Assembly: GCA_001295905.1 (NCBI GenBank) | Contig: LJHT01000002.1 | Span: 1-61,769, forward strand | Origin: a beta proteobacterium AAP51 | GTDB taxonomy: Bacteria; Pseudomonadota; Gammaproteobacteria; Burkholderiales; Burkholderiaceae_C | DNA length: 61,769 nucleotides | Direction: 5' to 3' | Shown: positions 1 through 61,769 of the stretch, one piece after another | Layout of the letters: every line of letters starts with the position of its first letter | Position numbering within the stretch: the stretch's first letter is position 1 | Program-made: the position numbers and the translations under genes | Notes under the pieces: model-generated | The model's database searches: none | The model's input: only the letters and a program-made list of their open reading frames with translations | What the model was told of the DNA's origin: nothing

Positions 1-118
1 CGGCTGGCGAAGGCTTCACGGCGATTTCACGCCGGGAAGCTGAGCTCGCGCGTGCGAGGCCGGAAGGCCTTGCACGGCTGGCGAAGGCTTCACGGCGATT
101 TCACGCCGGGAAGCTGAG
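1..118. repeat. 44-bp direct repeat, two copies
   Basis: Positions 1-44 recur exactly at 75-118, separated by 30 bp. The first copy starts at the window edge, so more copies may lie to the left. The second copy ends 11 bp before bolA and so forms its upstream region. Function unknown. Confidence 0.85.
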
Positions 119-129
119 ACAATCCCGCC

Positions 130-411
130 ATGGCTGACCCCACCCCCGCCGAAGTTCAAGGCTTCATTGCTGCCGGCCTGGCCTGCACGCACCTGGAAGT
201 GGAAGGCGATGGCCGCCACTTCTTCGCCACCATCGTCTCGGCCGAATTCGAAGGCCTGAGCCGGGTGCGCCGCCACCAGCGCGTCTATACGGCCCTGGGC
301 GATAGAATGCGCGAGCAAATTCACGCCCTGTCGATGAAGACGCTCACCCCCACCGAACACGCTGCAGCGCCGGGCTCTGGCCCGGGTGCCGCGGCCTCCC
401 ACCACCACTGA
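130..411 (+). CDS. BolA family protein (IbaG/YrbA type)
   Basis: A 93-residue protein with the BolA fold signature: an acidic N-terminal helix, an LEVEGDGRHF strand and the helix around RVRRHQRVYTALGDRM. BolA/IbaG proteins bind monothiol glutaredoxins and take part in Fe-S or acid-stress physiology. The C-terminal 25 residues (rich in A, G and P, ending HHH) are a low-complexity tail outside the fold. In many Burkholderiales this gene precedes murA and then hisG; here hisG follows directly after about 100 bp and no murA is present. The start is the ATG at 130. Confidence 0.85.
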   Translation: MADPTPAEVQGFIAAGLACTHLEVEGDGRHFFATIVSAEFEGLSRVRRHQRVYTALGDRMREQIHALSMKTLTPTEHAAAPGSGPGAAASHHH

Positions 412-511
412 CCACCCCCTTGCGGTGCGCCGCAGGGGTTGCCCTGCGCCACCTGCCTAGCGAGGGGTGCACCAGGCGGGCCCGGCAGCGTATCGACGGA
501 CACCCACACCG

Positions 512-1168
512 ATGATCACGCTCGCCTTGTCCAAGGGCCGCATCTTCGAAGACACGCTGCCGCTGCTGCGCGCGGCCGGCATCGAAGTGCTGGAAGACCC
601 CGAAAAGAGCCGCAAGCTCATCATCGGCACCAGCCGTGCCGATGTGCGCGTGGTGCTGGTGCGCGCCTCTGACGTGCCCACCTATGTGCAGCACGGCGGT
701 GCCGACCTTGGCGTGGCCGGGCTCGACATGCTGCTGGAAGCCGCTGCCGAAACAGGCGCTGGTGGTCTGTACCGCATGCTCGATCTGGGCATTGCGCGCT
801 GCCGCCTGAGCGTGGCCGTGCGCGAGGGCCACGACTACGCCGCCGCCGTGCAGCAGGGCGCGCGCCTGAAGGTGGCCACCAAGTACACGCACCTGGCGCG
901 GCAGTTCTTCGCCAGCAAGGGCGTGCACGTCGACCTGGTGAAGCTCTATGGCTCGATGGAACTGGCCCCGCTCACGGGCCTGGCCGATGCCATCGTCGAC
1001 CTGGTGTCCACCGGCAGCACGCTGAAGGCCAACCACTTGCTCGAGGTGGAGAAGATCATGGATATCTCGGCGCGCCTGGTGGTGAACCCGGCGGCGCTGA
1101 AACTCAAGCGCGAGCCCTTGCGCGCCTTGGTCGAGGCCTTCGAGGCGGCCGTGGGGAGTGCCGCATGA
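512..1168 (+). CDS. hisG: ATP phosphoribosyltransferase catalytic subunit, short form
   Basis: Catalyses the first step of histidine synthesis (ATP + PRPP to phosphoribosyl-ATP). At 218 residues it is the short HisG form, which lacks the C-terminal regulatory domain and needs HisZ, encoded elsewhere. The N-terminus [17 protein letters not shown] and the PRPP-binding segment [15 protein letters not shown] are typical. The ATG at 512 is preferred over the in-frame ATG at 467 because family proteins start at this ITLALSKG strand. Its stop overlaps the start of the next gene (ATGA), which suggests translational coupling. Confidence 0.95.
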
Positions 1169-3666
1169 GCCGCATGAACCCCATGAACGCCGTGAACATC
1201 CGCCAGCTCAGCACCGCCAGCGCTGATTTCGAAGCGCAGTTCAGCGCGTTGCAGCACTGGTCGGCCGAGACCGATGCGGCCATCGAAACCCGCGTCGCCG
1301 AGATCATTGCCGACGTGCGCGCGCGGGGCGACGCCGCCGTGCTGGAACTCACCGCGCGCTTCGACGGCGTGCAGGCGTCCAGCGTGGCCGAGCTGGAAGT
1401 GCCGCAGGCCGAACTGCGCGCGGCCTTCGAAGGCCTGCCGGCCGCGCAGCGTAAGGCGCTGCAGGCCGCTGCCGAGCGTGTGCGCAGCTACCACCAGCGC
1501 CAGCTGGAAGCCAGCAGCCGCAGCTGGCAGTACCGCGACGCCGAGGGCTCGCTGCTGGGTCAGAAGGTCACGCCGCTGGACCGCGCCGGCATCTACGTGC
1601 CCGGTGGCAAGGCGGCTTACCCGAGCAGCGTGCTGATGAACGCCATCCCGGCACGGGTGGCGGGCGTGGGCGAGATCGTGATGGTGGTGCCCACCCCGGC
1701 CCGCAGAGACGGCACTTCCACGGACGCACGCGGAGAGAAGAACGCGCTCGTGCTGGCCGCGGCCTTCGTTGCGGGCGTGCACCGCGTCTTCACCATCGGC
1801 GGTGCGCAGGCCGTGGCCGCGCTGGCCTACGGCACGGCCACGGTGCCGCGCGTGGACAAGATCACCGGCCCCGGCAACGCCTACGTGGCCAGTGCCAAGC
1901 GCCGCGTCTTCGGCCAGGTGGGCATCGACATGATCGCCGGGCCCAGCGAAATTCTGGTGCTGGCCGACGGCAGCACGCCGGCCGAGTGGGTGGCGATGGA
2001 CCTGTTCAGCCAGGCCGAGCACGACGAACTGGCGCAGAGCATCCTGCTGTGCCCGAGCGCCGAGTACATCGCGCAGGTGCAAGCCGCCATCGACCGCCTG
2101 CTGCCCGAGATGCCGCGCCGCGACATCATCCGCGCCAGCCTGGAAGGGCGGGGTGCCCTGGTGCTCACGCGCAGCATGGAAGAGGCCTGCGAAATCAGCA
2201 ACCGCATCGCCCCCGAGCACCTGGAGGTGAGCGCCGCCGAGCCGCAGCGCTGGGAAAAGCTGCTGAAGCACGCGGGCGCCATCTTCCTGGGTGCCTACAC
2301 GAGCGAGAGCCTGGGCGACTACTGCGCCGGCCCCAACCACGTGCTGCCCACCAGCGGCACCGCGCGCTTTTCTTCGCCGCTGGGCGTGTACGACTTCGTC
2401 AAGCGCAGCAGCCTCATCGAGGTGAGCGAAGCCGGCGCCCAGGTGCTGGGCCCGGTGGCCGCCACGCTGGCTTATGGCGAAGGCCTGCAGGGCCACGCGC
2501 GCGCGGCCGAGATGCGCCTGCGCGACGCAGGCACGGCAAGGCCGGCGAACGTGTCTGCTTCCACGCACGGCGAACGACTGAAGGCCACGCTGCGCCAGGA
2601 CGTGCAGGGCATGCACGCCTATGCCATCCAGCCCAGTGCCGGCTTGATCAAGCTGGACGCGATGGAAAACCCGTTCACGCTGCCGCCTGCGCTGCAGCAG
2701 CAGCTGGGCGAGCGTCTGGGCCGCGCCGCCATCAACCGCTACCCGGCGCAGCGCGTGGCCGAATTGGCCGCGGCGCTGGCAGCCCATGTGCAGCTGCCGG
2801 CCGGCCAGCGGCTGATGCTCGGCAACGGGTCTGACGAGTTGATCGACCTGCTGGCGGTGGCTTGCGATGTGCCACCGAGCGAAGCGAGCCACGGCAAGCC
2901 CGCGACCATCCTCGCGCCGGTGCCGGGTTTCGTGATGTACGCGATGTCGGCGCAATTGCGCGGCCTGAACTTCGTCGGCGTGCCGCTCACGGCCGACTTC
3001 CAGCTGGACGAAGCCGCCATGCTGGCTGCCATCGAGCAGCACCGCCCGGCCCTCACCTACATCGCCTACCCGAACAACCCCACGGCCAATCTCTTCGACG
3101 ATGCTGTCGTCGAGAGGATCGTCGCCGCCATCGGTGCGCAGAGCGGCCTGGTGGTGTTCGACGAGGCCTACCAGCCCTTCAGTGCGCGCACCTGGCTGCC
3201 ACGCCTGGGCTTGCATGACCACGTGCTGGTGCTGCGCACACTCTCCAAGTTCGGCCTGGCCGGCGTGCGCCTGGGCTACCTGTGCGGGCCGACGGCGTTG
3301 ATCGACGAGATCGACAAGGTGCGCCCGCCCTACAACGTGAGCGTGCTGAACGCCGAGGCTGGCCTCTTTGCGCTGGAACATGCGGGCGAATACGCGCGTC
3401 AGGCCGCGCTGCTGAAGGAAGAGCGCCAGCGGCTGATTGCGGCGCTGTCTGCCGTGCCCGCCGTGCAGGTGTTCCCGAGCGAAGCCAACATGGTGCTGGT
3501 GCGCGTGCCCGATTCGAAGCGCACTTTCGAAGGCATGAAGCAACGCGGCGTGCTCATCAAGCACGTGGCCGGGCTGCACCCGCTGCTGAAGAACTGCCTG
3601 CGCCTGACGGTGGGCACGCCCGAAGAGAACGCCGCCATGATCCTTGCCCTGAAGGAAAGCCTGTGA
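1165..3666 (+). CDS. hisDC: HisD-HisC fusion: histidinol dehydrogenase + histidinol-phosphate aminotransferase
   Basis: One uninterrupted 833-residue frame. Residues 1 to about 453 are a full histidinol dehydrogenase: [10 protein letters not shown], the zinc-ligand segment [15 protein letters not shown] and the GPNHVLPT loop. A linker of about 16 residues (454-469) follows. Residues from about 470 to the end are a full class-I/II aminotransferase with the PLP-lysine segment TLSKFGLAG and substrate-binding YPNNPTAN. These are normally two genes, hisD and hisC. The two enzymes catalyse non-adjacent steps (HisC step 7, HisD the last two). A GTG at about 2550 in the linker could allow an internal start. 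The gene overlaps hisG and hisB by 4 nt each. Confidence 0.92.
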
Positions 3667-4265
3667 CCGAAGCCCAGCCCCGCGTGGCCGAAGTGCGCCG
3701 CGACACCAAGGAAACGCAGATCCGCGTGCGCATCAATCTCGATGGCACCGGCAGCGCGAAACTGTCCACCGGCATCGGTTTTTTCGACCACATGCTCGAC
3801 CAGATTGCGCGCCACGGCCTCATCGACCTCGACATCGAAGCCCAGGGCGACCTGCACATCGACGGCCACCACACCGTGGAAGACGTGGGCATCACGCTGG
3901 GCATGGCCTTCGCGCAGGCCGTGGGCGACAAGAAAGGCATCACGCGCTACGGCCACAGCTACGTGCCGCTGGACGAAGCGCTGTCGCGGGTGGTCGTCGA
4001 CTTCTCTGGCCGCCCCGGGCTGCACATGCGCGTGCCCTTCAAGGCCGGCATGGTGGGCGCCTTCGACACCCAGCTCACCTACGAGTTTTTTCAGGGCTTC
4101 GTGAACCACGCGCTGGTCACGCTGCACATCGACAACCTGCACGGCGACAACGCCCACCACCAGTGCGAAACCGTCTTCAAGGCCTTCGCGCGCGCGCTGC
4201 GCATGGCACTGACGCCCGACCCGCGTTCGGCCGGCGTCATTCCCTCCACCAAAGGTTCGCTGTAG
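3663..4265 (+). CDS. hisB: Imidazoleglycerol-phosphate dehydratase
   Basis: A 200-residue monofunctional dehydratase without the phosphatase domain of enterobacterial HisB. Metal-binding motifs [28 protein letters not shown] and [12 protein letters not shown] are all present. The start is a GTG at 3663 overlapping the TGA of hisDC (GTGA); the residues that follow, [17 protein letters not shown], match the usual HisB N-terminus. Fourth gene of a tightly coupled histidine operon. Confidence 0.95.
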
Positions 4266-4269
4266 AGCC

Positions 4270-4914
4270 ATGAAGACCGTGGCGGTGGTCGACTACGGCA
4301 TGGGCAACCTGCGCTCGGTGTCGCAGGCGGTGATGCACGTGGCGGCGGGCACGGGGCTGGAGGTCGTCGTCACGCAGCGCCCCGAAGACGTGTTTGCGGC
4401 CGAACGCGTGGTGCTGCCGGGCCAGGGCGCCATGCGCGACTGCATGGCCGAACTGCAGCGCAGCGGCCTGAAAGACGCCGTGCTGCACGCCGCCGCGAAC
4501 AAGCCGCTGATGGGTGTGTGTGTGGGCATGCAGATGCTGCTGGACCACAGCGAAGAACAAGACACCCCGGGTCTGGGCCTGATACCGGGCCGTGTGCTGC
4601 GTTTCCAGCTGGAAGGCCGGCTGCAGCCCGACGGCAGCCGGTACAAGGTGCCGCAGATGGGCTGGAACCGCGTGCACCAGCAGCAGCTCCATGTGTTGTG
4701 GCAGGGCGTGCCCGACCAGAGCTGGTTCTATTTCGTGCACAGCTACCACGCCGCGCCCCTGCACCGCACGCACAGCGTCGGCGAGACCGAGTACGGTGCG
4801 CGCTTTACCTGCGCGCTGGCGCGGGATAACATTTTTGCCACCCAGTTCCACCCCGAGAAAAGCGCCGAGCAGGGCCTGGCCCTGTACCGCAACTTCCTGC
4901 ATTGGCAACCCTGA
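4270..4914 (+). CDS. hisH: Imidazole glycerol phosphate synthase, glutaminase subunit
   Basis: A 214-residue class-I glutamine amidotransferase that releases ammonia for HisF. The oxyanion and nucleophile segment [14 protein letters not shown] and the catalytic His-Glu in QFHPEKS are visible, as is the N-terminal [14 protein letters not shown]. It begins 4 bp after hisB. HisF, its partner, lies about 1.5 kb downstream beyond hisA and an antisense gene. Confidence 0.95.
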
Positions 4915-4982
4915 CGCCCCCGGCGTCGCCTTGCCCCACCCAGCGCCCCGCTGCCCCTTTCCCCACCAAGCTCCCCCGAGCC

Positions 4983-5726
4983 ATGCTGCTGATACCGGCC
5001 ATCGATCTCAAGGACGGCAAGTGCGTCCGTCTGCAACAGGGCGACATGGACGCCGTCACCACCTTCGGCGACGACCCTGCCGCCATGGCCCAGCGCTGGC
5101 TGGACGCAGGCGCGCGCCGCCTGCACCTGGTCGACCTGAACGGCGCCTTTGCCGGCAAGCCGGTGAACGAAGGCGCGGTGAAGGCCATCCTGCGCGTGGT
5201 GGGCGACCAGATTCCGGTGCAGCTGGGCGGAGGCCTGCGCGACCTCGACACCATCGAGCGCTACCTCGACGACGGCCTGAGCTACGTCATCATCGGCACC
5301 GCCGCCGTGAAGAGCCCCGGTTTCCTGAAAGACGCCTGCAGCGCCTTCGGCGGCCACGTCATCGTGGGCCTGGACGCCAAGGATGGCAAGGTGGCCACCG
5401 ACGGCTGGAGCAAGCTCACCGGCCATGAAGTCATCGACCTGGCCAAGAAGTTCGAGGACTACGGTGTCGAAGGCGTCATCTACACCGACATCGGCCGCGA
5501 CGGCATGCTCACCGGCATCAACATCGAAGCCACCGTGAAGCTGGCGCGGGCGCTGAGCATCCCGGTGTTCGCCTCGGGCGGCCTGTCCAACATCGCCGAC
5601 ATCGAGCGCCTGTGCGCGGTGGAATCAGAAGGCGTGGAAGGCGTGATCTGTGGGCGCAGCATCTACACCGGGGCGCTGGATTTCGCGGCGGCCCAGCAGC
5701 GCGCCGACGAACTGGCCGCGGCCTGA
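4983..5726 (+). CDS. hisA: ProFAR isomerase (phosphoribosylformimino-5-aminoimidazole carboxamide ribotide isomerase)
   Basis: A 247-residue TIM-barrel isomerase. It shows both half-barrel phosphate-binding loops (QLGGGLRD and FASGGLSN), the first catalytic aspartate in [14 protein letters not shown] and the second near [10 protein letters not shown]. The start is ATG 4983, since [12 protein letters not shown] is the family N-terminus; about 68 bp separate it from hisH. It is followed by a terminator hairpin that appears to end this part of the his operon. Confidence 0.95.
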
Positions 5727-5775
5727 GACAGCATCTCCAGGCCCCCGGGCGCGCGCCCAACGCGCCCCATGAAAA

Positions 5776-5799
5776 AAAAGCCACCCTCGGGTGGCTTTT
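5776..5799. terminator. Bidirectional intrinsic terminator between hisA and the CHRD gene
   Basis: An inverted repeat GCCACCC-TC-GGGTGGC is preceded by a run of eight A and followed by TTTTC, so it has a U-tract on either strand. It lies between the convergent hisA and CHRD/PEP-CTERM genes and can serve both. It implies that hisF downstream needs its own promoter. Confidence 0.85.
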
Positions 5800-5818
5800 C
5801 GTTGGTGTTGAGCCTGCC

Positions 5819-6349
5819 TCAGGCCGCGCGACGACGGCGCGCGGCCCAGCCCAGAACCCCCAGGCCGGCCAGCATCATGGCGTAGGTGCCAGGCTCGGGC
5901 ACGGGAGCCAGGAAGCCGCGAATTTCGCCACCGGCGTACAGGCCCGGGGTGTGGATGTTCACGTAGGCGCGGCCAGCCGAGGCACCTGCAAGCAGGCTGC
6001 TGAAGGCCGAGGGCGTCAAGGCGAACACGTTGCTGTAGATGCCGGTGGCCAGTGCCGGCAAGGGCGTGAAGTTCAGCGCCACAGGCGAACTGCCCGCACC
6101 CGGAACGGTGGTGCAGCAGTGGATGTGCCCGAAAGGTGCGTTGTTGGCCAGACCTTGCCAGCTGAGCTGCACGGTGACGGTGTTGACCGCGTCATCGAAG
6201 CTGACGATGGCTGCGCCCGTGGCCGTGGAGGTGGGCACGGGCTCGCCGGCGCTGGTCAGGCCGGTGAAGAAGATGGTGGTGACCGCCGAGGCGGGCATCG
6301 CGGCAGCGAAGGTCAGGGCAGCGGCGGCGGCGACGGTGTGAAAACGCAT
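5819..6349 (-). CDS. CHRD domain protein with PEP-CTERM sorting signal
   Basis: A 176-residue exported protein. It has a signal peptide (about residues 1-22, ending ASA), a CHRD domain from about 25 to 145 (LSWQGLANNAPFGHIHC, YVNIHTPGLYAGGEIRG), and a C-terminal PEP-CTERM tail: VPEPGTYA, a hydrophobic stretch and the basic end ARRRRAA. PEP-CTERM proteins are processed by exosortase and tied to exopolysaccharide production. CHRD domains are named for chordin; their bacterial role is unclear. The gene is antisense to the his operon and separates hisA from hisF. Confidence 0.9.
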   Translation of the reverse strand: MRFHTVAAAAALTFAAAMPASAVTTIFFTGLTSAGEPVPTSTATGAAIVSFDDAVNTVTVQLSWQGLANNAPFGHIHCCTTVPGAGSSPVALNFTPLPALATGIYSNVFALTPSAFSSLLAGASAGRAYVNIHTPGLYAGGEIRGFLAPVPEPGTYAMMLAGLGVLGWAARRRRAA

Positions 6350-6480
6350 GATGGGCTCCGAACGGGGCGCAGGGAGGAATGTCCCGCCGCAGTTGTACCG
6401 CTACATCGATGGCCCTGGTGGGCCGATGAAGGCACCATCCCCGTGATTGGGGGGGCGCAGGCCGCCCTGATAATCCGTGG

Positions 6481-7260
6481 ATGCTCGCCAAACGAATCAT
6501 CCCTTGCCTGGACGTGACCGGAGGCCGTGTCGTGAAGGGCGTCAATTTCGTGGCGCTGCGCGACGCCGGCGACCCCGTGGAGATTGCCGCCCGCTACAAC
6601 GACCAGGGCGCCGATGAACTGACCTTCCTCGACATCACCGCCACCAGCGACGGGCGTGACCTCATCCTGCACATCATCGAGGCCGTGGCCTCGCAGGTGT
6701 TCATTCCGCTCACCGTCGGTGGCGGGGTGCGCAGCGTCGAAGACGTGCGGCGCTTGCTGAACGCCGGGGCCGACAAGGTCAGCTTCAACTCAGCCGCGGT
6801 GGCGCAGCCCCAGGTGATACGCGAGGCCTCGGCCAAGTACGGCGCGCAGTGCATCGTCGTGGCCATCGACGCGAAGCAGCGCGTGGGCGAAGACCTGGCC
6901 GCCAAGGGCCCGGGCTGGGACGTCTACACCCACGGCGGCCGCAAGAACACCCATCTCGACGCCGTGGCCTGGGCCCGGCAGATGGCCGAGCACGGTGCCG
7001 GCGAGATTCTGCTCACCAGCATGGACCGCGATGGCACCAAGGTCGGTTTCGACCTCGCGCTCACACGCGCTGTGAGCGACGCCGTGCCGGTGCCGGTGAT
7101 CGCCTCGGGCGGCGTCGGCGCGCTGGAGCATCTGTCCGAAGGCATTCGCGTCGGCGGTGCCGATGCGGTGCTGGCCGCCAGCATCTTCCACTACGGCGAG
7201 TTCACGGTCGGCCAGGCCAAGGCGCTGATGGCGCGCGACGGCATCGCGGTGCGCCTGTGA
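6481..7260 (+). CDS. hisF: Imidazole glycerol phosphate synthase, cyclase subunit
   Basis: A 259-residue cyclase that joins HisH-derived ammonia to PRFAR. The N-terminus [20 protein letters not shown] carries the first catalytic Asp, and [10 protein letters not shown] carries the second; phosphate loops VGGGVR and ASGGVG are present. It is isolated from hisH/hisA by a terminator and the antisense CHRD gene. The hisI and hisE genes that usually follow are not here; rsmD follows instead, overlapping by 4 nt. Confidence 0.96.
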
Positions 7261-7874
7261 GCAGCCGGCCCGGCGCGCACGGCCGCGACCCGAAGTCGAC
7301 CCGCCCTGTCATCAAGCGGGCCACGAGGCACCTGGGCGAGGTGCGGCTGATCGGCGGCCTGTACCGCGGCCGCAAGCTGCCAGTGCCCGACCGCCCCGGC
7401 CTGCGCCCCACGCCCGACCGCGTGCGCGAGACGCTGTTCAACTGGCTGGGCCAGAACCTGGACGGTTGGCGCGTGCTGGATGCCTTCGCCGGCACCGGCG
7501 CCCTGGGTTTCGAGGCCGCGTCCCGCGGCGCGGCCGAGGCCCTGCTGCTGGAACTCGACACCCCGCAGGTGGCCAGCCTGCGCGCCAGCCGCGAGCGCCT
7601 GGGCGCCGAAGCCGTGAAGATCGAGCGTGCCGAGGCCTTGCGCTGGATGGCCGGCGCCGCCGCGCAGCGTTTCGAGGCCGTGCTGCTCGACCCGCCTTTC
7701 GACGCCGGCCTGGGTGCCGCGGCGGCCGAAGCGGCCGCGAGGCTGGTGGTGCCTGGCGGTTTTGTCTACCTGGAAGGCCCGGCGCCCTTGGCCGAAACCC
7801 CGCCCGGCCTGGTGCTGCACCGCAGCCTGCGCGCCGGTGCCGTGCATGCGCAGCTGTGGCAGGCGCCCGCCTGA
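7257..7874 (+). CDS. rsmD: 16S rRNA (guanine(966)-N2)-methyltransferase
   Basis: A 205-residue Rossmann-fold methyltransferase. The RsmD signatures are visible: [21 protein letters not shown], the SAM loop [14 protein letters not shown], and the catalytic LLDPPF. The start is taken as GTG 7257, overlapping the hisF stop (GTGA). The first ~25 residues are basic and poorly conserved in kind. It is followed by coaD, a common neighbour in proteobacteria. Confidence 0.93.
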
Positions 7875-7939
7875 GCGCCGCTACACTGCAGCCGCCGCGC
7901 CCGGCACCCCCATCCGACCCCAGACTGGAGGCAAGCGCC

Positions 7940-9036
<1,097 letters not shown>

Positions 9037-9040
<4 letters not shown>

Positions 9041-9705
9041 CGGGTGTCTCCGGTGGGTTCGGCGGGTGGCGAGGCGGCGGCAGCCGGCAGGGTGGCGGCC
9101 TCGGGCGGGGGCTTGCGCGGTGGCTTGGGCCGCGGCGGCTGGGCGTGGATGGCGGCCAGGGCCTTGTCCATGGCGCCGGCCAGCAGCAGGTCGCTGGCGC
9201 CCAGCGATTGGTCGATGGCCTTGTGAATGGCCTCGCGGTCGTCGGCCGAAGGCTTCTTCAGCACGTAGTTCACCACCTCGGCCTTCACCCCGGGGTGGCC
9301 GATGCCCAGGCGCAAGCGCCAGAAGTCGGGCGTGCCCAGCAGGCCGTGGATGTCCTTCAGGCCGTTGTGCCCGCCCGAACTGCCGCCCAGCTTCAGCTTG
9401 GCCTGACCGGGCAGCACATCGAGCTCGTCGTGCACGACGAGGATCTCCTTCGGCTCGATCTTGAAGAAGCGCGCCAGCGGCGCCACCGAGGCGCCCGAGC
9501 GGTTCATGAAGGTCATGGGCTCCAGCAGCCACACCGGGCCGCCCGGTAGGTTGGCCCGCGCTAACAGGCCCTGGTAGGCACGCTCAGACACGAGGCGCAC
9601 GCCCAGCTTGGACGCCAGCGCGTCTATCCACCAGAACCCGGCGTTGTGGCGGGTCGCCTCGTACTCGGTGCCCGGGTTGCCCAGGCCAACGAACAGTCGA
9701 ATCAT
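9037..9705 (-). CDS. pth: Peptidyl-tRNA hydrolase
   Basis: Recycles tRNA from peptidyl-tRNA. The N-terminal [20 protein letters not shown] holds the catalytic His and Asn; the catalytic Asp is in [16 protein letters not shown] and LRLGIGHPG are present. At 222 residues it is about 30 longer than usual because of a C-terminal tail rich in P, A and K. The start at 9705 follows from the [12 protein letters not shown]-terminus. Confidence 0.95.
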
Positions 9706-9739
9706 GGCAAGGATTATTGGCCGCAGTGACAACGAAAAA

Positions 9740-9757
9740 GCCCCACCGAGGTGGGGC
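9740..9757 (-). terminator. Intrinsic terminator after ctc
   Basis: Inverted repeat GCCCCACC-GA-GGTGGGGC with an A-run on its plus-strand left side, giving a U-tract on minus-strand transcripts. It lies downstream of the minus-strand ctc gene and upstream of pth. Confidence 0.8.
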
Positions 9758-9812
9758 CTGGGAGCACGGGAGAGAGGGACTCCCGAAGGGGGTGAACTGG
9801 GCTTGGACGGCC

Positions 9813-10469
9813 TCAGCCGCCGCGGCCCTTCTGTTGCTTCTCTTCCTTGCGGGGCTTGGCGCCCTTGCCCTTGTCGGCGGCGACCACGGCGGTCGGCGCC
9901 ACTTCTTCCTCGATCTTCGGCGTGGTCACGGCGACGATCACGGGGTCCAGCGTGCCGCGCTTGACGGCCTTGATGCCGGCGGGCAGTTGCAGGTCGCTGG
10001 CGTGCAGGCTCTGGTTCTTCGTCAGGTTCGACAGGTCGATGTTGACGAACTCGGGCAGCTGCGAGGCCAGGCACTCGATCTCGAGTTCCAGCGCCACGTG
10101 GCTGACCAGGCACTTGTCGGTCTTCACGGCCGGCGAGGTTTCTTCACCGCTGAAGTGCAGCGGCACCTTCTTGCGCAGCTTGGTGGTTTCGTCCACGCGC
10201 TGGAAGTCGATGTGCAGCACGATGGGCTTGAAGGCGTGCATCTGGAAATCGCGCAGCAGCACCTTTTCGACCTTGCCGCCCAGTTCCATCTCCAGGATGG
10301 AGCTGTGGAAGGCCTCCTTCTTCAGCGCGAAGAACAGGGCGTTGTGATCGAGTTCGATCATGGCGGGCGTGCCGGCACCGTAGACGATGCCGGGCACCTT
10401 GGCAGCGTGGCGCAGGCGGCGGCTCGCTCCGGTCCCCTGCAGCGTACGCTCGTAGGCTGTGAATTTCAT
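9813..10469 (-). CDS. rplY: 50S ribosomal protein L25/general stress protein Ctc
   Basis: A 218-residue two-domain L25 (Ctc/TL5 form). The N-terminal 5S rRNA-binding domain (residues 1-90, [19 protein letters not shown]) is followed by the C-terminal beta domain ([15 protein letters not shown]) and a basic, low-complexity tail ([19 protein letters not shown]). The start is ATG 10469. It lies between prs and pth, the common order in betaproteobacteria. Confidence 0.93.
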
Positions 10470-10548
10470 GAAAGCTCCAATGAGGTGGGGCGCCCGCGAC
10501 CAGGCGCCTGAAAAACGGCCCGCACGGCGTGCAGGCCGGCCTTGCGGA

Positions 10549-11511
10549 CTAGAAGTTGCTGTTCTGTTCCGCGAAGAGGGAGGTGACCGACTCGCCGTCT
10601 GAAATGCGGCGAATGGTCTCGGCAAACAGGAAGGCCACCGACAGCTGACGGATCTTTCCGCAGGCCTTGGCAGCATCCGACATGGGAATGGTGTTGGTGA
10701 TGACGACTTCGTCGATCTGCGAGCCGGCAATGCGCTCCACCGCCGGGCCCGAGAACACCGGGTGCGTGCAGTAGGCGTAGACGCTCTTGGCACCGCGGGC
10801 CTTCAGCACCTCGGCGGCCTTCACCAGCGTGCCGGCGGTGTCGATCATGTCGTCCATGATCACGCAGTTGCGGCCTTCGATCTCGCCGATGACGTGCATC
10901 ACTTCAGAGACGTTGGCCGTGGGCCGCCGCTTGTCGATGATGGCGAGGTCGCAGCCCAGCTGCTTGGCCAGCGCGCGGGCACGTACCACGCCGCCGACGT
11001 CGGGGCTGATGACCACCAGGTCCTTGTAGTTCTTGCTCTTCAGGTCGGACAGCAGCACCGGGCTGGCGTAGATGTTGTCGACCGGGATGTCGAAGAAGCC
11101 CTGGATCTGGTCGGCGTGCAGGTCCATCGTGAGCACCCGCTCCACGCCCACGGTTTCCAGCAGGTTGGCCACCACCTTGGCGCTGATGGGCACGCGCGTG
11201 CTGCGCGGGCGGCGGTCTTGCCGGGCGTAGCCGAAGTAGGGGATGACCGCGGTGATGCGGCGCGCGCTGGCGCGCTTGAGCGCGTCCACCATGATGAGCA
11301 ACTCCATCAGGTGCTCGTTGGTGGGGGCGCAGGTGGGTTGCACCACGAAGACGTCGCGGGCGCGCACGTTCTGGCGGATCTCGACAGTGACTTCGCCGTC
11401 GGAGAAGCGGCCGACCGAAGCCTGGCCCACTTCCACGCCCAGGTGCCGCGCAATCTCCTGGGCGAGCACCGGGTTGGCGTTGCCGGTGAACAGCACAGTG
11501 TTGAACAGCAC
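10549..11511 (-). CDS. prs: Ribose-phosphate pyrophosphokinase (PRPP synthetase)
   Basis: A 320-residue enzyme that makes PRPP, the precursor used by HisG, purine, pyrimidine and NAD synthesis. It has [17 protein letters not shown], the flexible-loop segment [20 protein letters not shown] and the PRPP motif [20 protein letters not shown] start at 11511 is preferred over the ATG at 11547, because GGAG lies 8 nt ahead and the length then matches the family. Confidence 0.94.
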
Positions 11512-11594
11512 GGTGGATTCTCCGTCGAGGGTACGCCTGCGGGCCATGGGGCGGTGGGCTGATGGGCAGCCCCGCAGGGCGTCAGGTGACGATT

Positions 11595-11671
11595 TGGCAG
11601 GGGAGGAAGGACTCGAACCCTCGCATGTCGGAATCAAAATCCGATGCCTTAACCAACTTGGCGACTCCCCT
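11595..11671 (-). tRNA. tRNA-Gln (TTG)
   Basis: A 77-nt cloverleaf with encoded CCA. Acceptor AGGGGAG pairs with CTCCCCT; the anticodon stem-loop CGGAT-TTTGATT-CCG carries TTG; the T arm GAGGGTTCGAGTCCTTC is present. It lies between prs and ispE, as is usual in related genomes. Confidence 0.95.
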
Positions 11672-11709
11672 ACACAGGTTGCAGCCCGAAGGCCGCCACC
11701 CAGAAACTC

Positions 11710-12621
11710 TCAGCCGGCCCACCCCGCCAAAGGGTGCTGAACCAAGCTGCGGCACATCCGGCCTACCCACGAGGGCGGCAGGTTCTCGAAACCTGCTGCC
11801 GGGTCATCGACCCCGGGTTGAACTTCCGTGCCCACTCTCGAAAAGACCGCGCTGCCTGAACCCGTCATGCGGCTGTTGCCGTAACGGGCCGCGAGCCACG
11901 AAGCAGCCTGCGCCACTTCGGGGCAACGGTCTTCGGCCGGTGGTTGCAGGTCGTTGTGGCCGTAGCCCTCTACGAAACGCTGCACCCAGCTTGCCGGCAA
12001 ACCGCTGCTGCCTGCCTCTTCAGAAGAGCCCTCTACTATACCAGCTTCAGTGTCGCGTCTGAGCAGCGGGTGCGCGAAGATTTCTTTCGTGGGCAAGGCT
12101 GCGGCAGGTTTAACGACCGCATAGCGGCCCTCGGGCCAGGCCATGGGGCGAAGGCGCTCGCCGATGCCCTCGACGAAGGCGTTCTGCCCACCCACGAAAA
12201 AAGGCACGTCGGCGCCGAGTTGCAGGCCGATCTGCGCCAGCCGCGCGCGCGGCCAGTTCAGGCCCCACAGGCGATTGAGCGCCAGCAGCGTGGTGGCGGC
12301 GTCGGAGCTGCCGCCGCCCAGGCCGGCGCCCCAGGGCACGTGCTTGTGGATGTGGATGTCGGCGCCTGCCGTGCTGCCGCTGGCGCTTTGCAGTGCACGC
12401 GCTGCGCGCAGGCAGAGGTCGTCTGCCGGCAGGGCGGGGCCGAGGTCGTGGCGCTGCAGGCGGCCGTCGTCGCGAACTTCCAGGTGCAGGACGTCGGCCC
12501 AGTCGATCATCACGAAAGGCGACTGCAGCAGGTGGTAGCCGTCGGCGCGGCGGCCCACCACGTGCAGGAACATGTTCAGCTTGGCCGGGGCAGGCAGGTC
12601 GTAAAGGGCGCGCAGGCTCAC
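11710..12621 (-). CDS. ispE: 4-diphosphocytidyl-2-C-methyl-D-erythritol kinase
   Basis: A 303-residue GHMP kinase of the MEP isoprenoid pathway. Signatures: LPAPAKLNMFLHVVGRRADGYH at the N-terminus, the GHMP ATP loop WGAGLGGGSSDAA, GADVPFF, and MTGSGSAVF near the C-terminus. About 25 extra residues around EGSSEEAGSSGLPASW make it slightly longer than usual. It is followed on the chromosome by tRNA-Gln and prs. Confidence 0.94.
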   Translation of the reverse strand: MSLRALYDLPAPAKLNMFLHVVGRRADGYHLLQSPFVMIDWADVLHLEVRDDGRLQRHDLGPALPADDLCLRAARALQSASGSTAGADIHIHKHVPWGAGLGGGSSDAATTLLALNRLWGLNWPRARLAQIGLQLGADVPFFVGGQNAFVEGIGERLRPMAWPEGRYAVVKPAAALPTKEIFAHPLLRRDTEAGIVEGSSEEAGSSGLPASWVQRFVEGYGHNDLQPPAEDRCPEVAQAASWLAARYGNSRMTGSGSAVFSRVGTEVQPGVDDPAAGFENLPPSWVGRMCRSLVQHPLAGWAG

Positions 12622-12634
12622 GGGCCGGATTCTC

Positions 12635-13171
12635 TCAGGCCGGTGCGTCGATGCGGATGCGCAGCTGCACGGCCGGCGCGGCGGCGCGGCGCGCCTCGAT
12701 GAAACCTTCGGCCTGCCGCGCGAGGTTCACCTGCCAGCCCAGCTGCTCGAAACCATCGGCAACGGGCAGGTGTTCGGCACCGGCCCAGGGGCGGCCGGCC
12801 AGCCAGCTGGGCAAGGCCTCCAGAGGCAGGCTTTCGCCGAGGGCGGATTGCGACAGGGCTTCCAGGCTGTCGAAGCTGCGTCGGCCTTCCGGCGTTTCCA
12901 GGCCCACCTGGCCGGGCGCCCAGCGCGCGTGGGCGAGGCTGGTGCCCAGCGGCGACACCAGCCGCAGTTCACCGCGTGTGCCGTCGCCGCGCAACTCAAA
13001 CGAAGCGCTGACGCTCTGCGCCGGGCGCGCGCCGCTGGCGTCCACGCGCAGGCTCAGGCGGCCCGTGGTCCAGGGTGTGGTGGGGTCGACGCTGGCCGGG
13101 GTGCTGGCGCAGCCGGCCAGCCAGGTCGCAACGGCCAGCAGGGCTGCACCGGCGCAGCGGGCCGCATTCAC
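12635..13171 (-). CDS. lolB: Outer-membrane lipoprotein LolB
   Basis: A 178-residue lipoprotein with a signal peptide and lipobox LAGC (Cys at about residue 21). The body has the LolB pattern GRLSLRVDASG, SASFELRGDGTRGELRLVSP and LGTSLAHARW. LolB receives lipoproteins from LolA and inserts them in the outer membrane. It overlaps the upstream TPR gene by 4 nt and lies next to ispE, the typical betaproteobacterial order. Confidence 0.88.
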   Translation of the reverse strand: MNAARCAGAALLAVATWLAGCASTPASVDPTTPWTTGRLSLRVDASGARPAQSVSASFELRGDGTRGELRLVSPLGTSLAHARWAPGQVGLETPEGRRSFDSLEALSQSALGESLPLEALPSWLAGRPWAGAEHLPVADGFEQLGWQVNLARQAEGFIEARRAAAPAVQLRIRIDAPA

Positions 13172-15069
13172 AGGTCGACGCGCAGGCGGACAAGCGTTTC
13201 GCGCAGCACTTCGTTGCTGCTGTCGCGCCCCTTGGCTTCGCGCCAGACCTTGCGGGCTTCGTCACGCTGGCCCAGGGCCCACAGCACCTCGCCCAGGTGG
13301 GCGGCGATCTCGGTGTCGGGGCGGGTGGCGTAGGCCTGGCGCAGCAGGCGCAGGGCTTCTTCGTTGTTGCCGAGGCGGAATTCCACCCAGCCGAGGCTGT
13401 CGGTGATGAAGGGGTCGCCGGGCAGCAGTTCCAGCGCCCGCTGCACGAGCTGTTTGGCCTCGGGCAGCCGCAGCTTGCGATCGGCCAGCGAGTAGCCCAG
13501 CGCGTTGTAGGCATGCGCGTTATCGGGCTTGAGCTCGATCACGCGGCGCAGCAGACGTTCCATGTCGGGCAGGCGGTCGAGCTTCTCGGCCATCATGGCC
13601 TGCTCATAGAGCAGGTCGGGGTCGTCGCTGAAGCGTTGGACTGCCAGGGCCAGCACGTCGTAGGCGTCGCGCCAGCGCTTCACATCGCGCATCACGCCGG
13701 CTTCTGCCGTGAACTTGGCGCGCGCGTCTTCGTCGCTTTTTTCGGGCAGGCGCCGGATGAGTTCGCGCGCCTGGCTCACCTGGCCCTGCCGTGCCAGGAT
13801 GGCGGCCCGCCGGGTCTGCACTTCCAGCGCGCGCTGCGGGTCCTGGATCTGGCCCAGATAGCCCTCGGCGGCCTTGAAGTCGCCGCGTTGCTCGGCCGAT
13901 TGGGCCAGCATCAACCAGGCTTGCACCAGACCTTGTTCGGGGCCTGCGGGGCCGTCGTCATCGTCCGGGTCGGTACTGGAAATGACAGTTTCGGCGGCGG
14001 GTGCGGCCCCACCCGGCGCACCACGTGCAGGCTGCGTGGCTACCTGGGGCCGTACCAGCTGCACATAGCGTTGCAGCGCGGCTTCGCCTTCACGCACCTG
14101 TTTCAGCTCGAGGTGCAGGGCCCCCAGCGTGAGGTAAGGCGGGGCCAGCTCGGGCTGCTGGCGAACCAGGGTCTGCAGCTGGGCCACGGCGTCCGGGTAG
14201 CGCTGCGCTGCCATGAGCTGCCGCACATAGGCCATGCGCAAGGGAGGCTCGGCCCTGTCTTGCGCCAGGTAGGTGCGCACCAGGGCCTCGGCTTCGGGCT
14301 GGCTGCGCATCATCTCCATGCCCAGCAGGGCCGGGCCCGGGGCCAGCACTTCCAGCTTCTGCGCCTCGCGCGCCAGGGCCAGCGCGCGCTCGGGTTCGCG
14401 GGCCTGCAGCCATGCCCGGCCCAGCGCCACGCGGCTGGCCACGCGGGTGGCCTCGGCTTCGCGGTAGGGCTTGAGCGCCTCTTCCATCAGGCCCACCACG
14501 GTGCGCGGCTCGCCGGCGCGCTGCAGCAGGCGCGGCAGCGCCGAGATGAGGTCGCCGCGCTCGGCCGCCGGTGTGAGCGAGAGCAGGGCGCGCAGAGGTT
14601 CAGTCACGGCCTCGGGGCGGTTCAGCAGCAGCAGGATCTGCAGCTGCGTGCGTGCGGCATCGGGTGAATCGGCGCGCGCCAGGCGCCATGCGCGCGAGGC
14701 GGCCAGCGCCTGTTCGCCCGCGCGGGCGCGCAAGGCGATGTCGACGGCGCGACGGAACAGCCCTTCGTCGCGCGTGCGGCGCGCGGCGTCCAGCATCAGT
14801 TCGTAGGCGCTGCCGGCGTCGCCGGCATTGAGCGCCATCTCGCCCACGAGCAGCTGGTAGAACAGCCGGTCGTCCATGGCGGAACTCAGCGGGGCCGGCG
14901 TGGCCGCGCCGGGGGCGGTGGCCGCTATGGCGGGGCTGGTGGGTGACTGCGCTGCTGCAGGCGCGACCGAGGCGATGAGGCCGCAGAGCAGGACGGATGC
15001 CCAGACGGTGGCCGCCTGCGTGCGGCGGTGGCTTGAAGGCATCGGTGTTCCCATGGGGTCTGGATTCAT
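13168..15069 (-). CDS. Exported tetratricopeptide repeat protein
   Basis: About 633 residues: an N-terminal signal peptide (VWASVLLCGLIASVAPAAAQ), a low-complexity linker, then TPR-type helical repeats along the whole chain (for example LVGEMALNAGDAGSAYELML and ALGYSLADRKLRLPEAKQLV). There is an acidic DPDDDDGP insertion near the middle. It is probably a periplasmic scaffold; its partner is unknown. Three start codons are possible (15069, 15054, 15042); the last fits the signal peptide best. It is divergent from mutM and overlaps lolB by 4 nt. Confidence 0.85.
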   Translation of the reverse strand: MNPDPMGTPMPSSHRRTQAATVWASVLLCGLIASVAPAAAQSPTSPAIAATAPGAATPAPLSSAMDDRLFYQLLVGEMALNAGDAGSAYELMLDAARRTRDEGLFRRAVDIALRARAGEQALAASRAWRLARADSPDAARTQLQILLLLNRPEAVTEPLRALLSLTPAAERGDLISALPRLLQRAGEPRTVVGLMEEALKPYREAEATRVASRVALGRAWLQAREPERALALAREAQKLEVLAPGPALLGMEMMRSQPEAEALVRTYLAQDRAEPPLRMAYVRQLMAAQRYPDAVAQLQTLVRQQPELAPPYLTLGALHLELKQVREGEAALQRYVQLVRPQVATQPARGAPGGAAPAAETVISSTDPDDDDGPAGPEQGLVQAWLMLAQSAEQRGDFKAAEGYLGQIQDPQRALEVQTRRAAILARQGQVSQARELIRRLPEKSDEDARAKFTAEAGVMRDVKRWRDAYDVLALAVQRFSDDPDLLYEQAMMAEKLDRLPDMERLLRRVIELKPDNAHAYNALGYSLADRKLRLPEAKQLVQRALELLPGDPFITDSLGWVEFRLGNNEEALRLLRQAYATRPDTEIAAHLGEVLWALGQRDEARKVWREAKGRDSSNEVLRETLVRLRVDL

Positions 15070-15087
15070 TCTCACATAATGAGTTCC

Positions 15088-15927
15088 ATGCCAGAGCTGC
15101 CCGAAGTCGAGGTCACGCGTCGAGGATTGGCGGGGCCCTTGCGCGCTGCGCTGGTGACGGGCGCACGCCTGGGCAAGCCCTTGCGCTGGCCCCTGGGCTG
15201 CACGCCGCAAAGCCTGGCCGGGCACCGGGTGGGCGAGATCACGCGGCGCGGCAAGTACCTGTGGTTGCCCTTGCTGCAAGGCGAGGCCGGCGGCGGCGCA
15301 GCCGGTGGTCTGCTGGTGCACCTGGGCATGTCGGGCTCGCTGGCGCTGCAGCCGCAGGCGGCCGAGCCCGGCCCGCACGACCATTTCGACCTGCACACCA
15401 GCGCCGGCACGCTGCGCCTGAACGACCCGCGGCGCTTCGGCGCGGTGGTGTGGTCGCGCTCGCTGGTGGACGAACCGGCCGCCAGCCTGCTGCAGCGCCT
15501 GGGGCCCGAGCCCTTCGACCCCCAGCTCACGCCGATGAGCTTCCATGCGGCCCTGCGGCAAAGGCGCGCGCCCATCAAGGCCGTGCTGCTGGGCGGGGAA
15601 GCCATCGTCGGTGCCGGAAACATCTACGCTTGCGAAGCGCTGTTCCAGGCCGGCATCCACCCGGCGCTGCGCGCCGACCGCATCAGCCGCCCGCGGGCCG
15701 AACGCCTGCTGGCCGCGCTGCGCCTGACGCTGGCGCGTGCGCTCGAACTCGGCGGCTCGACGCTGCGCGACTTCACCGACGTGCACGGCGCCAGTGGCGC
15801 TTTCCAGGCCGAAGCTGCGGTCTACGGCCGGCAGGGGCTGCCCTGTGGGCGCTGTGGCAAGCCGGTGCGGCGCGTGGTGCAGGCCCAGCGCTCGACCTAC
15901 TTCTGCGCCAACTGTCAGCGGCGGTAA
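15088..15927 (+). CDS. mutM: Formamidopyrimidine-DNA glycosylase
   Basis: A 279-residue DNA glycosylase/AP lyase that removes 8-oxoguanine. The start must be 15088, not the ATG at 15079, because the catalytic nucleophile is the Pro directly after Met (MPELPEVE). The H2TH region (GAGNIYACEALF) and the C-terminal zinc finger (CGRCGKPVRRV...YFCANCQ) are intact. The gene is divergent from the TPR gene. Confidence 0.96.
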   Translation: MPELPEVEVTRRGLAGPLRAALVTGARLGKPLRWPLGCTPQSLAGHRVGEITRRGKYLWLPLLQGEAGGGAAGGLLVHLGMSGSLALQPQAAEPGPHDHFDLHTSAGTLRLNDPRRFGAVVWSRSLVDEPAASLLQRLGPEPFDPQLTPMSFHAALRQRRAPIKAVLLGGEAIVGAGNIYACEALFQAGIHPALRADRISRPRAERLLAALRLTLARALELGGSTLRDFTDVHGASGAFQAEAAVYGRQGLPCGRCGKPVRRVVQAQRSTYFCANCQRR

Positions 15928-16046
15928 CGTCTGCCGCAGCTGTGACATCCGGCGTGCAAAGCCGCCCGCGCGGCACGACGGCGGCCTTGAGAGGGATGTC
16001 GGGCCGCTGAACCCTGCGCTAGGATGACCCACGCCACCCTGCAGCC

Positions 16047-18107
16047 ATGACCACGCCCCGTTCCCAGCCGAGCGTTTCGCCCGCCCCGCCCCACAGCCTG
16101 CCGAACGGCCTGGCCCGCAGCCCCATCGCGGACAGCCTGGACGCACTCGCCAGCTGGCGCGCCGAACTCGAGCGCCACGTGGTGCAGCTGGGCCGCTCAT
16201 TGGCCGACCAGGACCTGCTGGACGACAGCGACAGCACGCTGCTGGCCGGCCTGCGTGAACGCCTGGCGGCCGACAAGCTCGTGCTGGCCTTCGTGGCGGA
16301 GTTCTCGCGTGGCAAGAGCGAGCTCATCAACGCCATCTTCTTTGCCGATGCCGGGCGCCGCGTCCTGCCGGCCACGCCCGGCCGCACCACCATGTGCCCG
16401 GTGGAGCTGCGCTTCGAGGCGTCTCTGCCCCCGCGGCTGTCGCTGCTGCCCATCGAGACGCGCCTGCGCGGCCTCTCGCTCACCGAGCTGCGCCCGCGCG
16501 ACGAACACTGGCAGCACGTGCCGCTCGACCCGGCGCAGCCGCAAACGCTGGTGCAGGCGCTGGGCGCGGTCACGCGCACGCAGCGCGTGAGCGTCGAGCA
16601 GGCCACGGCGCTGGGCTTCTGGAGCGACAGCCAGCCCGAAGACAACCCGCCGCAGGCCGAAGACGGCAGCGTCGAGGTGCCGGCCTGGCGGCATGCCGTC
16701 ATCAACTACCCGCACCCGCTGCTGCAGCGCGGGCTGGTGGTCATCGACACCCCCGGCCTGAACGCCGTGGGCGCCGAGCCCGAGCTCACGCTCGGCATGC
16801 TGCCTTCGGCGCATGCCGTGGTGTTCGTGCTGGCGGCCGATACCGGCGTCACGCGGTCCGACCTCGCCATCTGGCGCGAACACCTGGGCCAGAGCAGCCT
16901 GGAACGTTTTGTCGTTCTCAACAAGATCGATGCCCTGGCCGACCCGCTGGCCACGCGCGAAGCGGTGGATGCGCAGATCGAGCAGCAGCGCCAGACCACG
17001 GCCGAGACGCTGGGCGTGGCCAGCGAACGTGTGTTCGCGCTTTCGGCCCGCGAAGCGCTGGCCGCGCGGGTGGAAGGCAACGCGCCCGCCTTGGAGGCCA
17101 GCCGCCTGCCCCCGCTGGAGCTGGCACTGGCTGAACAGCTGCTGCCGCGCCGGCGCCAGCTGCTGGTGCAGTCGGCCGTGGGCGTGGTGCAGCAACTGCG
17201 GCTGTCAGCCACGCGCCGCCTGGCCGACCGCCGCCGCCAGCACGCCGAGCAATTGATGGAGCTGCGCGGCCTGCGCGGCAAGAGCGGCGCCAAGCTGCGC
17301 ATGATGCTGGAGCGCGTGGACGTGGAGGTGGCCGACTTCGAACGCTGCACCGCCCGCCTGGCCGCGCTGCGCGCCGTGCAGGCCAAGATCTTGCGCACCG
17401 TGCTTTCGGGCCTGGGCAGCGACACGCTGCGCTCCGAAGTGGCCGCCATGCAGGCGGCCATGGGCGCCAAGCCGCTGAACCTGGGCGCGCGAGGCGCCTT
17501 CGACACCCTGGTGCTGCGCCTGCGCGCGGCGCTGGCACATTCGCGCAAGCAGGCCGACGAAATGCGGCAGATGCTGGAGGCCAGCTTCCGCCAGCTGAAC
17601 ACCGAGTTCGGGTTCGCGTTTTCGCTCGGCCCCACTCCCGACCTGAAAAGCTTCGAAGCCGAGATCGAGCTCATCGCCCAGAACTATGGGCGTTACCTCG
17701 GCATCTCGCAGGCCTGGCGCATGGCCGCGCCGGGTTTTGCCGAGCAGTTCAGGCGCATGCTGCTTTCCAAGCTGCGCGTGGTGTTCGAGAACGCAGCGGC
17801 CGAACTCGAGCTGTGGAGCAAAAGCGCCAGCAGCCAGGTGGAAGTGCAGCTGAGCGAGCGCCGCCGCGGCTTCATGCGCCGGCGCGAGGCCTTGCAGCGT
17901 GTGCAGGCCGCGGCCGGCGAACTCGAGCAGCGCATCAGCGAAGTGCAGGTGCAGGACGAAAACCATGCCGCGATGCAGCAGCGGCTGGACAGCGTGGCCG
18001 CCGGGGTCATATCGCGCGCGCAGCGGCTGGCGCACGACCCAGCGCCCGAAGTCGCCGAGTCTCTTCAGGCCGCCACGGCCCGCAGCCCGCAGCAGGACGC
18101 CGCTTGA
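16047..18107 (+). CDS. Dynamin-like GTPase
   Basis: A 686-residue large GTPase. The P-loop is in AEFSRGKSELINAIF (about residues 83-97), G3 is VVIDTPGLN, and G4 is VVLNKIDAL. The C-terminal half is predominantly alpha-helical and charged, as in the stalk of bacterial dynamin-like proteins. It is likely a membrane-remodelling or membrane-protective protein. It overlaps mutY by 4 nt (TTGA). Confidence 0.88.
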   Translation: MTTPRSQPSVSPAPPHSLPNGLARSPIADSLDALASWRAELERHVVQLGRSLADQDLLDDSDSTLLAGLRERLAADKLVLAFVAEFSRGKSELINAIFFADAGRRVLPATPGRTTMCPVELRFEASLPPRLSLLPIETRLRGLSLTELRPRDEHWQHVPLDPAQPQTLVQALGAVTRTQRVSVEQATALGFWSDSQPEDNPPQAEDGSVEVPAWRHAVINYPHPLLQRGLVVIDTPGLNAVGAEPELTLGMLPSAHAVVFVLAADTGVTRSDLAIWREHLGQSSLERFVVLNKIDALADPLATREAVDAQIEQQRQTTAETLGVASERVFALSAREALAARVEGNAPALEASRLPPLELALAEQLLPRRRQLLVQSAVGVVQQLRLSATRRLADRRRQHAEQLMELRGLRGKSGAKLRMMLERVDVEVADFERCTARLAALRAVQAKILRTVLSGLGSDTLRSEVAAMQAAMGAKPLNLGARGAFDTLVLRLRAALAHSRKQADEMRQMLEASFRQLNTEFGFAFSLGPTPDLKSFEAEIELIAQNYGRYLGISQAWRMAAPGFAEQFRRMLLSKLRVVFENAAAELELWSKSASSQVEVQLSERRRGFMRRREALQRVQAAAGELEQRISEVQVQDENHAAMQQRLDSVAAGVISRAQRLAHDPAPEVAESLQAATARSPQQDAA

Positions 18108-19129
18108 CGCGGCGCAGCCTGGCCAGCGCTGTCGTCACCTGGCAGCGCGAACACGGCCGCCATGGCCTGCCCTGGCAGGGCACACGCGACCCCTACCGCG
18201 TGTGGTTGTCCGAGGTGATGCTGCAGCAAACCCAGGTGAGCACGGTGCTCGAGTACTACCCGCGATTCCTGGCGCGTTTTCCGGATGTGCAGGCCCTGGC
18301 CGCCGCGCCGCAAGACGATGTGCTCGCGCTGTGGAGCGGCCTGGGCTACTACAGTCGCGCCCGCAACCTGCACCGCTGCGCGCAGGTGGTGGTGGCCGAA
18401 CATGGCGGGCGCTTCCCGCCCAGCAGCGCGGCGCTGGCCACGCTGCCCGGCATCGGCCGCAGCACGGCGGCAGCCATCGCCGCCTTCTGCTTCGGCGAGC
18501 GCGCGGCCATCCTCGATGGCAACGTGAAGCGCGTGCTCACCCGGGCGCTGGGCTTCGAGGGCGACCTCTCCTCCTCGGCCGAAGAAAAACGCCTGTGGGC
18601 CCAGGCCGAGGCGCTGCTGCCTGCCCAGCAGGTGGATGTCTACACGCAGGGGCTGATGGACCTGGGCGCCACCGTGTGCAGCCTGCGGCAGCCGACTTGC
18701 CTGCTGTGCCCGCTGGCAGCGATGTGCGTGGCCCGTGCAGCCGGCACGCCCGAACGTTTTCCGGTGAAGACGCGGCGGGTCAAGCGCGGCCGCCGCCAGC
18801 ACGCCTTGCTGTGGTTGCGCCGCGGCGAGCGCCTGCTGCTGGTGCAGCGCCCGCAGCAGGGCGTGTGGGCCGGCCTGTGGAGCCTGCCTGAATTTGACAG
18901 CACCGAAACGCTGGCAGCGATGACCGCCACCTGGCCCGGCGCTGGCGAATGGCTGCCACCCATCGAGCACGCGCTGACGCACTTCGACTGGCTGCTGCAA
19001 CCGCTGGTGTGGACGCTGCCGGCACGCGCACGCGTGCCGCCAGCGCTGCCCGAAGGCCGCTGGGCTAGCGAAGAAGAAGCCCTGGCGATGGGCCTGCCGG
19101 CCCCGGTGCGCCGGCTGCTGGAGCCGTAA
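18104..19129 (+). CDS. mutY: A/G-specific adenine DNA glycosylase
   Basis: A 341-residue glycosylase removing adenine opposite 8-oxoG, the functional partner of MutM nearby. It has VMLQQTQVSTV, the helix-hairpin-helix LPGIGRSTAAAIAAF with the catalytic Asp in AILDGNVKRV, the Fe-S cluster pattern C-X6-C-X2-C-X5-C (CSLRQPTCLLCPLAAMC), and a C-terminal NUDIX-like domain. A TTG start at 18104 overlapping the preceding stop is the best available. Confidence 0.93.
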   Translation: MTRRSLASAVVTWQREHGRHGLPWQGTRDPYRVWLSEVMLQQTQVSTVLEYYPRFLARFPDVQALAAAPQDDVLALWSGLGYYSRARNLHRCAQVVVAEHGGRFPPSSAALATLPGIGRSTAAAIAAFCFGERAAILDGNVKRVLTRALGFEGDLSSSAEEKRLWAQAEALLPAQQVDVYTQGLMDLGATVCSLRQPTCLLCPLAAMCVARAAGTPERFPVKTRRVKRGRRQHALLWLRRGERLLLVQRPQQGVWAGLWSLPEFDSTETLAAMTATWPGAGEWLPPIEHALTHFDWLLQPLVWTLPARARVPPALPEGRWASEEEALAMGLPAPVRRLLEP

Positions 19130-19174
19130 GCTCGTCGGAGCGACGGCCCGTTGGCCTCTCGAGCAGCCAGCCGC

Positions 19175-19804
19175 TCAGCCGATCACGACCTTCTTGTCGC
19201 GCAGAAAGCCGTCCACCAGCGACAGGCGGATGACCGGGTCGTCCAGTTCCATCAGCTTCTGCTTGGCCGCCATGCTGATGGGCAGCAGTTCGCACCAGCG
19301 GTTGGCCACCCAGCCGGCTTCGTCCAGCCGGTAGGGCGGCGCGAAAGGCACGCGGTCGCCAGCCTGCAGCTTGCGGATGGCTTCGCCCAGGGCCTGCACG
19401 GTTTGCAGCATCGCGGGGCCGGGCAGGCGCACGGTGTCGGGCGGCAGCACGTCGGCTTCTTCCACCACCCACAGGCCGTTGGGGCGCTGCGTGGGCTGGC
19501 TGCGCATGCGAAAACGTGCGCCGCCATGGCAGCGCACGCGCAGGATGCCGGGTTCGTCGGCGTCCACTTCGTCCAGCAAGGCCAGTACGCCCACGTCTTC
19601 CATCTGCACGGCCTCGGCCTGCCGGCCGGCTTCGGTGCCGGCTTTCAGGCACACCACGCCGAAGGGCTGCTGGCTGCGCATGCAGTCGCTGATGAGGTCG
19701 AGGTAGCGCGGCTCGAAAACGCGCAGGCCCAATTGCGCATCGGGGTAGAGCACGGTCTTCAGCGGGAACAGCGGCAGCGGGCGGGGCAAGGCAGCGGTGT
19801 TCAT
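19175..19804 (-). CDS. LON substrate-binding domain protein
   Basis: A 209-residue protein consisting of only the N-terminal domain of Lon protease ([29 protein letters not shown]). No ATPase or protease domain is present. Such stand-alone LON domains are common next to rapZ or mutY in Burkholderiales; function unknown. Its ATG at 19804 overlaps the rapZ stop by 4 nt. Confidence 0.88.
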
Positions 19805-20700
19805 TCGCGCGCGTCCAGTTCGCGGTGGCGGACGAGCGTGGCGTAGCGCGTGTCGAAGCGCTGTGCCAGCCATTCCACGCCGTACACCGAACGGTGCTGG
19901 CCGCCCGTGCAGCCCACGGCCACCGTGAGGTAGCTGCGCTGGTCGTCTTCGAAGGCCGGCAGCCAGCGCTGCAGGAAGGTTTGTATCTGCTGCAGCATCT
20001 CGGCTACTTCGGGTTGGGCTTGCAGGTAGGCGGCCACCGGCGCGTCGCGACCGGTCAGCGGCCGCAGTTCGCGGATGTAGTAGGGGTTGGGCAGCACGCG
20101 CACATCGAACACGTAGTCGGCATCCAGCGGCACGCCGTGCTTGAAGGCGAAGCTCTCGAACACCAGCGTCAGCGCAGCGTCGCGTGCGCCCACCATCGAA
20201 CGCACCCAGCTGCGCAGCAGGGCCGGGCGCAGCTGGCTGGTGTCGATGACGGTGGAGATCTCGCGCAGGCCCGAGAGCAGGTCGCGCTCCAGCTCGATGG
20301 CTTCCACCAGCGCGCGCGTGCCGTCGCCGCTGCCGGGCGCGGCCGTCAGCGGGTGCGGGCGGCGGGTTTCCGAGAAGCGGCGCAGCAGTGCGTCGGTGCT
20401 GGCGTCCAGGAAGATCGGGCGGATGCGCACGCCTTCGCCCTTCAGCTGTTCGATCAGCGGCACCAGCTGCGGCAGGGAACCGGCGGTGCGCACATCCACC
20501 GCCACGGCCACGCGGTGCGTGAAGCGCTCGTGTTCCAGGCGCACGAAGTCGCGCAGCAGCTCGGGGGGCAGGTTGTCGACGCAGAAGTAGCCGGCGTCTT
20601 CCAGCGCGTGCAAGGCTACCGACTTGCCCGAACCCGAGATGCCGGTGATGAGGATGAGCTCGTCCCGCCGGCCGTGGTCTAGAGACACCCCTTCGCTCAT
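19801..20700 (-). CDS. rapZ: RNase adapter protein RapZ
   Basis: A 299-residue P-loop protein ([26 protein letters not shown]) with the C-terminal signature [19 protein letters not shown]. In E. coli RapZ guides GlmZ to RNase E and controls glucosamine-6-phosphate synthesis; in other proteobacteria the target is unknown. It is followed by the LON-domain gene, with recN upstream. Confidence 0.93.
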
Positions 20701-20710
20701 CGTGCCGACC

Positions 20711-22375
20711 TCAAGGCTTGTCTTGCGCCAGCAGCGCCTGTGCGTGCGCGGTACCCGAGAGGCGCTCGCCGCCCAGCATGCGCGCCACTTCGGCCACGCG
20801 CGCCTCGCCTTCCACGGGCTGGATGTGCGAAAGCGTCTGCCGGCCCTTCAGCGCCTTGCTGACGACGAAGTGGTGGTCGGCGCACGCCGCCACCTGCGCC
20901 AGGTGGGTGACGGCCAGCACCTGCACCCGCCCGGTGTGCACGGCGCCCAGCTGCTTCATCAGCCGGCCCACGCTGTCGGCCACGGTGCCGCCCACGCCGG
21001 CGTCGATCTCGTCGAAGATGAGCGTGGGCACCGTGCTGCGCCCGGCGCCCTGCGCCGTGGTGACGGCAATCGCCAGGGCCAGGCGCGAGAGTTCACCGCC
21101 CGAGGCTACCTTGGCCAGCGCGCGCGGGGTGCTGCCGGCATGGCCGGCGACGCGGAACTCGGCCGCTTCCAGCCCGTAGGCCTGGGCTTCTTCCTGCGGC
21201 AGCAGTGCCACTTCGAAGCGCCCGCCGGCCATGCCCAGCTGCTGCATGGCCTGCGTGATGGCCGCACCCATGCGGGGCGCCGCTTTCTGGCGCAGCTTCG
21301 AGATCTTCTGGGCCTCGGTGCGCCAGGCTTGTTCCGCTGCAGCCACGCGGGCCTGCAGGCCTTCCAGGTCGGCGGCGGCCTCCAGCTGTTGAAGCTCGGC
21401 CTGCCAGCCGGCCAGCAGCGCGGGCAGCTCGGCCGGCGTACGGCGGTAGCGGCGCGCCTGCGAGACCCAGGCGCCAATGCGCCCGTCCAGCTCGGCCAGG
21501 CGCTCGGGGTCGGGTTCGCGGTGGCCCAGGTAGCTGTGCAGCGTGTGCGCGGCGTCTTCCAGCAGGGCCTGGGCGTTGCGCAGCACCTCGGCCACGGGGG
21601 CCAGTTCGGCGTCGTAGCGCTGTACCTCGTCCAGCGCGTCCAGCGCGCGCGCCGCCAGCGCCAGCGCCGCGGGTTCGTCTTCAGACAAGGCGTTCAGTGC
21701 CGCGCGCGCGCCGTCCAGCAGGGCCTGGCCGTGGGCCAGGCGCTGGTGCTCGGCGTTCAGGGTGTCCCACTCGCCTTCGGCCGGGGCCAGCTTGCCCAGC
21801 TCGGCCACCTGCCAGGCCAGGCGTTCGCGTTCGCGCTCCAGCGTGTCGCGCTGCTGGCGGGCGGCGTCCAGCTGCGCCTGCGCCTGGCGCCAGGCGGCCC
21901 AGGTGGCCTGCAGCGCCTGGGTGTCGGCGCCGGCCTGTTCGTCCAGCAGCGCGCGCACGGCAGCGGGCCGCGTGAGGCTTTGCCAGGCATGCTGGCCGTG
22001 GATGTCGACCAGGTGCTCGGCCACCTCGCGCAGCTGCGCCAGCGTGGCGGGGCTGCCGTTCACCCAGGCGCGGCTCTTGCCCTGGGCATCGACCGCGCGG
22101 CGCAGCAGCAGCGTTTCTTCGTGCGCGAAGCCGGCCTCTTCCAGCCAGGGCATCAGCGCGGGCGGACAGTCGAATTCGGCGCTCACCTCGGCGCGCGTGG
22201 CACCTTCGCGCACGATGCTGGCCTCGGCGCGCTGGCCCAGGGCCAACTGCAGCGCGTCGATGAGGATGGACTTGCCGGCCCCGGTTTCGCCCGTCAGCAC
22301 GGTGAAGCCCGGGCCCAGCTCCAGTTCCAGTTCGGCGACGATGACGACATCGCGCAGGCTGAGGCGGCGAAGCAT
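20711..22375 (-). CDS. recN: DNA repair protein RecN
   Basis: A 554-residue SMC-like ATPase of double-strand break repair. It has Walker [15 protein letters not shown] near the N-terminus, central coiled-coil segments, signature [13 protein letters not shown] and Walker [12 protein letters not shown]. The start is ATG 22375 ([12 protein letters not shown]), 2 bp after the nadK stop, so the two are probably co-transcribed. Confidence 0.95.
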
Positions 22376-22377
22376 GG

Positions 22378-23253
22378 TCAGACCGCTCCGTCGTACCAGC
22401 GCAGCTTGCGGCGCAGCGTGGCGTAGTAGCTCCAGCCGCGCGGGTGCAGGAAGCGCACCTTGAAGGCGCTGCGCCGCACGCGCACCTCGTCGCCGTGCAG
22501 CAGGCTGGCCAGGTTGTGCATGTCGAAGTTGGCCGACACGTCTTTGCCGGCCACGATGCCGATGCGCACCTCGCCGCGGTCGGGCAGCACGATGGGGCGG
22601 TTGCTCAGCGTGTGGCTGGCAATGGGCACGAGGATCCACCCGCCGATGCTGGGGTGCAGGATGGGCCCGCCCGCGCTCAGCGCGTAGGCGGTGCTACCGG
22701 TGGGGCTGGCCACGATCAAGCCGTCGGCGCGGATGTTGGCCACGAACTCGTCGTCCACGTCCACGCGCAGTTCCACCATGCTGGCACTGGCACCGCGGCT
22801 GACCACCACGTCGTTCATCGACAAGCCTTCGTAGATGCGCTGCCCATCGCGCCAGACATCGCCTTCCAGCATGCTGCGCTGTTCTTCTTCGTAGTCGCCG
22901 CCCAGCATCGGGGCCAGCGCTTCCTTGTACTGGCCAAAAGGCACGTCGGTGATGAAGCCCAGACGCCCCTGGTTGATGCCCACCAGCGGCACGTTCCAGC
23001 GCGCCAGCTCGCGCGCGATGCCCAGCATGGTGCCGTCGCCGCCCACCACCACCGCCATGTCGCAGCGCTGGCCCACCTGTTCCGGTGACAAGGCCTCGAA
23101 ATCGGTCACACCGGTGGCTGCGGCCGTGTCACGCTCGAAGCTCACCTCCAGGCCACGGTCCATCAGGAAATGGGCAAGCTCTTCCAGCGCCGGGCGTATG
23201 CCCCGCGCCTGAAATTTCCCGACGATGGCGGCATGACGAAAGCCAGAAGGCAT
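22378..23253 (-). CDS. nadK: NAD kinase
   Basis: A 291-residue kinase making NADP. The catalytic GGDG is in [13 protein letters not shown] and the NE/D-type motif is in [27 protein letters not shown] binds NAD. The ATG at 23253 is favoured over 23262 because family proteins begin close to the FRHAAIVGK strand. It is divergent from hrcA and leads the nadK-recN pair. Confidence 0.94.
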
Positions 23254-23334
23254 GCGGCGCATTACACCATAGGGCCCCCGTCGGCACGTGACGGTGGGCC
23301 CGTCTCACCCAGGCCCAAAATAGAATGAATCACC

Positions 23335-24363
23335 ATGCTTGACGACCGCGCCCGCACCCTGCTGAAGACGCTGGTTGAGCGTTACATCGCCGACGGCACG
23401 CCCGTGGGCAGCCGCACGCTCTCGCGCACCTCGGGGCTGGACCTCTCGCCCGCCACCATCCGCAACGTGATGGCCGACCTGGAAGAGCTGGGCCTCATCG
23501 CCAGCCCGCACACCAGCGCCGGGCGCATTCCCACCGCGCGCGGCTACCGGCTGTTCGTCGACACCATGCTCACCGCGCGTCCTCGCGACCTGGACCAGGT
23601 GCCGCCCGACATGGCCGCCGCCAGCGGCCAGCTGCACCCCGACCAGCCCCAGCGCGTGATTGCCCAGGCTGCCAGCCTGCTTTCCAGCCTGAGCAGCTTC
23701 GTGGGCGTGGTGACGGCGCCGCGCAAGGCCAGCGTCTTCCACCACATCGAGTTCCTGCGCCTGGGCGAAAAGCGCGTGCTGGTCATCCTGGTGGCGCCTG
23801 ACGGCGACGTGCAGAACCGGGTGATCTTCACCGCGCGCGACTACGCCCAGCCCGAACTGCTGGAAGCCACCAACTACCTGAACGCGCACTACGCCGGCCT
23901 CACCATCGAGGAGGTGCGTGAACGGCTGAAGCACGAGATCGATGCGCTGCGCGGCGAGATCGCCACGCTGATGCAGGCCGCCGTGCAGGCCGGCAGCGAA
24001 GTGCTGGCCGAGGCCACCGACCACGTGGTGGTCAGCGGCGAACGCAACCTGCTGACGGTGCAGGATTTCGGCAACGACATGAGCAGCCTGCGCCGTCTCT
24101 TCGACGTGTTCGAGCAGAAGACCGAGCTGATGCGCCTGCTGGACGTGAGCAGCCGCGCCGAAGGCGTGCGCATCTACATCGGCGGCGAAAGCCACGTCGT
24201 GCCGTTCGAGGAGCTGAGCGTGGTGACGGCCCCCTACGAAGTGGACGGCCGCGTGGTGGGCACGCTGGGCGTCATTGGCCCCACGCGTATGGCCTACGAA
24301 CGCATGATCCAGATCGTGGACATCACCTCGCGGCTGGTGGGCAACGCGCTGTCGGCGAAGTAG
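23335..24363 (+). CDS. hrcA: Heat-inducible transcription repressor HrcA
   Basis: A 342-residue repressor of CIRCE-controlled chaperone genes. It has an N-terminal winged helix ([28 protein letters not shown]), [15 protein letters not shown] and the C-terminal [20 protein letters not shown]. It is divergent from nadK. No CIRCE element was seen around it. The resident CAU-tRNA gene begins 68 bp downstream. Confidence 0.95.
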
Positions 24364-24407
24364 GCGGCGGCGCGGCCTGGTGCGCGGACCCGTGCGGGGC
24401 CGGCGCC

Positions 24408-24413
24408 TAGAAT
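24408..24413 (+). promoter_or_regulatory. -10 box of the resident CAU-tRNA gene
   Basis: TAGAAT within CCTAGAAT, 18 nt before G1 of the split tRNA. The same TAGAAT occurs at 24901-24906, 10 nt before the element-borne tRNA copy. Confidence 0.45.
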
Positions 24414-24431
24414 GCCGCCGCTGGTAGAAAG

Positions 24432-24472
24432 GGGCCGTTAGCTCAGTTGGTCAGAGCAGAGGACTCATAATC
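24432..24472 (+). pseudogene. 5' half of the resident tRNA-Ile2/Met (CAT), cut by the element
   Basis: Acceptor strand, D arm, 5' anticodon stem and anticodon (CAT, 24466-24468) of a CAU-anticodon tRNA are present. The sequence then turns into unrelated DNA after AATC and has no T arm or 3' acceptor strand. The missing 40 nt are at 55489-55528; joined, the two halves give a normal 77-nt tRNA with CCA. Resemblance of the anticodon and variable region to ileX suggests tRNA-Ile2 (lysidine-modified) rather than elongator Met; initiator tRNA is excluded, since the anticodon stem lacks three G-C pairs. Confidence 0.9.
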
Positions 24473-24480
24473 TTGCGCGC
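24462..24480. other. attL core
   Basis: The anticodon loop CTCATAA (24464-24470) is preceded by host tRNA stem bases and followed by TCTTGCGCGC (24471-24480). That last arm is the exact reverse complement of GCGCGCAAGA at the right junction (55474-55483), so the free element's attP would be two 10-bp inverted arms around the 7-bp loop sequence. Confidence 0.85.
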
Positions 24481-24538
24481 CAACTGACAACTGTTCGCCT
24501 TTCTCCTTGCCTGACAAGACGTTAGAGAGCGTACCTCG

Positions 24539-24610
24539 GTGCCAAACTCGAAATTTTGGCACCACGTTGGCACTTCTGAGCCTGGCGTATGAACCGCGTC
24601 GCGGTGCCAA
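24539..24610. repeat. Integrase arm-type sites, left cluster (TTGGCAC x4)
   Basis: Four copies of the 7-bp motif in both orientations: GTGCCAA at 24539 and 24604, TTGGCAC at 24556 and 24567. Five more lie near attR. Repeats clustered on both sides of the core fit binding sites for the N-terminal domain of a lambda-type integrase. Confidence 0.65.
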
Positions 24611-24900
24611 GCCCGCCAAGCCCTCCAAGCCCGCCAAGAGCATAAGGATACGAGACACTGGGTGGGAACCAGAAGACCGCGGCTGAGTGCTGGGCGGCTG
24701 CGTCGTAGTGAGGTGCTCCGAGCTCGGCCCGCTTCATCGGAGTCGGATGGAGGTGCGCCGAAGGGGTTGCTAGTGGCCGGGCCTTCGGTCATCTCGGCGC
24801 CAGCCCAACCCTGCCGCCCCCGCACCTTTTCACGGCGGAGCACATAGTCTGGCTAGATGTAGCCGCGGGGCCGCTGAAGTCGCCGCAGAGTGCCGGTCGC

Positions 24901-24906
24901 TAGAAT
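24901..24906 (+). promoter_or_regulatory. -10 box of the element-borne tRNA
   Basis: TAGAAT, 10 nt ahead of tRNA position 1 and identical to the host tRNA's putative -10. The -35 is not clear. Confidence 0.45.
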
Positions 24907-24916
24907 TGCCGAGAGT

Positions 24917-25198
24917 GGGCCGTTAGCTCAGTCGGTTAGAGCAGAGGACTCATAGCGAAAGTTGTGCACCGTCGCGGGAAACCCGACGTGTGAATGGCGT
25001 CAAATTCGGCGAACCCTGACGGCCCTCGGGCACAAGGCAACGCCGAGCCAAGCCCCGCTAGCGGGGAAGGTGTAGAGACTAGACGGCGCCTGCCTACAGA
25101 CCCTCAAGGTCCATGGTGAAGGCATAGTCCAGGGAGCCCCGAAATGGGCGCAAACCGGAATCCTTTGGTCGCAGGTTCGAGCCCTGCACGGCCTACCA
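24917..25198 (+). tRNA. tRNA-Ile2/Met (CAT) interrupted by a group I intron
   Basis: Exon 1 is 24917-24953 (ends with the anticodon CAT at 24951-24953); exon 2 is 25159-25198 (starts AATCC, ends with CCA). Joined, they give a 77-nt cloverleaf of the same length as the split host tRNA and nearly identical. Differences are two D-loop bases and a T arm with compensated pairs (GCAGG/CCTGC instead of GTTGG/CCAAC), so this is a diverged, functional-looking copy, not a recent duplicate. G1 faces U72 (wobble) in both copies. Splicing of the 205-nt intron is required to make a usable tRNA. Confidence 0.9.
24954..25158 (+). ncRNA. Group I intron (tRNA type, IC3-like), 205 nt
   Basis: Inserted after CAT in the anticodon loop. 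Blocks characteristic of the Azoarcus tRNA-Ile(CAU) intron are visible in order: internal guide GTG pairing with exon CAT (U-G at the splice site), P2 with GAAA loop, TCAAATTCGGCGAA (P3-P4), GGCAACGCCGAGCCAAG (P4-P6), GGTGTAGAGACTAGACGGC (P7/P3'), GTGAAGGCATAGTCC (P8/P7'), a P9 hairpin with GAAA loop, and the terminal CAAACCGG with omega-G at 25158. There is no internal reading frame for a homing endonuclease. The assignment rests on remembered similarity to the Azoarcus intron; splicing is inferred. Confidence 0.93.
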
Positions 25199-25631
25199 CT
25201 CCTTGTCCTGCGCAGCTTGCTGCGCGGCTGCAGCCAGGTGGCTTGGCGCTGCTTTCCAGAGAGCGAGCGGCGGCGATGACGCCAGTCAGTGTGTCCGCGC
25301 TACCCGGGCGGGGTTGGCGCCTTGGGCTGCGCAGCACGTGCCGGAGCGGGTGACAGGAATGAGGTTGCTGGCTGGCGATGACTAATTCCTAGAGAGCTTC
25401 TTCAGCTCCATCGAAGGCGGGGCGGGCGTCTTCTTAACCGTCCCCCTAGCTCGTCTTCCCGCCTTCGGTGGGCTGAAGCATCCCGAAGCCGCCGAGGGAG
25501 CTGAGGTCACTGTCCCCCCGTCTCAGGCGACTGAGCCGCCTGAGACCCACCAATCGTTCGCAAACCCCACCCTAAAGTTCTGGTTCAGAGTGCCGATAGC
25601 CGAACTTCCCACGGCTACAACTTTGACCCAG
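25199..25631. other. Gene-free region with strong inverted repeats
   Basis: It starts after the element-borne tRNA. A GCGCAGC-TT-GCTGCGC hairpin (25210-25225) follows the tRNA at once and could end its transcription. Then comes an interrupted stem (25400-25421 with 25458-25478; 7 + 10 pairs) and a perfect 10-bp stem GTCTCAGGCG/CGCCTGAGAC (25520-25546). No gene recognised. Confidence 0.6.
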
Positions 25632-25961
25632 ATGAGCAAGACCCTCGCCAAAAACAACTCTGCCATCGTCGCCCTCGTGCGTGACGCCTACGGCAATGGA
25701 CTCAGCGGCAACACGGAGCGTAGCCTGCGCTTCATCCGTGAGGCCCTCAAGCTGTTGGAAGCGCAGCACGAGGTCATTGAGACCAAGGGCGACGCGCGCA
25801 AGCAGCTTGCGTTCGATGCGCTCAACAGAGAAGCAGCGCAGCAGAGCGGTTGGCCAGAGTTCGATGGCAGCCAAGTTCAGGAGAACATCGAGAAGTGGGC
25901 CAAGAAGGGTCTAACGCTCGACCTTCTGCCAGGTCTGCCAGCTGAAGAAGCCGCCGCCTGA
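25632..25961 (+). CDS. Small hypothetical protein
   Basis: A 109-residue soluble, mostly helical protein (MSKTLAKNNSAIVALVRDAY...). A GTG at 25590 in frame could add 14 residues, but the ATG at 25632 begins the charged helical part. No family recognised. It lies between the tRNA-intron region and the convergent recombinase pair. Confidence 0.6.
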   Translation: MSKTLAKNNSAIVALVRDAYGNGLSGNTERSLRFIREALKLLEAQHEVIETKGDARKQLAFDALNREAAQQSGWPEFDGSQVQENIEKWAKKGLTLDLLPGLPAEEAAA

Positions 25962-26049
25962 AAGAAGCGCCCCTCAGCAGAGAGGCGCAGTCGCTCCGAT
26001 AACGCAGTCCGAACCATCCCGACTGGGCGGCCGTCCGGCTAACCCATGC

Positions 26050-26529
26050 CTAAGCCAATTCGTGGGTGAGGGCGACTCTCATGATGCTCGACATGGAAAC
26101 CTCGCGGCCGAGGTGTCTGCCGAACAAAGTACAGAGCCGGCGCTGCACGTGGTTAGATTCCATCAGCAGCAGGCTGTCTGACGGCCGTCTCAACAGCCGC
26201 GGCCTGGCCTCAATGACGTAGAGACCCGCCAGGTCCGCCACGAAGCCCGCCAGACGGTACTCGCTCCTATGCCCGGCTGAGGGCGCAGCGCTGGTCGGCA
26301 CATACAGCCATCCACCATCCGCAGCCTGTTGAAGGCTGCCGGAGTTGTCCGCACGCCATGTGACGCGCCAGAGCTCCGGTAGGCGTTGGGGATGATGAGC
26401 AGCCCATGCGACGAGCAGGAGGTCCCGCACCCAAGCCGCCTGCCAATACCCGGACCTCGGTGCCTCCGGGTCGTCGCGCACCGCACGTAACACTACCAGC
26501 GATTCGTCTGCAGAGATGGGGCGGCTCAC
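26050..26529 (-). CDS. Truncated tyrosine-recombinase-like protein
   Basis: A 159-residue protein whose central part (WVRDLLLVAWAAHHPQRLPELW...) resembles the box-I region of the adjacent large recombinase (WTRDVLVLAWLTANPLRVNHF). It ends at a region like box II (SMSSIMRVALTHELA) and has no catalytic tyrosine segment. It is therefore either an inactive accessory paralogue or a decayed copy. It overlaps the upstream gene by 4 nt (ATGA), which argues for co-translation and against mere decay. Confidence 0.6.
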   Translation of the reverse strand: MSRPISADESLVVLRAVRDDPEAPRSGYWQAAWVRDLLLVAWAAHHPQRLPELWRVTWRADNSGSLQQAADGGWLYVPTSAAPSAGHRSEYRLAGFVADLAGLYVIEARPRLLRRPSDSLLLMESNHVQRRLCTLFGRHLGREVSMSSIMRVALTHELA

Positions 26530-28649
26530 GGCTTGCCCCCCATCGCTGCAGCATATTCGGCCTCTGCTGCCGTGTAGTGGATGTTTAGACCGTCCTGCGC
26601 TGAGGTGTGACCGTACTCCTTAATCACAGTCTGGAGTTGGTCGCAGAGCAGGTCTGCCACAAGCTTGTACGCGCCAGGAAAGCGCTTCAGGTAGTCCGTC
26701 GCAACGATGTGGCGGAATGCGTGAGGCCCAAAGCCTGGCTTCCCGTCTCGAAGCGCACGCGTCACAAGCCGAACTCGAGTACCAATTGCCTCCGCATTCC
26801 AACGGTCCTTGAGCACAGGAATTGGCACGCCAGCCCGGTCGTACTCAGTCTGATTAGCGAACTTCTCTGGCAACAGGAAAAAGTCGTTGTCGTTTGCTCC
26901 CGCAAGGTACGGACGCCCCTCCTTTAGGTAGTGCTCGATTGCATCTCCAACATAGTCAGGCAGCTTGACGTCATACTTGCCGTCAGGCGTATTCATGTAT
27001 TGAAGAGGCGTGTTTTTAAAGTCGGTCGAGTCACAGCGGTAGTGCCAATGCCCATCAGGTGCACGATAAACGTTACCTGTGTTATCGCGCCGGTATTGCA
27101 TCGTTGCAAAGTGGTTGACGCGTAGCGGGTTGGCTGTCAACCACGCTAAAACGAGAACGTCGCGAGTCCAAACAGCGTATCGCTTCGTCTGGATGCAGCT
27201 CGGCGGATTACGCTTGAGATTCGCAAGCATGTCGATGACGACGCTCAGTGGTCGCTGTTCCACCAAAACGTCCTCAATTGGCTCCTTCGGTTCGCGAGAC
27301 TTCGTCAGACTCTTGTGCTTGGAGAGAAATTGGGCCCGGTCATAGTAGAGTTTCCACACTTCTTCGCAGCGCTTACGCCACTCGGCCACCAAAGTGTCAA
27401 GGTCCATGCCAGTCGGGTCAAAGCCGAGAATCGTCTTTCTTGCGCTGGCATCGACTCGGAGGGCAAGCTGCTCATTAAGATACAGCCAGCCCGTGTTTGG
27501 TCGCAGAAGCATGGCTGCGTAGTTGAGAAAGTTTGGGATTCCACCGTGAAGCTTGTTGTTGGAGCGCTTCTGCATCCACTGCAGGAACTTCATCACCATG
27601 TCTTTGTGCAGAAGCCAGGCTAGTGTCGAAACTCGCTCCGCAGCGATTCCGGCGCCTTCGTGGGCGACGTCAAGTGCGAGCCATGAGTAATATCGTGACA
27701 GGTACGACCAAGCTACATCAGCTGACGGAACGACGTCTCCATTGGGAAGAAGTGAAGCCCAGGTGGGCTTGTCTCCAACTTTGTCCCGAGGTTTGATACG
27801 CCAAACATCGTTGGACGACGCATGTTCGCGGAGCGTGCTTGTCTTGTAGGCCATCAGTTCGTGCCACTCAGCTCGCATTTGCTCGGGAACCTTTAGCAAG
27901 TAGTTCAGGCGGTACTCGCGTTTGAACTGCTGACTTCGCCGAGCTGAATATGAAGTCATTTCCAGCTGGTTGGCTTTGGCGGCCGCGGTAACTTGCCGGC
28001 GCTGAATGACGAAGCCAAGCCTGCTCGCCAGCGTGTCTGCGGGTAGACGCAAAGCTTGCTCGAGCTTCTTCATTTGAGCCGCCACATTGCGGCCGGGGCG
28101 GGTCTCGCCTCTGGCCCAAGCAGCCAGATTGCAGCGTCCAATGCCGGTGTGCCGAGAGAGCTCGGCAAGATTCATCTGCCGCCGCATCAGCGCCTCGGTT
28201 AGGGCTTCGTGGAAGGGCTCGGGAAGCTCTGCGTTTACCGCTACCGCCTTGACTTGTTCTTTCCAGCGGACGAGGTACGCAAGTCGGTCCTGGATGGTTC
28301 GCTCGGCCTTGCCGTCAAGGTTCAAGGCTTCACGGTAATCCCGGCTGTACCGGTCGAACTCGACGTCGAACTCTGTTCCGACAAGGTCCCGGTCTCTAAA
28401 GCCGAAATGCTTCATCCATGCCGCTAGCGCGGACATGATGTTCCGCAAGCCCTGCTCGCTAGTGGTGGTCTGCTTGAAGTGCTTCTCGCCAGCCTCTCGC
28501 AGTCGCTGGTATGTGGGCTGAAGCGGCGTATACCGCGCATATTCTGCTACTAGTTGTGCCATGTTTACTCCGGTTGGTTTCAATTTCCCGGAGAACGTGG
28601 CGTCGAGGGCTTCGCTAACGTAGCCGTTCTGTAAGTCCTTGATTCTCAT
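26526..28649 (-). CDS. XRE-HTH plus tyrosine recombinase fusion protein
   Basis: A 707-residue protein. About residues 150-215 form an XRE-like helix-turn-helix (NLAELSRHTGIGRCNLAAWARG...). The C-terminal third carries tyrosine recombinase features: a box-I Arg in TANPLRVNHFATM, box II HAFRHIVATDYLKR, then EYGHTSAQDGLNIHY with a candidate His and nucleophile Tyr. It is distinct from the integrase at 53723-55219 in size and sequence. It is not next to an att core, so it may act on another site or another element. The start is ATG 28649, with a GTG 3 nt earlier. Confidence 0.75.
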   Translation of the reverse strand: MRIKDLQNGYVSEALDATFSGKLKPTGVNMAQLVAEYARYTPLQPTYQRLREAGEKHFKQTTTSEQGLRNIMSALAAWMKHFGFRDRDLVGTEFDVEFDRYSRDYREALNLDGKAERTIQDRLAYLVRWKEQVKAVAVNAELPEPFHEALTEALMRRQMNLAELSRHTGIGRCNLAAWARGETRPGRNVAAQMKKLEQALRLPADTLASRLGFVIQRRQVTAAAKANQLEMTSYSARRSQQFKREYRLNYLLKVPEQMRAEWHELMAYKTSTLREHASSNDVWRIKPRDKVGDKPTWASLLPNGDVVPSADVAWSYLSRYYSWLALDVAHEGAGIAAERVSTLAWLLHKDMVMKFLQWMQKRSNNKLHGGIPNFLNYAAMLLRPNTGWLYLNEQLALRVDASARKTILGFDPTGMDLDTLVAEWRKRCEEVWKLYYDRAQFLSKHKSLTKSREPKEPIEDVLVEQRPLSVVIDMLANLKRNPPSCIQTKRYAVWTRDVLVLAWLTANPLRVNHFATMQYRRDNTGNVYRAPDGHWHYRCDSTDFKNTPLQYMNTPDGKYDVKLPDYVGDAIEHYLKEGRPYLAGANDNDFFLLPEKFANQTEYDRAGVPIPVLKDRWNAEAIGTRVRLVTRALRDGKPGFGPHAFRHIVATDYLKRFPGAYKLVADLLCDQLQTVIKEYGHTSAQDGLNIHYTAAEAEYAAAMGGKP

Positions 28650-28652
28650 CAC

Positions 28653-28960
28653 TTCTGGCTTAGATTACGACTTCGTGCTAGTGTCGCATCCGCCAGCGAT
28701 GACTGCGTATTTTTGGGTGCTGTTGCCTGGGCTCCGGGCGCTCAGGTAGCGCGCTTTTCGAGGCTTTGGAGGAGCTCTAAAGGGCGTACCGTTGAGTCGT
28801 ATAGCAACCGGTTTATTATTTTCTGGGCTCCATTTAAGTTCGTCGAACTTCCTCCGCCAGTTGGCATTCTGCGTGAACGAAATTCGCATCAACGGGAAGC
28901 AATTGAACTAGCGCTGTGCTTGATTCAGAATGTGCGACAGTTGGATGACGGAGCAAGATT
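28653..28960. other. Divergent intergenic region
   Basis: An AT-richer 308-bp stretch between the minus-strand recombinase gene and the plus-strand gene at 28961. Promoters in both directions are expected; no gene is supported. Confidence 0.5.
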
Positions 28961-29494
28961 TTGGTAACTCAAAGGCGTGATTCGAGGTTGCGTGTTGGCA
29001 TCATTGAATATGTCAACATCAAAACCGGAGTTTGTAGATTTCGGGATATTGATAACGCGCAGGTAATGCGTTTCAAGTGTCCACCGAAGGAGCTTGCGGT
29101 CGCTCTCTTCGACCCAGTCCCAGGCAGGGTGCTGGACTACCTTGTCGATGCTGATGGCAACGTGCAGATAGTTAGTCAAGCAACCGCGGCAGAGCTAGAA
29201 GCTGCTATCGAGAAGGCTCTCGGCTTGGAGGGCAGTCATGCCGAGCAGGCGCCGGTCTGGGCTGCACGTGAGGGTCAGCGTGTGACCGCTGGCGACCTCC
29301 GTAAGCATCTGGCGCACTTCGACGCGGAGATGCCGGTCGTCGTTTGGGATGGCGCAAAGCTGAATCCGCTACTACCGCAAGACTTGCGGCGCATGCGCTA
29401 CGTTGGGAGCAAGGACTGGCAGTACCTACTCATCTGCCCCTTCGACGAGACTTGGGGCTTGCCAGCAGACTTTGAGATTGACCCAACTGAATGA
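28961..29494 (+). CDS. Hypothetical protein
   Basis: A 177-residue protein. The first ~60 residues (VGIIEYVNIKTGVCRFRDIDN) look like a small beta-barrel domain; the rest includes VTAGDLRKHLAHFDAEMPVVVWDG, a segment resembling proteins that display a value or access limits, with no firm family. A TTG start at 28961 has GGAG about 10 nt upstream. Confidence 0.6.
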   Translation: MVTQRRDSRLRVGIIEYVNIKTGVCRFRDIDNAQVMRFKCPPKELAVALFDPVPGRVLDYLVDADGNVQIVSQATAAELEAAIEKALGLEGSHAEQAPVWAAREGQRVTAGDLRKHLAHFDAEMPVVVWDGAKLNPLLPQDLRRMRYVGSKDWQYLLICPFDETWGLPADFEIDPTE

Positions 29495-29642
29495 AGTTGC
29501 TCGCATTGGATGCCGCGTTTGCAGTCCGACCAGCAGCAGGCCCAGCAGTGCGAGTCTGCACGGGTGTACGGCTGCCGAGAGTACTGACTGCAGGGGAGGC
29601 CGCCGCCTGCAGCATCTATGCATGGGCTGGGGCCACCTGTTG

Positions 29643-30005
29643 ATGCCGACCGACTCGGCTAGGCCCGAGCACAGCCTGCACTTAGTGATTGGGTTCTGGA
29701 GGCTCGGGGTGCTCGACGGCGAATCCGCCGTGAGTGCCGCACTTGAGCTGTTTCCGCAGACCGACGTGAGCCAATTCGTCACAGTCACTGCCGGACAGAT
29801 TGACCCTTGCTTTGCTGGTACCAAGGTGCGGCTCGACGCAGTGCTTCAGGCTGCCGTCGAGGGCTGTTCTCTGCAGAGCATGCAGGTGTACTGGAAGTTT
29901 CTACGTGCCGAACACCTTGTTGCCGCTTTGGTGGTCGTGGCTCGGTGCTGGCCGTACGACCAGCTGCCTGTTGGGATTCGGCCGGTGCAGTGGCCCCTGC
30001 GGTAG
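29643..30005 (+). CDS. Hypothetical protein
   Basis: A 120-residue protein (MPTDSARPEHSLHLVIGFWRLG...) with a DxxxA-rich helical body. An ATG at 29622 would add 7 residues. No family recognised; no strong ribosome-binding site. It is convergent with the next gene. Confidence 0.4.
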   Translation: MPTDSARPEHSLHLVIGFWRLGVLDGESAVSAALELFPQTDVSQFVTVTAGQIDPCFAGTKVRLDAVLQAAVEGCSLQSMQVYWKFLRAEHLVAALVVVARCWPYDQLPVGIRPVQWPLR

Positions 30006-30063
30006 CGCCAGGTGGGTCGAGTTGGTCAGCAGCTCTCGCACTGAACGGTTCGGCGGCCGTTGG

Positions 30064-30588
30064 TCAATGCGACTGCGGGTAAGCGAATCCGCGCACGCCG
30101 TTGAGGACGTTGCTGACGTGCTCAGGAGTCGTTGGTTCCACCGGCAGCGCGACAAACAAAGTCGGGCGTCCGCAGAACGTCACAGCGCGGTCTGCGACGA
30201 TTCCAACCTGGCTCCCGTTGTCCTTCAGGAGCGGCGCGAGTCTTGGGAGCAGTGCCCGTCGTAGACGTTCAACGACCTCCGCAGCGGTCTCAGGCCAGTC
30301 GTCACCGGCGTCGCTGGCTTGGAACTCCTGCTCGATGACCACGCACGTCGTACCGTTGACTAGGGCTGGGAACGTTTGTTCGCCATCTACGCAGAGAGTG
30401 CGCAAGCGGCTCGCTGTGCCTGCAGGAAACTCTCTGAGAAGAGTCCAGCCGTCAATGGTGTCCGCGGTAGGCCGGTCGAGCAGCAAGCTGTAATCCCAGA
30501 GTGCAAGGCCGTCTATGGCATGCACCGGGAACTGCATCGTGCCCGACGAACGGGCCGGGCCTGTTCTGTCAGAGGATGAGTTCGGCAT
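30064..30588 (-). CDS. Hypothetical protein
   Basis: A 174-residue soluble protein with regular coding character (MQFPVHAIDGLALWDYSLLL...). An alternative start is the internal Met at about residue 18. No family recognised. First gene downstream of a minus-strand group whose other members encode TPR and unknown proteins. Confidence 0.5.
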   Translation of the reverse strand: MPNSSSDRTGPARSSGTMQFPVHAIDGLALWDYSLLLDRPTADTIDGWTLLREFPAGTASRLRTLCVDGEQTFPALVNGTTCVVIEQEFQASDAGDDWPETAAEVVERLRRALLPRLAPLLKDNGSQVGIVADRAVTFCGRPTLFVALPVEPTTPEHVSNVLNGVRGFAYPQSH

Positions 30589-30668
30589 GTTGGCGATATC
30601 CTAAACATGGCGCACAGTCGAGGCAATGTCCCCTGCGCCCATACCGGCCGTGGAACCCAGCGGAGGGG

Positions 30669-31745
30669 CTACTTGCCCTGCATCTTCAGCGCGGCGTCGT
30701 ACTCGGCCTTGAAGTTGGCGCCAATGTCCGCCGAGGGGTCAATTGTCTGGAAGGCTGCGTACATGATGGACAGTAGTTGCAGGCCACTGAACTGGCCCGG
30801 CACCGCCTTGAGCTTGTATTTGGCCGTAGAGTCATTCACGTCCAGCCCATTGCGTCCCAGCATCGCGATTTCGAGCGTCAGGCTACGTGTGCCTTGCGGT
30901 CCGAGTCGCTTGAATGTCTTCAGCGCATCGGAGATGTACATCATGACGTCCGGGCGGAAGCCGCCGATGGACTTGGCCTTCAGCAAACGTTGGCTGTAGG
31001 CCGTGCGGGCCTTCTCTGATTGCTCTACGAATGGCGCAGTCGGATGCTCTTCGATGACGCGGCGATGTAGGCCATCGGCCTCTTCGAGAGCTTCTTCGGT
31101 GCCAACCGCTTCCAAGGCCGATGCGAGCCCAAAGATGGACTGGGCGTCGTCTGGCATCAGCGCCAGCGCCTGCCGCAGGTGCTCGACTGCCTCCTGCGAC
31201 CGCCCGGAGCCCAGCAGCATCCCACCCAGGTTACGTCTTGTGTACCCGTCCTTCGGATTCGCCTTGACCGCCTTCTCGAAGGCGTCGAGAGCTTGCTCCT
31301 TCTTGCGGAGCCGGTAGTAGGCGTTGCCGATGCCGACCCAGGCATGCGCATAGGTCGGGTCAATCTGCACGCACTTCTTCAGTCGAATGATGGCCTCGTC
31401 GTGCTGGCCAAGTTCGCTGTAGGCGACGCCCAGGTTGTACAGGACGTCTGCATTGTTCGGCGCCGACTTGTTCAAGCTTTCCAGCAGCGGAAGGGCCTCG
31501 GCCAACTTGCCAGCTCGCAGCAGAGGCATGATGGCGTCAAGCGCGGTCGTCTCTGCCTCAAAGGCCTGCACAGTGATTTCTTTGTCGTCAACCGTGACGA
31601 TGGCGGTCTGACCTTGACCCGCGTACTCGGTAGCGAAGTGCACCATCACGGCCATCTTGAAGGCCTCTGAGCCAACCTTACGCGCATCTGGCGGCAGCAA
31701 GTTTGTATCGAAGCGGTGCAGTGGAATCTTGAACTCTGTCGGCAT
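30669..31745 (-). CDS. Tetratricopeptide repeat protein
   Basis: A 358-residue protein with a short N-terminal domain and about five TPR units from residue 90 to 230 (for example DVLYNLGVAYSELGQHDEAIIRLKKC, AWVGIGNAYYRLRKKEQALDAFEKAV). The C-terminal 120 residues have no known domain. No signal peptide, so probably a cytoplasmic scaffold. The ATG at 31745 is 2 bp after the stop of the partner gene, so the two form an operon. Confidence 0.75.
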   Translation of the reverse strand: MPTEFKIPLHRFDTNLLPPDARKVGSEAFKMAVMVHFATEYAGQGQTAIVTVDDKEITVQAFEAETTALDAIMPLLRAGKLAEALPLLESLNKSAPNNADVLYNLGVAYSELGQHDEAIIRLKKCVQIDPTYAHAWVGIGNAYYRLRKKEQALDAFEKAVKANPKDGYTRRNLGGMLLGSGRSQEAVEHLRQALALMPDDAQSIFGLASALEAVGTEEALEEADGLHRRVIEEHPTAPFVEQSEKARTAYSQRLLKAKSIGGFRPDVMMYISDALKTFKRLGPQGTRSLTLEIAMLGRNGLDVNDSTAKYKLKAVPGQFSGLQLLSIMYAAFQTIDPSADIGANFKAEYDAALKMQGK

Positions 31746-31747
31746 TT

Positions 31748-32506
31748 TTAGGACTTGTAGGGCACCCAGGTGTACCACGCCGTCATGCCAAGGGCATCAG
31801 CCCAGGCGTCAACCAACGCGCGGTCGTGGGCGGCGTCGCTGGGTATCCGGTCGAACAAGTCAAGCAGCTCTGCCCCCTGGGCGAGAGAGCCTGCTGCTCG
31901 GAACGGGATGGCGAAGCCACCCTTACCGAGCAGCCTGTCGGCGAACATAGCCGTAGCAGCGGACATGCCAAGGAGGGGGACAGGAATCGAGAGGTTCCCC
32001 AGTCTCTTGCTTAGCAGTTGAAGGTTTTCCTGCTGTAGCGCTTCGACGCCAGCCGCCTGAAGCGTCGCCAGCTCGGGGTGGCTGGCGCGAATCCACTGGT
32101 CGATGCGCATGCCGACGGCGAACGACCGTAGGTTCATGAGCGCCCAGTGCAGGACCAACTCTGCAAACTTTGGCAGAACGTTTCGGTCGTCATCATCGAG
32201 CGGTGTGCCCGTTTCGAGCATCGCCTGGACCTGGTTCAAGCCTCGGCCAGTGCCGGCGAAGTCAAACCTTTCTTCTGGCGGCAGCTCGAAGAGCCGCAGC
32301 ACGTAGCCCGCCTGTACCGCGACCCAGTAGTCGATGGGTTCGTTGGATGGGCGGTACTGCAGCACGTGCGCAGGAGCTCCGTCTCGCGCCATCTTCATGG
32401 TCGCGCGAAGGCTCAGGCTGCTGTCTGGCTTGAAGTGGACCGGCCTACCGCTCAGGCGCTCGACCTGCTCCAGGATGCCCATGGTCTCTGGGCGAACATT
32501 TTTCAT
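31748..32506 (-). CDS. Hypothetical protein, operon partner of the TPR gene
   Basis: A 252-residue protein. It begins MKNVRPETMGILEQVERLSG and is rich in Leu and Ala, with a central segment VLPKFAELVLHWALMNLRSFAVGMR. It lacks an HExxH metalloprotease motif, which I looked for. No family recognised. The start at 32506 is chosen over 32527. Confidence 0.55.
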   Translation of the reverse strand: MKNVRPETMGILEQVERLSGRPVHFKPDSSLSLRATMKMARDGAPAHVLQYRPSNEPIDYWVAVQAGYVLRLFELPPEERFDFAGTGRGLNQVQAMLETGTPLDDDDRNVLPKFAELVLHWALMNLRSFAVGMRIDQWIRASHPELATLQAAGVEALQQENLQLLSKRLGNLSIPVPLLGMSAATAMFADRLLGKGGFAIPFRAAGSLAQGAELLDLFDRIPSDAAHDRALVDAWADALGMTAWYTWVPYKS

Positions 32507-32673
32507 GCGGCCATTATCAGAGCCCACGGCTCGTCACGACGTCCAGGGAGGGCCGGTGCGGGGTGCCGCCTGAAGGAGTTGTAGGGTAGGGTACGGCCGG
32601 TTGGTCCCCCGGCTGCAAGCTTCGAGGTACAGGAGTGGCCTGCAACAGAGCCCGCTGGCTGGACGAGGAGCTC

Positions 32674-33174
32674 TCAGGCCATGCCCGCCTGCTGGAGCAC
32701 CTCGAAGAGGCCCCGGCTCTGGGCCTCAAGCTCGGCCTCAGGGAACCCGAAGCGCTCGAAAAGCGTGTTCAGACCACCGAAGCCATGTCCCAGAACCTGA
32801 CTGATACGCTCTGGGTCCATCTCGACTGCTCCGCCGCCGTAGAAGTGCTTGCCTGCAGCGCAGGACAAGAGCAGCTTGATGCTGTCGTCTACCTGGTTGA
32901 AAAAGAACGCCCAGTAAGGCCACTCCGCCTCCAGTCGCGCGAGCAGCTTCCTCGCCTCCGGGATATCGACCAGCTCTCGGGGGTCGTCGTTGTAGCCGTT
33001 GACCACCAAGCTCATCTGACCCCGGTACAGCCAAGCGTCCTCGCGGGTAGCCTGAAAGACCTTCAGGCGTGAGAGAACCGAGGCCAGGTCGCCTTGCTCC
33101 ATCTCTCTGCGTGAAATCAGGAGAACGACGGGCTCGGTGACGCCGGGGCGGAGGTCTTTGCGCGGGCTGGCCAT
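32674..33174 (-). CDS. Hypothetical protein
   Basis: A 166-residue protein (MASPRKDLRPGVTEPVVLLISRREM...). It has a central aromatic segment AEWPYWAFFFNQVDDSIKLLLSC. A longer frame exists upstream, but the 33174 start fits the usual beginning of a folded domain. No family recognised. Confidence 0.55.
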   Translation of the reverse strand: MASPRKDLRPGVTEPVVLLISRREMEQGDLASVLSRLKVFQATREDAWLYRGQMSLVVNGYNDDPRELVDIPEARKLLARLEAEWPYWAFFFNQVDDSIKLLLSCAAGKHFYGGGAVEMDPERISQVLGHGFGGLNTLFERFGFPEAELEAQSRGLFEVLQQAGMA

Positions 33175-33371
33175 GCCAGCATTCTGCCGCTGCATCGGGC
33201 CGAGGCGTTGCGTCGCCCGGCTTAAGAGGTGGGCCGGGTCGACTGGCCGCCAAGCTGAGGTGATTTCGCGCGCGCTCAAGCTCCTCCGCCTACTGCCGAT
33301 ACCCCACCGGATGCGCAGAGCTCCGCCCTGGGTGCGGCGGGAGCGATGGCAATCAGAGTCCGGAGGACGCG

Positions 33372-33668
33372 ATGACAAAGAATAGCCCCGAGCTTGACGC
33401 ACTGCTGCTTGACGGCATGGAAAACCTGCAGCGTCTCAGCGACGAGCGCCTGCGCGAGTACGCCGTGTGGTCCCTGAAGGACGAGGGCGCGACTGCAAGC
33501 AACACAATGAGTGAACTGGCCGCTATGGCCTCTGTCAGCGCAGCGCGAGTCAGACAACAGCATACAGACTCCTTGGCTGGCGAGGAGACCCCAGGCTTGG
33601 TCGACATGTTCGTCGAGATTGCCGAGAGCCTGGAGTGCGAGCTCCGGACGCGCGCAAGGCCGAACTAA
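33372..33668 (+). CDS. Small hypothetical protein
   Basis: A 98-residue, acidic, helical protein (MTKNSPELDALLLDGMENLQRLSD...). It is preceded by GGAGG at 33361-33365. No family recognised. Upstream of the zinc-ribbon gene. Confidence 0.5.
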   Translation: MTKNSPELDALLLDGMENLQRLSDERLREYAVWSLKDEGATASNTMSELAAMASVSAARVRQQHTDSLAGEETPGLVDMFVEIAESLECELRTRARPN

Positions 33669-33806
33669 CCTTAGGCCGAGCATCCGACGGCGTGCTACCG
33701 GCCCAAGCCGGTGCCCGGGTCGGATGGCCACCTCTGCGACCAGGAGCACAGGGGTGGGGTCTTGGCGCTATCCACGCAGCATGGTACTGTACAAAAAATC
33801 AGTGCT

Positions 33807-34085
33807 ATGCGCAGCTTCCTTGTTCCTTCCTGTCGCCTGTGCGGAGCCACGAGCTACCGCCGTGTCATCGCGCGCGATGCAGATGGTCGCATGACGCCGT
33901 CAGGGCTATTCCAGTGCTCCGGTTGCTCCGTTGTCTTTGCGGACCCTGTGTTGTGGCGCGAAGGCGGTGACGAAGTCGGCCCTGCGTCGACCTCGCCCGT
34001 GAAGCCGTTAACCCCGTCCTCGACGCCGTTCGACCGCTGCGAAAGTCGAGCCCGGAGGTGCCCAACCTCGCCTCGTACGGCTTGA
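33807..34085 (+). CDS. Small zinc-ribbon-like protein
   Basis: A 92-residue protein with two CxxC pairs (CRLCGAT and CSGCSVV) about 30 residues apart, compatible with one zinc site. The C-terminal half is low complexity. The first 55 residues look like small zinc-ribbon proteins common on mobile regions of Burkholderiales (recollection). An upstream in-frame ATG at 33711 is less likely. Confidence 0.55.
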   Translation: MRSFLVPSCRLCGATSYRRVIARDADGRMTPSGLFQCSGCSVVFADPVLWREGGDEVGPASTSPVKPLTPSSTPFDRCESRARRCPTSPRTA

Positions 34086-34193
34086 CCCCAGCCCCGGCAT
34101 CGCGGCCCACTGAGTGACCCGCGGCGACGAAAGTCTGGTGTGCTTGGTGGCAACATCACGCCAAAGACGGCGAGAGCGCTGAGGGGAGTTCGC

Positions 34194-36206
34194 ATGCAGG
34201 TCGATATCGTTGGTCGTATCCGAAATCTTCAGCTGCCCACAACGCAGCCTCTCATTCCAATTTTCGAGTGTCTTGTTAATTCGATTGAAGCCATCGAAGA
34301 CTGCGGGACCAACGAGGGCAGGATTGACGTTTACTTTGAAAGGGACACCCGCCAGGCAACACTCGAGACCGACGAGGGACCACTATCGCCAATTCGTGAC
34401 GTGAAGGTCGTCGACAACGGAGCCGGGTTCAACGACATAAACGTGAAGGCCTTCTTTCTTTCAGATTCGACGCGCAAGGCGAATAGGGGGAACAAGGGCA
34501 TCGGCCGTTTCACTTGGCTGAAAGTCTTTAATGAGGCATCGGTAGAAAGCACCTATCAGCAAGACGGCGAGTCATGGGCCTGTCGGCGGTTTAAGTTCGT
34601 CCTGACAACGGATGGTGTTGAGGGTGACAGGGTTGACGAGCCACCTGCCCAGGTGCGGAGAACATCCGTTCTGCTGTCGGGCCTTCGGTCTGAGTACGAG
34701 AAGCACTTCCCCAAGTCCTTGGAGACCATCGCGCACAAGGTCATCGACCACCTACTAATTTTCTTCGTAGGCGGGAAGTGCCCCCTCATAACGCTGCACG
34801 ACTCCGACGGTCGGTCGCTCAACCTGAACCATCTGTTCGCAGAAGAAGCCAAGGAGCGCGCGCAAGAGACTCGGTTCAACTTGAAAGGGCATGACTTCAA
34901 GGTGACTGTCCTGCGCTATCAGTCAAGCGCCGCGAAGAGCCACACCGTTTCGTACTGCGCGAACCTTCGAGAAGTGCTCGAATGGAAGGCAGCTAAGGCT
35001 ATCCCCGACCTTCAGGGGCGTCTGGCGGACGAGCATGGGGAACAGTTCGTCTTTCGGACTTATGTGTCGAGCCCCTACCTGGATGCGAAGGTGAGCTCAG
35101 AGCGGACGACGTTCATGTTCTTGTCCGAGGCGGACATTGACTTCCCTGGAGAGATGACCCGAGAGGAGCTCGACTCAGCGGTCGTTCGAGTGCTTTCGGA
35201 GGTGGCCGAGCCGTACACGACGCAGCTTCGAGCGGAGAAGCGCCAGACCATCGAAAGCTTTATCCAGCAGGAGGCTCCCCAGTACCGCTTTCAACTGCAG
35301 GATAGACACCGCCAGCGCTTGGAAAGAATACCGGCAAATCTCTCGAAGGACCAGCTAGACATTGAGCTCTACAAGGCTCAGAAAGATATAGAAATCGAGC
35401 ATCGCCAGCGGGCAGCTGACATAATGAAGATGCCGCTGGAAACCGCCTTAGGAGAGCCTGAGTACGCAAAGCTCTACAGCCAGTACCTCGACGAGGAAAA
35501 CGAGCTCGGTAAGGCCGCGTTGGCGAAGTACGTAGTGCACCGCAGGACGATTCTCGAGATGCTCGAGGCCGCTTTGAAGGTCCAAGAGTCGGGCACCTAT
35601 GCGCGCGAAGACTTGGTTCACAGCCTCATCTATCCGATGCGGGCTGACTCCGAACAGGTTGAGTTCGCGCGGCAGAACCTCTGGGTAGTCGATGAACGGC
35701 TGGCGTATCACACCTACCTGGCGTCTGACCTCCCTATGGCTCGGTTCAAGGTGGTGAATGCGTCAGGAGGTGATGAGCCGGACCTCGCGGTCTTCAACAC
35801 AGCCAGGGCGTTCTCAGAGACGAAGAGCCCGTTCCAGTCAGTTGTTATCGTTGAATTCAAGCGACCTGAACGCAACGAGTACTCAATCAAAGATGAGAAC
35901 CCCGTCGAGCAGGTGCTGCGCTACGTCAAGAAGATTAAGGAGGGTACCGCCAAGGACAAAGATGGTAAGACCATCAACGTGGGCCCAATACCCTTCTACG
36001 CCTACATCCTGTGCAGCTTGACCCCACGGATGCGGTCAATCGCCGACAACCATGACTTCGTGAAGACCCCTGACAACGAGGGCTACTTCAAGTACCACCA
36101 GGCCTTGGGCTGTTATATCGAAATTGTTTCGTACGACAAGGTTCTGACAGACGCGAAGAAGCGCAATCGCGCGTTCTTCGACCGCCTCCAATTGCCAATG
36201 AACTAG
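34194..36206 (+). CDS. GHKL ATPase fused to a PD-(D/E)XK nuclease-like domain
   Basis: A 670-residue protein. The N-terminal part has the Bergerat ATP-binding fold motifs: N-box ECLVNSIEAIED, G1 DVKVVDNGAGFN and G2 NRGNKGIGRFTWL. A long helical middle follows (residues ~340-490). The C-terminus has PDLAVF, then VVIVEFKRPE and VEQVLRYV, which match the D, E-x-K and QxxxY pattern of PD-(D/E)XK nucleases. This architecture suggests an ATP-gated DNA-cleaving effector. It is convergent with the phosphorothioation-like operon. The ATG at 34194 has GGGGAG 6 nt ahead; an earlier ATG is at 34140. Confidence 0.75.
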   Translation: MQVDIVGRIRNLQLPTTQPLIPIFECLVNSIEAIEDCGTNEGRIDVYFERDTRQATLETDEGPLSPIRDVKVVDNGAGFNDINVKAFFLSDSTRKANRGNKGIGRFTWLKVFNEASVESTYQQDGESWACRRFKFVLTTDGVEGDRVDEPPAQVRRTSVLLSGLRSEYEKHFPKSLETIAHKVIDHLLIFFVGGKCPLITLHDSDGRSLNLNHLFAEEAKERAQETRFNLKGHDFKVTVLRYQSSAAKSHTVSYCANLREVLEWKAAKAIPDLQGRLADEHGEQFVFRTYVSSPYLDAKVSSERTTFMFLSEADIDFPGEMTREELDSAVVRVLSEVAEPYTTQLRAEKRQTIESFIQQEAPQYRFQLQDRHRQRLERIPANLSKDQLDIELYKAQKDIEIEHRQRAADIMKMPLETALGEPEYAKLYSQYLDEENELGKAALAKYVVHRRTILEMLEAALKVQESGTYAREDLVHSLIYPMRADSEQVEFARQNLWVVDERLAYHTYLASDLPMARFKVVNASGGDEPDLAVFNTARAFSETKSPFQSVVIVEFKRPERNEYSIKDENPVEQVLRYVKKIKEGTAKDKDGKTINVGPIPFYAYILCSLTPRMRSIADNHDFVKTPDNEGYFKYHQALGCYIEIVSYDKVLTDAKKRNRAFFDRLQLPMN

Positions 36207-36244
36207 CCTCACTGGCCGAGAGGCGGTCGGGGTAGGGCGGCTGA

Positions 36245-37600
36245 TTACTCTTCGGTCGCTCCGTCCAAATCTCCGCCGGAGAGGGCTGGAGATGCGGCGG
36301 AGGCCTCCTCCACGACGACCTTCTTGCTGTGGTTGATTAGGTTGACCAACAAATCCTCTTCCGAGACAGGATAGACACTCCCTCGAACTTGTTTGTACTC
36401 CTTCCGAGCATTGATGATGAACTGCTTGCTGGGAGCGGCCACATGCGCGTAGACGAGGTCGTCAAGCAGGGTAACGTTCTCCTTCGCTGTGACCATCTTG
36501 TTATTGGATGTGTTGAAGACAGCAGTCCACGGTGCTTGGCCAATCTGCCACGGAAGCTTGGAGAGACGCTCCATCACCGCATTCCAAGGCAAAACGTCCT
36601 GCTCAGCAATCTGGGCAGCCGCCCGTGCTACCGCCTTCTGAATGACGGGACGCATGAAAGCATGTCCGCCAGCTTCGTTGTTTTTCGGAAAACGAATGTC
36701 TTTAGCGGACGTCCCAGCCAAGAGTGATTCTCGGATATTGCCTGTGGCCTTTAGCAGGTCGTCTAAGCGCTGGCCGATGGTCACGTAGGCGGACTCAAGA
36801 ACCTCATCGGAGGGCCGCGCGTCGCGCTTCTGCATCGCCGGGTCGAGTCCGAAGCTGAGCGAGCGAACCATGTCATACAGGTTCGCAATCGTCGTGAACG
36901 CGCGCTTCTCTGACTGAGAGACGTTTCCGCTCGCGAGCTTCAACTCGCCCTCCTCTCCCTGCCGAGTGAAGACCTTAATGACGCCTTGCGCAGAAAAGAA
37001 CGGGTGCTCCGTGATAAGTCGTCGAGTAACGATGGCTGGCCCGTCGTCTTCGTCCAGCACGATATTCTCTGCGCCGGTCGTCGCCTTCGCATTGCGGTTG
37101 ATGTTGGTGAAGAGCCTGCGAGTTCTGACCTTGCCTTCCTCAGTGTCGTAGTGCGACACCATGATGACGCAGATATCTTCTTGACCAATCTCCGGGTTGG
37201 ATTTGAGCGCCTCTTTGATGGCCTTCAGTCGGTGCTGGCCGTCAAGCGCGAAGTACTGCTGAGTGCCGTCGAACGTCAGGACTCCGAACTGCTTGTCGAT
37301 GCCAGAGAGGACGCCGTCGGGGTCGTCCATTGACACGCTCATGTACTGCGGTGCCCCTCCCCAAGCCGCCACGAGCAGCGCGCCGAGAAAGCGGTGCTCG
37401 GACTTCATCAGATAGTCTTTGATGGCTTGAGTCCGATGGCTGAGGCCCCGCTGAATCAGCGTGTTGAGGTCCGCGTTCCCTCCGAGCTCGTAGGCGAACC
37501 CGACTTGCCGCGCTACCTCTGCGTATTTCATGACGCAGATGTAGTAGTCCCAATCGCCAACTTTCGCCTTGAAGGCAGGAATGAATGTCTTGTTCGTCAC
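36245..37600 (-). CDS. DGQHR domain protein, DndB-like
   Basis: A 451-residue protein. The hallmark FALDGQHRLKAIKEAL motif is near residue 115, followed by LFTNINRNAK. DGQHR proteins include DndB, which regulates and binds phosphorothioation loci in Dnd systems. A GTG start at 37600 overlaps the TAG of the GIY-YIG gene, so it is the last gene of the five-gene minus-strand operon. Confidence 0.8.
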   Translation of the reverse strand: MTNKTFIPAFKAKVGDWDYYICVMKYAEVARQVGFAYELGGNADLNTLIQRGLSHRTQAIKDYLMKSEHRFLGALLVAAWGGAPQYMSVSMDDPDGVLSGIDKQFGVLTFDGTQQYFALDGQHRLKAIKEALKSNPEIGQEDICVIMVSHYDTEEGKVRTRRLFTNINRNAKATTGAENIVLDEDDGPAIVTRRLITEHPFFSAQGVIKVFTRQGEEGELKLASGNVSQSEKRAFTTIANLYDMVRSLSFGLDPAMQKRDARPSDEVLESAYVTIGQRLDDLLKATGNIRESLLAGTSAKDIRFPKNNEAGGHAFMRPVIQKAVARAAAQIAEQDVLPWNAVMERLSKLPWQIGQAPWTAVFNTSNNKMVTAKENVTLLDDLVYAHVAAPSKQFIINARKEYKQVRGSVYPVSEEDLLVNLINHSKKVVVEEASAASPALSGGDLDGATEE

Positions 37601-38196
37601 TACGGGCTCCTAAAGGCGGGTGCGGGAGGTGAAACTCTGACCTTCGCTCGTCCAGCGACGTTCAGAGGGGGGTTGAGAAGCTTGATGAGAGTACGCTCAA
37701 CATCAGCGATTTTTGAGTGGTCTTCGATGGTGCAGAACCAATACTGTAGTGGGTAGATGGCCAAGTACCTGGAGAGTCGCTCCGAGCGCGTCGCAGCGCG
37801 GTCCTCTCCCCATAGTTGAGCCAGGTCGCCACCAACGTACTTGGAGTACTCAGCTTTGTAGCGGTCTCGCAGTGTCTTCCTGCTCAGCTGGTCACCGGCT
37901 CTGCCAACATACAGGACGAGCCTGGGATGAAAGTTGGGCCCGCTCGCTGTCTGCAGTGTTAGCGAGGACTCAAATAGGAAAAGGTACACACCACACTTTT
38001 CAGGAATTTGCTTCCATAGAGTGGGGGTTGCTTTCCGTATCTCCCACTGACCACCGCAGTCCTTGAGCTGGCTAGAAATCGCTTCGCAGAACTCCTCGTC
38101 CATCTGATATGTAATCGGATGGTCTTGGTTCAGCCCGACGGGCGGGCTCATGCGATGAAGGGCGAGTTGACGCTTGACTGCCTCCGCTGAACTCAT
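37600..38196 (-). CDS. GIY-YIG nuclease-like protein
   Basis: A 198-residue protein. The core CGVYLFLF then LVLYVGRAG gives the GIY and YIG strands; downstream Arg residues, then a Glu in ADVERTLIKLLNPPLN, fit the catalytic Glu and the Asn of GIY-YIG enzymes. The catalytic Tyr of the first strand is in GVYL. Probably a structure- or modification-dependent endonuclease. It lies between the PAPS-reductase-like gene (82 bp away) and the DGQHR gene (1-nt overlap). Confidence 0.7.
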   Translation of the reverse strand: MSSAEAVKRQLALHRMSPPVGLNQDHPITYQMDEEFCEAISSQLKDCGGQWEIRKATPTLWKQIPEKCGVYLFLFESSLTLQTASGPNFHPRLVLYVGRAGDQLSRKTLRDRYKAEYSKYVGGDLAQLWGEDRAATRSERLSRYLAIYPLQYWFCTIEDHSKIADVERTLIKLLNPPLNVAGRAKVRVSPPAPAFRSP

Positions 38197-38278
38197 GGTC
38201 TACCGTTGCTTCCAGACTGTGTGCTCTCTTCACTCCACCGATGTTTGAGTGCGGTGGTCACTCGCGGCATGGTAGCGG

Positions 38279-39121
38279 CTACTTGTGGCAAACGAGGCAG
38301 GCGCCTCCTCCCTCATCCTCCAGGTAGAGGTCGTCGATATCGACAGGTTCAATGGGCACAACCCGCAGTGGGTTCGGCCTTCTCCGGGCCATCTCGCGCT
38401 GCTTCCGAATCTCGAAGTCTGTGACGATTTGGGCGACGCGCTCGGGCTTCTCGAGGTCCGTGAGGGGCTCGCCATGGCTCCAGGTGAAGGGTGAGCCATG
38501 CTCGAGAGCATTTTTCTCGTAGGTCTTCGCGTCTTCAAACGCCTCAGGGTGCGTGTCCTTCAAGCGTACCCACTCAATTTTTTGCTGGAAGAAGCAGAAG
38601 GTACAGCCGCTCCTGGACCGCCAGTCGTAGTATTTGGGCAACCCGAGCCCCGAGGCTTCTAGGATTTCGAGAACGCCAGGCTTGTCGATGCCGCTCTGTC
38701 TGAAGGGCATCACCACTTTCAGATTCTCGTGCTGAGCCACCATGCCTTCGCGGTGGTCTTCATCGGAGCGGATGGCCACGTAGCTGTAGACGGTGTCGCC
38801 GGCGTCCAGCGAAGGCTTGACCCACTGCTTGAACGGCTCCAGCTTGAGCTTGCGGGTGCACCACCGAGTCTGCGGCGAGGGCAAGAAATGGTTGTAGGTA
38901 CGCAGCCAGAAGTCGAAGTCCCGGTGTGGATTAAGGTACGTGATGGGACGCCCGAGGAAGCCCTCCAGCTTTCCGAGGAACTCATACACCTCCGGCAGTT
39001 CTTTACCAGTGTCGGTGAAGAAGTACTCGATGGGTAGCTCCGGGTGATGAAGGCTCATGTAGACAGCCAGCGCTGCGCTGTCCTTGCCTCCGCTGATGCC
39101 CAGTACGTGTCGCTCAGCCAT
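38279..39121 (-). CDS. PAPS-reductase-family protein, SspD/DndC-like
   Basis: A 280-residue ATP pyrophosphatase-type enzyme. The PP-loop SGGKDSAALAVYM is at residue 10; cysteine motifs WCTRKLKLEPF and SGCTFC fit an Fe-S or sulfur-relay role. In DndC and SspD this enzyme activates the DNA backbone for sulfur insertion. It overlaps the ATPase gene by 8 nt. Confidence 0.8.
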   Translation of the reverse strand: MAERHVLGISGGKDSAALAVYMSLHHPELPIEYFFTDTGKELPEVYEFLGKLEGFLGRPITYLNPHRDFDFWLRTYNHFLPSPQTRWCTRKLKLEPFKQWVKPSLDAGDTVYSYVAIRSDEDHREGMVAQHENLKVVMPFRQSGIDKPGVLEILEASGLGLPKYYDWRSRSGCTFCFFQQKIEWVRLKDTHPEAFEDAKTYEKNALEHGSPFTWSHGEPLTDLEKPERVAQIVTDFEIRKQREMARRRPNPLRVVPIEPVDIDDLYLEDEGGGACLVCHK

Positions 39122-42100
39122 TTTTCTTCCCCTTTTTAAGCTTGCCCAGAGTCATCGCGCCAGCCTCGGCCAGCGCAGCCAGGATGACCTCAGGCCGTTC
39201 GCCAACGGTGTCGGCCAGGAAGGCCTTAACGAGGCGGTCGACCGCGGGCGTATCCTTTTCTGCGATATCAACGTAGCCAGACCTGTCTTGTCCATGGCTG
39301 GCGCCGAACACCACGCCGAGCACTCGTCGGGTAGAAGGGCGATTCCGGAGTGGCGCCATGGCTTCAGCTTTTCGGAAGTCCACGGCCCAGCTCGCAAGGG
39401 CACCCATCGCTGCATCGATATCCCTGTCGACCCACTGTGCGGACGGCTTGCTGACAGCAAGGCTGATTAGCCCCTCGATGACCGTATCGGTCTCGTCCGC
39501 CAGTTCAAGTCGGCCAGCGAATGCATCCAGTCGGAGGTCGCCAGTGATTCCCTTGACAGTTCCAGCCCGCTGCTGCAGTTCCTCCAGGGGGCGACCGCCG
39601 TGGTCTAGGGCGTCGAGCAAGTGCAGTCTTACTCGCCGCAGCATCGCTCCGTACGCGCCGGTTAGCTCGTCGGTGACTTCAGCCAATCGCCGATTGATTT
39701 CTTCAGGGTCCCGGGCTTCGAGCAGCGTAGGAAGGTCTGCGAACAGAACCTTGTGCGGGTCGTTCGCACGCAACAGCATCCCGCGCACCTCCTGCGCCCG
39801 CTTGGACACCGTCAGGGTGCGCTTAGTCCACTCAGGCAACCCGACGATGATGCTGACCAAGCCTCGTGCGACGTCTAGCGGAGCCGCCTCAACCTCGGTG
39901 TTGCTGCGCTGGGCCACAGACGCAGCCAGCGCACCGACCAGCTTCACCTGGTCCTTAGACGCCTCGACGTGCTTGAACGCGATGCGGCTGGGGTCCAACA
40001 CCCACTCATCGACGACCGCTTCGCTGAGCTCCGGCGTGAAGGCTCCCGCGACGTAGAGCGCCAGTTGCGAGCGGTGCGCCATGAAGAAGGCCAGGGCCAG
40101 CACTGGCATGACCCCGCGGCGGATGCCGTACGGCGCATCGGCCCAGTAGGCATAGAGGTCGGCCAGAGTCGTGGTCTTGCCGTCCTTCAGAACTTCATGG
40201 CGCGTTGAGTACCACCATGGACTGAACTGCTCCCATTTTTTGGTGGCGTGGGGGTCAGTGAAGCCCCAGCTATCGCCTGACAACCGCCGGTGAAGCCCCG
40301 GGTTGTTGAGAATGGTGAAGTAGAGACCTGCGTCAGCGGGAAAGCCGTCGTAGCCGAGCTTTTCCTGGAGCGCGTGGCTGACCATCCGGTACATCAGGTC
40401 TTTGCGTGCTTTGACGGAGTTGCTGGAGGGCTCTTCTCGGTTGATGAGCTCGCTGAAGATTGGAGGCGTCTTGCTGTAGACCTCGCGCGCAATCTCAGAA
40501 GCAAGAACGGTCAGGGGCTTGTCGTGCTTCGGGTTGACGGAGTTCCCTTGGCGGTACCAGAGGCACGTGGAGAAGGCGTCGGCTAGCTCTTCTTCCAGCG
40601 ATGAGCGAACTGCCTCAATGCGACCAACCAATTCACGACGCGCTACCGGGTCGCCGTGCAGCTCCGGGTGCGTCTTGCTCACCCGTTCCGCAGCGGCCAG
40701 CTCCAGGCTCAGCTCGGCGATGCGTTCAGCATTCTTTGGCGTACCCAGCAAGAGCGTCTCGCTCGCTGTGGTCGAAGCATGGCGAACTCGATGCTCGGCT
40801 GATTTCGTCCGAGTACCGAGCGAAGGCAGACACATGACGAACGTGCCGACGCTACCGGGCTTGTGCTTGTAGCTCTCAGCCAGCTGTTCGATGCCGTCCA
40901 ACCGAGCCAAGGCCCGGTTGAACCAGCGCATCGTGCCTGTTTCCTGATACAGCCTCTTGGCTAGTACCGGTTGCAGGTCGCTCAGCGTGGAGATGCGGTC
41001 CAGGTCGGGCTCACCAATCTCGGCCCGAGCCAGGCGCACCGCGCCTTCAATGTCGAAGTCGCTGCCGGCGTAGATGCCCCATGCGCCAAGGTGCTTGCGC
41101 TCGATGAGCACTTTCCACTCGGCCAGGTCCTTGAGCAGCTGAGGGATGGACTGCTCGTCTACGCCTCGAACTGAAACCTCCAGGACATGGTTGTCTGCGA
41201 CCAAGCCAGACCCGCTCCGGAAGAGCTCAATCAGCGCGATGGCTTTGGTCAGTGCGACGTGTCTCTCGGTCCCCTTGGACTCTGCGCGCTCCACAGCCTC
41301 GCAAGCTTGCGCCCACCGGTGGCCGTCTGGCGAGGCCAGGATTGCTGGCTCAAGGTTCGCGCGGAGGTAGTCCCAGTAGTCAGCGGGACCGTACATCTCA
41401 GACCAGTCAGCGGGGTGGCCGTTCAGGTGCTCGATGAACCCGAGCGGCTCCCGAGAGGCGAGAAAACCGAAGGTGCTCCGCTCGTTCTGGCCAAATTTGC
41501 GCCGGGAGATTGGGCCAAGCAGCGCAGCTGTGACTGGGTGAAGCGGCCAGCAGGCCTCGAGCGAACCTGCGAGGCTGTCCGGCGTGCCGGGACGGCGAGC
41601 CTTGATTGAGTCTGCGACGCGCTTGGCGAACCTGGCAGCTGGCCGAAGGTCCGGCGGGTCAGTTGGCTTGATTGCCCGGCCGACCAGCTCGATGACCTCG
41701 TCGGCGCCCGCCACCAAGGGAATGTCGATGTAGCGGCCTTGGACCTTCGCCCACTCGTCGCGCGCTTCTCGTCCCAGGCGTGAAGCGTAGGCGTCGAAGG
41801 CTTGATGCAGGATGCCAACGACGACCAGCTTGCGGGAGCAGCGACTGGCGCTTTCAGCGAGCTCCTGGAAAAAACCGATATCCCCGCCTTCCATGGCGGT
41901 CGCTTCCAGAAGCTTTCCGAGCTCGTCGATGATGACCAGAACGCCATTGGGATGCCGCTCGGCCTCGTCAACCAGTTCTGCAACGACGTCTGCGTTCTTG
42001 CGCCGTGAAGGGCTGACACCCCGCGCCTCGGCAAGAGCGTTGCTCAGCTCAGTTCGTACATCCGCGCGCTTGCCAACGACAGGGACAACTAACCAACCGT

Positions 42101-42461
42101 CGTTCTTCGTAGCGAAGGCGCGCTGAACAAGGCTCCCTTCGGACAAGCCCAGCACCTGTCGAGCCTTCGCCCGAATCTTTGGGTTTGGACTGACGAGCGA
42201 GCAAAGGCCCAGAGCCAACGAAGACTTGCCTCCGCCGTAGGGCCCCGTCCAAGTGAAGGCTCGTTGGTCGGTCTCGACAATCTGCTTGGACATGTTCTCC
42301 AGCAGCGAACGAGCCGTTCCCTGGCAGATGTAGCCAGAGAGCGCGTCTTCGCGACCGAGGTCCGTGTCGATGCGGACCGAACGCAGGAACTGCCGCGAAA
42401 TCGAAACGACGTCTGATAGCGTCTGCTGGGGAGCGGTCGTGGAGCGCGTGGCCTTAGGCAT
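39114..42461 (-). CDS. Large AAA-type ATPase, SspC-like
   Basis: A 1115-residue ATPase. Walker A is TWTGPYGGGKSSLALGL at about residue 75, and Walker B is VLVIIDELGKLLE. The N-terminus precedes the P-loop with a conserved R-rich start. The rest is largely alpha-helical with no other motif recognised. By gene context it matches the ATPase of single-strand phosphorothioation (Ssp) loci. It overlaps both neighbours by 8 nt. Confidence 0.72.
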   Translation of the reverse strand: MPKATRSTTAPQQTLSDVVSISRQFLRSVRIDTDLGREDALSGYICQGTARSLLENMSKQIVETDQRAFTWTGPYGGGKSSLALGLCSLVSPNPKIRAKARQVLGLSEGSLVQRAFATKNDGWLVVPVVGKRADVRTELSNALAEARGVSPSRRKNADVVAELVDEAERHPNGVLVIIDELGKLLEATAMEGGDIGFFQELAESASRCSRKLVVVGILHQAFDAYASRLGREARDEWAKVQGRYIDIPLVAGADEVIELVGRAIKPTDPPDLRPAARFAKRVADSIKARRPGTPDSLAGSLEACWPLHPVTAALLGPISRRKFGQNERSTFGFLASREPLGFIEHLNGHPADWSEMYGPADYWDYLRANLEPAILASPDGHRWAQACEAVERAESKGTERHVALTKAIALIELFRSGSGLVADNHVLEVSVRGVDEQSIPQLLKDLAEWKVLIERKHLGAWGIYAGSDFDIEGAVRLARAEIGEPDLDRISTLSDLQPVLAKRLYQETGTMRWFNRALARLDGIEQLAESYKHKPGSVGTFVMCLPSLGTRTKSAEHRVRHASTTASETLLLGTPKNAERIAELSLELAAAERVSKTHPELHGDPVARRELVGRIEAVRSSLEEELADAFSTCLWYRQGNSVNPKHDKPLTVLASEIAREVYSKTPPIFSELINREEPSSNSVKARKDLMYRMVSHALQEKLGYDGFPADAGLYFTILNNPGLHRRLSGDSWGFTDPHATKKWEQFSPWWYSTRHEVLKDGKTTTLADLYAYWADAPYGIRRGVMPVLALAFFMAHRSQLALYVAGAFTPELSEAVVDEWVLDPSRIAFKHVEASKDQVKLVGALAASVAQRSNTEVEAAPLDVARGLVSIIVGLPEWTKRTLTVSKRAQEVRGMLLRANDPHKVLFADLPTLLEARDPEEINRRLAEVTDELTGAYGAMLRRVRLHLLDALDHGGRPLEELQQRAGTVKGITGDLRLDAFAGRLELADETDTVIEGLISLAVSKPSAQWVDRDIDAAMGALASWAVDFRKAEAMAPLRNRPSTRRVLGVVFGASHGQDRSGYVDIAEKDTPAVDRLVKAFLADTVGERPEVILAALAEAGAMTLGKLKKGKKNG

Positions 42462-43383
42462 AGGCCGTCTCCAGCATCTTGAGCTTGTAGTCCTGTAGGC
42501 TGTTTAGGGCAGGGCCCTTTCGTGTCACCTGTCTGATGCCTGCCTGCTCGACCCACTGCAGATTGCCCTTGGAGAGGGTCTCGAGCGCGATGAGGCGGTC
42601 AGCGACAGCGTTCTCGTCGAGCTTGAACACACGCCCAGGCGAGCCGAAGTCATGCGCAACACGGTCGAAGTCCATGACCGAGCCGGCATGCGGCATGCGA
42701 CTCCAGTAGTCGAGCAGGGCATAGGCGAACACCCCATCAGGCAGAGACTTCTTAGCTCCCCGGCGGAACTCGAAGGTACCTTTGGCGTTCTGCTGAATGA
42801 GCCCGAGCTCGCCCAGAAGCGGCTCGCTCATTTCCTCGGGCGAGTCGCCTCCTAGCCGCGGCACATAGCTGCGAATGCAGCACTCGACGTCGCGCTTGAG
42901 CGTCGCAAGCGAGATGCGAAGCTTGTACTCGGTGATGAAGCCTGAGAGCGACTTGACGAGGTGCTCGCGGTCGAAGACCTGCTGCACGACGTGGTTGAAC
43001 AAGTACCACCACGTCGTGGTCTTTTCTGGGGTGCTCGCGACTTGCCAATGCATCAGCCACGTGGTGGCCGGGTGCTCGCAGTACAGGTCACGGCCGTACT
43101 CCGGCAAGAACAGGTAGTGGCCTAGTCCGGTCGGGACGTACCCTTCCTTGGTCTCCTCCACGACGCCGCAAGCCGTTGCCCAGAACCGTATGGACATGGC
43201 CATGTTCTTGCCGACCCCGAAGCGCACGATGGCGTCTTCCCCGGCGAAGACCGAGCGGTGTGCAGGCTCGCGAGTCTCGGTGACTGCGTCGTAGGCCTTG
43301 CGCAGCCACAGCTGCCGTAGCGGGAAGGTCTCGTGGCCGGAGAACTGCGGCTGCTTATCTTGTTCTAGGAGGAGCTCTGTCAT
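42454..43383 (-). CDS. DUF4007 family protein, SspB-like
   Basis: A 309-residue protein. QFSGHETFPLRQLWLRKAYDAV near residue 13 and IRFWATACGVVEE are typical of DUF4007 proteins, the family to which I assign the SspB nickase. First gene of the operon; a CTGT-N8-ACAG box lies about 100 bp upstream. No cysteine desulfurase (SspA) gene is nearby. Confidence 0.72.
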   Translation of the reverse strand: MTELLLEQDKQPQFSGHETFPLRQLWLRKAYDAVTETREPAHRSVFAGEDAIVRFGVGKNMAMSIRFWATACGVVEETKEGYVPTGLGHYLFLPEYGRDLYCEHPATTWLMHWQVASTPEKTTTWWYLFNHVVQQVFDREHLVKSLSGFITEYKLRISLATLKRDVECCIRSYVPRLGGDSPEEMSEPLLGELGLIQQNAKGTFEFRRGAKKSLPDGVFAYALLDYWSRMPHAGSVMDFDRVAHDFGSPGRVFKLDENAVADRLIALETLSKGNLQWVEQAGIRQVTRKGPALNSLQDYKLKMLETAYA

Positions 43384-43483
43384 CGTCCTCCTAGTCTAAC
43401 TGGACGAAGCCACCAGTCAGCACCGGGTGAACAGCTAGTAGCAGTCGGAGCGTTCCGCTGACCTGCTCTGCCTCGCGAAGGGG

Positions 43484-43499
43484 CTGTCTAAATATACAG
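43484..43499. promoter_or_regulatory. LexA/SOS box-like sequence upstream of the SspB-like gene
   Basis: CTGT-CTAAATAT-ACAG matches the CTGT-N8-ACAG consensus of proteobacterial LexA boxes with an AT-rich centre. It lies 101-116 bp upstream of the DUF4007 gene start, in the expected orientation-free form. One match of this strictness is expected about once by chance in a window this size. Confidence 0.35.
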
Positions 43500-44122
43500 C
43501 ATGTTCGGGCGCTCGGACGCCGGCAGCCTCTCCAGGCAGGAGGAAGCGCTCATCACGCTATCAACAATGAATAAGCGATAGTTGGCATACATCCGTCAGT
43601 CTGTCGACGCAACGTGAGGCGGCAGCGGCCAGCTTCCACTGGCATGCCCGCGCGAGACCGCGACGAACGCTCCGCAGCGCCAGGCGGGGGCGCTGGACTG
43701 CACTAGGTTTCCCGCGGGCAAAGCGCCGCGTACCGACCCTATCGGCCGAAGCTCGAGCCTTCTTGAGAGCCCAGCACGTACTTGTGCGAAAGATTGCGCG
43801 AACAGCCCGCTCAAGCCAGGCTGGGCGGTGTCGGCCATCTTTTCAGCCGACAGCGCATCTTCGATAATGCGCGTTGTCGCAACGACAACCCGGTGTTCGA
43901 GAAACCTTCTCGGCACCCAGCGAGCAAAGCTCGTAGCTCCGAGAGAACTCTCGTAGAGCAAGCAGCCTTAAGCTGCCTTCCCCTGTGGAAGAACCCGGCG
44001 AACGTGGCCCATGCGGCCGCGTCGAGGACGCCATGCGTCTGGGTTCTTTCACAATTTGCACGCAGCCAATCCCCGGCATCCCCGCACTCGTCACCGGACC
44101 CGGCGGCTCGGCTGCACCCCGT

Positions 44123-44140
44123 CTTGGCCACGTGGCCAAG
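44123..44140. repeat. 18-bp perfect palindrome
   Basis: CTTGGCCACGTGGCCAAG, self-complementary end to end. It lies in the gene-free region and is flanked by other inverted repeats. It may be an operator or a remnant; no gene contacts it directly. Confidence 0.5.
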
Positions 44141-44563
44141 GTCCGCGAGGACGGCCTCGCAATCATCGCCCGCTCCGGGCGGGCAGGCCTTCGGGCCGCC
44201 CATCTCGGCCTTCTTCGCCGAGAACTCCGATGTACGCCCCCTGCAGGCCTGGCTCTGCGCGTGGCAGCTGTCTTCTAGGTACGACAGAACATCCGCTGCG
44301 CGAGCCGCAGCACATCTACCTCAGTTCCAACGCACTCCGCGATGGTTTCGCCGTTGAGCGCCGCCAGCCAAACAGTTGCCATCGAGAACATATGGGGGCA
44401 ACTCCAAATGCATCCCGCGCCAAGGCGGGACCAAAGAACACATTCTCAAGTGCTAAAGAGCATCTGGGAAGTTTCATCAAGCATCACAACAGACGACTCA
44501 AGGTCGCCGTAAGAACAATCTCAGAAAGTGCGCCGCCGATTTTGGGCAGCCAGAAAGAACTCC

Positions 44564-45223
44564 ATGAAAAAAAAGAACCAACCCACCAGTGCAGTCCAAG
44601 TCCTGAACGGAAAGACCACTCCGACGTACAAGTTCCGCGCCGAGTGCGCGACCGATGCTCAGCTGGTACGTGCGATGCTGAGGCCGTGGCTGCAATCGTG
44701 GAAAGAGGAACAGAGCCCAATGAACTACAAAGGGCAGTTGCACTACCTGGGAGATACCGAGGTCGCCGTCACGCTGGCGGCCGGTGCCCCAAGCTATGGC
44801 GAACTGCTCTGGCTCATCGACTCGCTGCACAACTGCCACGTTGTAGGCCAGACCTTTGCCCTCACCCAAAAGTACACCGCTGAGCGAAGCTCCCGGAAAG
44901 CGTTCGCTGAACCGGCAATCAAGCCTTCCAATGAGACCTTGCTGGCTGCGCTGGATGCTGTGCAGGCCAGGGAGTGCCTGCTCGAACTCGAGCATGCCCG
45001 AGCCCAGTACATCGCGAAGCTGCAATCGGAGGCTGTCGAGCAGGGTGACGCATGGACCGTCCCGGCTGAGGGCGTTGACGCGCCAGGCTGGCTCTTCGCT
45101 GTCAAGCAGAAGAGTACGGGTCTCATTGCCGTTCGCAGGGTTGCGGCCATCGAGGGCGACATGTCGGCGCTCATCTGTGGGCACGAACAACCAAGGGCTC
45201 GACTCCACACGCTCGCGAACTAA
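44564..45223 (+). CDS. Hypothetical protein
   Basis: A 219-residue protein starting with a lysine-rich MKKKNQPTS. A helical core (AQLVRAMLRPWLQSWKE) is followed by a C-terminal WLFAVKQKSTGLIAVRR strand region. No family recognised. The next gene follows at 120 bp. Confidence 0.55.
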   Translation: MKKKNQPTSAVQVLNGKTTPTYKFRAECATDAQLVRAMLRPWLQSWKEEQSPMNYKGQLHYLGDTEVAVTLAAGAPSYGELLWLIDSLHNCHVVGQTFALTQKYTAERSSRKAFAEPAIKPSNETLLAALDAVQARECLLELEHARAQYIAKLQSEAVEQGDAWTVPAEGVDAPGWLFAVKQKSTGLIAVRRVAAIEGDMSALICGHEQPRARLHTLAN

Positions 45224-45344
45224 CTCAATCCGCAGGCTGTTCGTCAGCTTGGCGAGCCTGCGTAGCCCCCAAGTGGTCGGGCATGGGCCATACCACACAC
45301 TAGAAAGAACAACGGGTTAGTAACCCGAAAAGAAGATTATAGAA

Positions 45345-46046
45345 ATGTACAAATCTACAAATGAAAGAGTCACCAACCCCGCCGTCAAAGACCAAGACGG
45401 TGGAGTGTTCTGGGTTGGGCGAATCCCTCTTGACGAGACAGACGCGCAGAGGCTCGATGGATACTCTGACTTGTTCAATGCAGCGTTCAACGCTGGCTGC
45501 CCAGCGGCGGTAGCCATCGACGTGTACAGGAAGACGAACGTTCTCCTCATCAAGCTCATTGCCGCTGAGGCACTACGACAGTCGCGGAATCTGGGTGACT
45601 TTGGGCGTGAGGTTGGGCTGCCCCCTCGGGAGCTCGCTCTGCATGCCAGGGAAAGACGTAATGTTTCCGAACTGCCAACCTACACCTTCAGGACTCTAGC
45701 CGACAAACTTTCAATGCCGTTCCTGCTTCTGCAGTATGTCGCGGGAAGACTGACCGAGAGTGATTTGGCTGAACTCGACGACCTAGGTAACAAGGTGTCG
45801 GACCGGCTCTGCGAGCTGAGAGAAATCGTAGAGGAACGAGCTGCAGCGGTCGTTCAGGATGCTCTCGCCCGAATTGAGGCTGAAGAGTCGCGCGTTGCCC
45901 CAATCCGCAATTCGAGACACGACCGTTTCGGTAAGGCCCACCCATTTGCCGGAGGTATGGGTGGTTGCGGGGATGATGAGAGTGTGGAGGACTGGTATGA
46001 GCGGGTTATCTGTGAGATTGAACGGGAGGAACTGAGCTATCGCTGA
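45345..46046 (+). CDS. Hypothetical protein
   Basis: A 233-residue, acidic protein. A middle segment (LGDFGREVGLPPRELALHARERRN) resembles a helix-turn-helix; an acidic C-terminus follows (GGCGDDESVEDWYERVICEIEREEL). Possibly a regulator, not assigned. Confidence 0.5.
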   Translation: MYKSTNERVTNPAVKDQDGGVFWVGRIPLDETDAQRLDGYSDLFNAAFNAGCPAAVAIDVYRKTNVLLIKLIAAEALRQSRNLGDFGREVGLPPRELALHARERRNVSELPTYTFRTLADKLSMPFLLLQYVAGRLTESDLAELDDLGNKVSDRLCELREIVEERAAAVVQDALARIEAEESRVAPIRNSRHDRFGKAHPFAGGMGGCGDDESVEDWYERVICEIEREELSYR

Positions 46047-47132
46047 CGCAGAACTGCAGACGCGATTTACCAAGTCACCTCCACGCTGCTGAGAGGTAAC
46101 GGTTACGATGACCTCCGAGAAGTGGCTTTGCCCCAAGCTGAGCGCTTTGAAGAGACCTCTGCGAGTCACACGCGTGGAGCAGTTCTAGTTGGAGCTAGTG
46201 CCAGCGTATGCGAAGGAGCTGTCGGAATACGGTGATATTACCCGGCGGTATGTGCGCCTCTTTTCGGCGTCAGCCGTGCCCCCCGTTCTTGGCGGGCTCC
46301 GCTCATCTTCAGGAACCTGCTAGTTTTCTTCTCCAAGTTGAGAAGGCTCCTGACCAGATGCCTCAAGCTAGGACGCGCACTACCGCGGCACCGCCCGGCT
46401 GCCCAACGAGTCCAAGGTGCAGAGTGTCGAAATCGCGAGAGGCAGGATTGACTGATTAGCACATCAGCCCGAGCGACGAGTCTTGAGGAGTTCTGTCCAT
46501 TTGCCAACTCCTCTCCCAATTCTGAATTGAAGAACTCTCGACCTATTCGGGACTGGCGCCACGGTCAGAGCTTTCGTCCGTGGCTGAATTAGGTTAAGGA
46601 GAGAGGCAAAAATTGTCTTTTGAATCAAGGGCTTACGAGAAAACCAGTTCTCCATTCACCATCCGGAGTGCCTCATTTGCCACGGCGATTGAGGAAAGTA
46701 GAGGAATGCACCTCAATAAATGCTGACTGTAGTGCTTCATTTCACATGAAATAAGAGGAAGGCGGCAAAGGCTCCTCGCTGCTGAAAGGTGAGTCGGCAC
46801 AGCTTGGCCAGGCTTCTGCACTGTTGAGCCTTGTCAGTAACCCGCAAAGCCGAGGCGCTCACTTGTCGGGCGAAGCTGATGCCCGCCTGCTCTTGGCTCT
46901 TAGCAGAGGGGCATCCCGTCGTGCGCCTGTTCGGCCCAGACGGTCAGATTGCACTAAGCCTCTGACCGAGATGCCCCGCTTCAATCCATCAAGGCCTCAC
47001 TTCAGGCGCGAAGTAGGCACATGAAGTCGCGTTTTGGCTTGAAGCCGAAGCCACAAACACACCATTGAAAACTGTATGAGGATAAATCAAATAGCGATAC
47101 CACTCATCTCCCATGAAGTTATAGGAAACGAG
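46047..47132. other. Gene-free region upstream of the replication-type genes, possible origin
   Basis: 1086 bp with no supported gene. An AT-rich segment lies at about 46590-46760. A nested inverted-repeat structure is at 46908-46977: outer arms GGGGCATC and GATGCCCC, inner arms CGGTCAG and CTGACCG. No clear iterons were seen. It could hold a replication origin or regulator for the AlpA/TrfA-like genes. Confidence 0.4.
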
Positions 47133-47411
47133 ATGAAAGGCGAATATCTCACACGCGAGCAGCTTGCCTCGCTCTTCCACTGCACCACAAGAACTATCCA
47201 CAACTACGTCAAGTCAGGCGCGATACCTTCCCCAATGAAGCTTGGGCGGCGGCAACTGTGGCATCGGACTGACCTCATCGCCTTCATTGAGGCCCAGCAG
47301 GCAGTGCTGGAGCCGCCCGCGCCGGCGGCCATTGCTGGTGCCGATGTGCCCGCAGCCAGGCTGCCGGTGGGCAGCGTTGAGCCCATGACGAGCGCCGAGA
47401 GTTCCAATTGA
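47133..47411 (+). CDS. AlpA/MerR-like helix-turn-helix protein (excisionase type)
   Basis: A 92-residue protein. The first half, EYLTREQLASLFHCTTRTIHNYVKSGAIPSPMKLGRRQLWHR, is the HTH_17/AlpA domain, with the usual wing and Trp. The C-terminal 40 residues are disordered (A, P rich). Could be an excisionase or a regulator of the following gene. ATG 47133 has AGGAAA ahead; it overlaps the next gene by 4 nt. Confidence 0.75.
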   Translation: MKGEYLTREQLASLFHCTTRTIHNYVKSGAIPSPMKLGRRQLWHRTDLIAFIEAQQAVLEPPAPAAIAGADVPAARLPVGSVEPMTSAESSN

Positions 47412-48454
47412 AGAAGGTCTACGAAGTTGCCAGAACCCTCGACGTTACGGCGCTTGAACTACCTTCGGACGCTCCAGACGACCGCTTTACCGCGGAAGCG
47501 GAGCAGACGGAAGATGCGTTGGTGCCGCTGCCGATGGCCATTCCGCCAGCGCGTCATCCGGAAGAGCGCACTCGACGGCGCCTCGTGGGACGCCTGCATG
47601 CCAGCGAGCGCATGCTGAAGGACTACAGCCGAGACTTGCGGGAGGCTGGCGGTGACAGCGAAGCTCGGCGTGAAGCCTACAAGGCGTTGGTCCGATTCAA
47701 TGGTGAGATTGAGGCCATCAACGAAACTCTCAGGCGAGATTTTGTACCGCAGCATGGTCCGAACCAATTGCTGGGCGCCGACGCGCTTCTCGTGAGCCGC
47801 CTCTTCAATGTACGAAACAAGAATGTGCCGAGACTGCCCGAGGTAAGGCTCGAGCTTCGGTACTCGGAAGGTCAGTCCCTCGTGTACACCGGACCTGAAC
47901 TCCGGCAATCCGAAGGCGTTGTCTTCATGTCCCTTATCAACATTTTGCGAGATTATCCGGCCGGACTGGTCGTTTCATTCTCACCCGGAGACCTTTGCAA
48001 AGCTCTCTATGGTCATTACGACGGGCACACGCGGAATCAGCTGAAGGACTCGATTATTCGACTAATGCGAGGAGTGCTGACATTTCCGAGTTTCAGCGTC
48101 CAGCTTGCTCAGAAGTTCACTCATCCAAGCAAGGGCCCGTGGTCTGTTGCAGTCGATGCATGCATCGTCCGATTGTTCCAGGAGCTGCAATACACCTGGT
48201 TGGACTTCAAACTTCATCGAAGCCTGACAGCAGGCGTAACAACCTGGCTGTACGCGTACGTTCGGACCCAGCCCCGGCTTCGGCCAATCCGACTCGAGAG
48301 TTTGATTGAGCTTTCTGGCTCTGACGCCAAGTCGGCGAAGGCGTTCAAGAGCTCGCTCTACAGAGCGCTTGATGAGCTGGCGGTGAAAGGTGTAATCGCT
48401 CCGGACTTCGTCGTCACGGCAGATGTTCTTCACTGGCGAAAGCTCAAGCCCTGA
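47408..48454 (+). CDS. TrfA-like replication initiator
   Basis: A 348-residue protein. Central signature LLGADALLVSRLFNVRNKNVPR and VVSFSPGDLCKAL fit the TrfA family of IncP-type plasmid initiators. A C-terminal winged-helix-like region (LRPIRLESLIELSGSDAKSAKAFKSSLYRALDEL) follows. A TTG start at 47408 overlaps the AlpA-like stop. Suggests the element replicates, or once did, as a circle. Confidence 0.72.
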   Translation: MKKVYEVARTLDVTALELPSDAPDDRFTAEAEQTEDALVPLPMAIPPARHPEERTRRRLVGRLHASERMLKDYSRDLREAGGDSEARREAYKALVRFNGEIEAINETLRRDFVPQHGPNQLLGADALLVSRLFNVRNKNVPRLPEVRLELRYSEGQSLVYTGPELRQSEGVVFMSLINILRDYPAGLVVSFSPGDLCKALYGHYDGHTRNQLKDSIIRLMRGVLTFPSFSVQLAQKFTHPSKGPWSVAVDACIVRLFQELQYTWLDFKLHRSLTAGVTTWLYAYVRTQPRLRPIRLESLIELSGSDAKSAKAFKSSLYRALDELAVKGVIAPDFVVTADVLHWRKLKP

Positions 48455-48577
48455 AGGGAGCTCTTAACAGTGAGTAGGCAGCTGGGACTTTGCCGGTGTG
48501 TCAGCTTCGGCCATGCCAGCCCGTACCGGTAACGTTGGGTGCCTGTAGACACTTGCCTGACTGGTTCGCTACACCTT

Positions 48578-48598
48578 CTGCACGGACAACAAGTGCAG
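48578..48598 (+). promoter_or_regulatory. Short hairpin and strong RBS before 48608
   Basis: CTGCAC and GTGCAG arms around a 9-nt loop, followed directly by AGGAGG and the ATG at 48608. The hairpin could modulate translation or be a protein site; weak evidence. Confidence 0.3.
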
Positions 48599-48607
48599 GA
48601 GGACAAC

Positions 48608-49243
48608 ATGAGCGATTTTTCGGACAGCTTCACTATCCACACGACGCTCGCGCCGTTGCCCACGACGGCCTACGAGAACTACATGCGAGACGGAGCCCTC
48701 GCCAACTACCGTGATGGCATGAACGCTCGAGTTCACACGTTTCGATTCGAAGGTCAGGGCGACGAAGTGTTCAAGGTGACCTGCTGCGAACCGACGACGC
48801 AGCTTTTCATGTGGGCATACGATTCGATGGCTAGCGGTCGGCTTCCACCCGGTATCCCGTCGGTCAAGGCCTGCCATGGCCTCTGCGCCCTGGACGCCGA
48901 TGGCTTTCAGTTCGAGGGCTTCACCGTTGAACGACTGCGACCAGCCGAAACAGAGCGTGAGCGCGGCGCGCTCCGGGCCCTTCTTGTATCCGCTCGAGAG
49001 TGCCGGCAGCGCTTTGAAGACAGACTGCCCGGGAGCCGCAGCTGGCAGGTGTCCCTTAGGGTCGCCCGGTGGCTTTCGCTTCAGAACGTGGGCGGGCTGC
49101 GCGACGCCGTCAGAGTGGTCGCGGCGGTCATCAAGGCTACAAGGGCCTTACTCGACATTGAGCAACCGGGGAACGTGATGTTCACGAAGGATGGCCGGCT
49201 GTGTCTTGCCGACCCGGTAGCGATGAGCTTCAGTGCTCCATAG
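48608..49243 (+). CDS. Hypothetical protein with a kinase-like C-terminal motif
   Basis: A 211-residue protein. The C-terminal DIEQPGNVMFTKDGRLCLADPVAM resembles the catalytic and metal-binding loops of protein-kinase-like folds (D..N and DP). The N-terminal half has DEVFKVTCCEPTTQLFMWA. The kinase-like assignment is tentative, as no glycine-rich loop is evident. AGGAGG lies 5 nt before the ATG. Confidence 0.5.
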   Translation: MSDFSDSFTIHTTLAPLPTTAYENYMRDGALANYRDGMNARVHTFRFEGQGDEVFKVTCCEPTTQLFMWAYDSMASGRLPPGIPSVKACHGLCALDADGFQFEGFTVERLRPAETERERGALRALLVSARECRQRFEDRLPGSRSWQVSLRVARWLSLQNVGGLRDAVRVVAAVIKATRALLDIEQPGNVMFTKDGRLCLADPVAMSFSAP

Positions 49244-49354
49244 CCACCCTTGATTCGGAGCCCGCGGCGTTTGCTGCGGGCTCTTTCCTTTGCGCTTGTC
49301 TGTTCGTGGTCAGATATGCTCGCGCTCGTCGCATTCGGACAACGGAGAACTGGT

Positions 49355-49726
49355 TTGGCAACTCGTAAGAAGACCCGTAGCCTCGAACAGATTCAAGCTG
49401 AAATCGCGAGGCTGGAACAGGAAGCGAAGGCTATCCGCGACGCTGAAGTTGGCGATGTTGTCGCAAAGATGAAGGTTGCCATCAAGCACTACGGCTTGAC
49501 TGCAGCCGACTTGGGGCTAGCGCCGAAGGCCGGGGCGAGGGCGCCCAAGGCCACCGCCAAGGCGGGGAGGCGCAGTGCGCCCAAGGGCAAGGCCTCGAAG
49601 ACTACCCGACCCATTAAGTACCGCGACGATGCTGGCAACACGTGGGTGGGCCATGGCAAGCGACCGAAGTGGTTCGTGGACGCGCTCGCTGGCGGGAAGA
49701 CCGCTGAAGACTTGTTGGTGAAGTGA
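49355..49726 (+). CDS. H-NS family histone-like protein
   Basis: A 123-residue protein with an N-terminal coiled-coil oligomerisation helix (SLEQIQAEIARLEQEAKAIRD), a basic linker and the C-terminal DNA-binding motif IKYRDDAGNTWVGHGKRPKWF. H-NS-like proteins on mobile elements often silence the element or interact with host H-NS. A TTG start with GGAG 8 nt upstream gives the expected length; an ATG at 49316 is also in frame. Confidence 0.82.
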   Translation: MATRKKTRSLEQIQAEIARLEQEAKAIRDAEVGDVVAKMKVAIKHYGLTAADLGLAPKAGARAPKATAKAGRRSAPKGKASKTTRPIKYRDDAGNTWVGHGKRPKWFVDALAGGKTAEDLLVK

Positions 49727-49855
49727 GGCCGCCAGCCTGCAGCTTGTGGGCAGTCAGGCGCTCTCACGAAGCTGGAGTGCTGCTTTAACCAGCGCTTATG
49801 GATGCGTCAGGGCCGTCTGCGCGGCCCGTTCGCAGTTATCGGGCCGCAGTATTCT

Positions 49856-50386
49856 TCAGCGTGGCTTGCTGTCGAGTGCGCATCCAGCCGTCTTCGCAAG
49901 AAAGTCGTAGAGCTCCTGCCCCTTCTTGCTAAGCACGTACTGTGTGGACCGGAGGCTTTCGCTGGGCTTCTTGGCCAGCTTGATGAGCTTGTGACGCCGC
50001 AATTCTGAGAAGCCTGCTTCGGCGAGTTCTCGGGCTTCGTCGCGGTCGAAGCCGGATGGGCGGAGGCGCAGTTCCATGCCGACCTGGCACTCTGGGGCGC
50101 CGCTCGGTTCTCGGGCCTCACGCGCCGTCTGGCCAACGGCGACCAGAGCCAGCAGACCGGCAGGGGTGAACGTCCTCATCAAGCGCAGGCCTTCGTCAAC
50201 GTCTGGAACGCCAAACCACGTCGGCACCACGATTTTGGTCGTTTGGTACCAGAGGTCGTTGGCAAGTTCGCGCTCACGCTTGCGCCGGCGGGCGGCTTCC
50301 CGCTTGGCCTCGAGAGCTTCCGCTGCTGCGTCAACTGCCACGGATGCTGCAACGACCGCCTCGAGCTCAGCCTTACTAGATTTCAC
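49856..50386 (-). CDS. Hypothetical protein, winged-helix-like C-terminus
   Basis: About 176 residues: a coiled-coil-like charged segment (AEALEAKREAARRRKRERELANDLWY), then a C-terminal region (ELRRHKLIKLAKKPSESLRSTQYVLSKKGQELYDFL) like a winged helix. A GTG start at 50386 preceded by AAGGA is favoured over the longer frame to 50668, whose N-terminus is arginine-rich and unlike a protein. Confidence 0.55.
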   Translation of the reverse strand: MKSSKAELEAVVAASVAVDAAAEALEAKREAARRRKRERELANDLWYQTTKIVVPTWFGVPDVDEGLRLMRTFTPAGLLALVAVGQTAREAREPSGAPECQVGMELRLRPSGFDRDEARELAEAGFSELRRHKLIKLAKKPSESLRSTQYVLSKKGQELYDFLAKTAGCALDSKPR

Positions 50387-51219
50387 TACTTGGTCCTTCA
50401 GGAATGAGATGACCGCCGAGAGTTCGGTCGGCTCGTGCTGAACTTGAGAGTCCGTCGCGTGAAGTTTTGCGCGGTCGCGGCGGTGTCTTGCGTCGAGGCA
50501 AGACTGAACAGGACCTGCACCGAGAAGGTAGTGCCGCGCCCGTAGCAGGCCGGTCTTGTGGCATTTCGAGCCAAGTCGTTCGTGTTGACTGTGCCCGTCA
50601 AGCCTACAAACTCCCGCGTCCCGTCTTCGGTTTCTCAGCAGCCGGGGAGGGCTTGTGTGCGCTGTCACAAGCGACTGGTGTGCCGGTGAAGATGTTGCGC
50701 ACCTTTGCAGTCATCAGTGACCCGGCAAACCGGGCGTCCTTTGCTGCCGAGGCTGCTGTTGTGGCGTTCGCGCGAGTGAAGTCACGTCGTGTGACCGGGT
50801 AAGCGATAGAGCTGGCGCGGAGCCAGGACCTCGCCGTCGGCTGGCGCTGGCCTGCAAACGCAAGGGGCGCATATTGCGTCTTGCCTCGAGGCAAGACGCG
50901 GCCTTCACCGGTGAGCAACGACGGTCTTGCCTCGAGGCAAGACGCCGTTTCGCCTCCCCGTGGCTGCCTGCAGCGCCCCGCACATCTTCCTACGCACGCC
51001 AGAGACTTCACTGAAATCCGTGCTCGCTCAAGGATGCAGCGGGCATGGCTGGCGTTGAAATCGATGCGGTAAGCTTGCTTCAGGTGTTCGTCGCACGCCT
51101 TCCGTCCGCACCGGAGAAGCAGCCACAGCGACCTGAATGTTTTTTCGAGAACATCCCAGGCACCTCCCCGCAGGCGCTGGGCGAGCGGACCGTCTGCATT
51201 GAGCCTGCCAGGAGAAGTC
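50387..51219. other. Gene-free region with three copies of a 20-bp palindrome
   Basis: 833 bp. A plus-strand frame at 50467-50802 ends with plausible coding (GVPVKMLRTFAVISDPANRAS) and may be a decayed gene end; otherwise no gene is supported. It holds the palindromes listed separately. Confidence 0.5.
50485..50943. repeat. Three-copy palindrome GTCTTGCCTCGAGGCAAGAC
   Basis: Perfect 20-bp palindromes occur at 50878-50897 (extended to 24 bp, 50876-50899) and 50924-50943; a third copy with one mismatch (GCGTC for GCCTC) is at 50485-50504. Two copies lie 46 bp apart. Spacing and symmetry suggest a dimeric DNA-binding protein such as a regulator or a partition protein. Confidence 0.7.
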
Positions 51220-52710
51220 GTGTCTGACACCATCAAGTTCACCCCAAGCCCGGCCTTCGACCGGGTCGCCCAGGCGCTCGGCATAGGCGTCGAGTCGTTC
51301 TGGTTCAACCAGTACCCGGCCGAGCAGGCAGGCAAGCTCGAAGCCCGCATCAAGATGGCTGCGAAGCTGCTCGGTAAGGTCACCGACCTACGCCACAGCC
51401 AGACGCTGGACGCAGTGGCCCAGGCACTCCGCTTTCGTGCTTGGCATCACTTGTCGGCGCACCTCGGCCGAGCTGCGGAGTTCAAGCCAGGGCCGCTGCC
51501 ACCTGGCTGGCTGGACGCCCTCAGCGGCACCGTCGTGTTGACGGTGGAGCCTGAAGACGACGTCCGCCTGCCTGAACCGCAGCTCGATGCTTTTGAGGCC
51601 CTCGGAGAGACGCTGGCAATGCTGACCGACACCCCCAAGCAGCGGGTGCTCGACGGCGTTTCGGCTGCCTTGTGTGGCGGAAAGTCTTGGCGAGAGGTCC
51701 GCAATCGAAGCCCGCTGAACGCGGTCGAGCCGCTGTATCGCTTCCAAGTCTTCGGGCAAGACGCCGAAGGTGGCGTTGGCGGATGCTTCGAGTTGAGCCC
51801 TGCGTGCCACCAGCTTGTCGATGAACTCGACGATTGCTGGCAGGGCTACGACGAGTTCACCAAACCGCAGAAGAAGCGCGCTCGGGCGTGGGTCGAGTCC
51901 GTTCTTATGGCCCAGCCAGGCTTTTTTGAGGGCGGGCTGGCGCTGGCGTGGATGCAGCGTGATGCGAAGGAAAGCGAGGCAGTACAGACGGCCGCTCGCT
52001 TCGTGCGCGCTGCGGAGGCCCTCATCCCGAAGGGATTCAAAGGGCGCATTCTTTGGGGCCACCTCGGAAATCGTTTTTATCACCGGTTGCTGTGGCTCCA
52101 GGCGGGCTTGAACCACGACAACGGCGCCAGCGAAGCTGCAGCCAAGGTCGCGCGCAAGCTGCTCAGGCTCAACCCCGGCGACAACCTCGGTGTGAGGTGC
52201 GTCCTGCCGTTCCTGCACCTTGAGCAAGGCGAGGTGGCGGCAGCGCGTCGGTCACTGAAGGCAATCGCTGACGAGCCGGGTCTGACTGCTGCCGCCACGC
52301 GAGCATTCGTTGCCTTTGCAGAGGACGAAGCACAGCTGTTTCGACGCGAGTTGGCGACAGCGCTGTTCACGCTGCCTGTCATGAGGGCGTTCCTGTTGAA
52401 CGACCCAAAGGCGCTGCCGCCCGGGGAGTCCGGCTATCGGTCGGTGCAGCCGGACATGGAGACGTTCGCTGAGTTTGCCTGGCCAACCTACAACATTGTT
52501 CCTGGGCTGAGAAAGGCATGCGAGGCCATGCTGGCTGAGCCGGCGGTTCGTCAGGCGGAGCGGGAGCTTGCTACCTACTGGGAAGGCTACTGGGTAGCCC
52601 GACAACAGGGCAGGGCTGTGCGCACCGGGTCGGCCGAGGGTTGGCAAGCCCTTCTGGAAGCCTCCATCGACCGAGTTGCGCCACGGACGACGCGGGCCAA
52701 GCGCACATGA
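51220..52710 (+). CDS. Hypothetical helical-repeat protein
   Basis: A 496-residue, largely helical protein. The N-terminal half starts with VSDTIKFTPSPAFDRVAQALG and KVTDLRHSQTLDAVAQALRFRAWHH; the second half (VLPFLHLEQGEVAAARRSLKAIADE) has TPR-like helical pairs. No catalytic motif recognised. A GTG start at 51220 has AGGAG 5 nt upstream. It overlaps the HEPN/OST-HTH gene by 4 nt, so the two are co-translated. Confidence 0.6.
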   Translation: MSDTIKFTPSPAFDRVAQALGIGVESFWFNQYPAEQAGKLEARIKMAAKLLGKVTDLRHSQTLDAVAQALRFRAWHHLSAHLGRAAEFKPGPLPPGWLDALSGTVVLTVEPEDDVRLPEPQLDAFEALGETLAMLTDTPKQRVLDGVSAALCGGKSWREVRNRSPLNAVEPLYRFQVFGQDAEGGVGGCFELSPACHQLVDELDDCWQGYDEFTKPQKKRARAWVESVLMAQPGFFEGGLALAWMQRDAKESEAVQTAARFVRAAEALIPKGFKGRILWGHLGNRFYHRLLWLQAGLNHDNGASEAAAKVARKLLRLNPGDNLGVRCVLPFLHLEQGEVAAARRSLKAIADEPGLTAAATRAFVAFAEDEAQLFRRELATALFTLPVMRAFLLNDPKALPPGESGYRSVQPDMETFAEFAWPTYNIVPGLRKACEAMLAEPAVRQAERELATYWEGYWVARQQGRAVRTGSAEGWQALLEASIDRVAPRTTRAKRT

Positions 52711-53558
52711 CAGACGACCCGCGCCCAGCCATGCAGCGCGATGTACAGCGCCTGCTGGGCAGGTGCATGCTGCGCATCCAGCAGTACGAGCGTCTGATGA
52801 AGGCCATGCTTGCGCATCACGAGCTGGCAGGCCCAGTCGAAACGCTGGAAGGTCAGCGCTCGACCCGCATCGAGAAGCTCTCGGACAAGAGCTTAGGTAC
52901 GCTGGTCAAGGCACTGTTCGAGACCTACGTCGTACCCGATGGGTTTGAGCGGGACTTGCTTCCTGACGACAAGGTACCCTCTGACCGCATCTCGATGGCA
53001 TTCAGTTTCCGAATGTCGATGGCGCCCGACCGATGGGCTCAGACCAAGGAAGCTGTTGAGGACTTGGTCGCGATGCGCAACGACCTTGTTCACCACCTCA
53101 TCGACCGGTTTGACGTGTGGAGCGATGAAGGGTGCGTCGCTGCAGTGCGCCACCTTGAGGACAGCTACAGCCGCATCGACCGGCACTACTTCGAGCTTGT
53201 TGAGTGGGCAACAAACATGGAGAAGGCCAGAGAGGCGGCAGCTTCATTCGCACAATCGCAAGCCTTCCGTGACTTGGTGGTCAACGGAATCGCGCCGGAT
53301 GGTTCCTTCGAGTGGTCGAACACGGGCATCGTCAGAGCACTGCGTCAGGCTGTCGTCGCGAACGCCGATGCGGGGTGGGCCCGGCTGGACGAGGTTCGCT
53401 CTTGGCTCTCCACCCATGAGCCGGAACAAACGCCCGAGACGTACGGGTGCCGCTCATGGCCTCAGGTGGTCAGTGAGTCGAGGCTGTTCGACCTTCAGTA
53501 TCGAACGTCGGTGGAGGGCCGCAAGGAAGCGTGGATTCGAGAGCGGGGACGGTCGTAG
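52707..53558 (+). CDS. HEPN-like/OST-HTH (LOTUS) protein, putative RNase
   Basis: A 283-residue protein. The N-terminal ~180 residues are helical and contain MRNDLVHHLIDRFD, which fits the R-X4-H (RNDLVH) motif of HEPN ribonucleases. The C-terminal ~75 residues (IVRALRQAVVANADAGWARLDEVRSWL... then TYGCRSWPQVVSESRLFDLQ) fit an OST-HTH/LOTUS RNA-binding domain. It may be an RNA-cleaving toxin or defence effector. It is downstream of, and overlaps, the 496-residue gene. Confidence 0.72.
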   Translation: MTDDPRPAMQRDVQRLLGRCMLRIQQYERLMKAMLAHHELAGPVETLEGQRSTRIEKLSDKSLGTLVKALFETYVVPDGFERDLLPDDKVPSDRISMAFSFRMSMAPDRWAQTKEAVEDLVAMRNDLVHHLIDRFDVWSDEGCVAAVRHLEDSYSRIDRHYFELVEWATNMEKAREAAASFAQSQAFRDLVVNGIAPDGSFEWSNTGIVRALRQAVVANADAGWARLDEVRSWLSTHEPEQTPETYGCRSWPQVVSESRLFDLQYRTSVEGRKEAWIRERGRS

Positions 53559-53722
53559 GTAGAGGACCCAAATAAGGGCGCCTGGAAATCGCCGTCGATA
53601 GGCAGCCCTCTTGGAGGTGCATCGGTCCTCTGGTGGGTTTTTTGGGTCACGGCCACTGCTTGGACCGGCTGACGAAAGCTGCATGGCGTTTCGCAGGCGC
53701 CTCAAGCGTCGATTGTGGGGCG

Positions 53723-55219
53723 TTAATCCTCGCTAGTGGCTCTCAGCACCTGCTCCAGTATCGCCGGAAGGTTAGCTTCTTCGAGCTGTGACGCTGTCTC
53801 GCTGGGCATAGCAGCGACCTGCATCACCTTGGCGCAGACTTCTTCCGCTGCTTTCTGCATCCGCTCTTGGGCCTCATCAGTTTCCATGTACTGGACCGTG
53901 ATGCCAGGGATGTTGACGGTCTCCGCGAGACCCTTGGCGGAGTGGAGCATCAGCAGCGCCACCCCGAAGACGTCACCCGCTGCAGCTGCTCCGATGGTCG
54001 CAAAGGTCCGACGCAGGTCAGAGGGTGTGAAGTGCAGGTCGAGAACATCTTCGACAGTGGTCCAAGCTGCTCGTGGGTCAGACAGCACAGCGTCCTTCCG
54101 GGCTTTCCCACGAGTCGGCTTCGGGGAGTACCAGACCGGGCCCGCAGGGTCCGGGGCAAATTCGCGACGCTCTTTGAGGATACTCAGAGAGAGTTTGGAC
54201 AAGGGAACCCGCAGGGGCGGAGCGTCTGCCGGAGTCTTAGCGCCCCTGCGCTTGGTGCCGCGCTTGTGCGGAGAAATGACCAGCTTGCCGCTCTCGAAGT
54301 CAACCTCCGAGAACTGAAGGTTTACCATCAAGCTGCGTCGAAGGCCGGTCAGGACATACAGGCGGAATTGGTCACGCCACCAGGGAGCCATCATCTGGTC
54401 AGAAGCGCGCCAGGCACGCCCGAGCTTCGACAGCGGAATGCGGCCCCTACGCTCAACTTTTGGGCCGGTCAGCTTCTTGGCGTCGCGCGCAGGGTTCTCG
54501 GTCTTGGGGATGCCTTCCAGTCCCCTGTACTTGTGGCCAATCTCGTACAACATGGAAGCGGTGTTGAGCACCCCGACAAGGGTGTCCGCCGCAACGGGTC
54601 CCCTGAAGACTGGTACCTCGACACCTGCTTCGTTGGCCTTCTTTCCAACAAGAAGCTTGCCAAGCCGCAGGTCGTGCGTGTACTTCGCCCAAAACGCGTA
54701 GTCCAGCTCATCAAGGTACCTGCTCCGCAGGTGCCCGAGGTAATGCTCGAAGTTCCGCGTGTCTTTGGTTCGCGTGTCTGCCCGGTGGTGCGGCTTCTCG
54801 ACGTCGTAGTAGGACCAAGCCTTCTCCAGAGTCAGGCGCTCCGACTTGACCCCATCCTCGCGCACGTGGCTCGCTGCTCGCCTGGCCGCGAGCACCGCGG
54901 CCTTGGCGTCATCGAGCGACATGACCTGGTCGCCCTTCTCGACCTCGGTAGCCAAGCCGAGGTCTGTTCGGTCGCTTTTGTGCGACTTCGTGCCATCAGG
55001 GTTCACCACCGTGACCTTGAACCGGTGAACCCAGGTTCTGCGGACGGTTCCGTCCTTCGTCCTGGGCATCACGCGGCAAAAGAGCCCAGCTTGCTGTGCA
55101 GATGGGTATTCAACCGCTGACTTTTCCGGCACCGGCAGCATCAGTAGCTGTCGCACGGAAGAAAACGTTGGTAGCCGCCCGCGCTTGGGGACGACCTCTC
55201 CAGTGACTCTCATGTCCAT
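53723..55219 (-). CDS. int: Tyrosine-type site-specific integrase
   Basis: A 498-residue recombinase whose gene starts about 255 bp from the right junction. An N-terminal arm/core-binding region is followed by a catalytic domain: box-I Arg in YVLTGLRRSLMVNL, box II FTPSDLRRTFATIG (Arg, with Ser/Asp in place of the usual His-x-Leu), and a Tyr nucleophile in GITVQYMET. It is the natural candidate for anticodon-loop integration. The start at 55219 is chosen; a frame extends to 55384. Confidence 0.88.
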   Translation of the reverse strand: MDMRVTGEVVPKRGRLPTFSSVRQLLMLPVPEKSAVEYPSAQQAGLFCRVMPRTKDGTVRRTWVHRFKVTVVNPDGTKSHKSDRTDLGLATEVEKGDQVMSLDDAKAAVLAARRAASHVREDGVKSERLTLEKAWSYYDVEKPHHRADTRTKDTRNFEHYLGHLRSRYLDELDYAFWAKYTHDLRLGKLLVGKKANEAGVEVPVFRGPVAADTLVGVLNTASMLYEIGHKYRGLEGIPKTENPARDAKKLTGPKVERRGRIPLSKLGRAWRASDQMMAPWWRDQFRLYVLTGLRRSLMVNLQFSEVDFESGKLVISPHKRGTKRRGAKTPADAPPLRVPLSKLSLSILKERREFAPDPAGPVWYSPKPTRGKARKDAVLSDPRAAWTTVEDVLDLHFTPSDLRRTFATIGAAAAGDVFGVALLMLHSAKGLAETVNIPGITVQYMETDEAQERMQKAAEEVCAKVMQVAAMPSETASQLEEANLPAILEQVLRATSED

Positions 55220-55481
55220 CGCAGTCCTATCGGCGGATGCGTTCCGCACTTGAGACCACGGCGTGCCCGGTGCCAAGCTTGTGGCACCTTCTTGGCACTT
55301 TCGGCGCTCCCGTATAAGCAAAAACGGGGTGTTTGGCACTCGACCGTGGGCAGATTCCTGAGTGTTCAGGCCGTCCGGTGCCAAGCTGCGAAGGGATAAA
55401 AGTCCAATAGCGTCAATGGTTTATACGCTTCTTGGCACTCTTAGCCTTCATGGCGGCCGAATCGACCTACAAAGCGCGCAA
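55220..55481. other. Integrase promoter and right end of the element
   Basis: No gene supported. It contains TTGGCAC/GTGCCAA sites at 55270, 55292, 55333, 55378 and 55432, and the attR arm at 55474-55483. Integrase binding here could autoregulate its own promoter. Confidence 0.6.
55270..55438. repeat. Integrase arm-type sites, right cluster (TTGGCAC x5)
   Basis: GTGCCAA at 55270-55276 and 55378-55384; TTGGCAC at 55292-55298, 55333-55339 and 55432-55438. They mirror the four copies at the left end. Confidence 0.65.
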
Positions 55482-55492
55482 GACTCATAATC
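55474..55492. other. attR core
   Basis: GCGCGCAAGA (55474-55483), then CTCATAA (55484-55490), then host anticodon-stem bases TCCTT. It contains the 11-bp direct repeat with attL. The crossover lies in or next to the shared 7-bp loop sequence. Confidence 0.85.
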
Positions 55493-55528
55493 CTTTGGTC
55501 GTTGGTTCAAGTCCAACACGGCCTACCA
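55489..55528 (+). pseudogene. 3' half of the resident tRNA-Ile2/Met (CAT)
   Basis: AATCC anticodon-stem strand, variable region, T arm (GTTGG-TTCAAGT-CCAAC), acceptor strand ACGGCCT and ACCA. It is 40 nt long, the exact complement of the 37-nt 5' half at 24432-24468. It has no promoter of its own and no 5' half nearby. Confidence 0.9.
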
Positions 55529-55758
55529 GCTCGCATTCGCAGAATGACGAGAGCGCCCACCGCCAGCGTGACCGGTCGGTGACGAGATTCCTGCTTTCGG
55601 TGGCGCCACTTCGGCAGTCGTGCGCCACGCTGAGGCAGCAGACCAGGGCATCAACTCCAAGGTCAATAGAGACACAGGCACCGATCGGTACTGTCGACGC
55701 CAGGGTTCGCGGCCGCCCGTCCTCGAATCGACCGGAACCAAGCGCGAAGCGCGCTGCA

Positions 55759-57117
55759 TCAAGCGTGCTCCGCGGATGCGGTGCCCAGCCTGGCCGGGGT
55801 CGTCTGCCGAAGGAAGCGCCACACCAGCAGGATCGCCGCCAGGCCCAGCGCGACGATGAAGCCAGTCCACACCCCTGCCGGGCCCATGCCCACCGGGTGC
55901 GCCAGCACCCAGCCCAAGGGCAGGCCCAGAACCCAATAGGCCAGCAGTGACAGCCAGGCCGGGAAGCCCGTGTCTGAAAGCCCCCGCAGCGCGCCCGTCA
56001 TGGTGGACTGCACGCCGTCCATCACCTGGCTGCAGGCGAACACGAAGAACAGCGCCGCCGCCACGGCGATGACCTCCGGCTCCTGCGTGATCCATCCTGC
56101 AATGGTGCGCCCGTGCAGGCCGAGCATGGCCGCCGCCCCCGCCAGCCACACCGTGGCCAGTGCCAGCGCGGCCCAGGCGATGGGCCGCAGCGCCGCGTCG
56201 TTGCGCGCGCCGCGCGCCTGTGCCACGCGGATGGCCACCGCCCCGGCCACCCCCAGCGGCACCATGTAGAGCAGGCCGCCGACCGACATCGCCACCTGGT
56301 TGCCGGCGAGCGCCACCGCGCCGAAGGTCCCGATCATCAGCGTGGCCACGGCCATCGCGCCGGTTTCGGCCACGTACATCAGCCCCAGCGGAGCCCCTTC
56401 GCGGGCCACCGAAGCGATCTCTGCGGTGCTCAGGGCTGCCCGCACGCGCAGCCGCCGCATCGACCGCGCCCGCAGCCAGAAGGCCCAGGCCGCCGCCAGC
56501 GCCAGCGTCTCGGCAGTCAGCGAAGCGATGCCTGCGCCCGTCAGCCCCAGCATCGGCAGCGGCCCCAGGCCCCAGATCAGCGCGTAGTTCAGCGGCACGT
56601 TGATGCCCACCGCCAGGAAGGCGAAGCCCGTGCCCAGCCAGGGCCGGTCGATCGCCTCGAAGGTGGCCTTGAAAACCAGCAGCAGCGAAAACGGCAGCAT
56701 CAGCGCAGCGATCGACACCCAGTAGGGAAACATGATCGCCAGCACCTCGCGCGGCTGGCCCAGCCAGGGCAGCAGAGGCCAGACCGCCAGCATCGCCAGC
56801 ACGCCCAGTGTGCCCACCATCGCCCCCAAGGCCAGACCATTGCGCAACAGTGCCGGAATCCGCCGCCCCTGCCTCGCGCCATGCGCCGCGCCCACCCGCA
56901 CCGACATCGCCGACAACAGCCCGTAGATCGCCGCGAACAGGATGATCGCCACCGCGTTGGTGATGCCCACCGCAGCCAGCGGGAGGGGGCCCAGCGGCGC
57001 CAGCATCACCGAATCGGTGACGCCCAGCAGCGTGGAGGCGCCCAGGCCCGCCACGATGGGGATGGCCAGCGCCAGGATGGCGGGAACCTCGCGGCGAATG
57101 TGAGACAGCTTCGGCAT
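55759..57117 (-). CDS. MATE family multidrug efflux protein
   Basis: A 452-residue inner-membrane protein with about 12 hydrophobic segments arranged as two MatE repeats (for example LALAIPIVAGLGASTLLGVTDSVM and GLMYVAETGAMAVATLMIGTFGAVALAGNQVAMS). It probably exports cationic drugs or metabolites in exchange for H+ or Na+. The start at 57117 is chosen. It is divergent from a TetR gene and shares a 65-bp intergenic region with two operator-like repeats. Confidence 0.93.
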   Translation of the reverse strand: MPKLSHIRREVPAILALAIPIVAGLGASTLLGVTDSVMLAPLGPLPLAAVGITNAVAIILFAAIYGLLSAMSVRVGAAHGARQGRRIPALLRNGLALGAMVGTLGVLAMLAVWPLLPWLGQPREVLAIMFPYWVSIAALMLPFSLLLVFKATFEAIDRPWLGTGFAFLAVGINVPLNYALIWGLGPLPMLGLTGAGIASLTAETLALAAAWAFWLRARSMRRLRVRAALSTAEIASVAREGAPLGLMYVAETGAMAVATLMIGTFGAVALAGNQVAMSVGGLLYMVPLGVAGAVAIRVAQARGARNDAALRPIAWAALALATVWLAGAAAMLGLHGRTIAGWITQEPEVIAVAAALFFVFACSQVMDGVQSTMTGALRGLSDTGFPAWLSLLAYWVLGLPLGWVLAHPVGMGPAGVWTGFIVALGLAAILLVWRFLRQTTPARLGTASAEHA

Positions 57118-57138
57118 CTTGCGCCCCGGGCGGGGTTT

Positions 57139-57185
57139 GACATACGCTCCGTATGTCATTCTAGGCGATTCATACGAGCCGTATG
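57139..57185. promoter_or_regulatory. Two TetR operator-like palindromes between MATE and tetR genes
   Basis: GACATACG-CTC-CGTATGTC at 57139-57157 and CATACG-AGC-CGTATG at 57171-57185. They share the CATACG-N3-CGTATG core at a 30-bp spacing. The second overlaps the ATG of the regulator gene (57183). They probably bind the divergent TetR protein. Confidence 0.75.
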
Positions 57186-57809
57186 TCAAACATCCGAATC
57201 ACCCGTGCCGAGGCGGCGCAAGCCACGACCGAGCGATTGATCGCTGTGGCGCACCTGGCTTTTGCCGAGCACGGCTTTGCCGAGGTCTCGCTGGATGCGC
57301 TGGCGGCCCAGGCAGGGGTCACGCGCGGCGCGCTGCACCATCATTTCGGCAACAAGGCGGGCTTGTTCGAGGCGGTCCTGCGGCGCATCGACGCAGAGAT
57401 CGGCGCCGAGATGCAGGCCCTCTGGGCCCGCACACCCGATGCCTGGGAAGGCTTCCGGGCCTGCTTCCACGTCTACCTCGACGCGGTGCTGCGCCCCGAC
57501 CGCAGCCGCATCCTCTTCCAGGACGCGCCGGCCGTGCTGGGCATGAAGGCGGTCGACATCCTGTTGGAGTCGGGCTTCGGCGAAATGCTGGCCGACCTGC
57601 AGGGCTTCATCGACAGCCGCCGGATCAGCGCCCCCGATGCCGAGGCGCTGGCGCACCTGCTGAACGGCGCGACCATCAACCTCGCGTTCTGGGCCGCCGA
57701 GGGGGAAGCCGGCGAGGGCCGGCGTGAACGCGCCCATGCGACGCTGGCAGCGCTTTTTGACGCACTCACGCGCGCGCACGCGGGCGGCCGGAGATCGAAG
57801 GCCGCCTGA
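57183..57809 (+). CDS. TetR family transcriptional regulator
   Basis: A 208-residue regulator with the N-terminal HTH (LIAVAHLAFAEHGFAEVSLDALAAQAGVTRGALHHHFGNKAGLFEAVL). The C-terminal ligand-binding domain is helical. It probably represses the divergent MATE gene and itself through the shared palindromes. Confidence 0.93.
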   Translation: MSNIRITRAEAAQATTERLIAVAHLAFAEHGFAEVSLDALAAQAGVTRGALHHHFGNKAGLFEAVLRRIDAEIGAEMQALWARTPDAWEGFRACFHVYLDAVLRPDRSRILFQDAPAVLGMKAVDILLESGFGEMLADLQGFIDSRRISAPDAEALAHLLNGATINLAFWAAEGEAGEGRRERAHATLAALFDALTRAHAGGRRSKAA

Positions 57810-57812
57810 CCC

Positions 57813-58223
57813 TCAGGGCAGCAAGCGATGCGCCAGCGTCACCACTTCCACCACCGCCGGTTCACCCTGCTGGTAGAGCGCCAGCCATTGTGCGAAGCCT
57901 TCATCGCTCAAGGGCTGCGTCAGGGCTGGCAGGGCGGCGGGCAGGGCCTGAAGCGCAGCCTGCAGCGTGGCGGCGTCGGGCGGGTCGGCCGGGGCGAGGC
58001 TGTCCAGACCCTCCAGCATGCCCAGGTCGAGGTCGGCCAGGTTCAATGAAGGAAGGGCTGGCGCGCCTGGCGCTGCAACCGGTGCGGCCGGTGCCGCCGG
58101 TGCGGCCATGGCGTCTTCAGCCGCCCAGCGGGCGCTGTCTTGCTGCAGCGCTGCCTGCAGCAGGCGCGCGGCGTTCTGGCACAGCTGGCGCTGCAGCTCG
58201 GGGTCTGCGAGCGGCGGGCTCAC
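57813..58223 (-). CDS. Hypothetical protein, lipase partner
   Basis: A 136-residue acidic, Ala/Leu/Pro-rich protein with no signal peptide. It overlaps the lipase gene stop by 4 nt (ATGA), so it is translationally coupled to it. Could be a chaperone or cognate immunity protein; no family recognised. Confidence 0.6.
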   Translation of the reverse strand: MSPPLADPELQRQLCQNAARLLQAALQQDSARWAAEDAMAAPAAPAAPVAAPGAPALPSLNLADLDLGMLEGLDSLAPADPPDAATLQAALQALPAALPALTQPLSDEGFAQWLALYQQGEPAVVEVVTLAHRLLP

Positions 58224-59533
58224 AGCGGCATGGCCTGGGCCAGCGCCCAGGTGCCGGCCAGCACCAGCGGCATGGCGCGCAGACCACGCTGTGCGGTGGC
58301 CAGAGCCAGCTGGCCCAGTTGCTTCAGCCGGGCCAGCATCACGCCCAGGATGGCGCGCAGGATGCTGGCGGTGAAGTCAGCGCCCGCCTTGATCGTGATG
58401 CCTGCCCAGGCTGCGGCGTGGCGCAGCAGGGTGAAGACGCGGCCCACGAGCATGCCGGTGCGGTACAGCCCCGTCACCAGCAATTCGGCGATGAGGTCCG
58501 TGGCCGTCAGGCCCAGGATCAAGGACGTGCTCACGCCCTTCAGCGCATGCGAGAACAGCTTGAACAGCAGGCCCAGCGTGCGTGCCGAGGCGTATTGCAC
58601 CCAGCCCGGGTTGTTGTCTTCGTGCAGCAACCAGCGCGCAAGCACCGCATTGTCGTGGTCCACCTGGGCCGACAGGGCATGGGCGTCCGACCACCACATG
58701 TCGGCCCCGCCCACCGAGGTGATGTACTGCATCATGTCGTGGTTGGCCGTGCTGAACAGCGAACCCGTGGGCGAAGGCACCGTCATGAAGTTCGGATGGC
58801 TGGGCGTGGGGTTCAGGTGGATGTAGGGAAAGGGACCCACCAGCGAGATGGGGTCGAGGTCGTGGGCCACGCGGAAGATGTTGTCCTGCCCCATGGCCTG
58901 CTGCATGGCGGCGTAGGCGCCCAAGGCGCCCACGCGCGGGCTGCCGAAGGTGTACAGCTTCACCGCCTTGCCGCGCTGCGCGTAATGCGCCGCCACCAGC
59001 GTGGCCACGGCGCCGCCCAGGCTGTGGCCCACGCAGTGCACCACGTCGGCATCCATCGCGAGCCGGTCGCCGTCGCGCCCCAGGTTGGCCTGCACGCTGT
59101 CGTAGGTGGTCTTGAAGCCGCGGTGCACGAGGCCATAGCCGCCGAAGCCCGTCATGCTGGCGCGGGCGTCGGTGAGCAGGTCGGGTGCACCCAGTTCGGG
59201 CCGCGTGCCGCGCGTGGCGATGATGGCGTGGCGGCGCGGGCCTTCGTTGTAGCGCAGCAGGTAGCCGAAGCCCGACTGCGTGCCAAAGCCCGTGGTGCCT
59301 TCGAACACCGGGCCGAGCTTGGCGCCGCCCAACGCGGTGCCCTTCAGCGTGGGGTTGTGCTTCGTGGGCTCGGCCCGGCCTGCGTCGCCGGCGCCCAGCA
59401 CGCGGTTGTGCACCACGTGGCGGCTTTCGACATCGGCCGTGGGCTTGGCGTTGATCCAGTCCTTCAGCGTGAAGTAGGCGTTGGTGGCGATGTAGGACGC
59501 CTCCATCGGCGTCAGCGTGCCATTGACGGGCAT
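58220..59533 (-). CDS. Class 3 (alpha/beta-hydrolase) lipase
   Basis: A 437-residue lipase. The nucleophile elbow CVGHSLGGAVATLVAAHYA and YTFGSPRVG fit Lipase_3; HDLDPI provides a further conserved segment. No signal peptide. The C-terminal ~100 residues are hydrophobic-helical (SLILGLTATDLIAELLV...), unlike secreted lipases and similar to toxin-type lipases. Upstream is a lipoprotein gene and downstream the small coupled gene. Confidence 0.85.
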   Translation of the reverse strand: MPVNGTLTPMEASYIATNAYFTLKDWINAKPTADVESRHVVHNRVLGAGDAGRAEPTKHNPTLKGTALGGAKLGPVFEGTTGFGTQSGFGYLLRYNEGPRRHAIIATRGTRPELGAPDLLTDARASMTGFGGYGLVHRGFKTTYDSVQANLGRDGDRLAMDADVVHCVGHSLGGAVATLVAAHYAQRGKAVKLYTFGSPRVGALGAYAAMQQAMGQDNIFRVAHDLDPISLVGPFPYIHLNPTPSHPNFMTVPSPTGSLFSTANHDMMQYITSVGGADMWWSDAHALSAQVDHDNAVLARWLLHEDNNPGWVQYASARTLGLLFKLFSHALKGVSTSLILGLTATDLIAELLVTGLYRTGMLVGRVFTLLRHAAAWAGITIKAGADFTASILRAILGVMLARLKQLGQLALATAQRGLRAMPLVLAGTWALAQAMPL

Positions 59534-59590
59534 GAGCAGTCACTCCCTGGTTGTGTTCGCACCGATGCTAGAGCGGCGCGCAGCCGCAGC

Positions 59591-60670
59591 CTAAAGCACA
59601 CGCGCCAGGTTCAGTGACCAGCGGTAAGTGACTGGACGGCCTCGTTCTCGGGGGTCGATGGTTTCCAGGTGCAACACCGCGCCGTTCATCACCCAGCGCG
59701 TGATGTTGCCCTTGTCCACGGCCAGCTTCAGCAGGGCCAGACCCTGGGGGTGCCGGGGCGAGAACAGCACGAGGTGGTCGTAGCGGTTGATGTAGACCTC
59801 GGCCGCCAGCCGCACGGGGTCGGTGTGGAACAGCACCAGGGCGGCTTCGGGGCCGGCCGGCAGCACGTCGACGAAGCGCGGTGGCAAGCCCGCCAGCGGG
59901 TTGGCCTCGATGCGATCGGCCAGGCGCCTGAACACCTGGGCGCGCAGGTCATAGACATAGAGCCCGTGCCGTGCGGCCGGCCGGGTGTAGTACAGCGGCA
60001 CGAGCAGCTGCTGTTGCGGCAGGCAGCGCACATCTTGCGCGCGGTAGCTGCTCCAACTGCCCTGCTCGGGGTCGAGGGGCGATGTGCGCTGGCGTTGCGT
60101 CTTCAGCGCGCTGGCATCGGCCAGTTCCCACACTTCCAGGCGCACCGCGCCTTCGCGGCGGTTGAGCAGCAGCAGCGGGGTCTGGCCGGGCAGGTTGTCG
60201 ATGCGCCAGGCCTGCTGCGTCTGGCCCGGCAGCGCCTGCTCGGCCCGTTGCAGCGCCGGTGGCTGGCCTTCCACGGCCAGCAGACTGCAGCGGCCCCAAG
60301 CGGGCGCAGCGGCCGTCGGCAGCTCGGCGGGAAAGCGGGTTTCGGCAACCAGGCTTGCACCGGTCTCGGCAGCCACGGTAGTGACCAGGGCGCTGCCGCC
60401 CTTGTCTTTGAACAGGCCAAACATGCCAGCGCTCCTGTGGGGGTCTGCACCGCCGGCATCGCAAGCGGCCAGGCCTATGGCCAAGCCGAGCACCAGGTGC
60501 CAGGCAGCCCTGCAAGCGGGCCCTGGCCGCGCCGGGGTCGCGTGCCGCGCTTCCAGCGCGCGGGGCGCGGGTCGGGTGGGTTCGGGCAGCGGCTGGCCAG
60601 CAGGCAACACGGCGGCGGGTGGGTGGGGGTGCAGGGTGCCAGGAAGGCTAACACGCACCACACCCCACAC
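59591..60670 (-). CDS. Probable lipoprotein
   Basis: A 359-residue frame. AWHLVLGLAIGLAACDAGG, about 55 residues in, looks like a lipoprotein signal with lipobox LAAC, so the real N-terminus is probably shorter than the longest frame; no ATG fits well before it. An ATG at about 60424 (MFGLFKDKGGSALV) would give a cytosolic form without signal. The mature part is unassigned (YINRYDHLVLFSPRHPQG...). It lies upstream of the lipase. Confidence 0.55.
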   Translation of the reverse strand: MWGVVRVSLPGTLHPHPPAAVLPAGQPLPEPTRPAPRALEARHATPARPGPACRAAWHLVLGLAIGLAACDAGGADPHRSAGMFGLFKDKGGSALVTTVAAETGASLVAETRFPAELPTAAAPAWGRCSLLAVEGQPPALQRAEQALPGQTQQAWRIDNLPGQTPLLLLNRREGAVRLEVWELADASALKTQRQRTSPLDPEQGSWSSYRAQDVRCLPQQQLLVPLYYTRPAARHGLYVYDLRAQVFRRLADRIEANPLAGLPPRFVDVLPAGPEAALVLFHTDPVRLAAEVYINRYDHLVLFSPRHPQGLALLKLAVDKGNITRWVMNGAVLHLETIDPRERGRPVTYRWSLNLARVL

Positions 60671-60711
60671 CGCCGCCGCCGGGCCAGGCGCCGCTCAGCG
60701 CAGCGCGGCTG

Positions 60712-61769
60712 TCAAGGGCAGGTCAGCCTGGCCATGCCCTTGCCCGCACCGGCCACCGCCGGCAGCCGCTGCTTCACGCAGGCCGGCGGGTCCACCGTGT
60801 ACGCATACGGTATGCCGATGGGGAAGTTGCTGGTGCTCACCCAGTCGGTGGCGTCACGCGACGGCGACGAACCGCTGGGCACCCAGGTGATGCCGTAGGT
60901 GGCGAAATCGGCCGGGCTGCGCACGTTGTTGTTGCGCAGTTCCCAGAAGCCGATGGACGAGCTGTCGCGCGAGGTCACCGGGTTCTGCGCGTTCTCGAAC
61001 CAGTTGCCCTCGATCAGCGAGAAGCCGCCCATGCGGATGTTCGCGCCCGAGGTCCTCACGCCGCTGTACAGGTTGTTGTAGAGGTGCGTGTAGCCCCCGC
61101 GCTGCAGGGGCAGGCGGGAGGTCACGTCCTTGTAGTAGTTGTGGTGGTAGGTGATGTAGCGCGCGCTGCTGTCGCTGTCGCTCGAACCGATGAGCCCCAC
61201 CTTCTGGTGGTTGTGGATGTGGTTGTACGAATAGGTGATGTGGTGGGCACCGGCCTTGTTGTCGATGAGGCCGTCGAACTCGAGGTCGCCCGCACCTGAA
61301 CACTCCTGCAGGCTGCTGAACAGCGTGTTGTGGTGAACCCAGATGTAGCCCGGGAACGCACCGCCCTGGCCTTCGATGCCGATGGCGTCTATCGACCCCG
61401 GCAGCAGGCCGATGGTCATGTTGCGGATGATGATGTTCGTCGCCCCGCCCTTGATGGCCAGGCCGAAGTTCGCGCCCGAGCCGTCGGCACCTTCGATGGT
61501 GATGTTGCTCTTGTTCTTGATCTCCACGATGGCGCCCTTGGGCGCCCGCCACTGCGTGCAGGGGTCGGTGATGGCGGCGAAGTTGAAGGTGCCGGTGTAG
61601 CGCAGCGTGAGGCCGCCGTTGCCGGTGTAGGCATTGATGGCTGCCTGCATGGCGGCTGCCGTGCTGACGTTCACCACCGCGCTGCTGCCGCCGCCGGTGA
61701 CGATGCCGGCAAAGCCGCCGCTGGCGCCGCCGGCCCCTGAGGGAGGTGGGGGCGGAGGCGGGGGCGGGG
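60712..61769 (-). CDS. Polysaccharide lyase family 1 pectate lyase, 5' end beyond window
   Basis: The parallel beta-helix body is visible: IKNKSNITIEGADGSGANFG, IIIRNMTIG, YIWVHHNTLFS, GLIDNKAGAHHITYSYNHIHNHQKVGLIG and RLPLQRGG (catalytic Arg region). The frame has no stop upstream of the GTG at 61677 and continues through a proline-rich linker (PPPPPPPPPSGAGGASG) to the window edge, so the gene is partial and the protein has an N-terminal region not seen here. Probably secreted. Confidence 0.88.
   Translation of the reverse strand, partial: PPPPPPPPPSGAGGASGGFAGIVTGGGSSAVVNVSTAAAMQAAINAYTGNGGLTLRYTGTFNFAAITDPCTQWRAPKGAIVEIKNKSNITIEGADGSGANFGLAIKGGATNIIIRNMTIGLLPGSIDAIGIEGQGGAFPGYIWVHHNTLFSSLQECSGAGDLEFDGLIDNKAGAHHITYSYNHIHNHQKVGLIGSSDSDSSARYITYHHNYYKDVTSRLPLQRGGYTHLYNNLYSGVRTSGANIRMGGFSLIEGNWFENAQNPVTSRDSSSIGFWELRNNNVRSPADFATYGITWVPSGSSPSRDATDWVSTSNFPIGIPYAYTVDPPACVKQRLPAVAGAGKGMARLTCP

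Follow-up and report, generated by a model that had tools for sequence, protein, structure and literature searches.

The window, the whole 61,769-nt stretch of DNA that was analyzed, contains an integrated element of ~31 kb with its own integrase gene. The reading we favor, and consider probable, is that this element split the host gene for tRNA-Ile2(CAU) and that an intron-bearing copy within the element supplies the tRNA after predicted self-splicing, while the intron shields the copy from the same recombinase. Splitting and replacing a tRNA gene is known; the intron in the replacement is the new part. If true, this reading would assign a role to one of the most thoroughly studied ribozymes, connect self-splicing introns with site-specific integration, and account for the fact that replacement and host tRNAs differ exactly where the integrase acts.

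The split tRNA gene and its intron-bearing replacement

The host tRNA gene is divided within the anticodon loop, and its two parts, which have an 11-bp core in common (GACTCATAATC), lie 31,020 bp apart (Table 1). ARAGORN recognizes the rejoined parts as a well-formed 77-nt CAU tRNA under its label for CAU, Met; we take the tRNA to be Ile2 because it resembles known tRNA-Ile2. The split described in the initial annotation was recovered, with the limits of both parts now redrawn to include the shared core. Its statement that neither junction rebuilds the tRNA also held, as no tRNA was found at either junction and ARAGORN calls only a tRNA-Gln over the whole window. In the rejoined attP, perfect 10-bp inverted arms flank the 7-nt CTCATAA. 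Because attP is palindromic, a recombinase gene lies beside attR, and similar splits occur in other genomes, the split of the tRNA gene is real and beyond chance. The disrupted gene is presumably essential to the host. The initial annotation had proposed to seek an intact tRNA at this locus in relatives, and both of the nearest sister genomes (hrcA 94% identical) have it after hrcA. Most of the 71 same-genus loci that were read likewise have hrcA ahead of the tRNA, and GGA-CTCATAA-TCC is kept in 69 of 69 resident tRNAs of the genus.

Table 1. Features of the element and its flanks (positions in the window)
Feature	Position	Strand	Basis or remark
hrcA, host gene adjoining the target tRNA	23335..24363	+	Pfam HrcA
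Host tRNA-Ile2(CAU) 5′ part, attL	24432..24472	+	Shared core at 24462-24472
Four GTGCCAA/TTGGCAC sites inside attL	24539..24610	.	Site cluster
Replacement tRNA-Ile2, 5′ exon, CAU anticodon at its end	24917..24953	+	
Group I intron, 205 nt, in anticodon loop	24954..25158	+	RF00028, 52.5 bits; alignment and covariation with 25 relatives
Replacement tRNA-Ile2, 3′ exon, CCA encoded	25159..25198	+	
Cargo: SspB, SspC, SspD and DndB-like protein (DNA phosphorothioation defense)	36245..43383	-	PADLOC, Pfam
TrfA-like plasmid replication initiator	47408..48454	+	Pfam PF07042, 3e-13
H-NS-like protein	49250..49726	+	Pfam PF00816
Tyrosine recombinase (integrase), beside attR	53723..55384	-	PF00589, E 1.2e-4, under curated Pfam cut-off
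Five GTGCCAA/TTGGCAC sites inside attR	55270..55438	.	Site cluster
Host tRNA-Ile2(CAU) 3′ part, attR	55482..55528	+	Shared core at 55482-55492

The 282-nt stretch from 24917 to 25198 had been described as a full, diverged copy of the same tRNA. It is a copy with the same anticodon, but not a plain diverged tRNA: its excess length is a group I intron, missed at first, that lies directly after the CAU anticodon. The conserved group I core scores above the Rfam gathering score of 50, and compensatory changes were found at 21 of 43 predicted pairs among 26 introns. The joined exons give a 77-nt CAU tRNA (ARAGORN) identical to the host tRNA at 69/77 positions, with none of the 8 differences falling within the anticodon arm. 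The replacement tRNA appears intact, as does the intron core, and the intron is predicted to self-splice from the RNA. A promoter and terminator scan found nothing; a TAGAAT box, seen by eye upstream of the host tRNA gene and of the replacement copy alike, is the one feature that suggests expression of the copy. Among known introns it comes closest to the Azoarcus-type (IC3) tRNA-Ile(CAU) intron, with which it shares the host tRNA and the insertion point behind the CAU and which it strongly resembles in its core. The Azoarcus-type intron is described in a bacterial tRNA gene, whereas the present one lies in an element-borne replacement tRNA.

A search of the 5.1-Mb assembly (144 contigs, completeness rating 100%) for another tRNA-Ile2, by tRNA calls and BLAST, found no second clear one, with the caveat that a tRNA array on contig C106 holds a low-scoring CAU tRNA (39.8 bits, putative isotype). 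The earlier proposal that the element inactivates an essential tRNA and compensates with its own copy is supported in part by a tRNA broken at both junctions, a carried copy with the same anticodon, and this search result. An addiction effect of the replacement tRNA is a fair corollary of that proposal, if a hypothetical one; since precise excision would bring back an intact host tRNA, cell death would be expected from imprecise loss alone.

Most likely, the element's own tyrosine recombinase split the host gene in the anticodon loop. Because the exons keep the host anticodon arm, the element would, without the intron, carry its own attB ~490 bp from attL. The intron would break the right half-site in the DNA, would be spliced out of the RNA to supply the replacement tRNA, and likely keeps the replacement copy from being a target of the element's own recombinase. 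Other elements and phages appear to escape by altering the stem pairs that adjoin the loop, and sequence comparison leads us to infer that a replacement copy has to evade the integrase of its own element through either a stem change or an intron. A broader proposition, which we put forward tentatively as a possibility, is that elements breaking an essential tRNA guard the replacement against their own integrase by hiding its attachment core behind a self-splicing intron. If this were true, the Azoarcus-type tRNA-Ile intron would have integrative elements as a main natural habitat, and the different insertion points within the loop, seen in bacterial islands and in a Gordonia phage, would represent convergent solutions.

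Resident and replacement tRNAs in relatives and phages

Of 81 same-genus genomes, 2 contained the intron, each time in the copy beside a split tRNA, according to a search with stricter filters by which weak matches can be lost. An orphan tRNA 5′ half was located ≤450 nt from the intron-bearing copy at 27 of 57 named loci, and the corresponding count for intronless resident tRNAs in the window's genus was 0 of 67; the other 30 of the 57 named intron copies had no orphan half within this distance. The intron core pattern also matched loci with exons other than those of tRNA-Ile2 (10 rows marked "other"). The combination of a split and a replacement is also present in Gulbenkiania mobilis and Polynucleobacter, both as named isolates, and in an IMG/VR contig (L313/G501) whose integrase is 41% identical to that of the window. 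In this contig, the tRNA-Ile2 3′ half adjoins the integrase, the 5′ half is at the opposite end, and the replacement has no intron and a reversed inner stem pair (CGA..TCG). To judge from these sequences, the window's integrase family targets tRNA-Ile2.

In total, 11 replacement copies, the starting case (G000) included, were collected without selecting for the intron, which was present in 6, and the inner stem was changed in 3. The share of introns, 6/11 in replacements versus 0/69 in residents, compares related genomes that are not independent, draws the replacements from a wider range, and counts the starting case. The inner stem was changed in 3 of 5 intronless non-phage replacements versus 0 of 69 residents (p = 1.5e-4). 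A presumptive replacement, L355 (genome G449), has neither an intron nor an alteration, and on this counterexample a universal alteration of intronless replacements was rejected. L356 (G432), likewise a presumptive replacement, departs only at an outer stem pair, one that is variable among residents too (7/69); no 3′ orphan of either L355 or L356 was found within ~39 kb. Replacement introns occur at two points of one loop, 36/37 and 33/34, and some virus contigs combine an intron with a changed stem. The introns of L208, L322, L359, and L360 score 30.3 to 43.9 bits, under the Rfam gathering score. At L067, L071, and L100, the intron-bearing tRNA was apparently split itself, at CTCATA, so the intron is no shield against every integrase. 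No tRNA-Ile2 was found by BLAST in G069 and G046.

Sixteen phage integrase regions were fetched, of which the 9 with a tRNA were scored and the 7 without a called tRNA in the fetched stretch were left unscored. Eight intronless phage tRNAs, three of them identical in sequence, differ at 2 to 5 of 13 positions from attP as assigned in this analysis. The tRNA-Lys of the Gordonia phage Daredevil, which bears an unannotated intron, has 0/13 differences and is the only one of the nine to match its own attP core. Its intron was recognized by a BLAST match and core alignment; Rfam made no call. Daredevil has been described as lacking a tRNA of its own. Its plaques are clear (PMC10865867), which fits poorly with a working hidden tRNA.

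Alternative explanations and related systems

The tRNA replacement could be real and the intron a passenger without advantage to the element, one that spreads among anticodon loops through reverse splicing or along with its carrier. Consistent with this are the intron copies without a nearby orphan half, the unaltered L355, and the core matches in exons other than tRNA-Ile2. The altered inner stems of intronless non-phage replacements argue against it, as do the alteration relative to attP of 8/8 scored intronless phage tRNAs, the exact attP match in the intron-bearing Daredevil copy, and, within the limits given above, the enrichment of the intron in replacements. We therefore regard the passenger explanation as plausible but rather unlikely. 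DNA homing was discarded as a route of spread because, at 205 nt, the intron does not seem long enough to hold an endonuclease gene.

The copy could also be the remnant of a decayed island, with AUA read by the C106 CAU tRNA or with a tRNA-Ile2 lost between the 144 contigs. This is improbable, given an apparently intact replacement tRNA and intron core, the retained catalytic residues of the integrase, the low score of the C106 tRNA, the completeness rating, and a BLAST search that returned no further Ile2-type gene. The genome is a draft, in which the whole window lies within one contig (C57), and an assembly or binning artefact could mimic a split; the perfect inverted repeat of the rejoined attP and the like layout in the Gulbenkiania and Polynucleobacter isolates and the IMG/VR contig make this hardly credible.

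The shielded-replacement reading extends a described system, tRNA-dependent lysogeny, in which phages split and replace a tRNA (Guerrero-Bustamante and Hatfull 2024, PMC10865867). The element shares with it a tyrosine integrase at the att site, an attB in the tRNA anticodon loop, a short common core (~10 bp there, 11 bp here) with no tRNA rebuilt, and an element-borne tRNA of the same isotype, which includes tRNA-Ile2 in Gordonia phages. The system was described in phages of Actinobacteria, whereas the present element carries TrfA and has no Pfam phage structural family among the 28 ORFs scanned. The group I intron in the replacement is a feature of the present element; in the 2024 paper, the word "intron" occurs once, in a reference title. 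Classical tRNA-integrating islands (Islander) likewise combine a tyrosine integrase with a tRNA target, but there one junction retains a complete tRNA and the other a 3′ fragment, whereas here neither junction has a complete one. Restoring elements in G005 and G041 use the same tRNA as their target. The failure of ARAGORN to call the intron-bearing replacement in the window suggests that tRNA finders overlook such tRNAs, and tRNA-dependent integration may thus be commoner than counted.

Integrase and arm sites

Residues R349, K378, R458, H481, and Y499 of the integrase are invariant across 26 aligned members, the window's own included, and the box II His is S in the window's protein and H, Q, or S across the family. 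The first TTG may not be the true start of the protein, which could be further downstream. For P0001, reported with the integrase searches, no match was found at E 1e-10 in the remaining 398 of the order's 399 genomes, and plasmid records likewise gave none. Among the comparison loci, 1 of 762 ORFs matches the HMM of the window's integrase family, within the restoring element of G005, and 0 of 10 island ORFs from Gulbenkiania and Polynucleobacter match an integrase family in Pfam; the idea that all such islands carry their integrase was dropped on these counts. No relaxase or T4SS family was found among the element ORFs scanned by Pfam. The clusters inside attL and attR comprise 9 of the 15 GTGCCAA/TTGGCAC sites of the window and are likely arm-type sites of the integrase.

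The split host tRNA-Ile2 and its unoccupied site

The host tRNA-Ile2(CAU), preceded by hrcA, is divided into two parts whose common cores are spaced 31,020 bp apart. When rejoined, the parts were called by ARAGORN as a 77-nt CAU tRNA, and no such tRNA was called in the unjoined window. The program's label, Met, is based on the anticodon, and we take the tRNA to be Ile2 from its resemblance to known tRNA-Ile2 sequences. The G+C content is 60.1% in the interior of the element versus 69.5 to 69.6% in the flanks. An intact, unoccupied tRNA, which the initial annotation proposed to look for in related genomes, was found in the two closest sister genomes, where the identical 77-nt tRNA stands unbroken 57 bp 3′ of hrcA. 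Right of the tRNA, the sister sequences have no match to the window, so the empty site is matched on its left side only. Overall, the original observation of a split and replaced tRNA was partly confirmed.

Features of the element and of the tRNA that it divides
Feature	Position	Remarks
5′ part of split host tRNA-Ile2(CAU)	24432-24472	common core GACTCATAATC
3′ part of split host tRNA-Ile2(CAU)	55482-55528	common core GACTCATAATC
Replacement tRNA-Ile2	24917-25198	
Group I intron of the replacement	24954-25158	
GTGCCAA/TTGGCAC cluster, left	24539-24610	
GTGCCAA/TTGGCAC cluster, right	55270-55438	
Phosphorothioation defence system (cargo)	36245-43383	SspB, SspC, SspD, and a DndB-like protein

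The same annotation had the cell depend on the element's tRNA copy, and a BLAST search of the genome (5.10 Mb in 144 contigs, with a completeness rating of 100%) with the host tRNA shows no further clear tRNA-Ile2. Of its eight matches, two are the halves of the host tRNA, two are the exons of the copy, and four, on contigs C46 and C8, coincide with lysine, phenylalanine, and Ile(GAT) tRNAs. Among the 52 tRNA matches in the assembly, two CAU tRNAs were taken for the initiator and the elongator; a further one, called by its anticodon, has a low score of 39.8 bits and lies in a tRNA array on contig C106. That array (39000-41600; 11 tRNAs called by ARAGORN, several low-scoring and one CAU) possibly sits on another mobile element.

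The intron-bearing replacement and the attachment site

The copy carried by the element had been described as full and diverged. It is a tRNA that, with its exons joined, departs from the host tRNA at 8 of the 77 positions and leaves the anticodon arm unchanged, but it is interrupted directly 3′ of the CAU anticodon by a 205-nt group I intron that had been overlooked. In an alignment with 25 related introns, the invariant core of this intron is retained, and compensatory change is seen across the set in 21 of the 43 predicted pairs. A search of the genome with RF00028 found no other group I intron. The intron is similar to the Azoarcus tRNA-Ile ribozyme.

Put together, the inner sides of attR and attL form an attP of GCGCGCAAGA-CTCATAA-TCTTGCGCGC, a perfect 10-bp inverted repeat flanking the 7-nt anticodon loop. 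The gene adjoining attR encodes a divergent tyrosine recombinase; a protein search listed 68 matches, including the window's own protein, and all 26 aligned members (the window's included) share the residues R, K, R, H, and Y without exception. Of the 15 GTGCCAA/TTGGCAC sites found across the window, 9 fall into two clusters just internal to the element ends, the pattern expected for integrase arm sites, which these probably are.

Judged from sequence, the likeliest reading is tRNA-dependent integration with an intron that would shield the replacement gene against the element's own integrase. The split-and-replace class of mechanism is already known; the intron within the replacement tRNA is the new twist. 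Among the matches listed in the literature searched, which covered few subscription papers, none dealt with intron-bearing replacement tRNAs of integrative elements, and a 2014 review places all phage introns known by then in protein genes.

Replacement tRNAs in the genus, the order, and beyond

Among the loci read, 71 of 81 genomes of the window's genus hold an intronless CAU tRNA of the Ile2 type (69 residents, that is, the hosts' own, and two replacements); the other 10 are the window's genome and nine without an intact copy seen, several of which are incomplete assemblies. GGA-CTCATAA-TCC is kept in 69/69 residents, and the outer stem pair varies in seven. Under stricter filters, the intron occurs only in the window's genome and in G059, each time adjoining a split tRNA; G059 has an additional intact tRNA-Ile2 3′ of a second hrcA, and its assembly is therefore probably a mixture. 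In G045 and G024, an orphan 5′ half is accompanied by an intronless replacement reading CGA-CTCATAA-TCG, with a decayed 3′ half ∼8 kb off in G045 and no 3′ half found in G024. Restoring, classical elements occupy the same tRNA in G005 and G041. On the IMG/VR contig IMGVR_UViG_3300031088_000037, an integrase of the window's family, 41% identical to the window's own, adjoins an orphan tRNA-Ile2 3′ half; at the opposite end, a host tRNA 5′ half follows a stretch that, on visual inspection, looks like the end of rpoD. About 160 bp past this half lies an intronless tRNA-Ile2 with the stem TCGA-CTCATAA-TCGA.

To sample replacements without selecting for introns, the pattern AGAGCAGMGGACTCATAAV was searched in 399 genomes of the order, which gave 11 places in 10 genomes; the reversed control gave none. 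At three places (L352, L357, and L358), the match is the 5′ exon of an intron-bearing tRNA, and no orphan was seen. Of the seven loci left, four carry a replacement with an intron (L353, L354, L359, and L360), including two in which a different group I intron interrupts this anticodon loop between positions 33 and 34 (L359 and L360; 34.0 and 30.3 bits, under the Rfam gathering score). The others hold an intronless copy changed in the outer pair only (L356), an unchanged intronless copy (L355), and no replacement within the stretch read (L361). Together with those of the four genus genomes and the IMG/VR contig, 11 replacements were available: six with an intron, three with a changed inner stem, one changed in the outer pair only, and one unchanged. 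Compared with the 69 residents, introns are enriched in the 11 replacements (P = 1.5e-6) and changed inner stems in the five intronless ones (P = 1.5e-4), both values ignoring kinship, including the starting case, and setting replacements from a wider group against residents from one genus.

An intron-core scan of one genome per species (84,980 species) returned at least 119 stretches, 80 of them as listed loci. Among the matches listed, 61 of the 81 intron matches in these loci are flanked on both sides by tRNA-Ile2 exons. Of these 61, 57 have at least 450 nt of upstream sequence, and 27 of them show, inside that distance, an orphan 5′ half of the tRNA on the same strand, versus 0/57 downstream or antisense over an equal length and 0/67 near intronless residents of the window's genus. 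The 27 loci, which are not mutually independent, are titled Polynucleobacter (nine), Methylotenera (three), Limnohabitans (two), Gulbenkiania, Sterolibacterium, Leptothrix, Rhodoferax, Rhizobacter, Massilia, and Methylopumilus, among others; one titled Akkermansia looks misbinned. In Gulbenkiania mobilis, an 8.7-kb stretch is bounded by orphan 5′ and 3′ halves together with an intron copy, and Polynucleobacter MWH-HuK1 has two intron copies flanked by orphan 5′ and 3′ halves 60 kb apart. At three loci (L067, L071, and L100), the tRNA that was apparently split is itself an intron-bearing one. The same intron-core search found 14 stretches in IMG/VR, one of which (L322) has an orphan 5′ half ∼590 bp upstream of the intron-bearing copy. 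Four virus contigs (L325, L328, L331, and L333) carry an intron-bearing CAU tRNA with a changed stem, so the two can coexist. Stacked tRNA-Ile2 islands containing truncated introns as well as several orphan halves were also seen (L257, L260-L265, L271, and L374), with restriction, AbiEii, and Fic genes within or adjoining L257. Separately, a part of the intron-bearing tRNA (query ∼57-216) is matched at ∼73% identity by 1263 plasmid records, mostly from Escherichia and Klebsiella.

Comparison with tRNA-dependent and related phages

Sixteen phage integrase regions were fetched, nine of which have a scorable tRNA. PMC10865867 counts four of these phages (OneUp, Mollymur, BrutonGaster, and Cain) as tRNA-dependent and treats Daredevil as an exception; the other four (Wintermute, Bantam, SpeedDemon, and DatBoi) are relatives that share the layout. 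Over 3+7+3 positions, scored between the attP as assigned here (not the host attB) and the phage's own tRNA, all eight intronless tRNAs differ: by two positions in Cain, three in OneUp, SpeedDemon, and BrutonGaster, four each in Mollymur, Bantam, and DatBoi (three identical tRNAs), and five in Wintermute.

According to the same paper, Daredevil integrates in a tRNA-Lys without rebuilding it, has no tRNA of its own, and forms clear plaques; the paper's text and figure legend disagree on the target tRNA. In this Gordonia phage, we find a tRNA-Lys(TTT) adjoining the integrase, <200 bp from attP and split by a 238-nt intron with a group I core (L336, 6032-6269); neither is annotated in the stretch read. 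The clear plaques were counted against this tRNA working. Its joined exons are identical to the phage's own attP across 16 nt.
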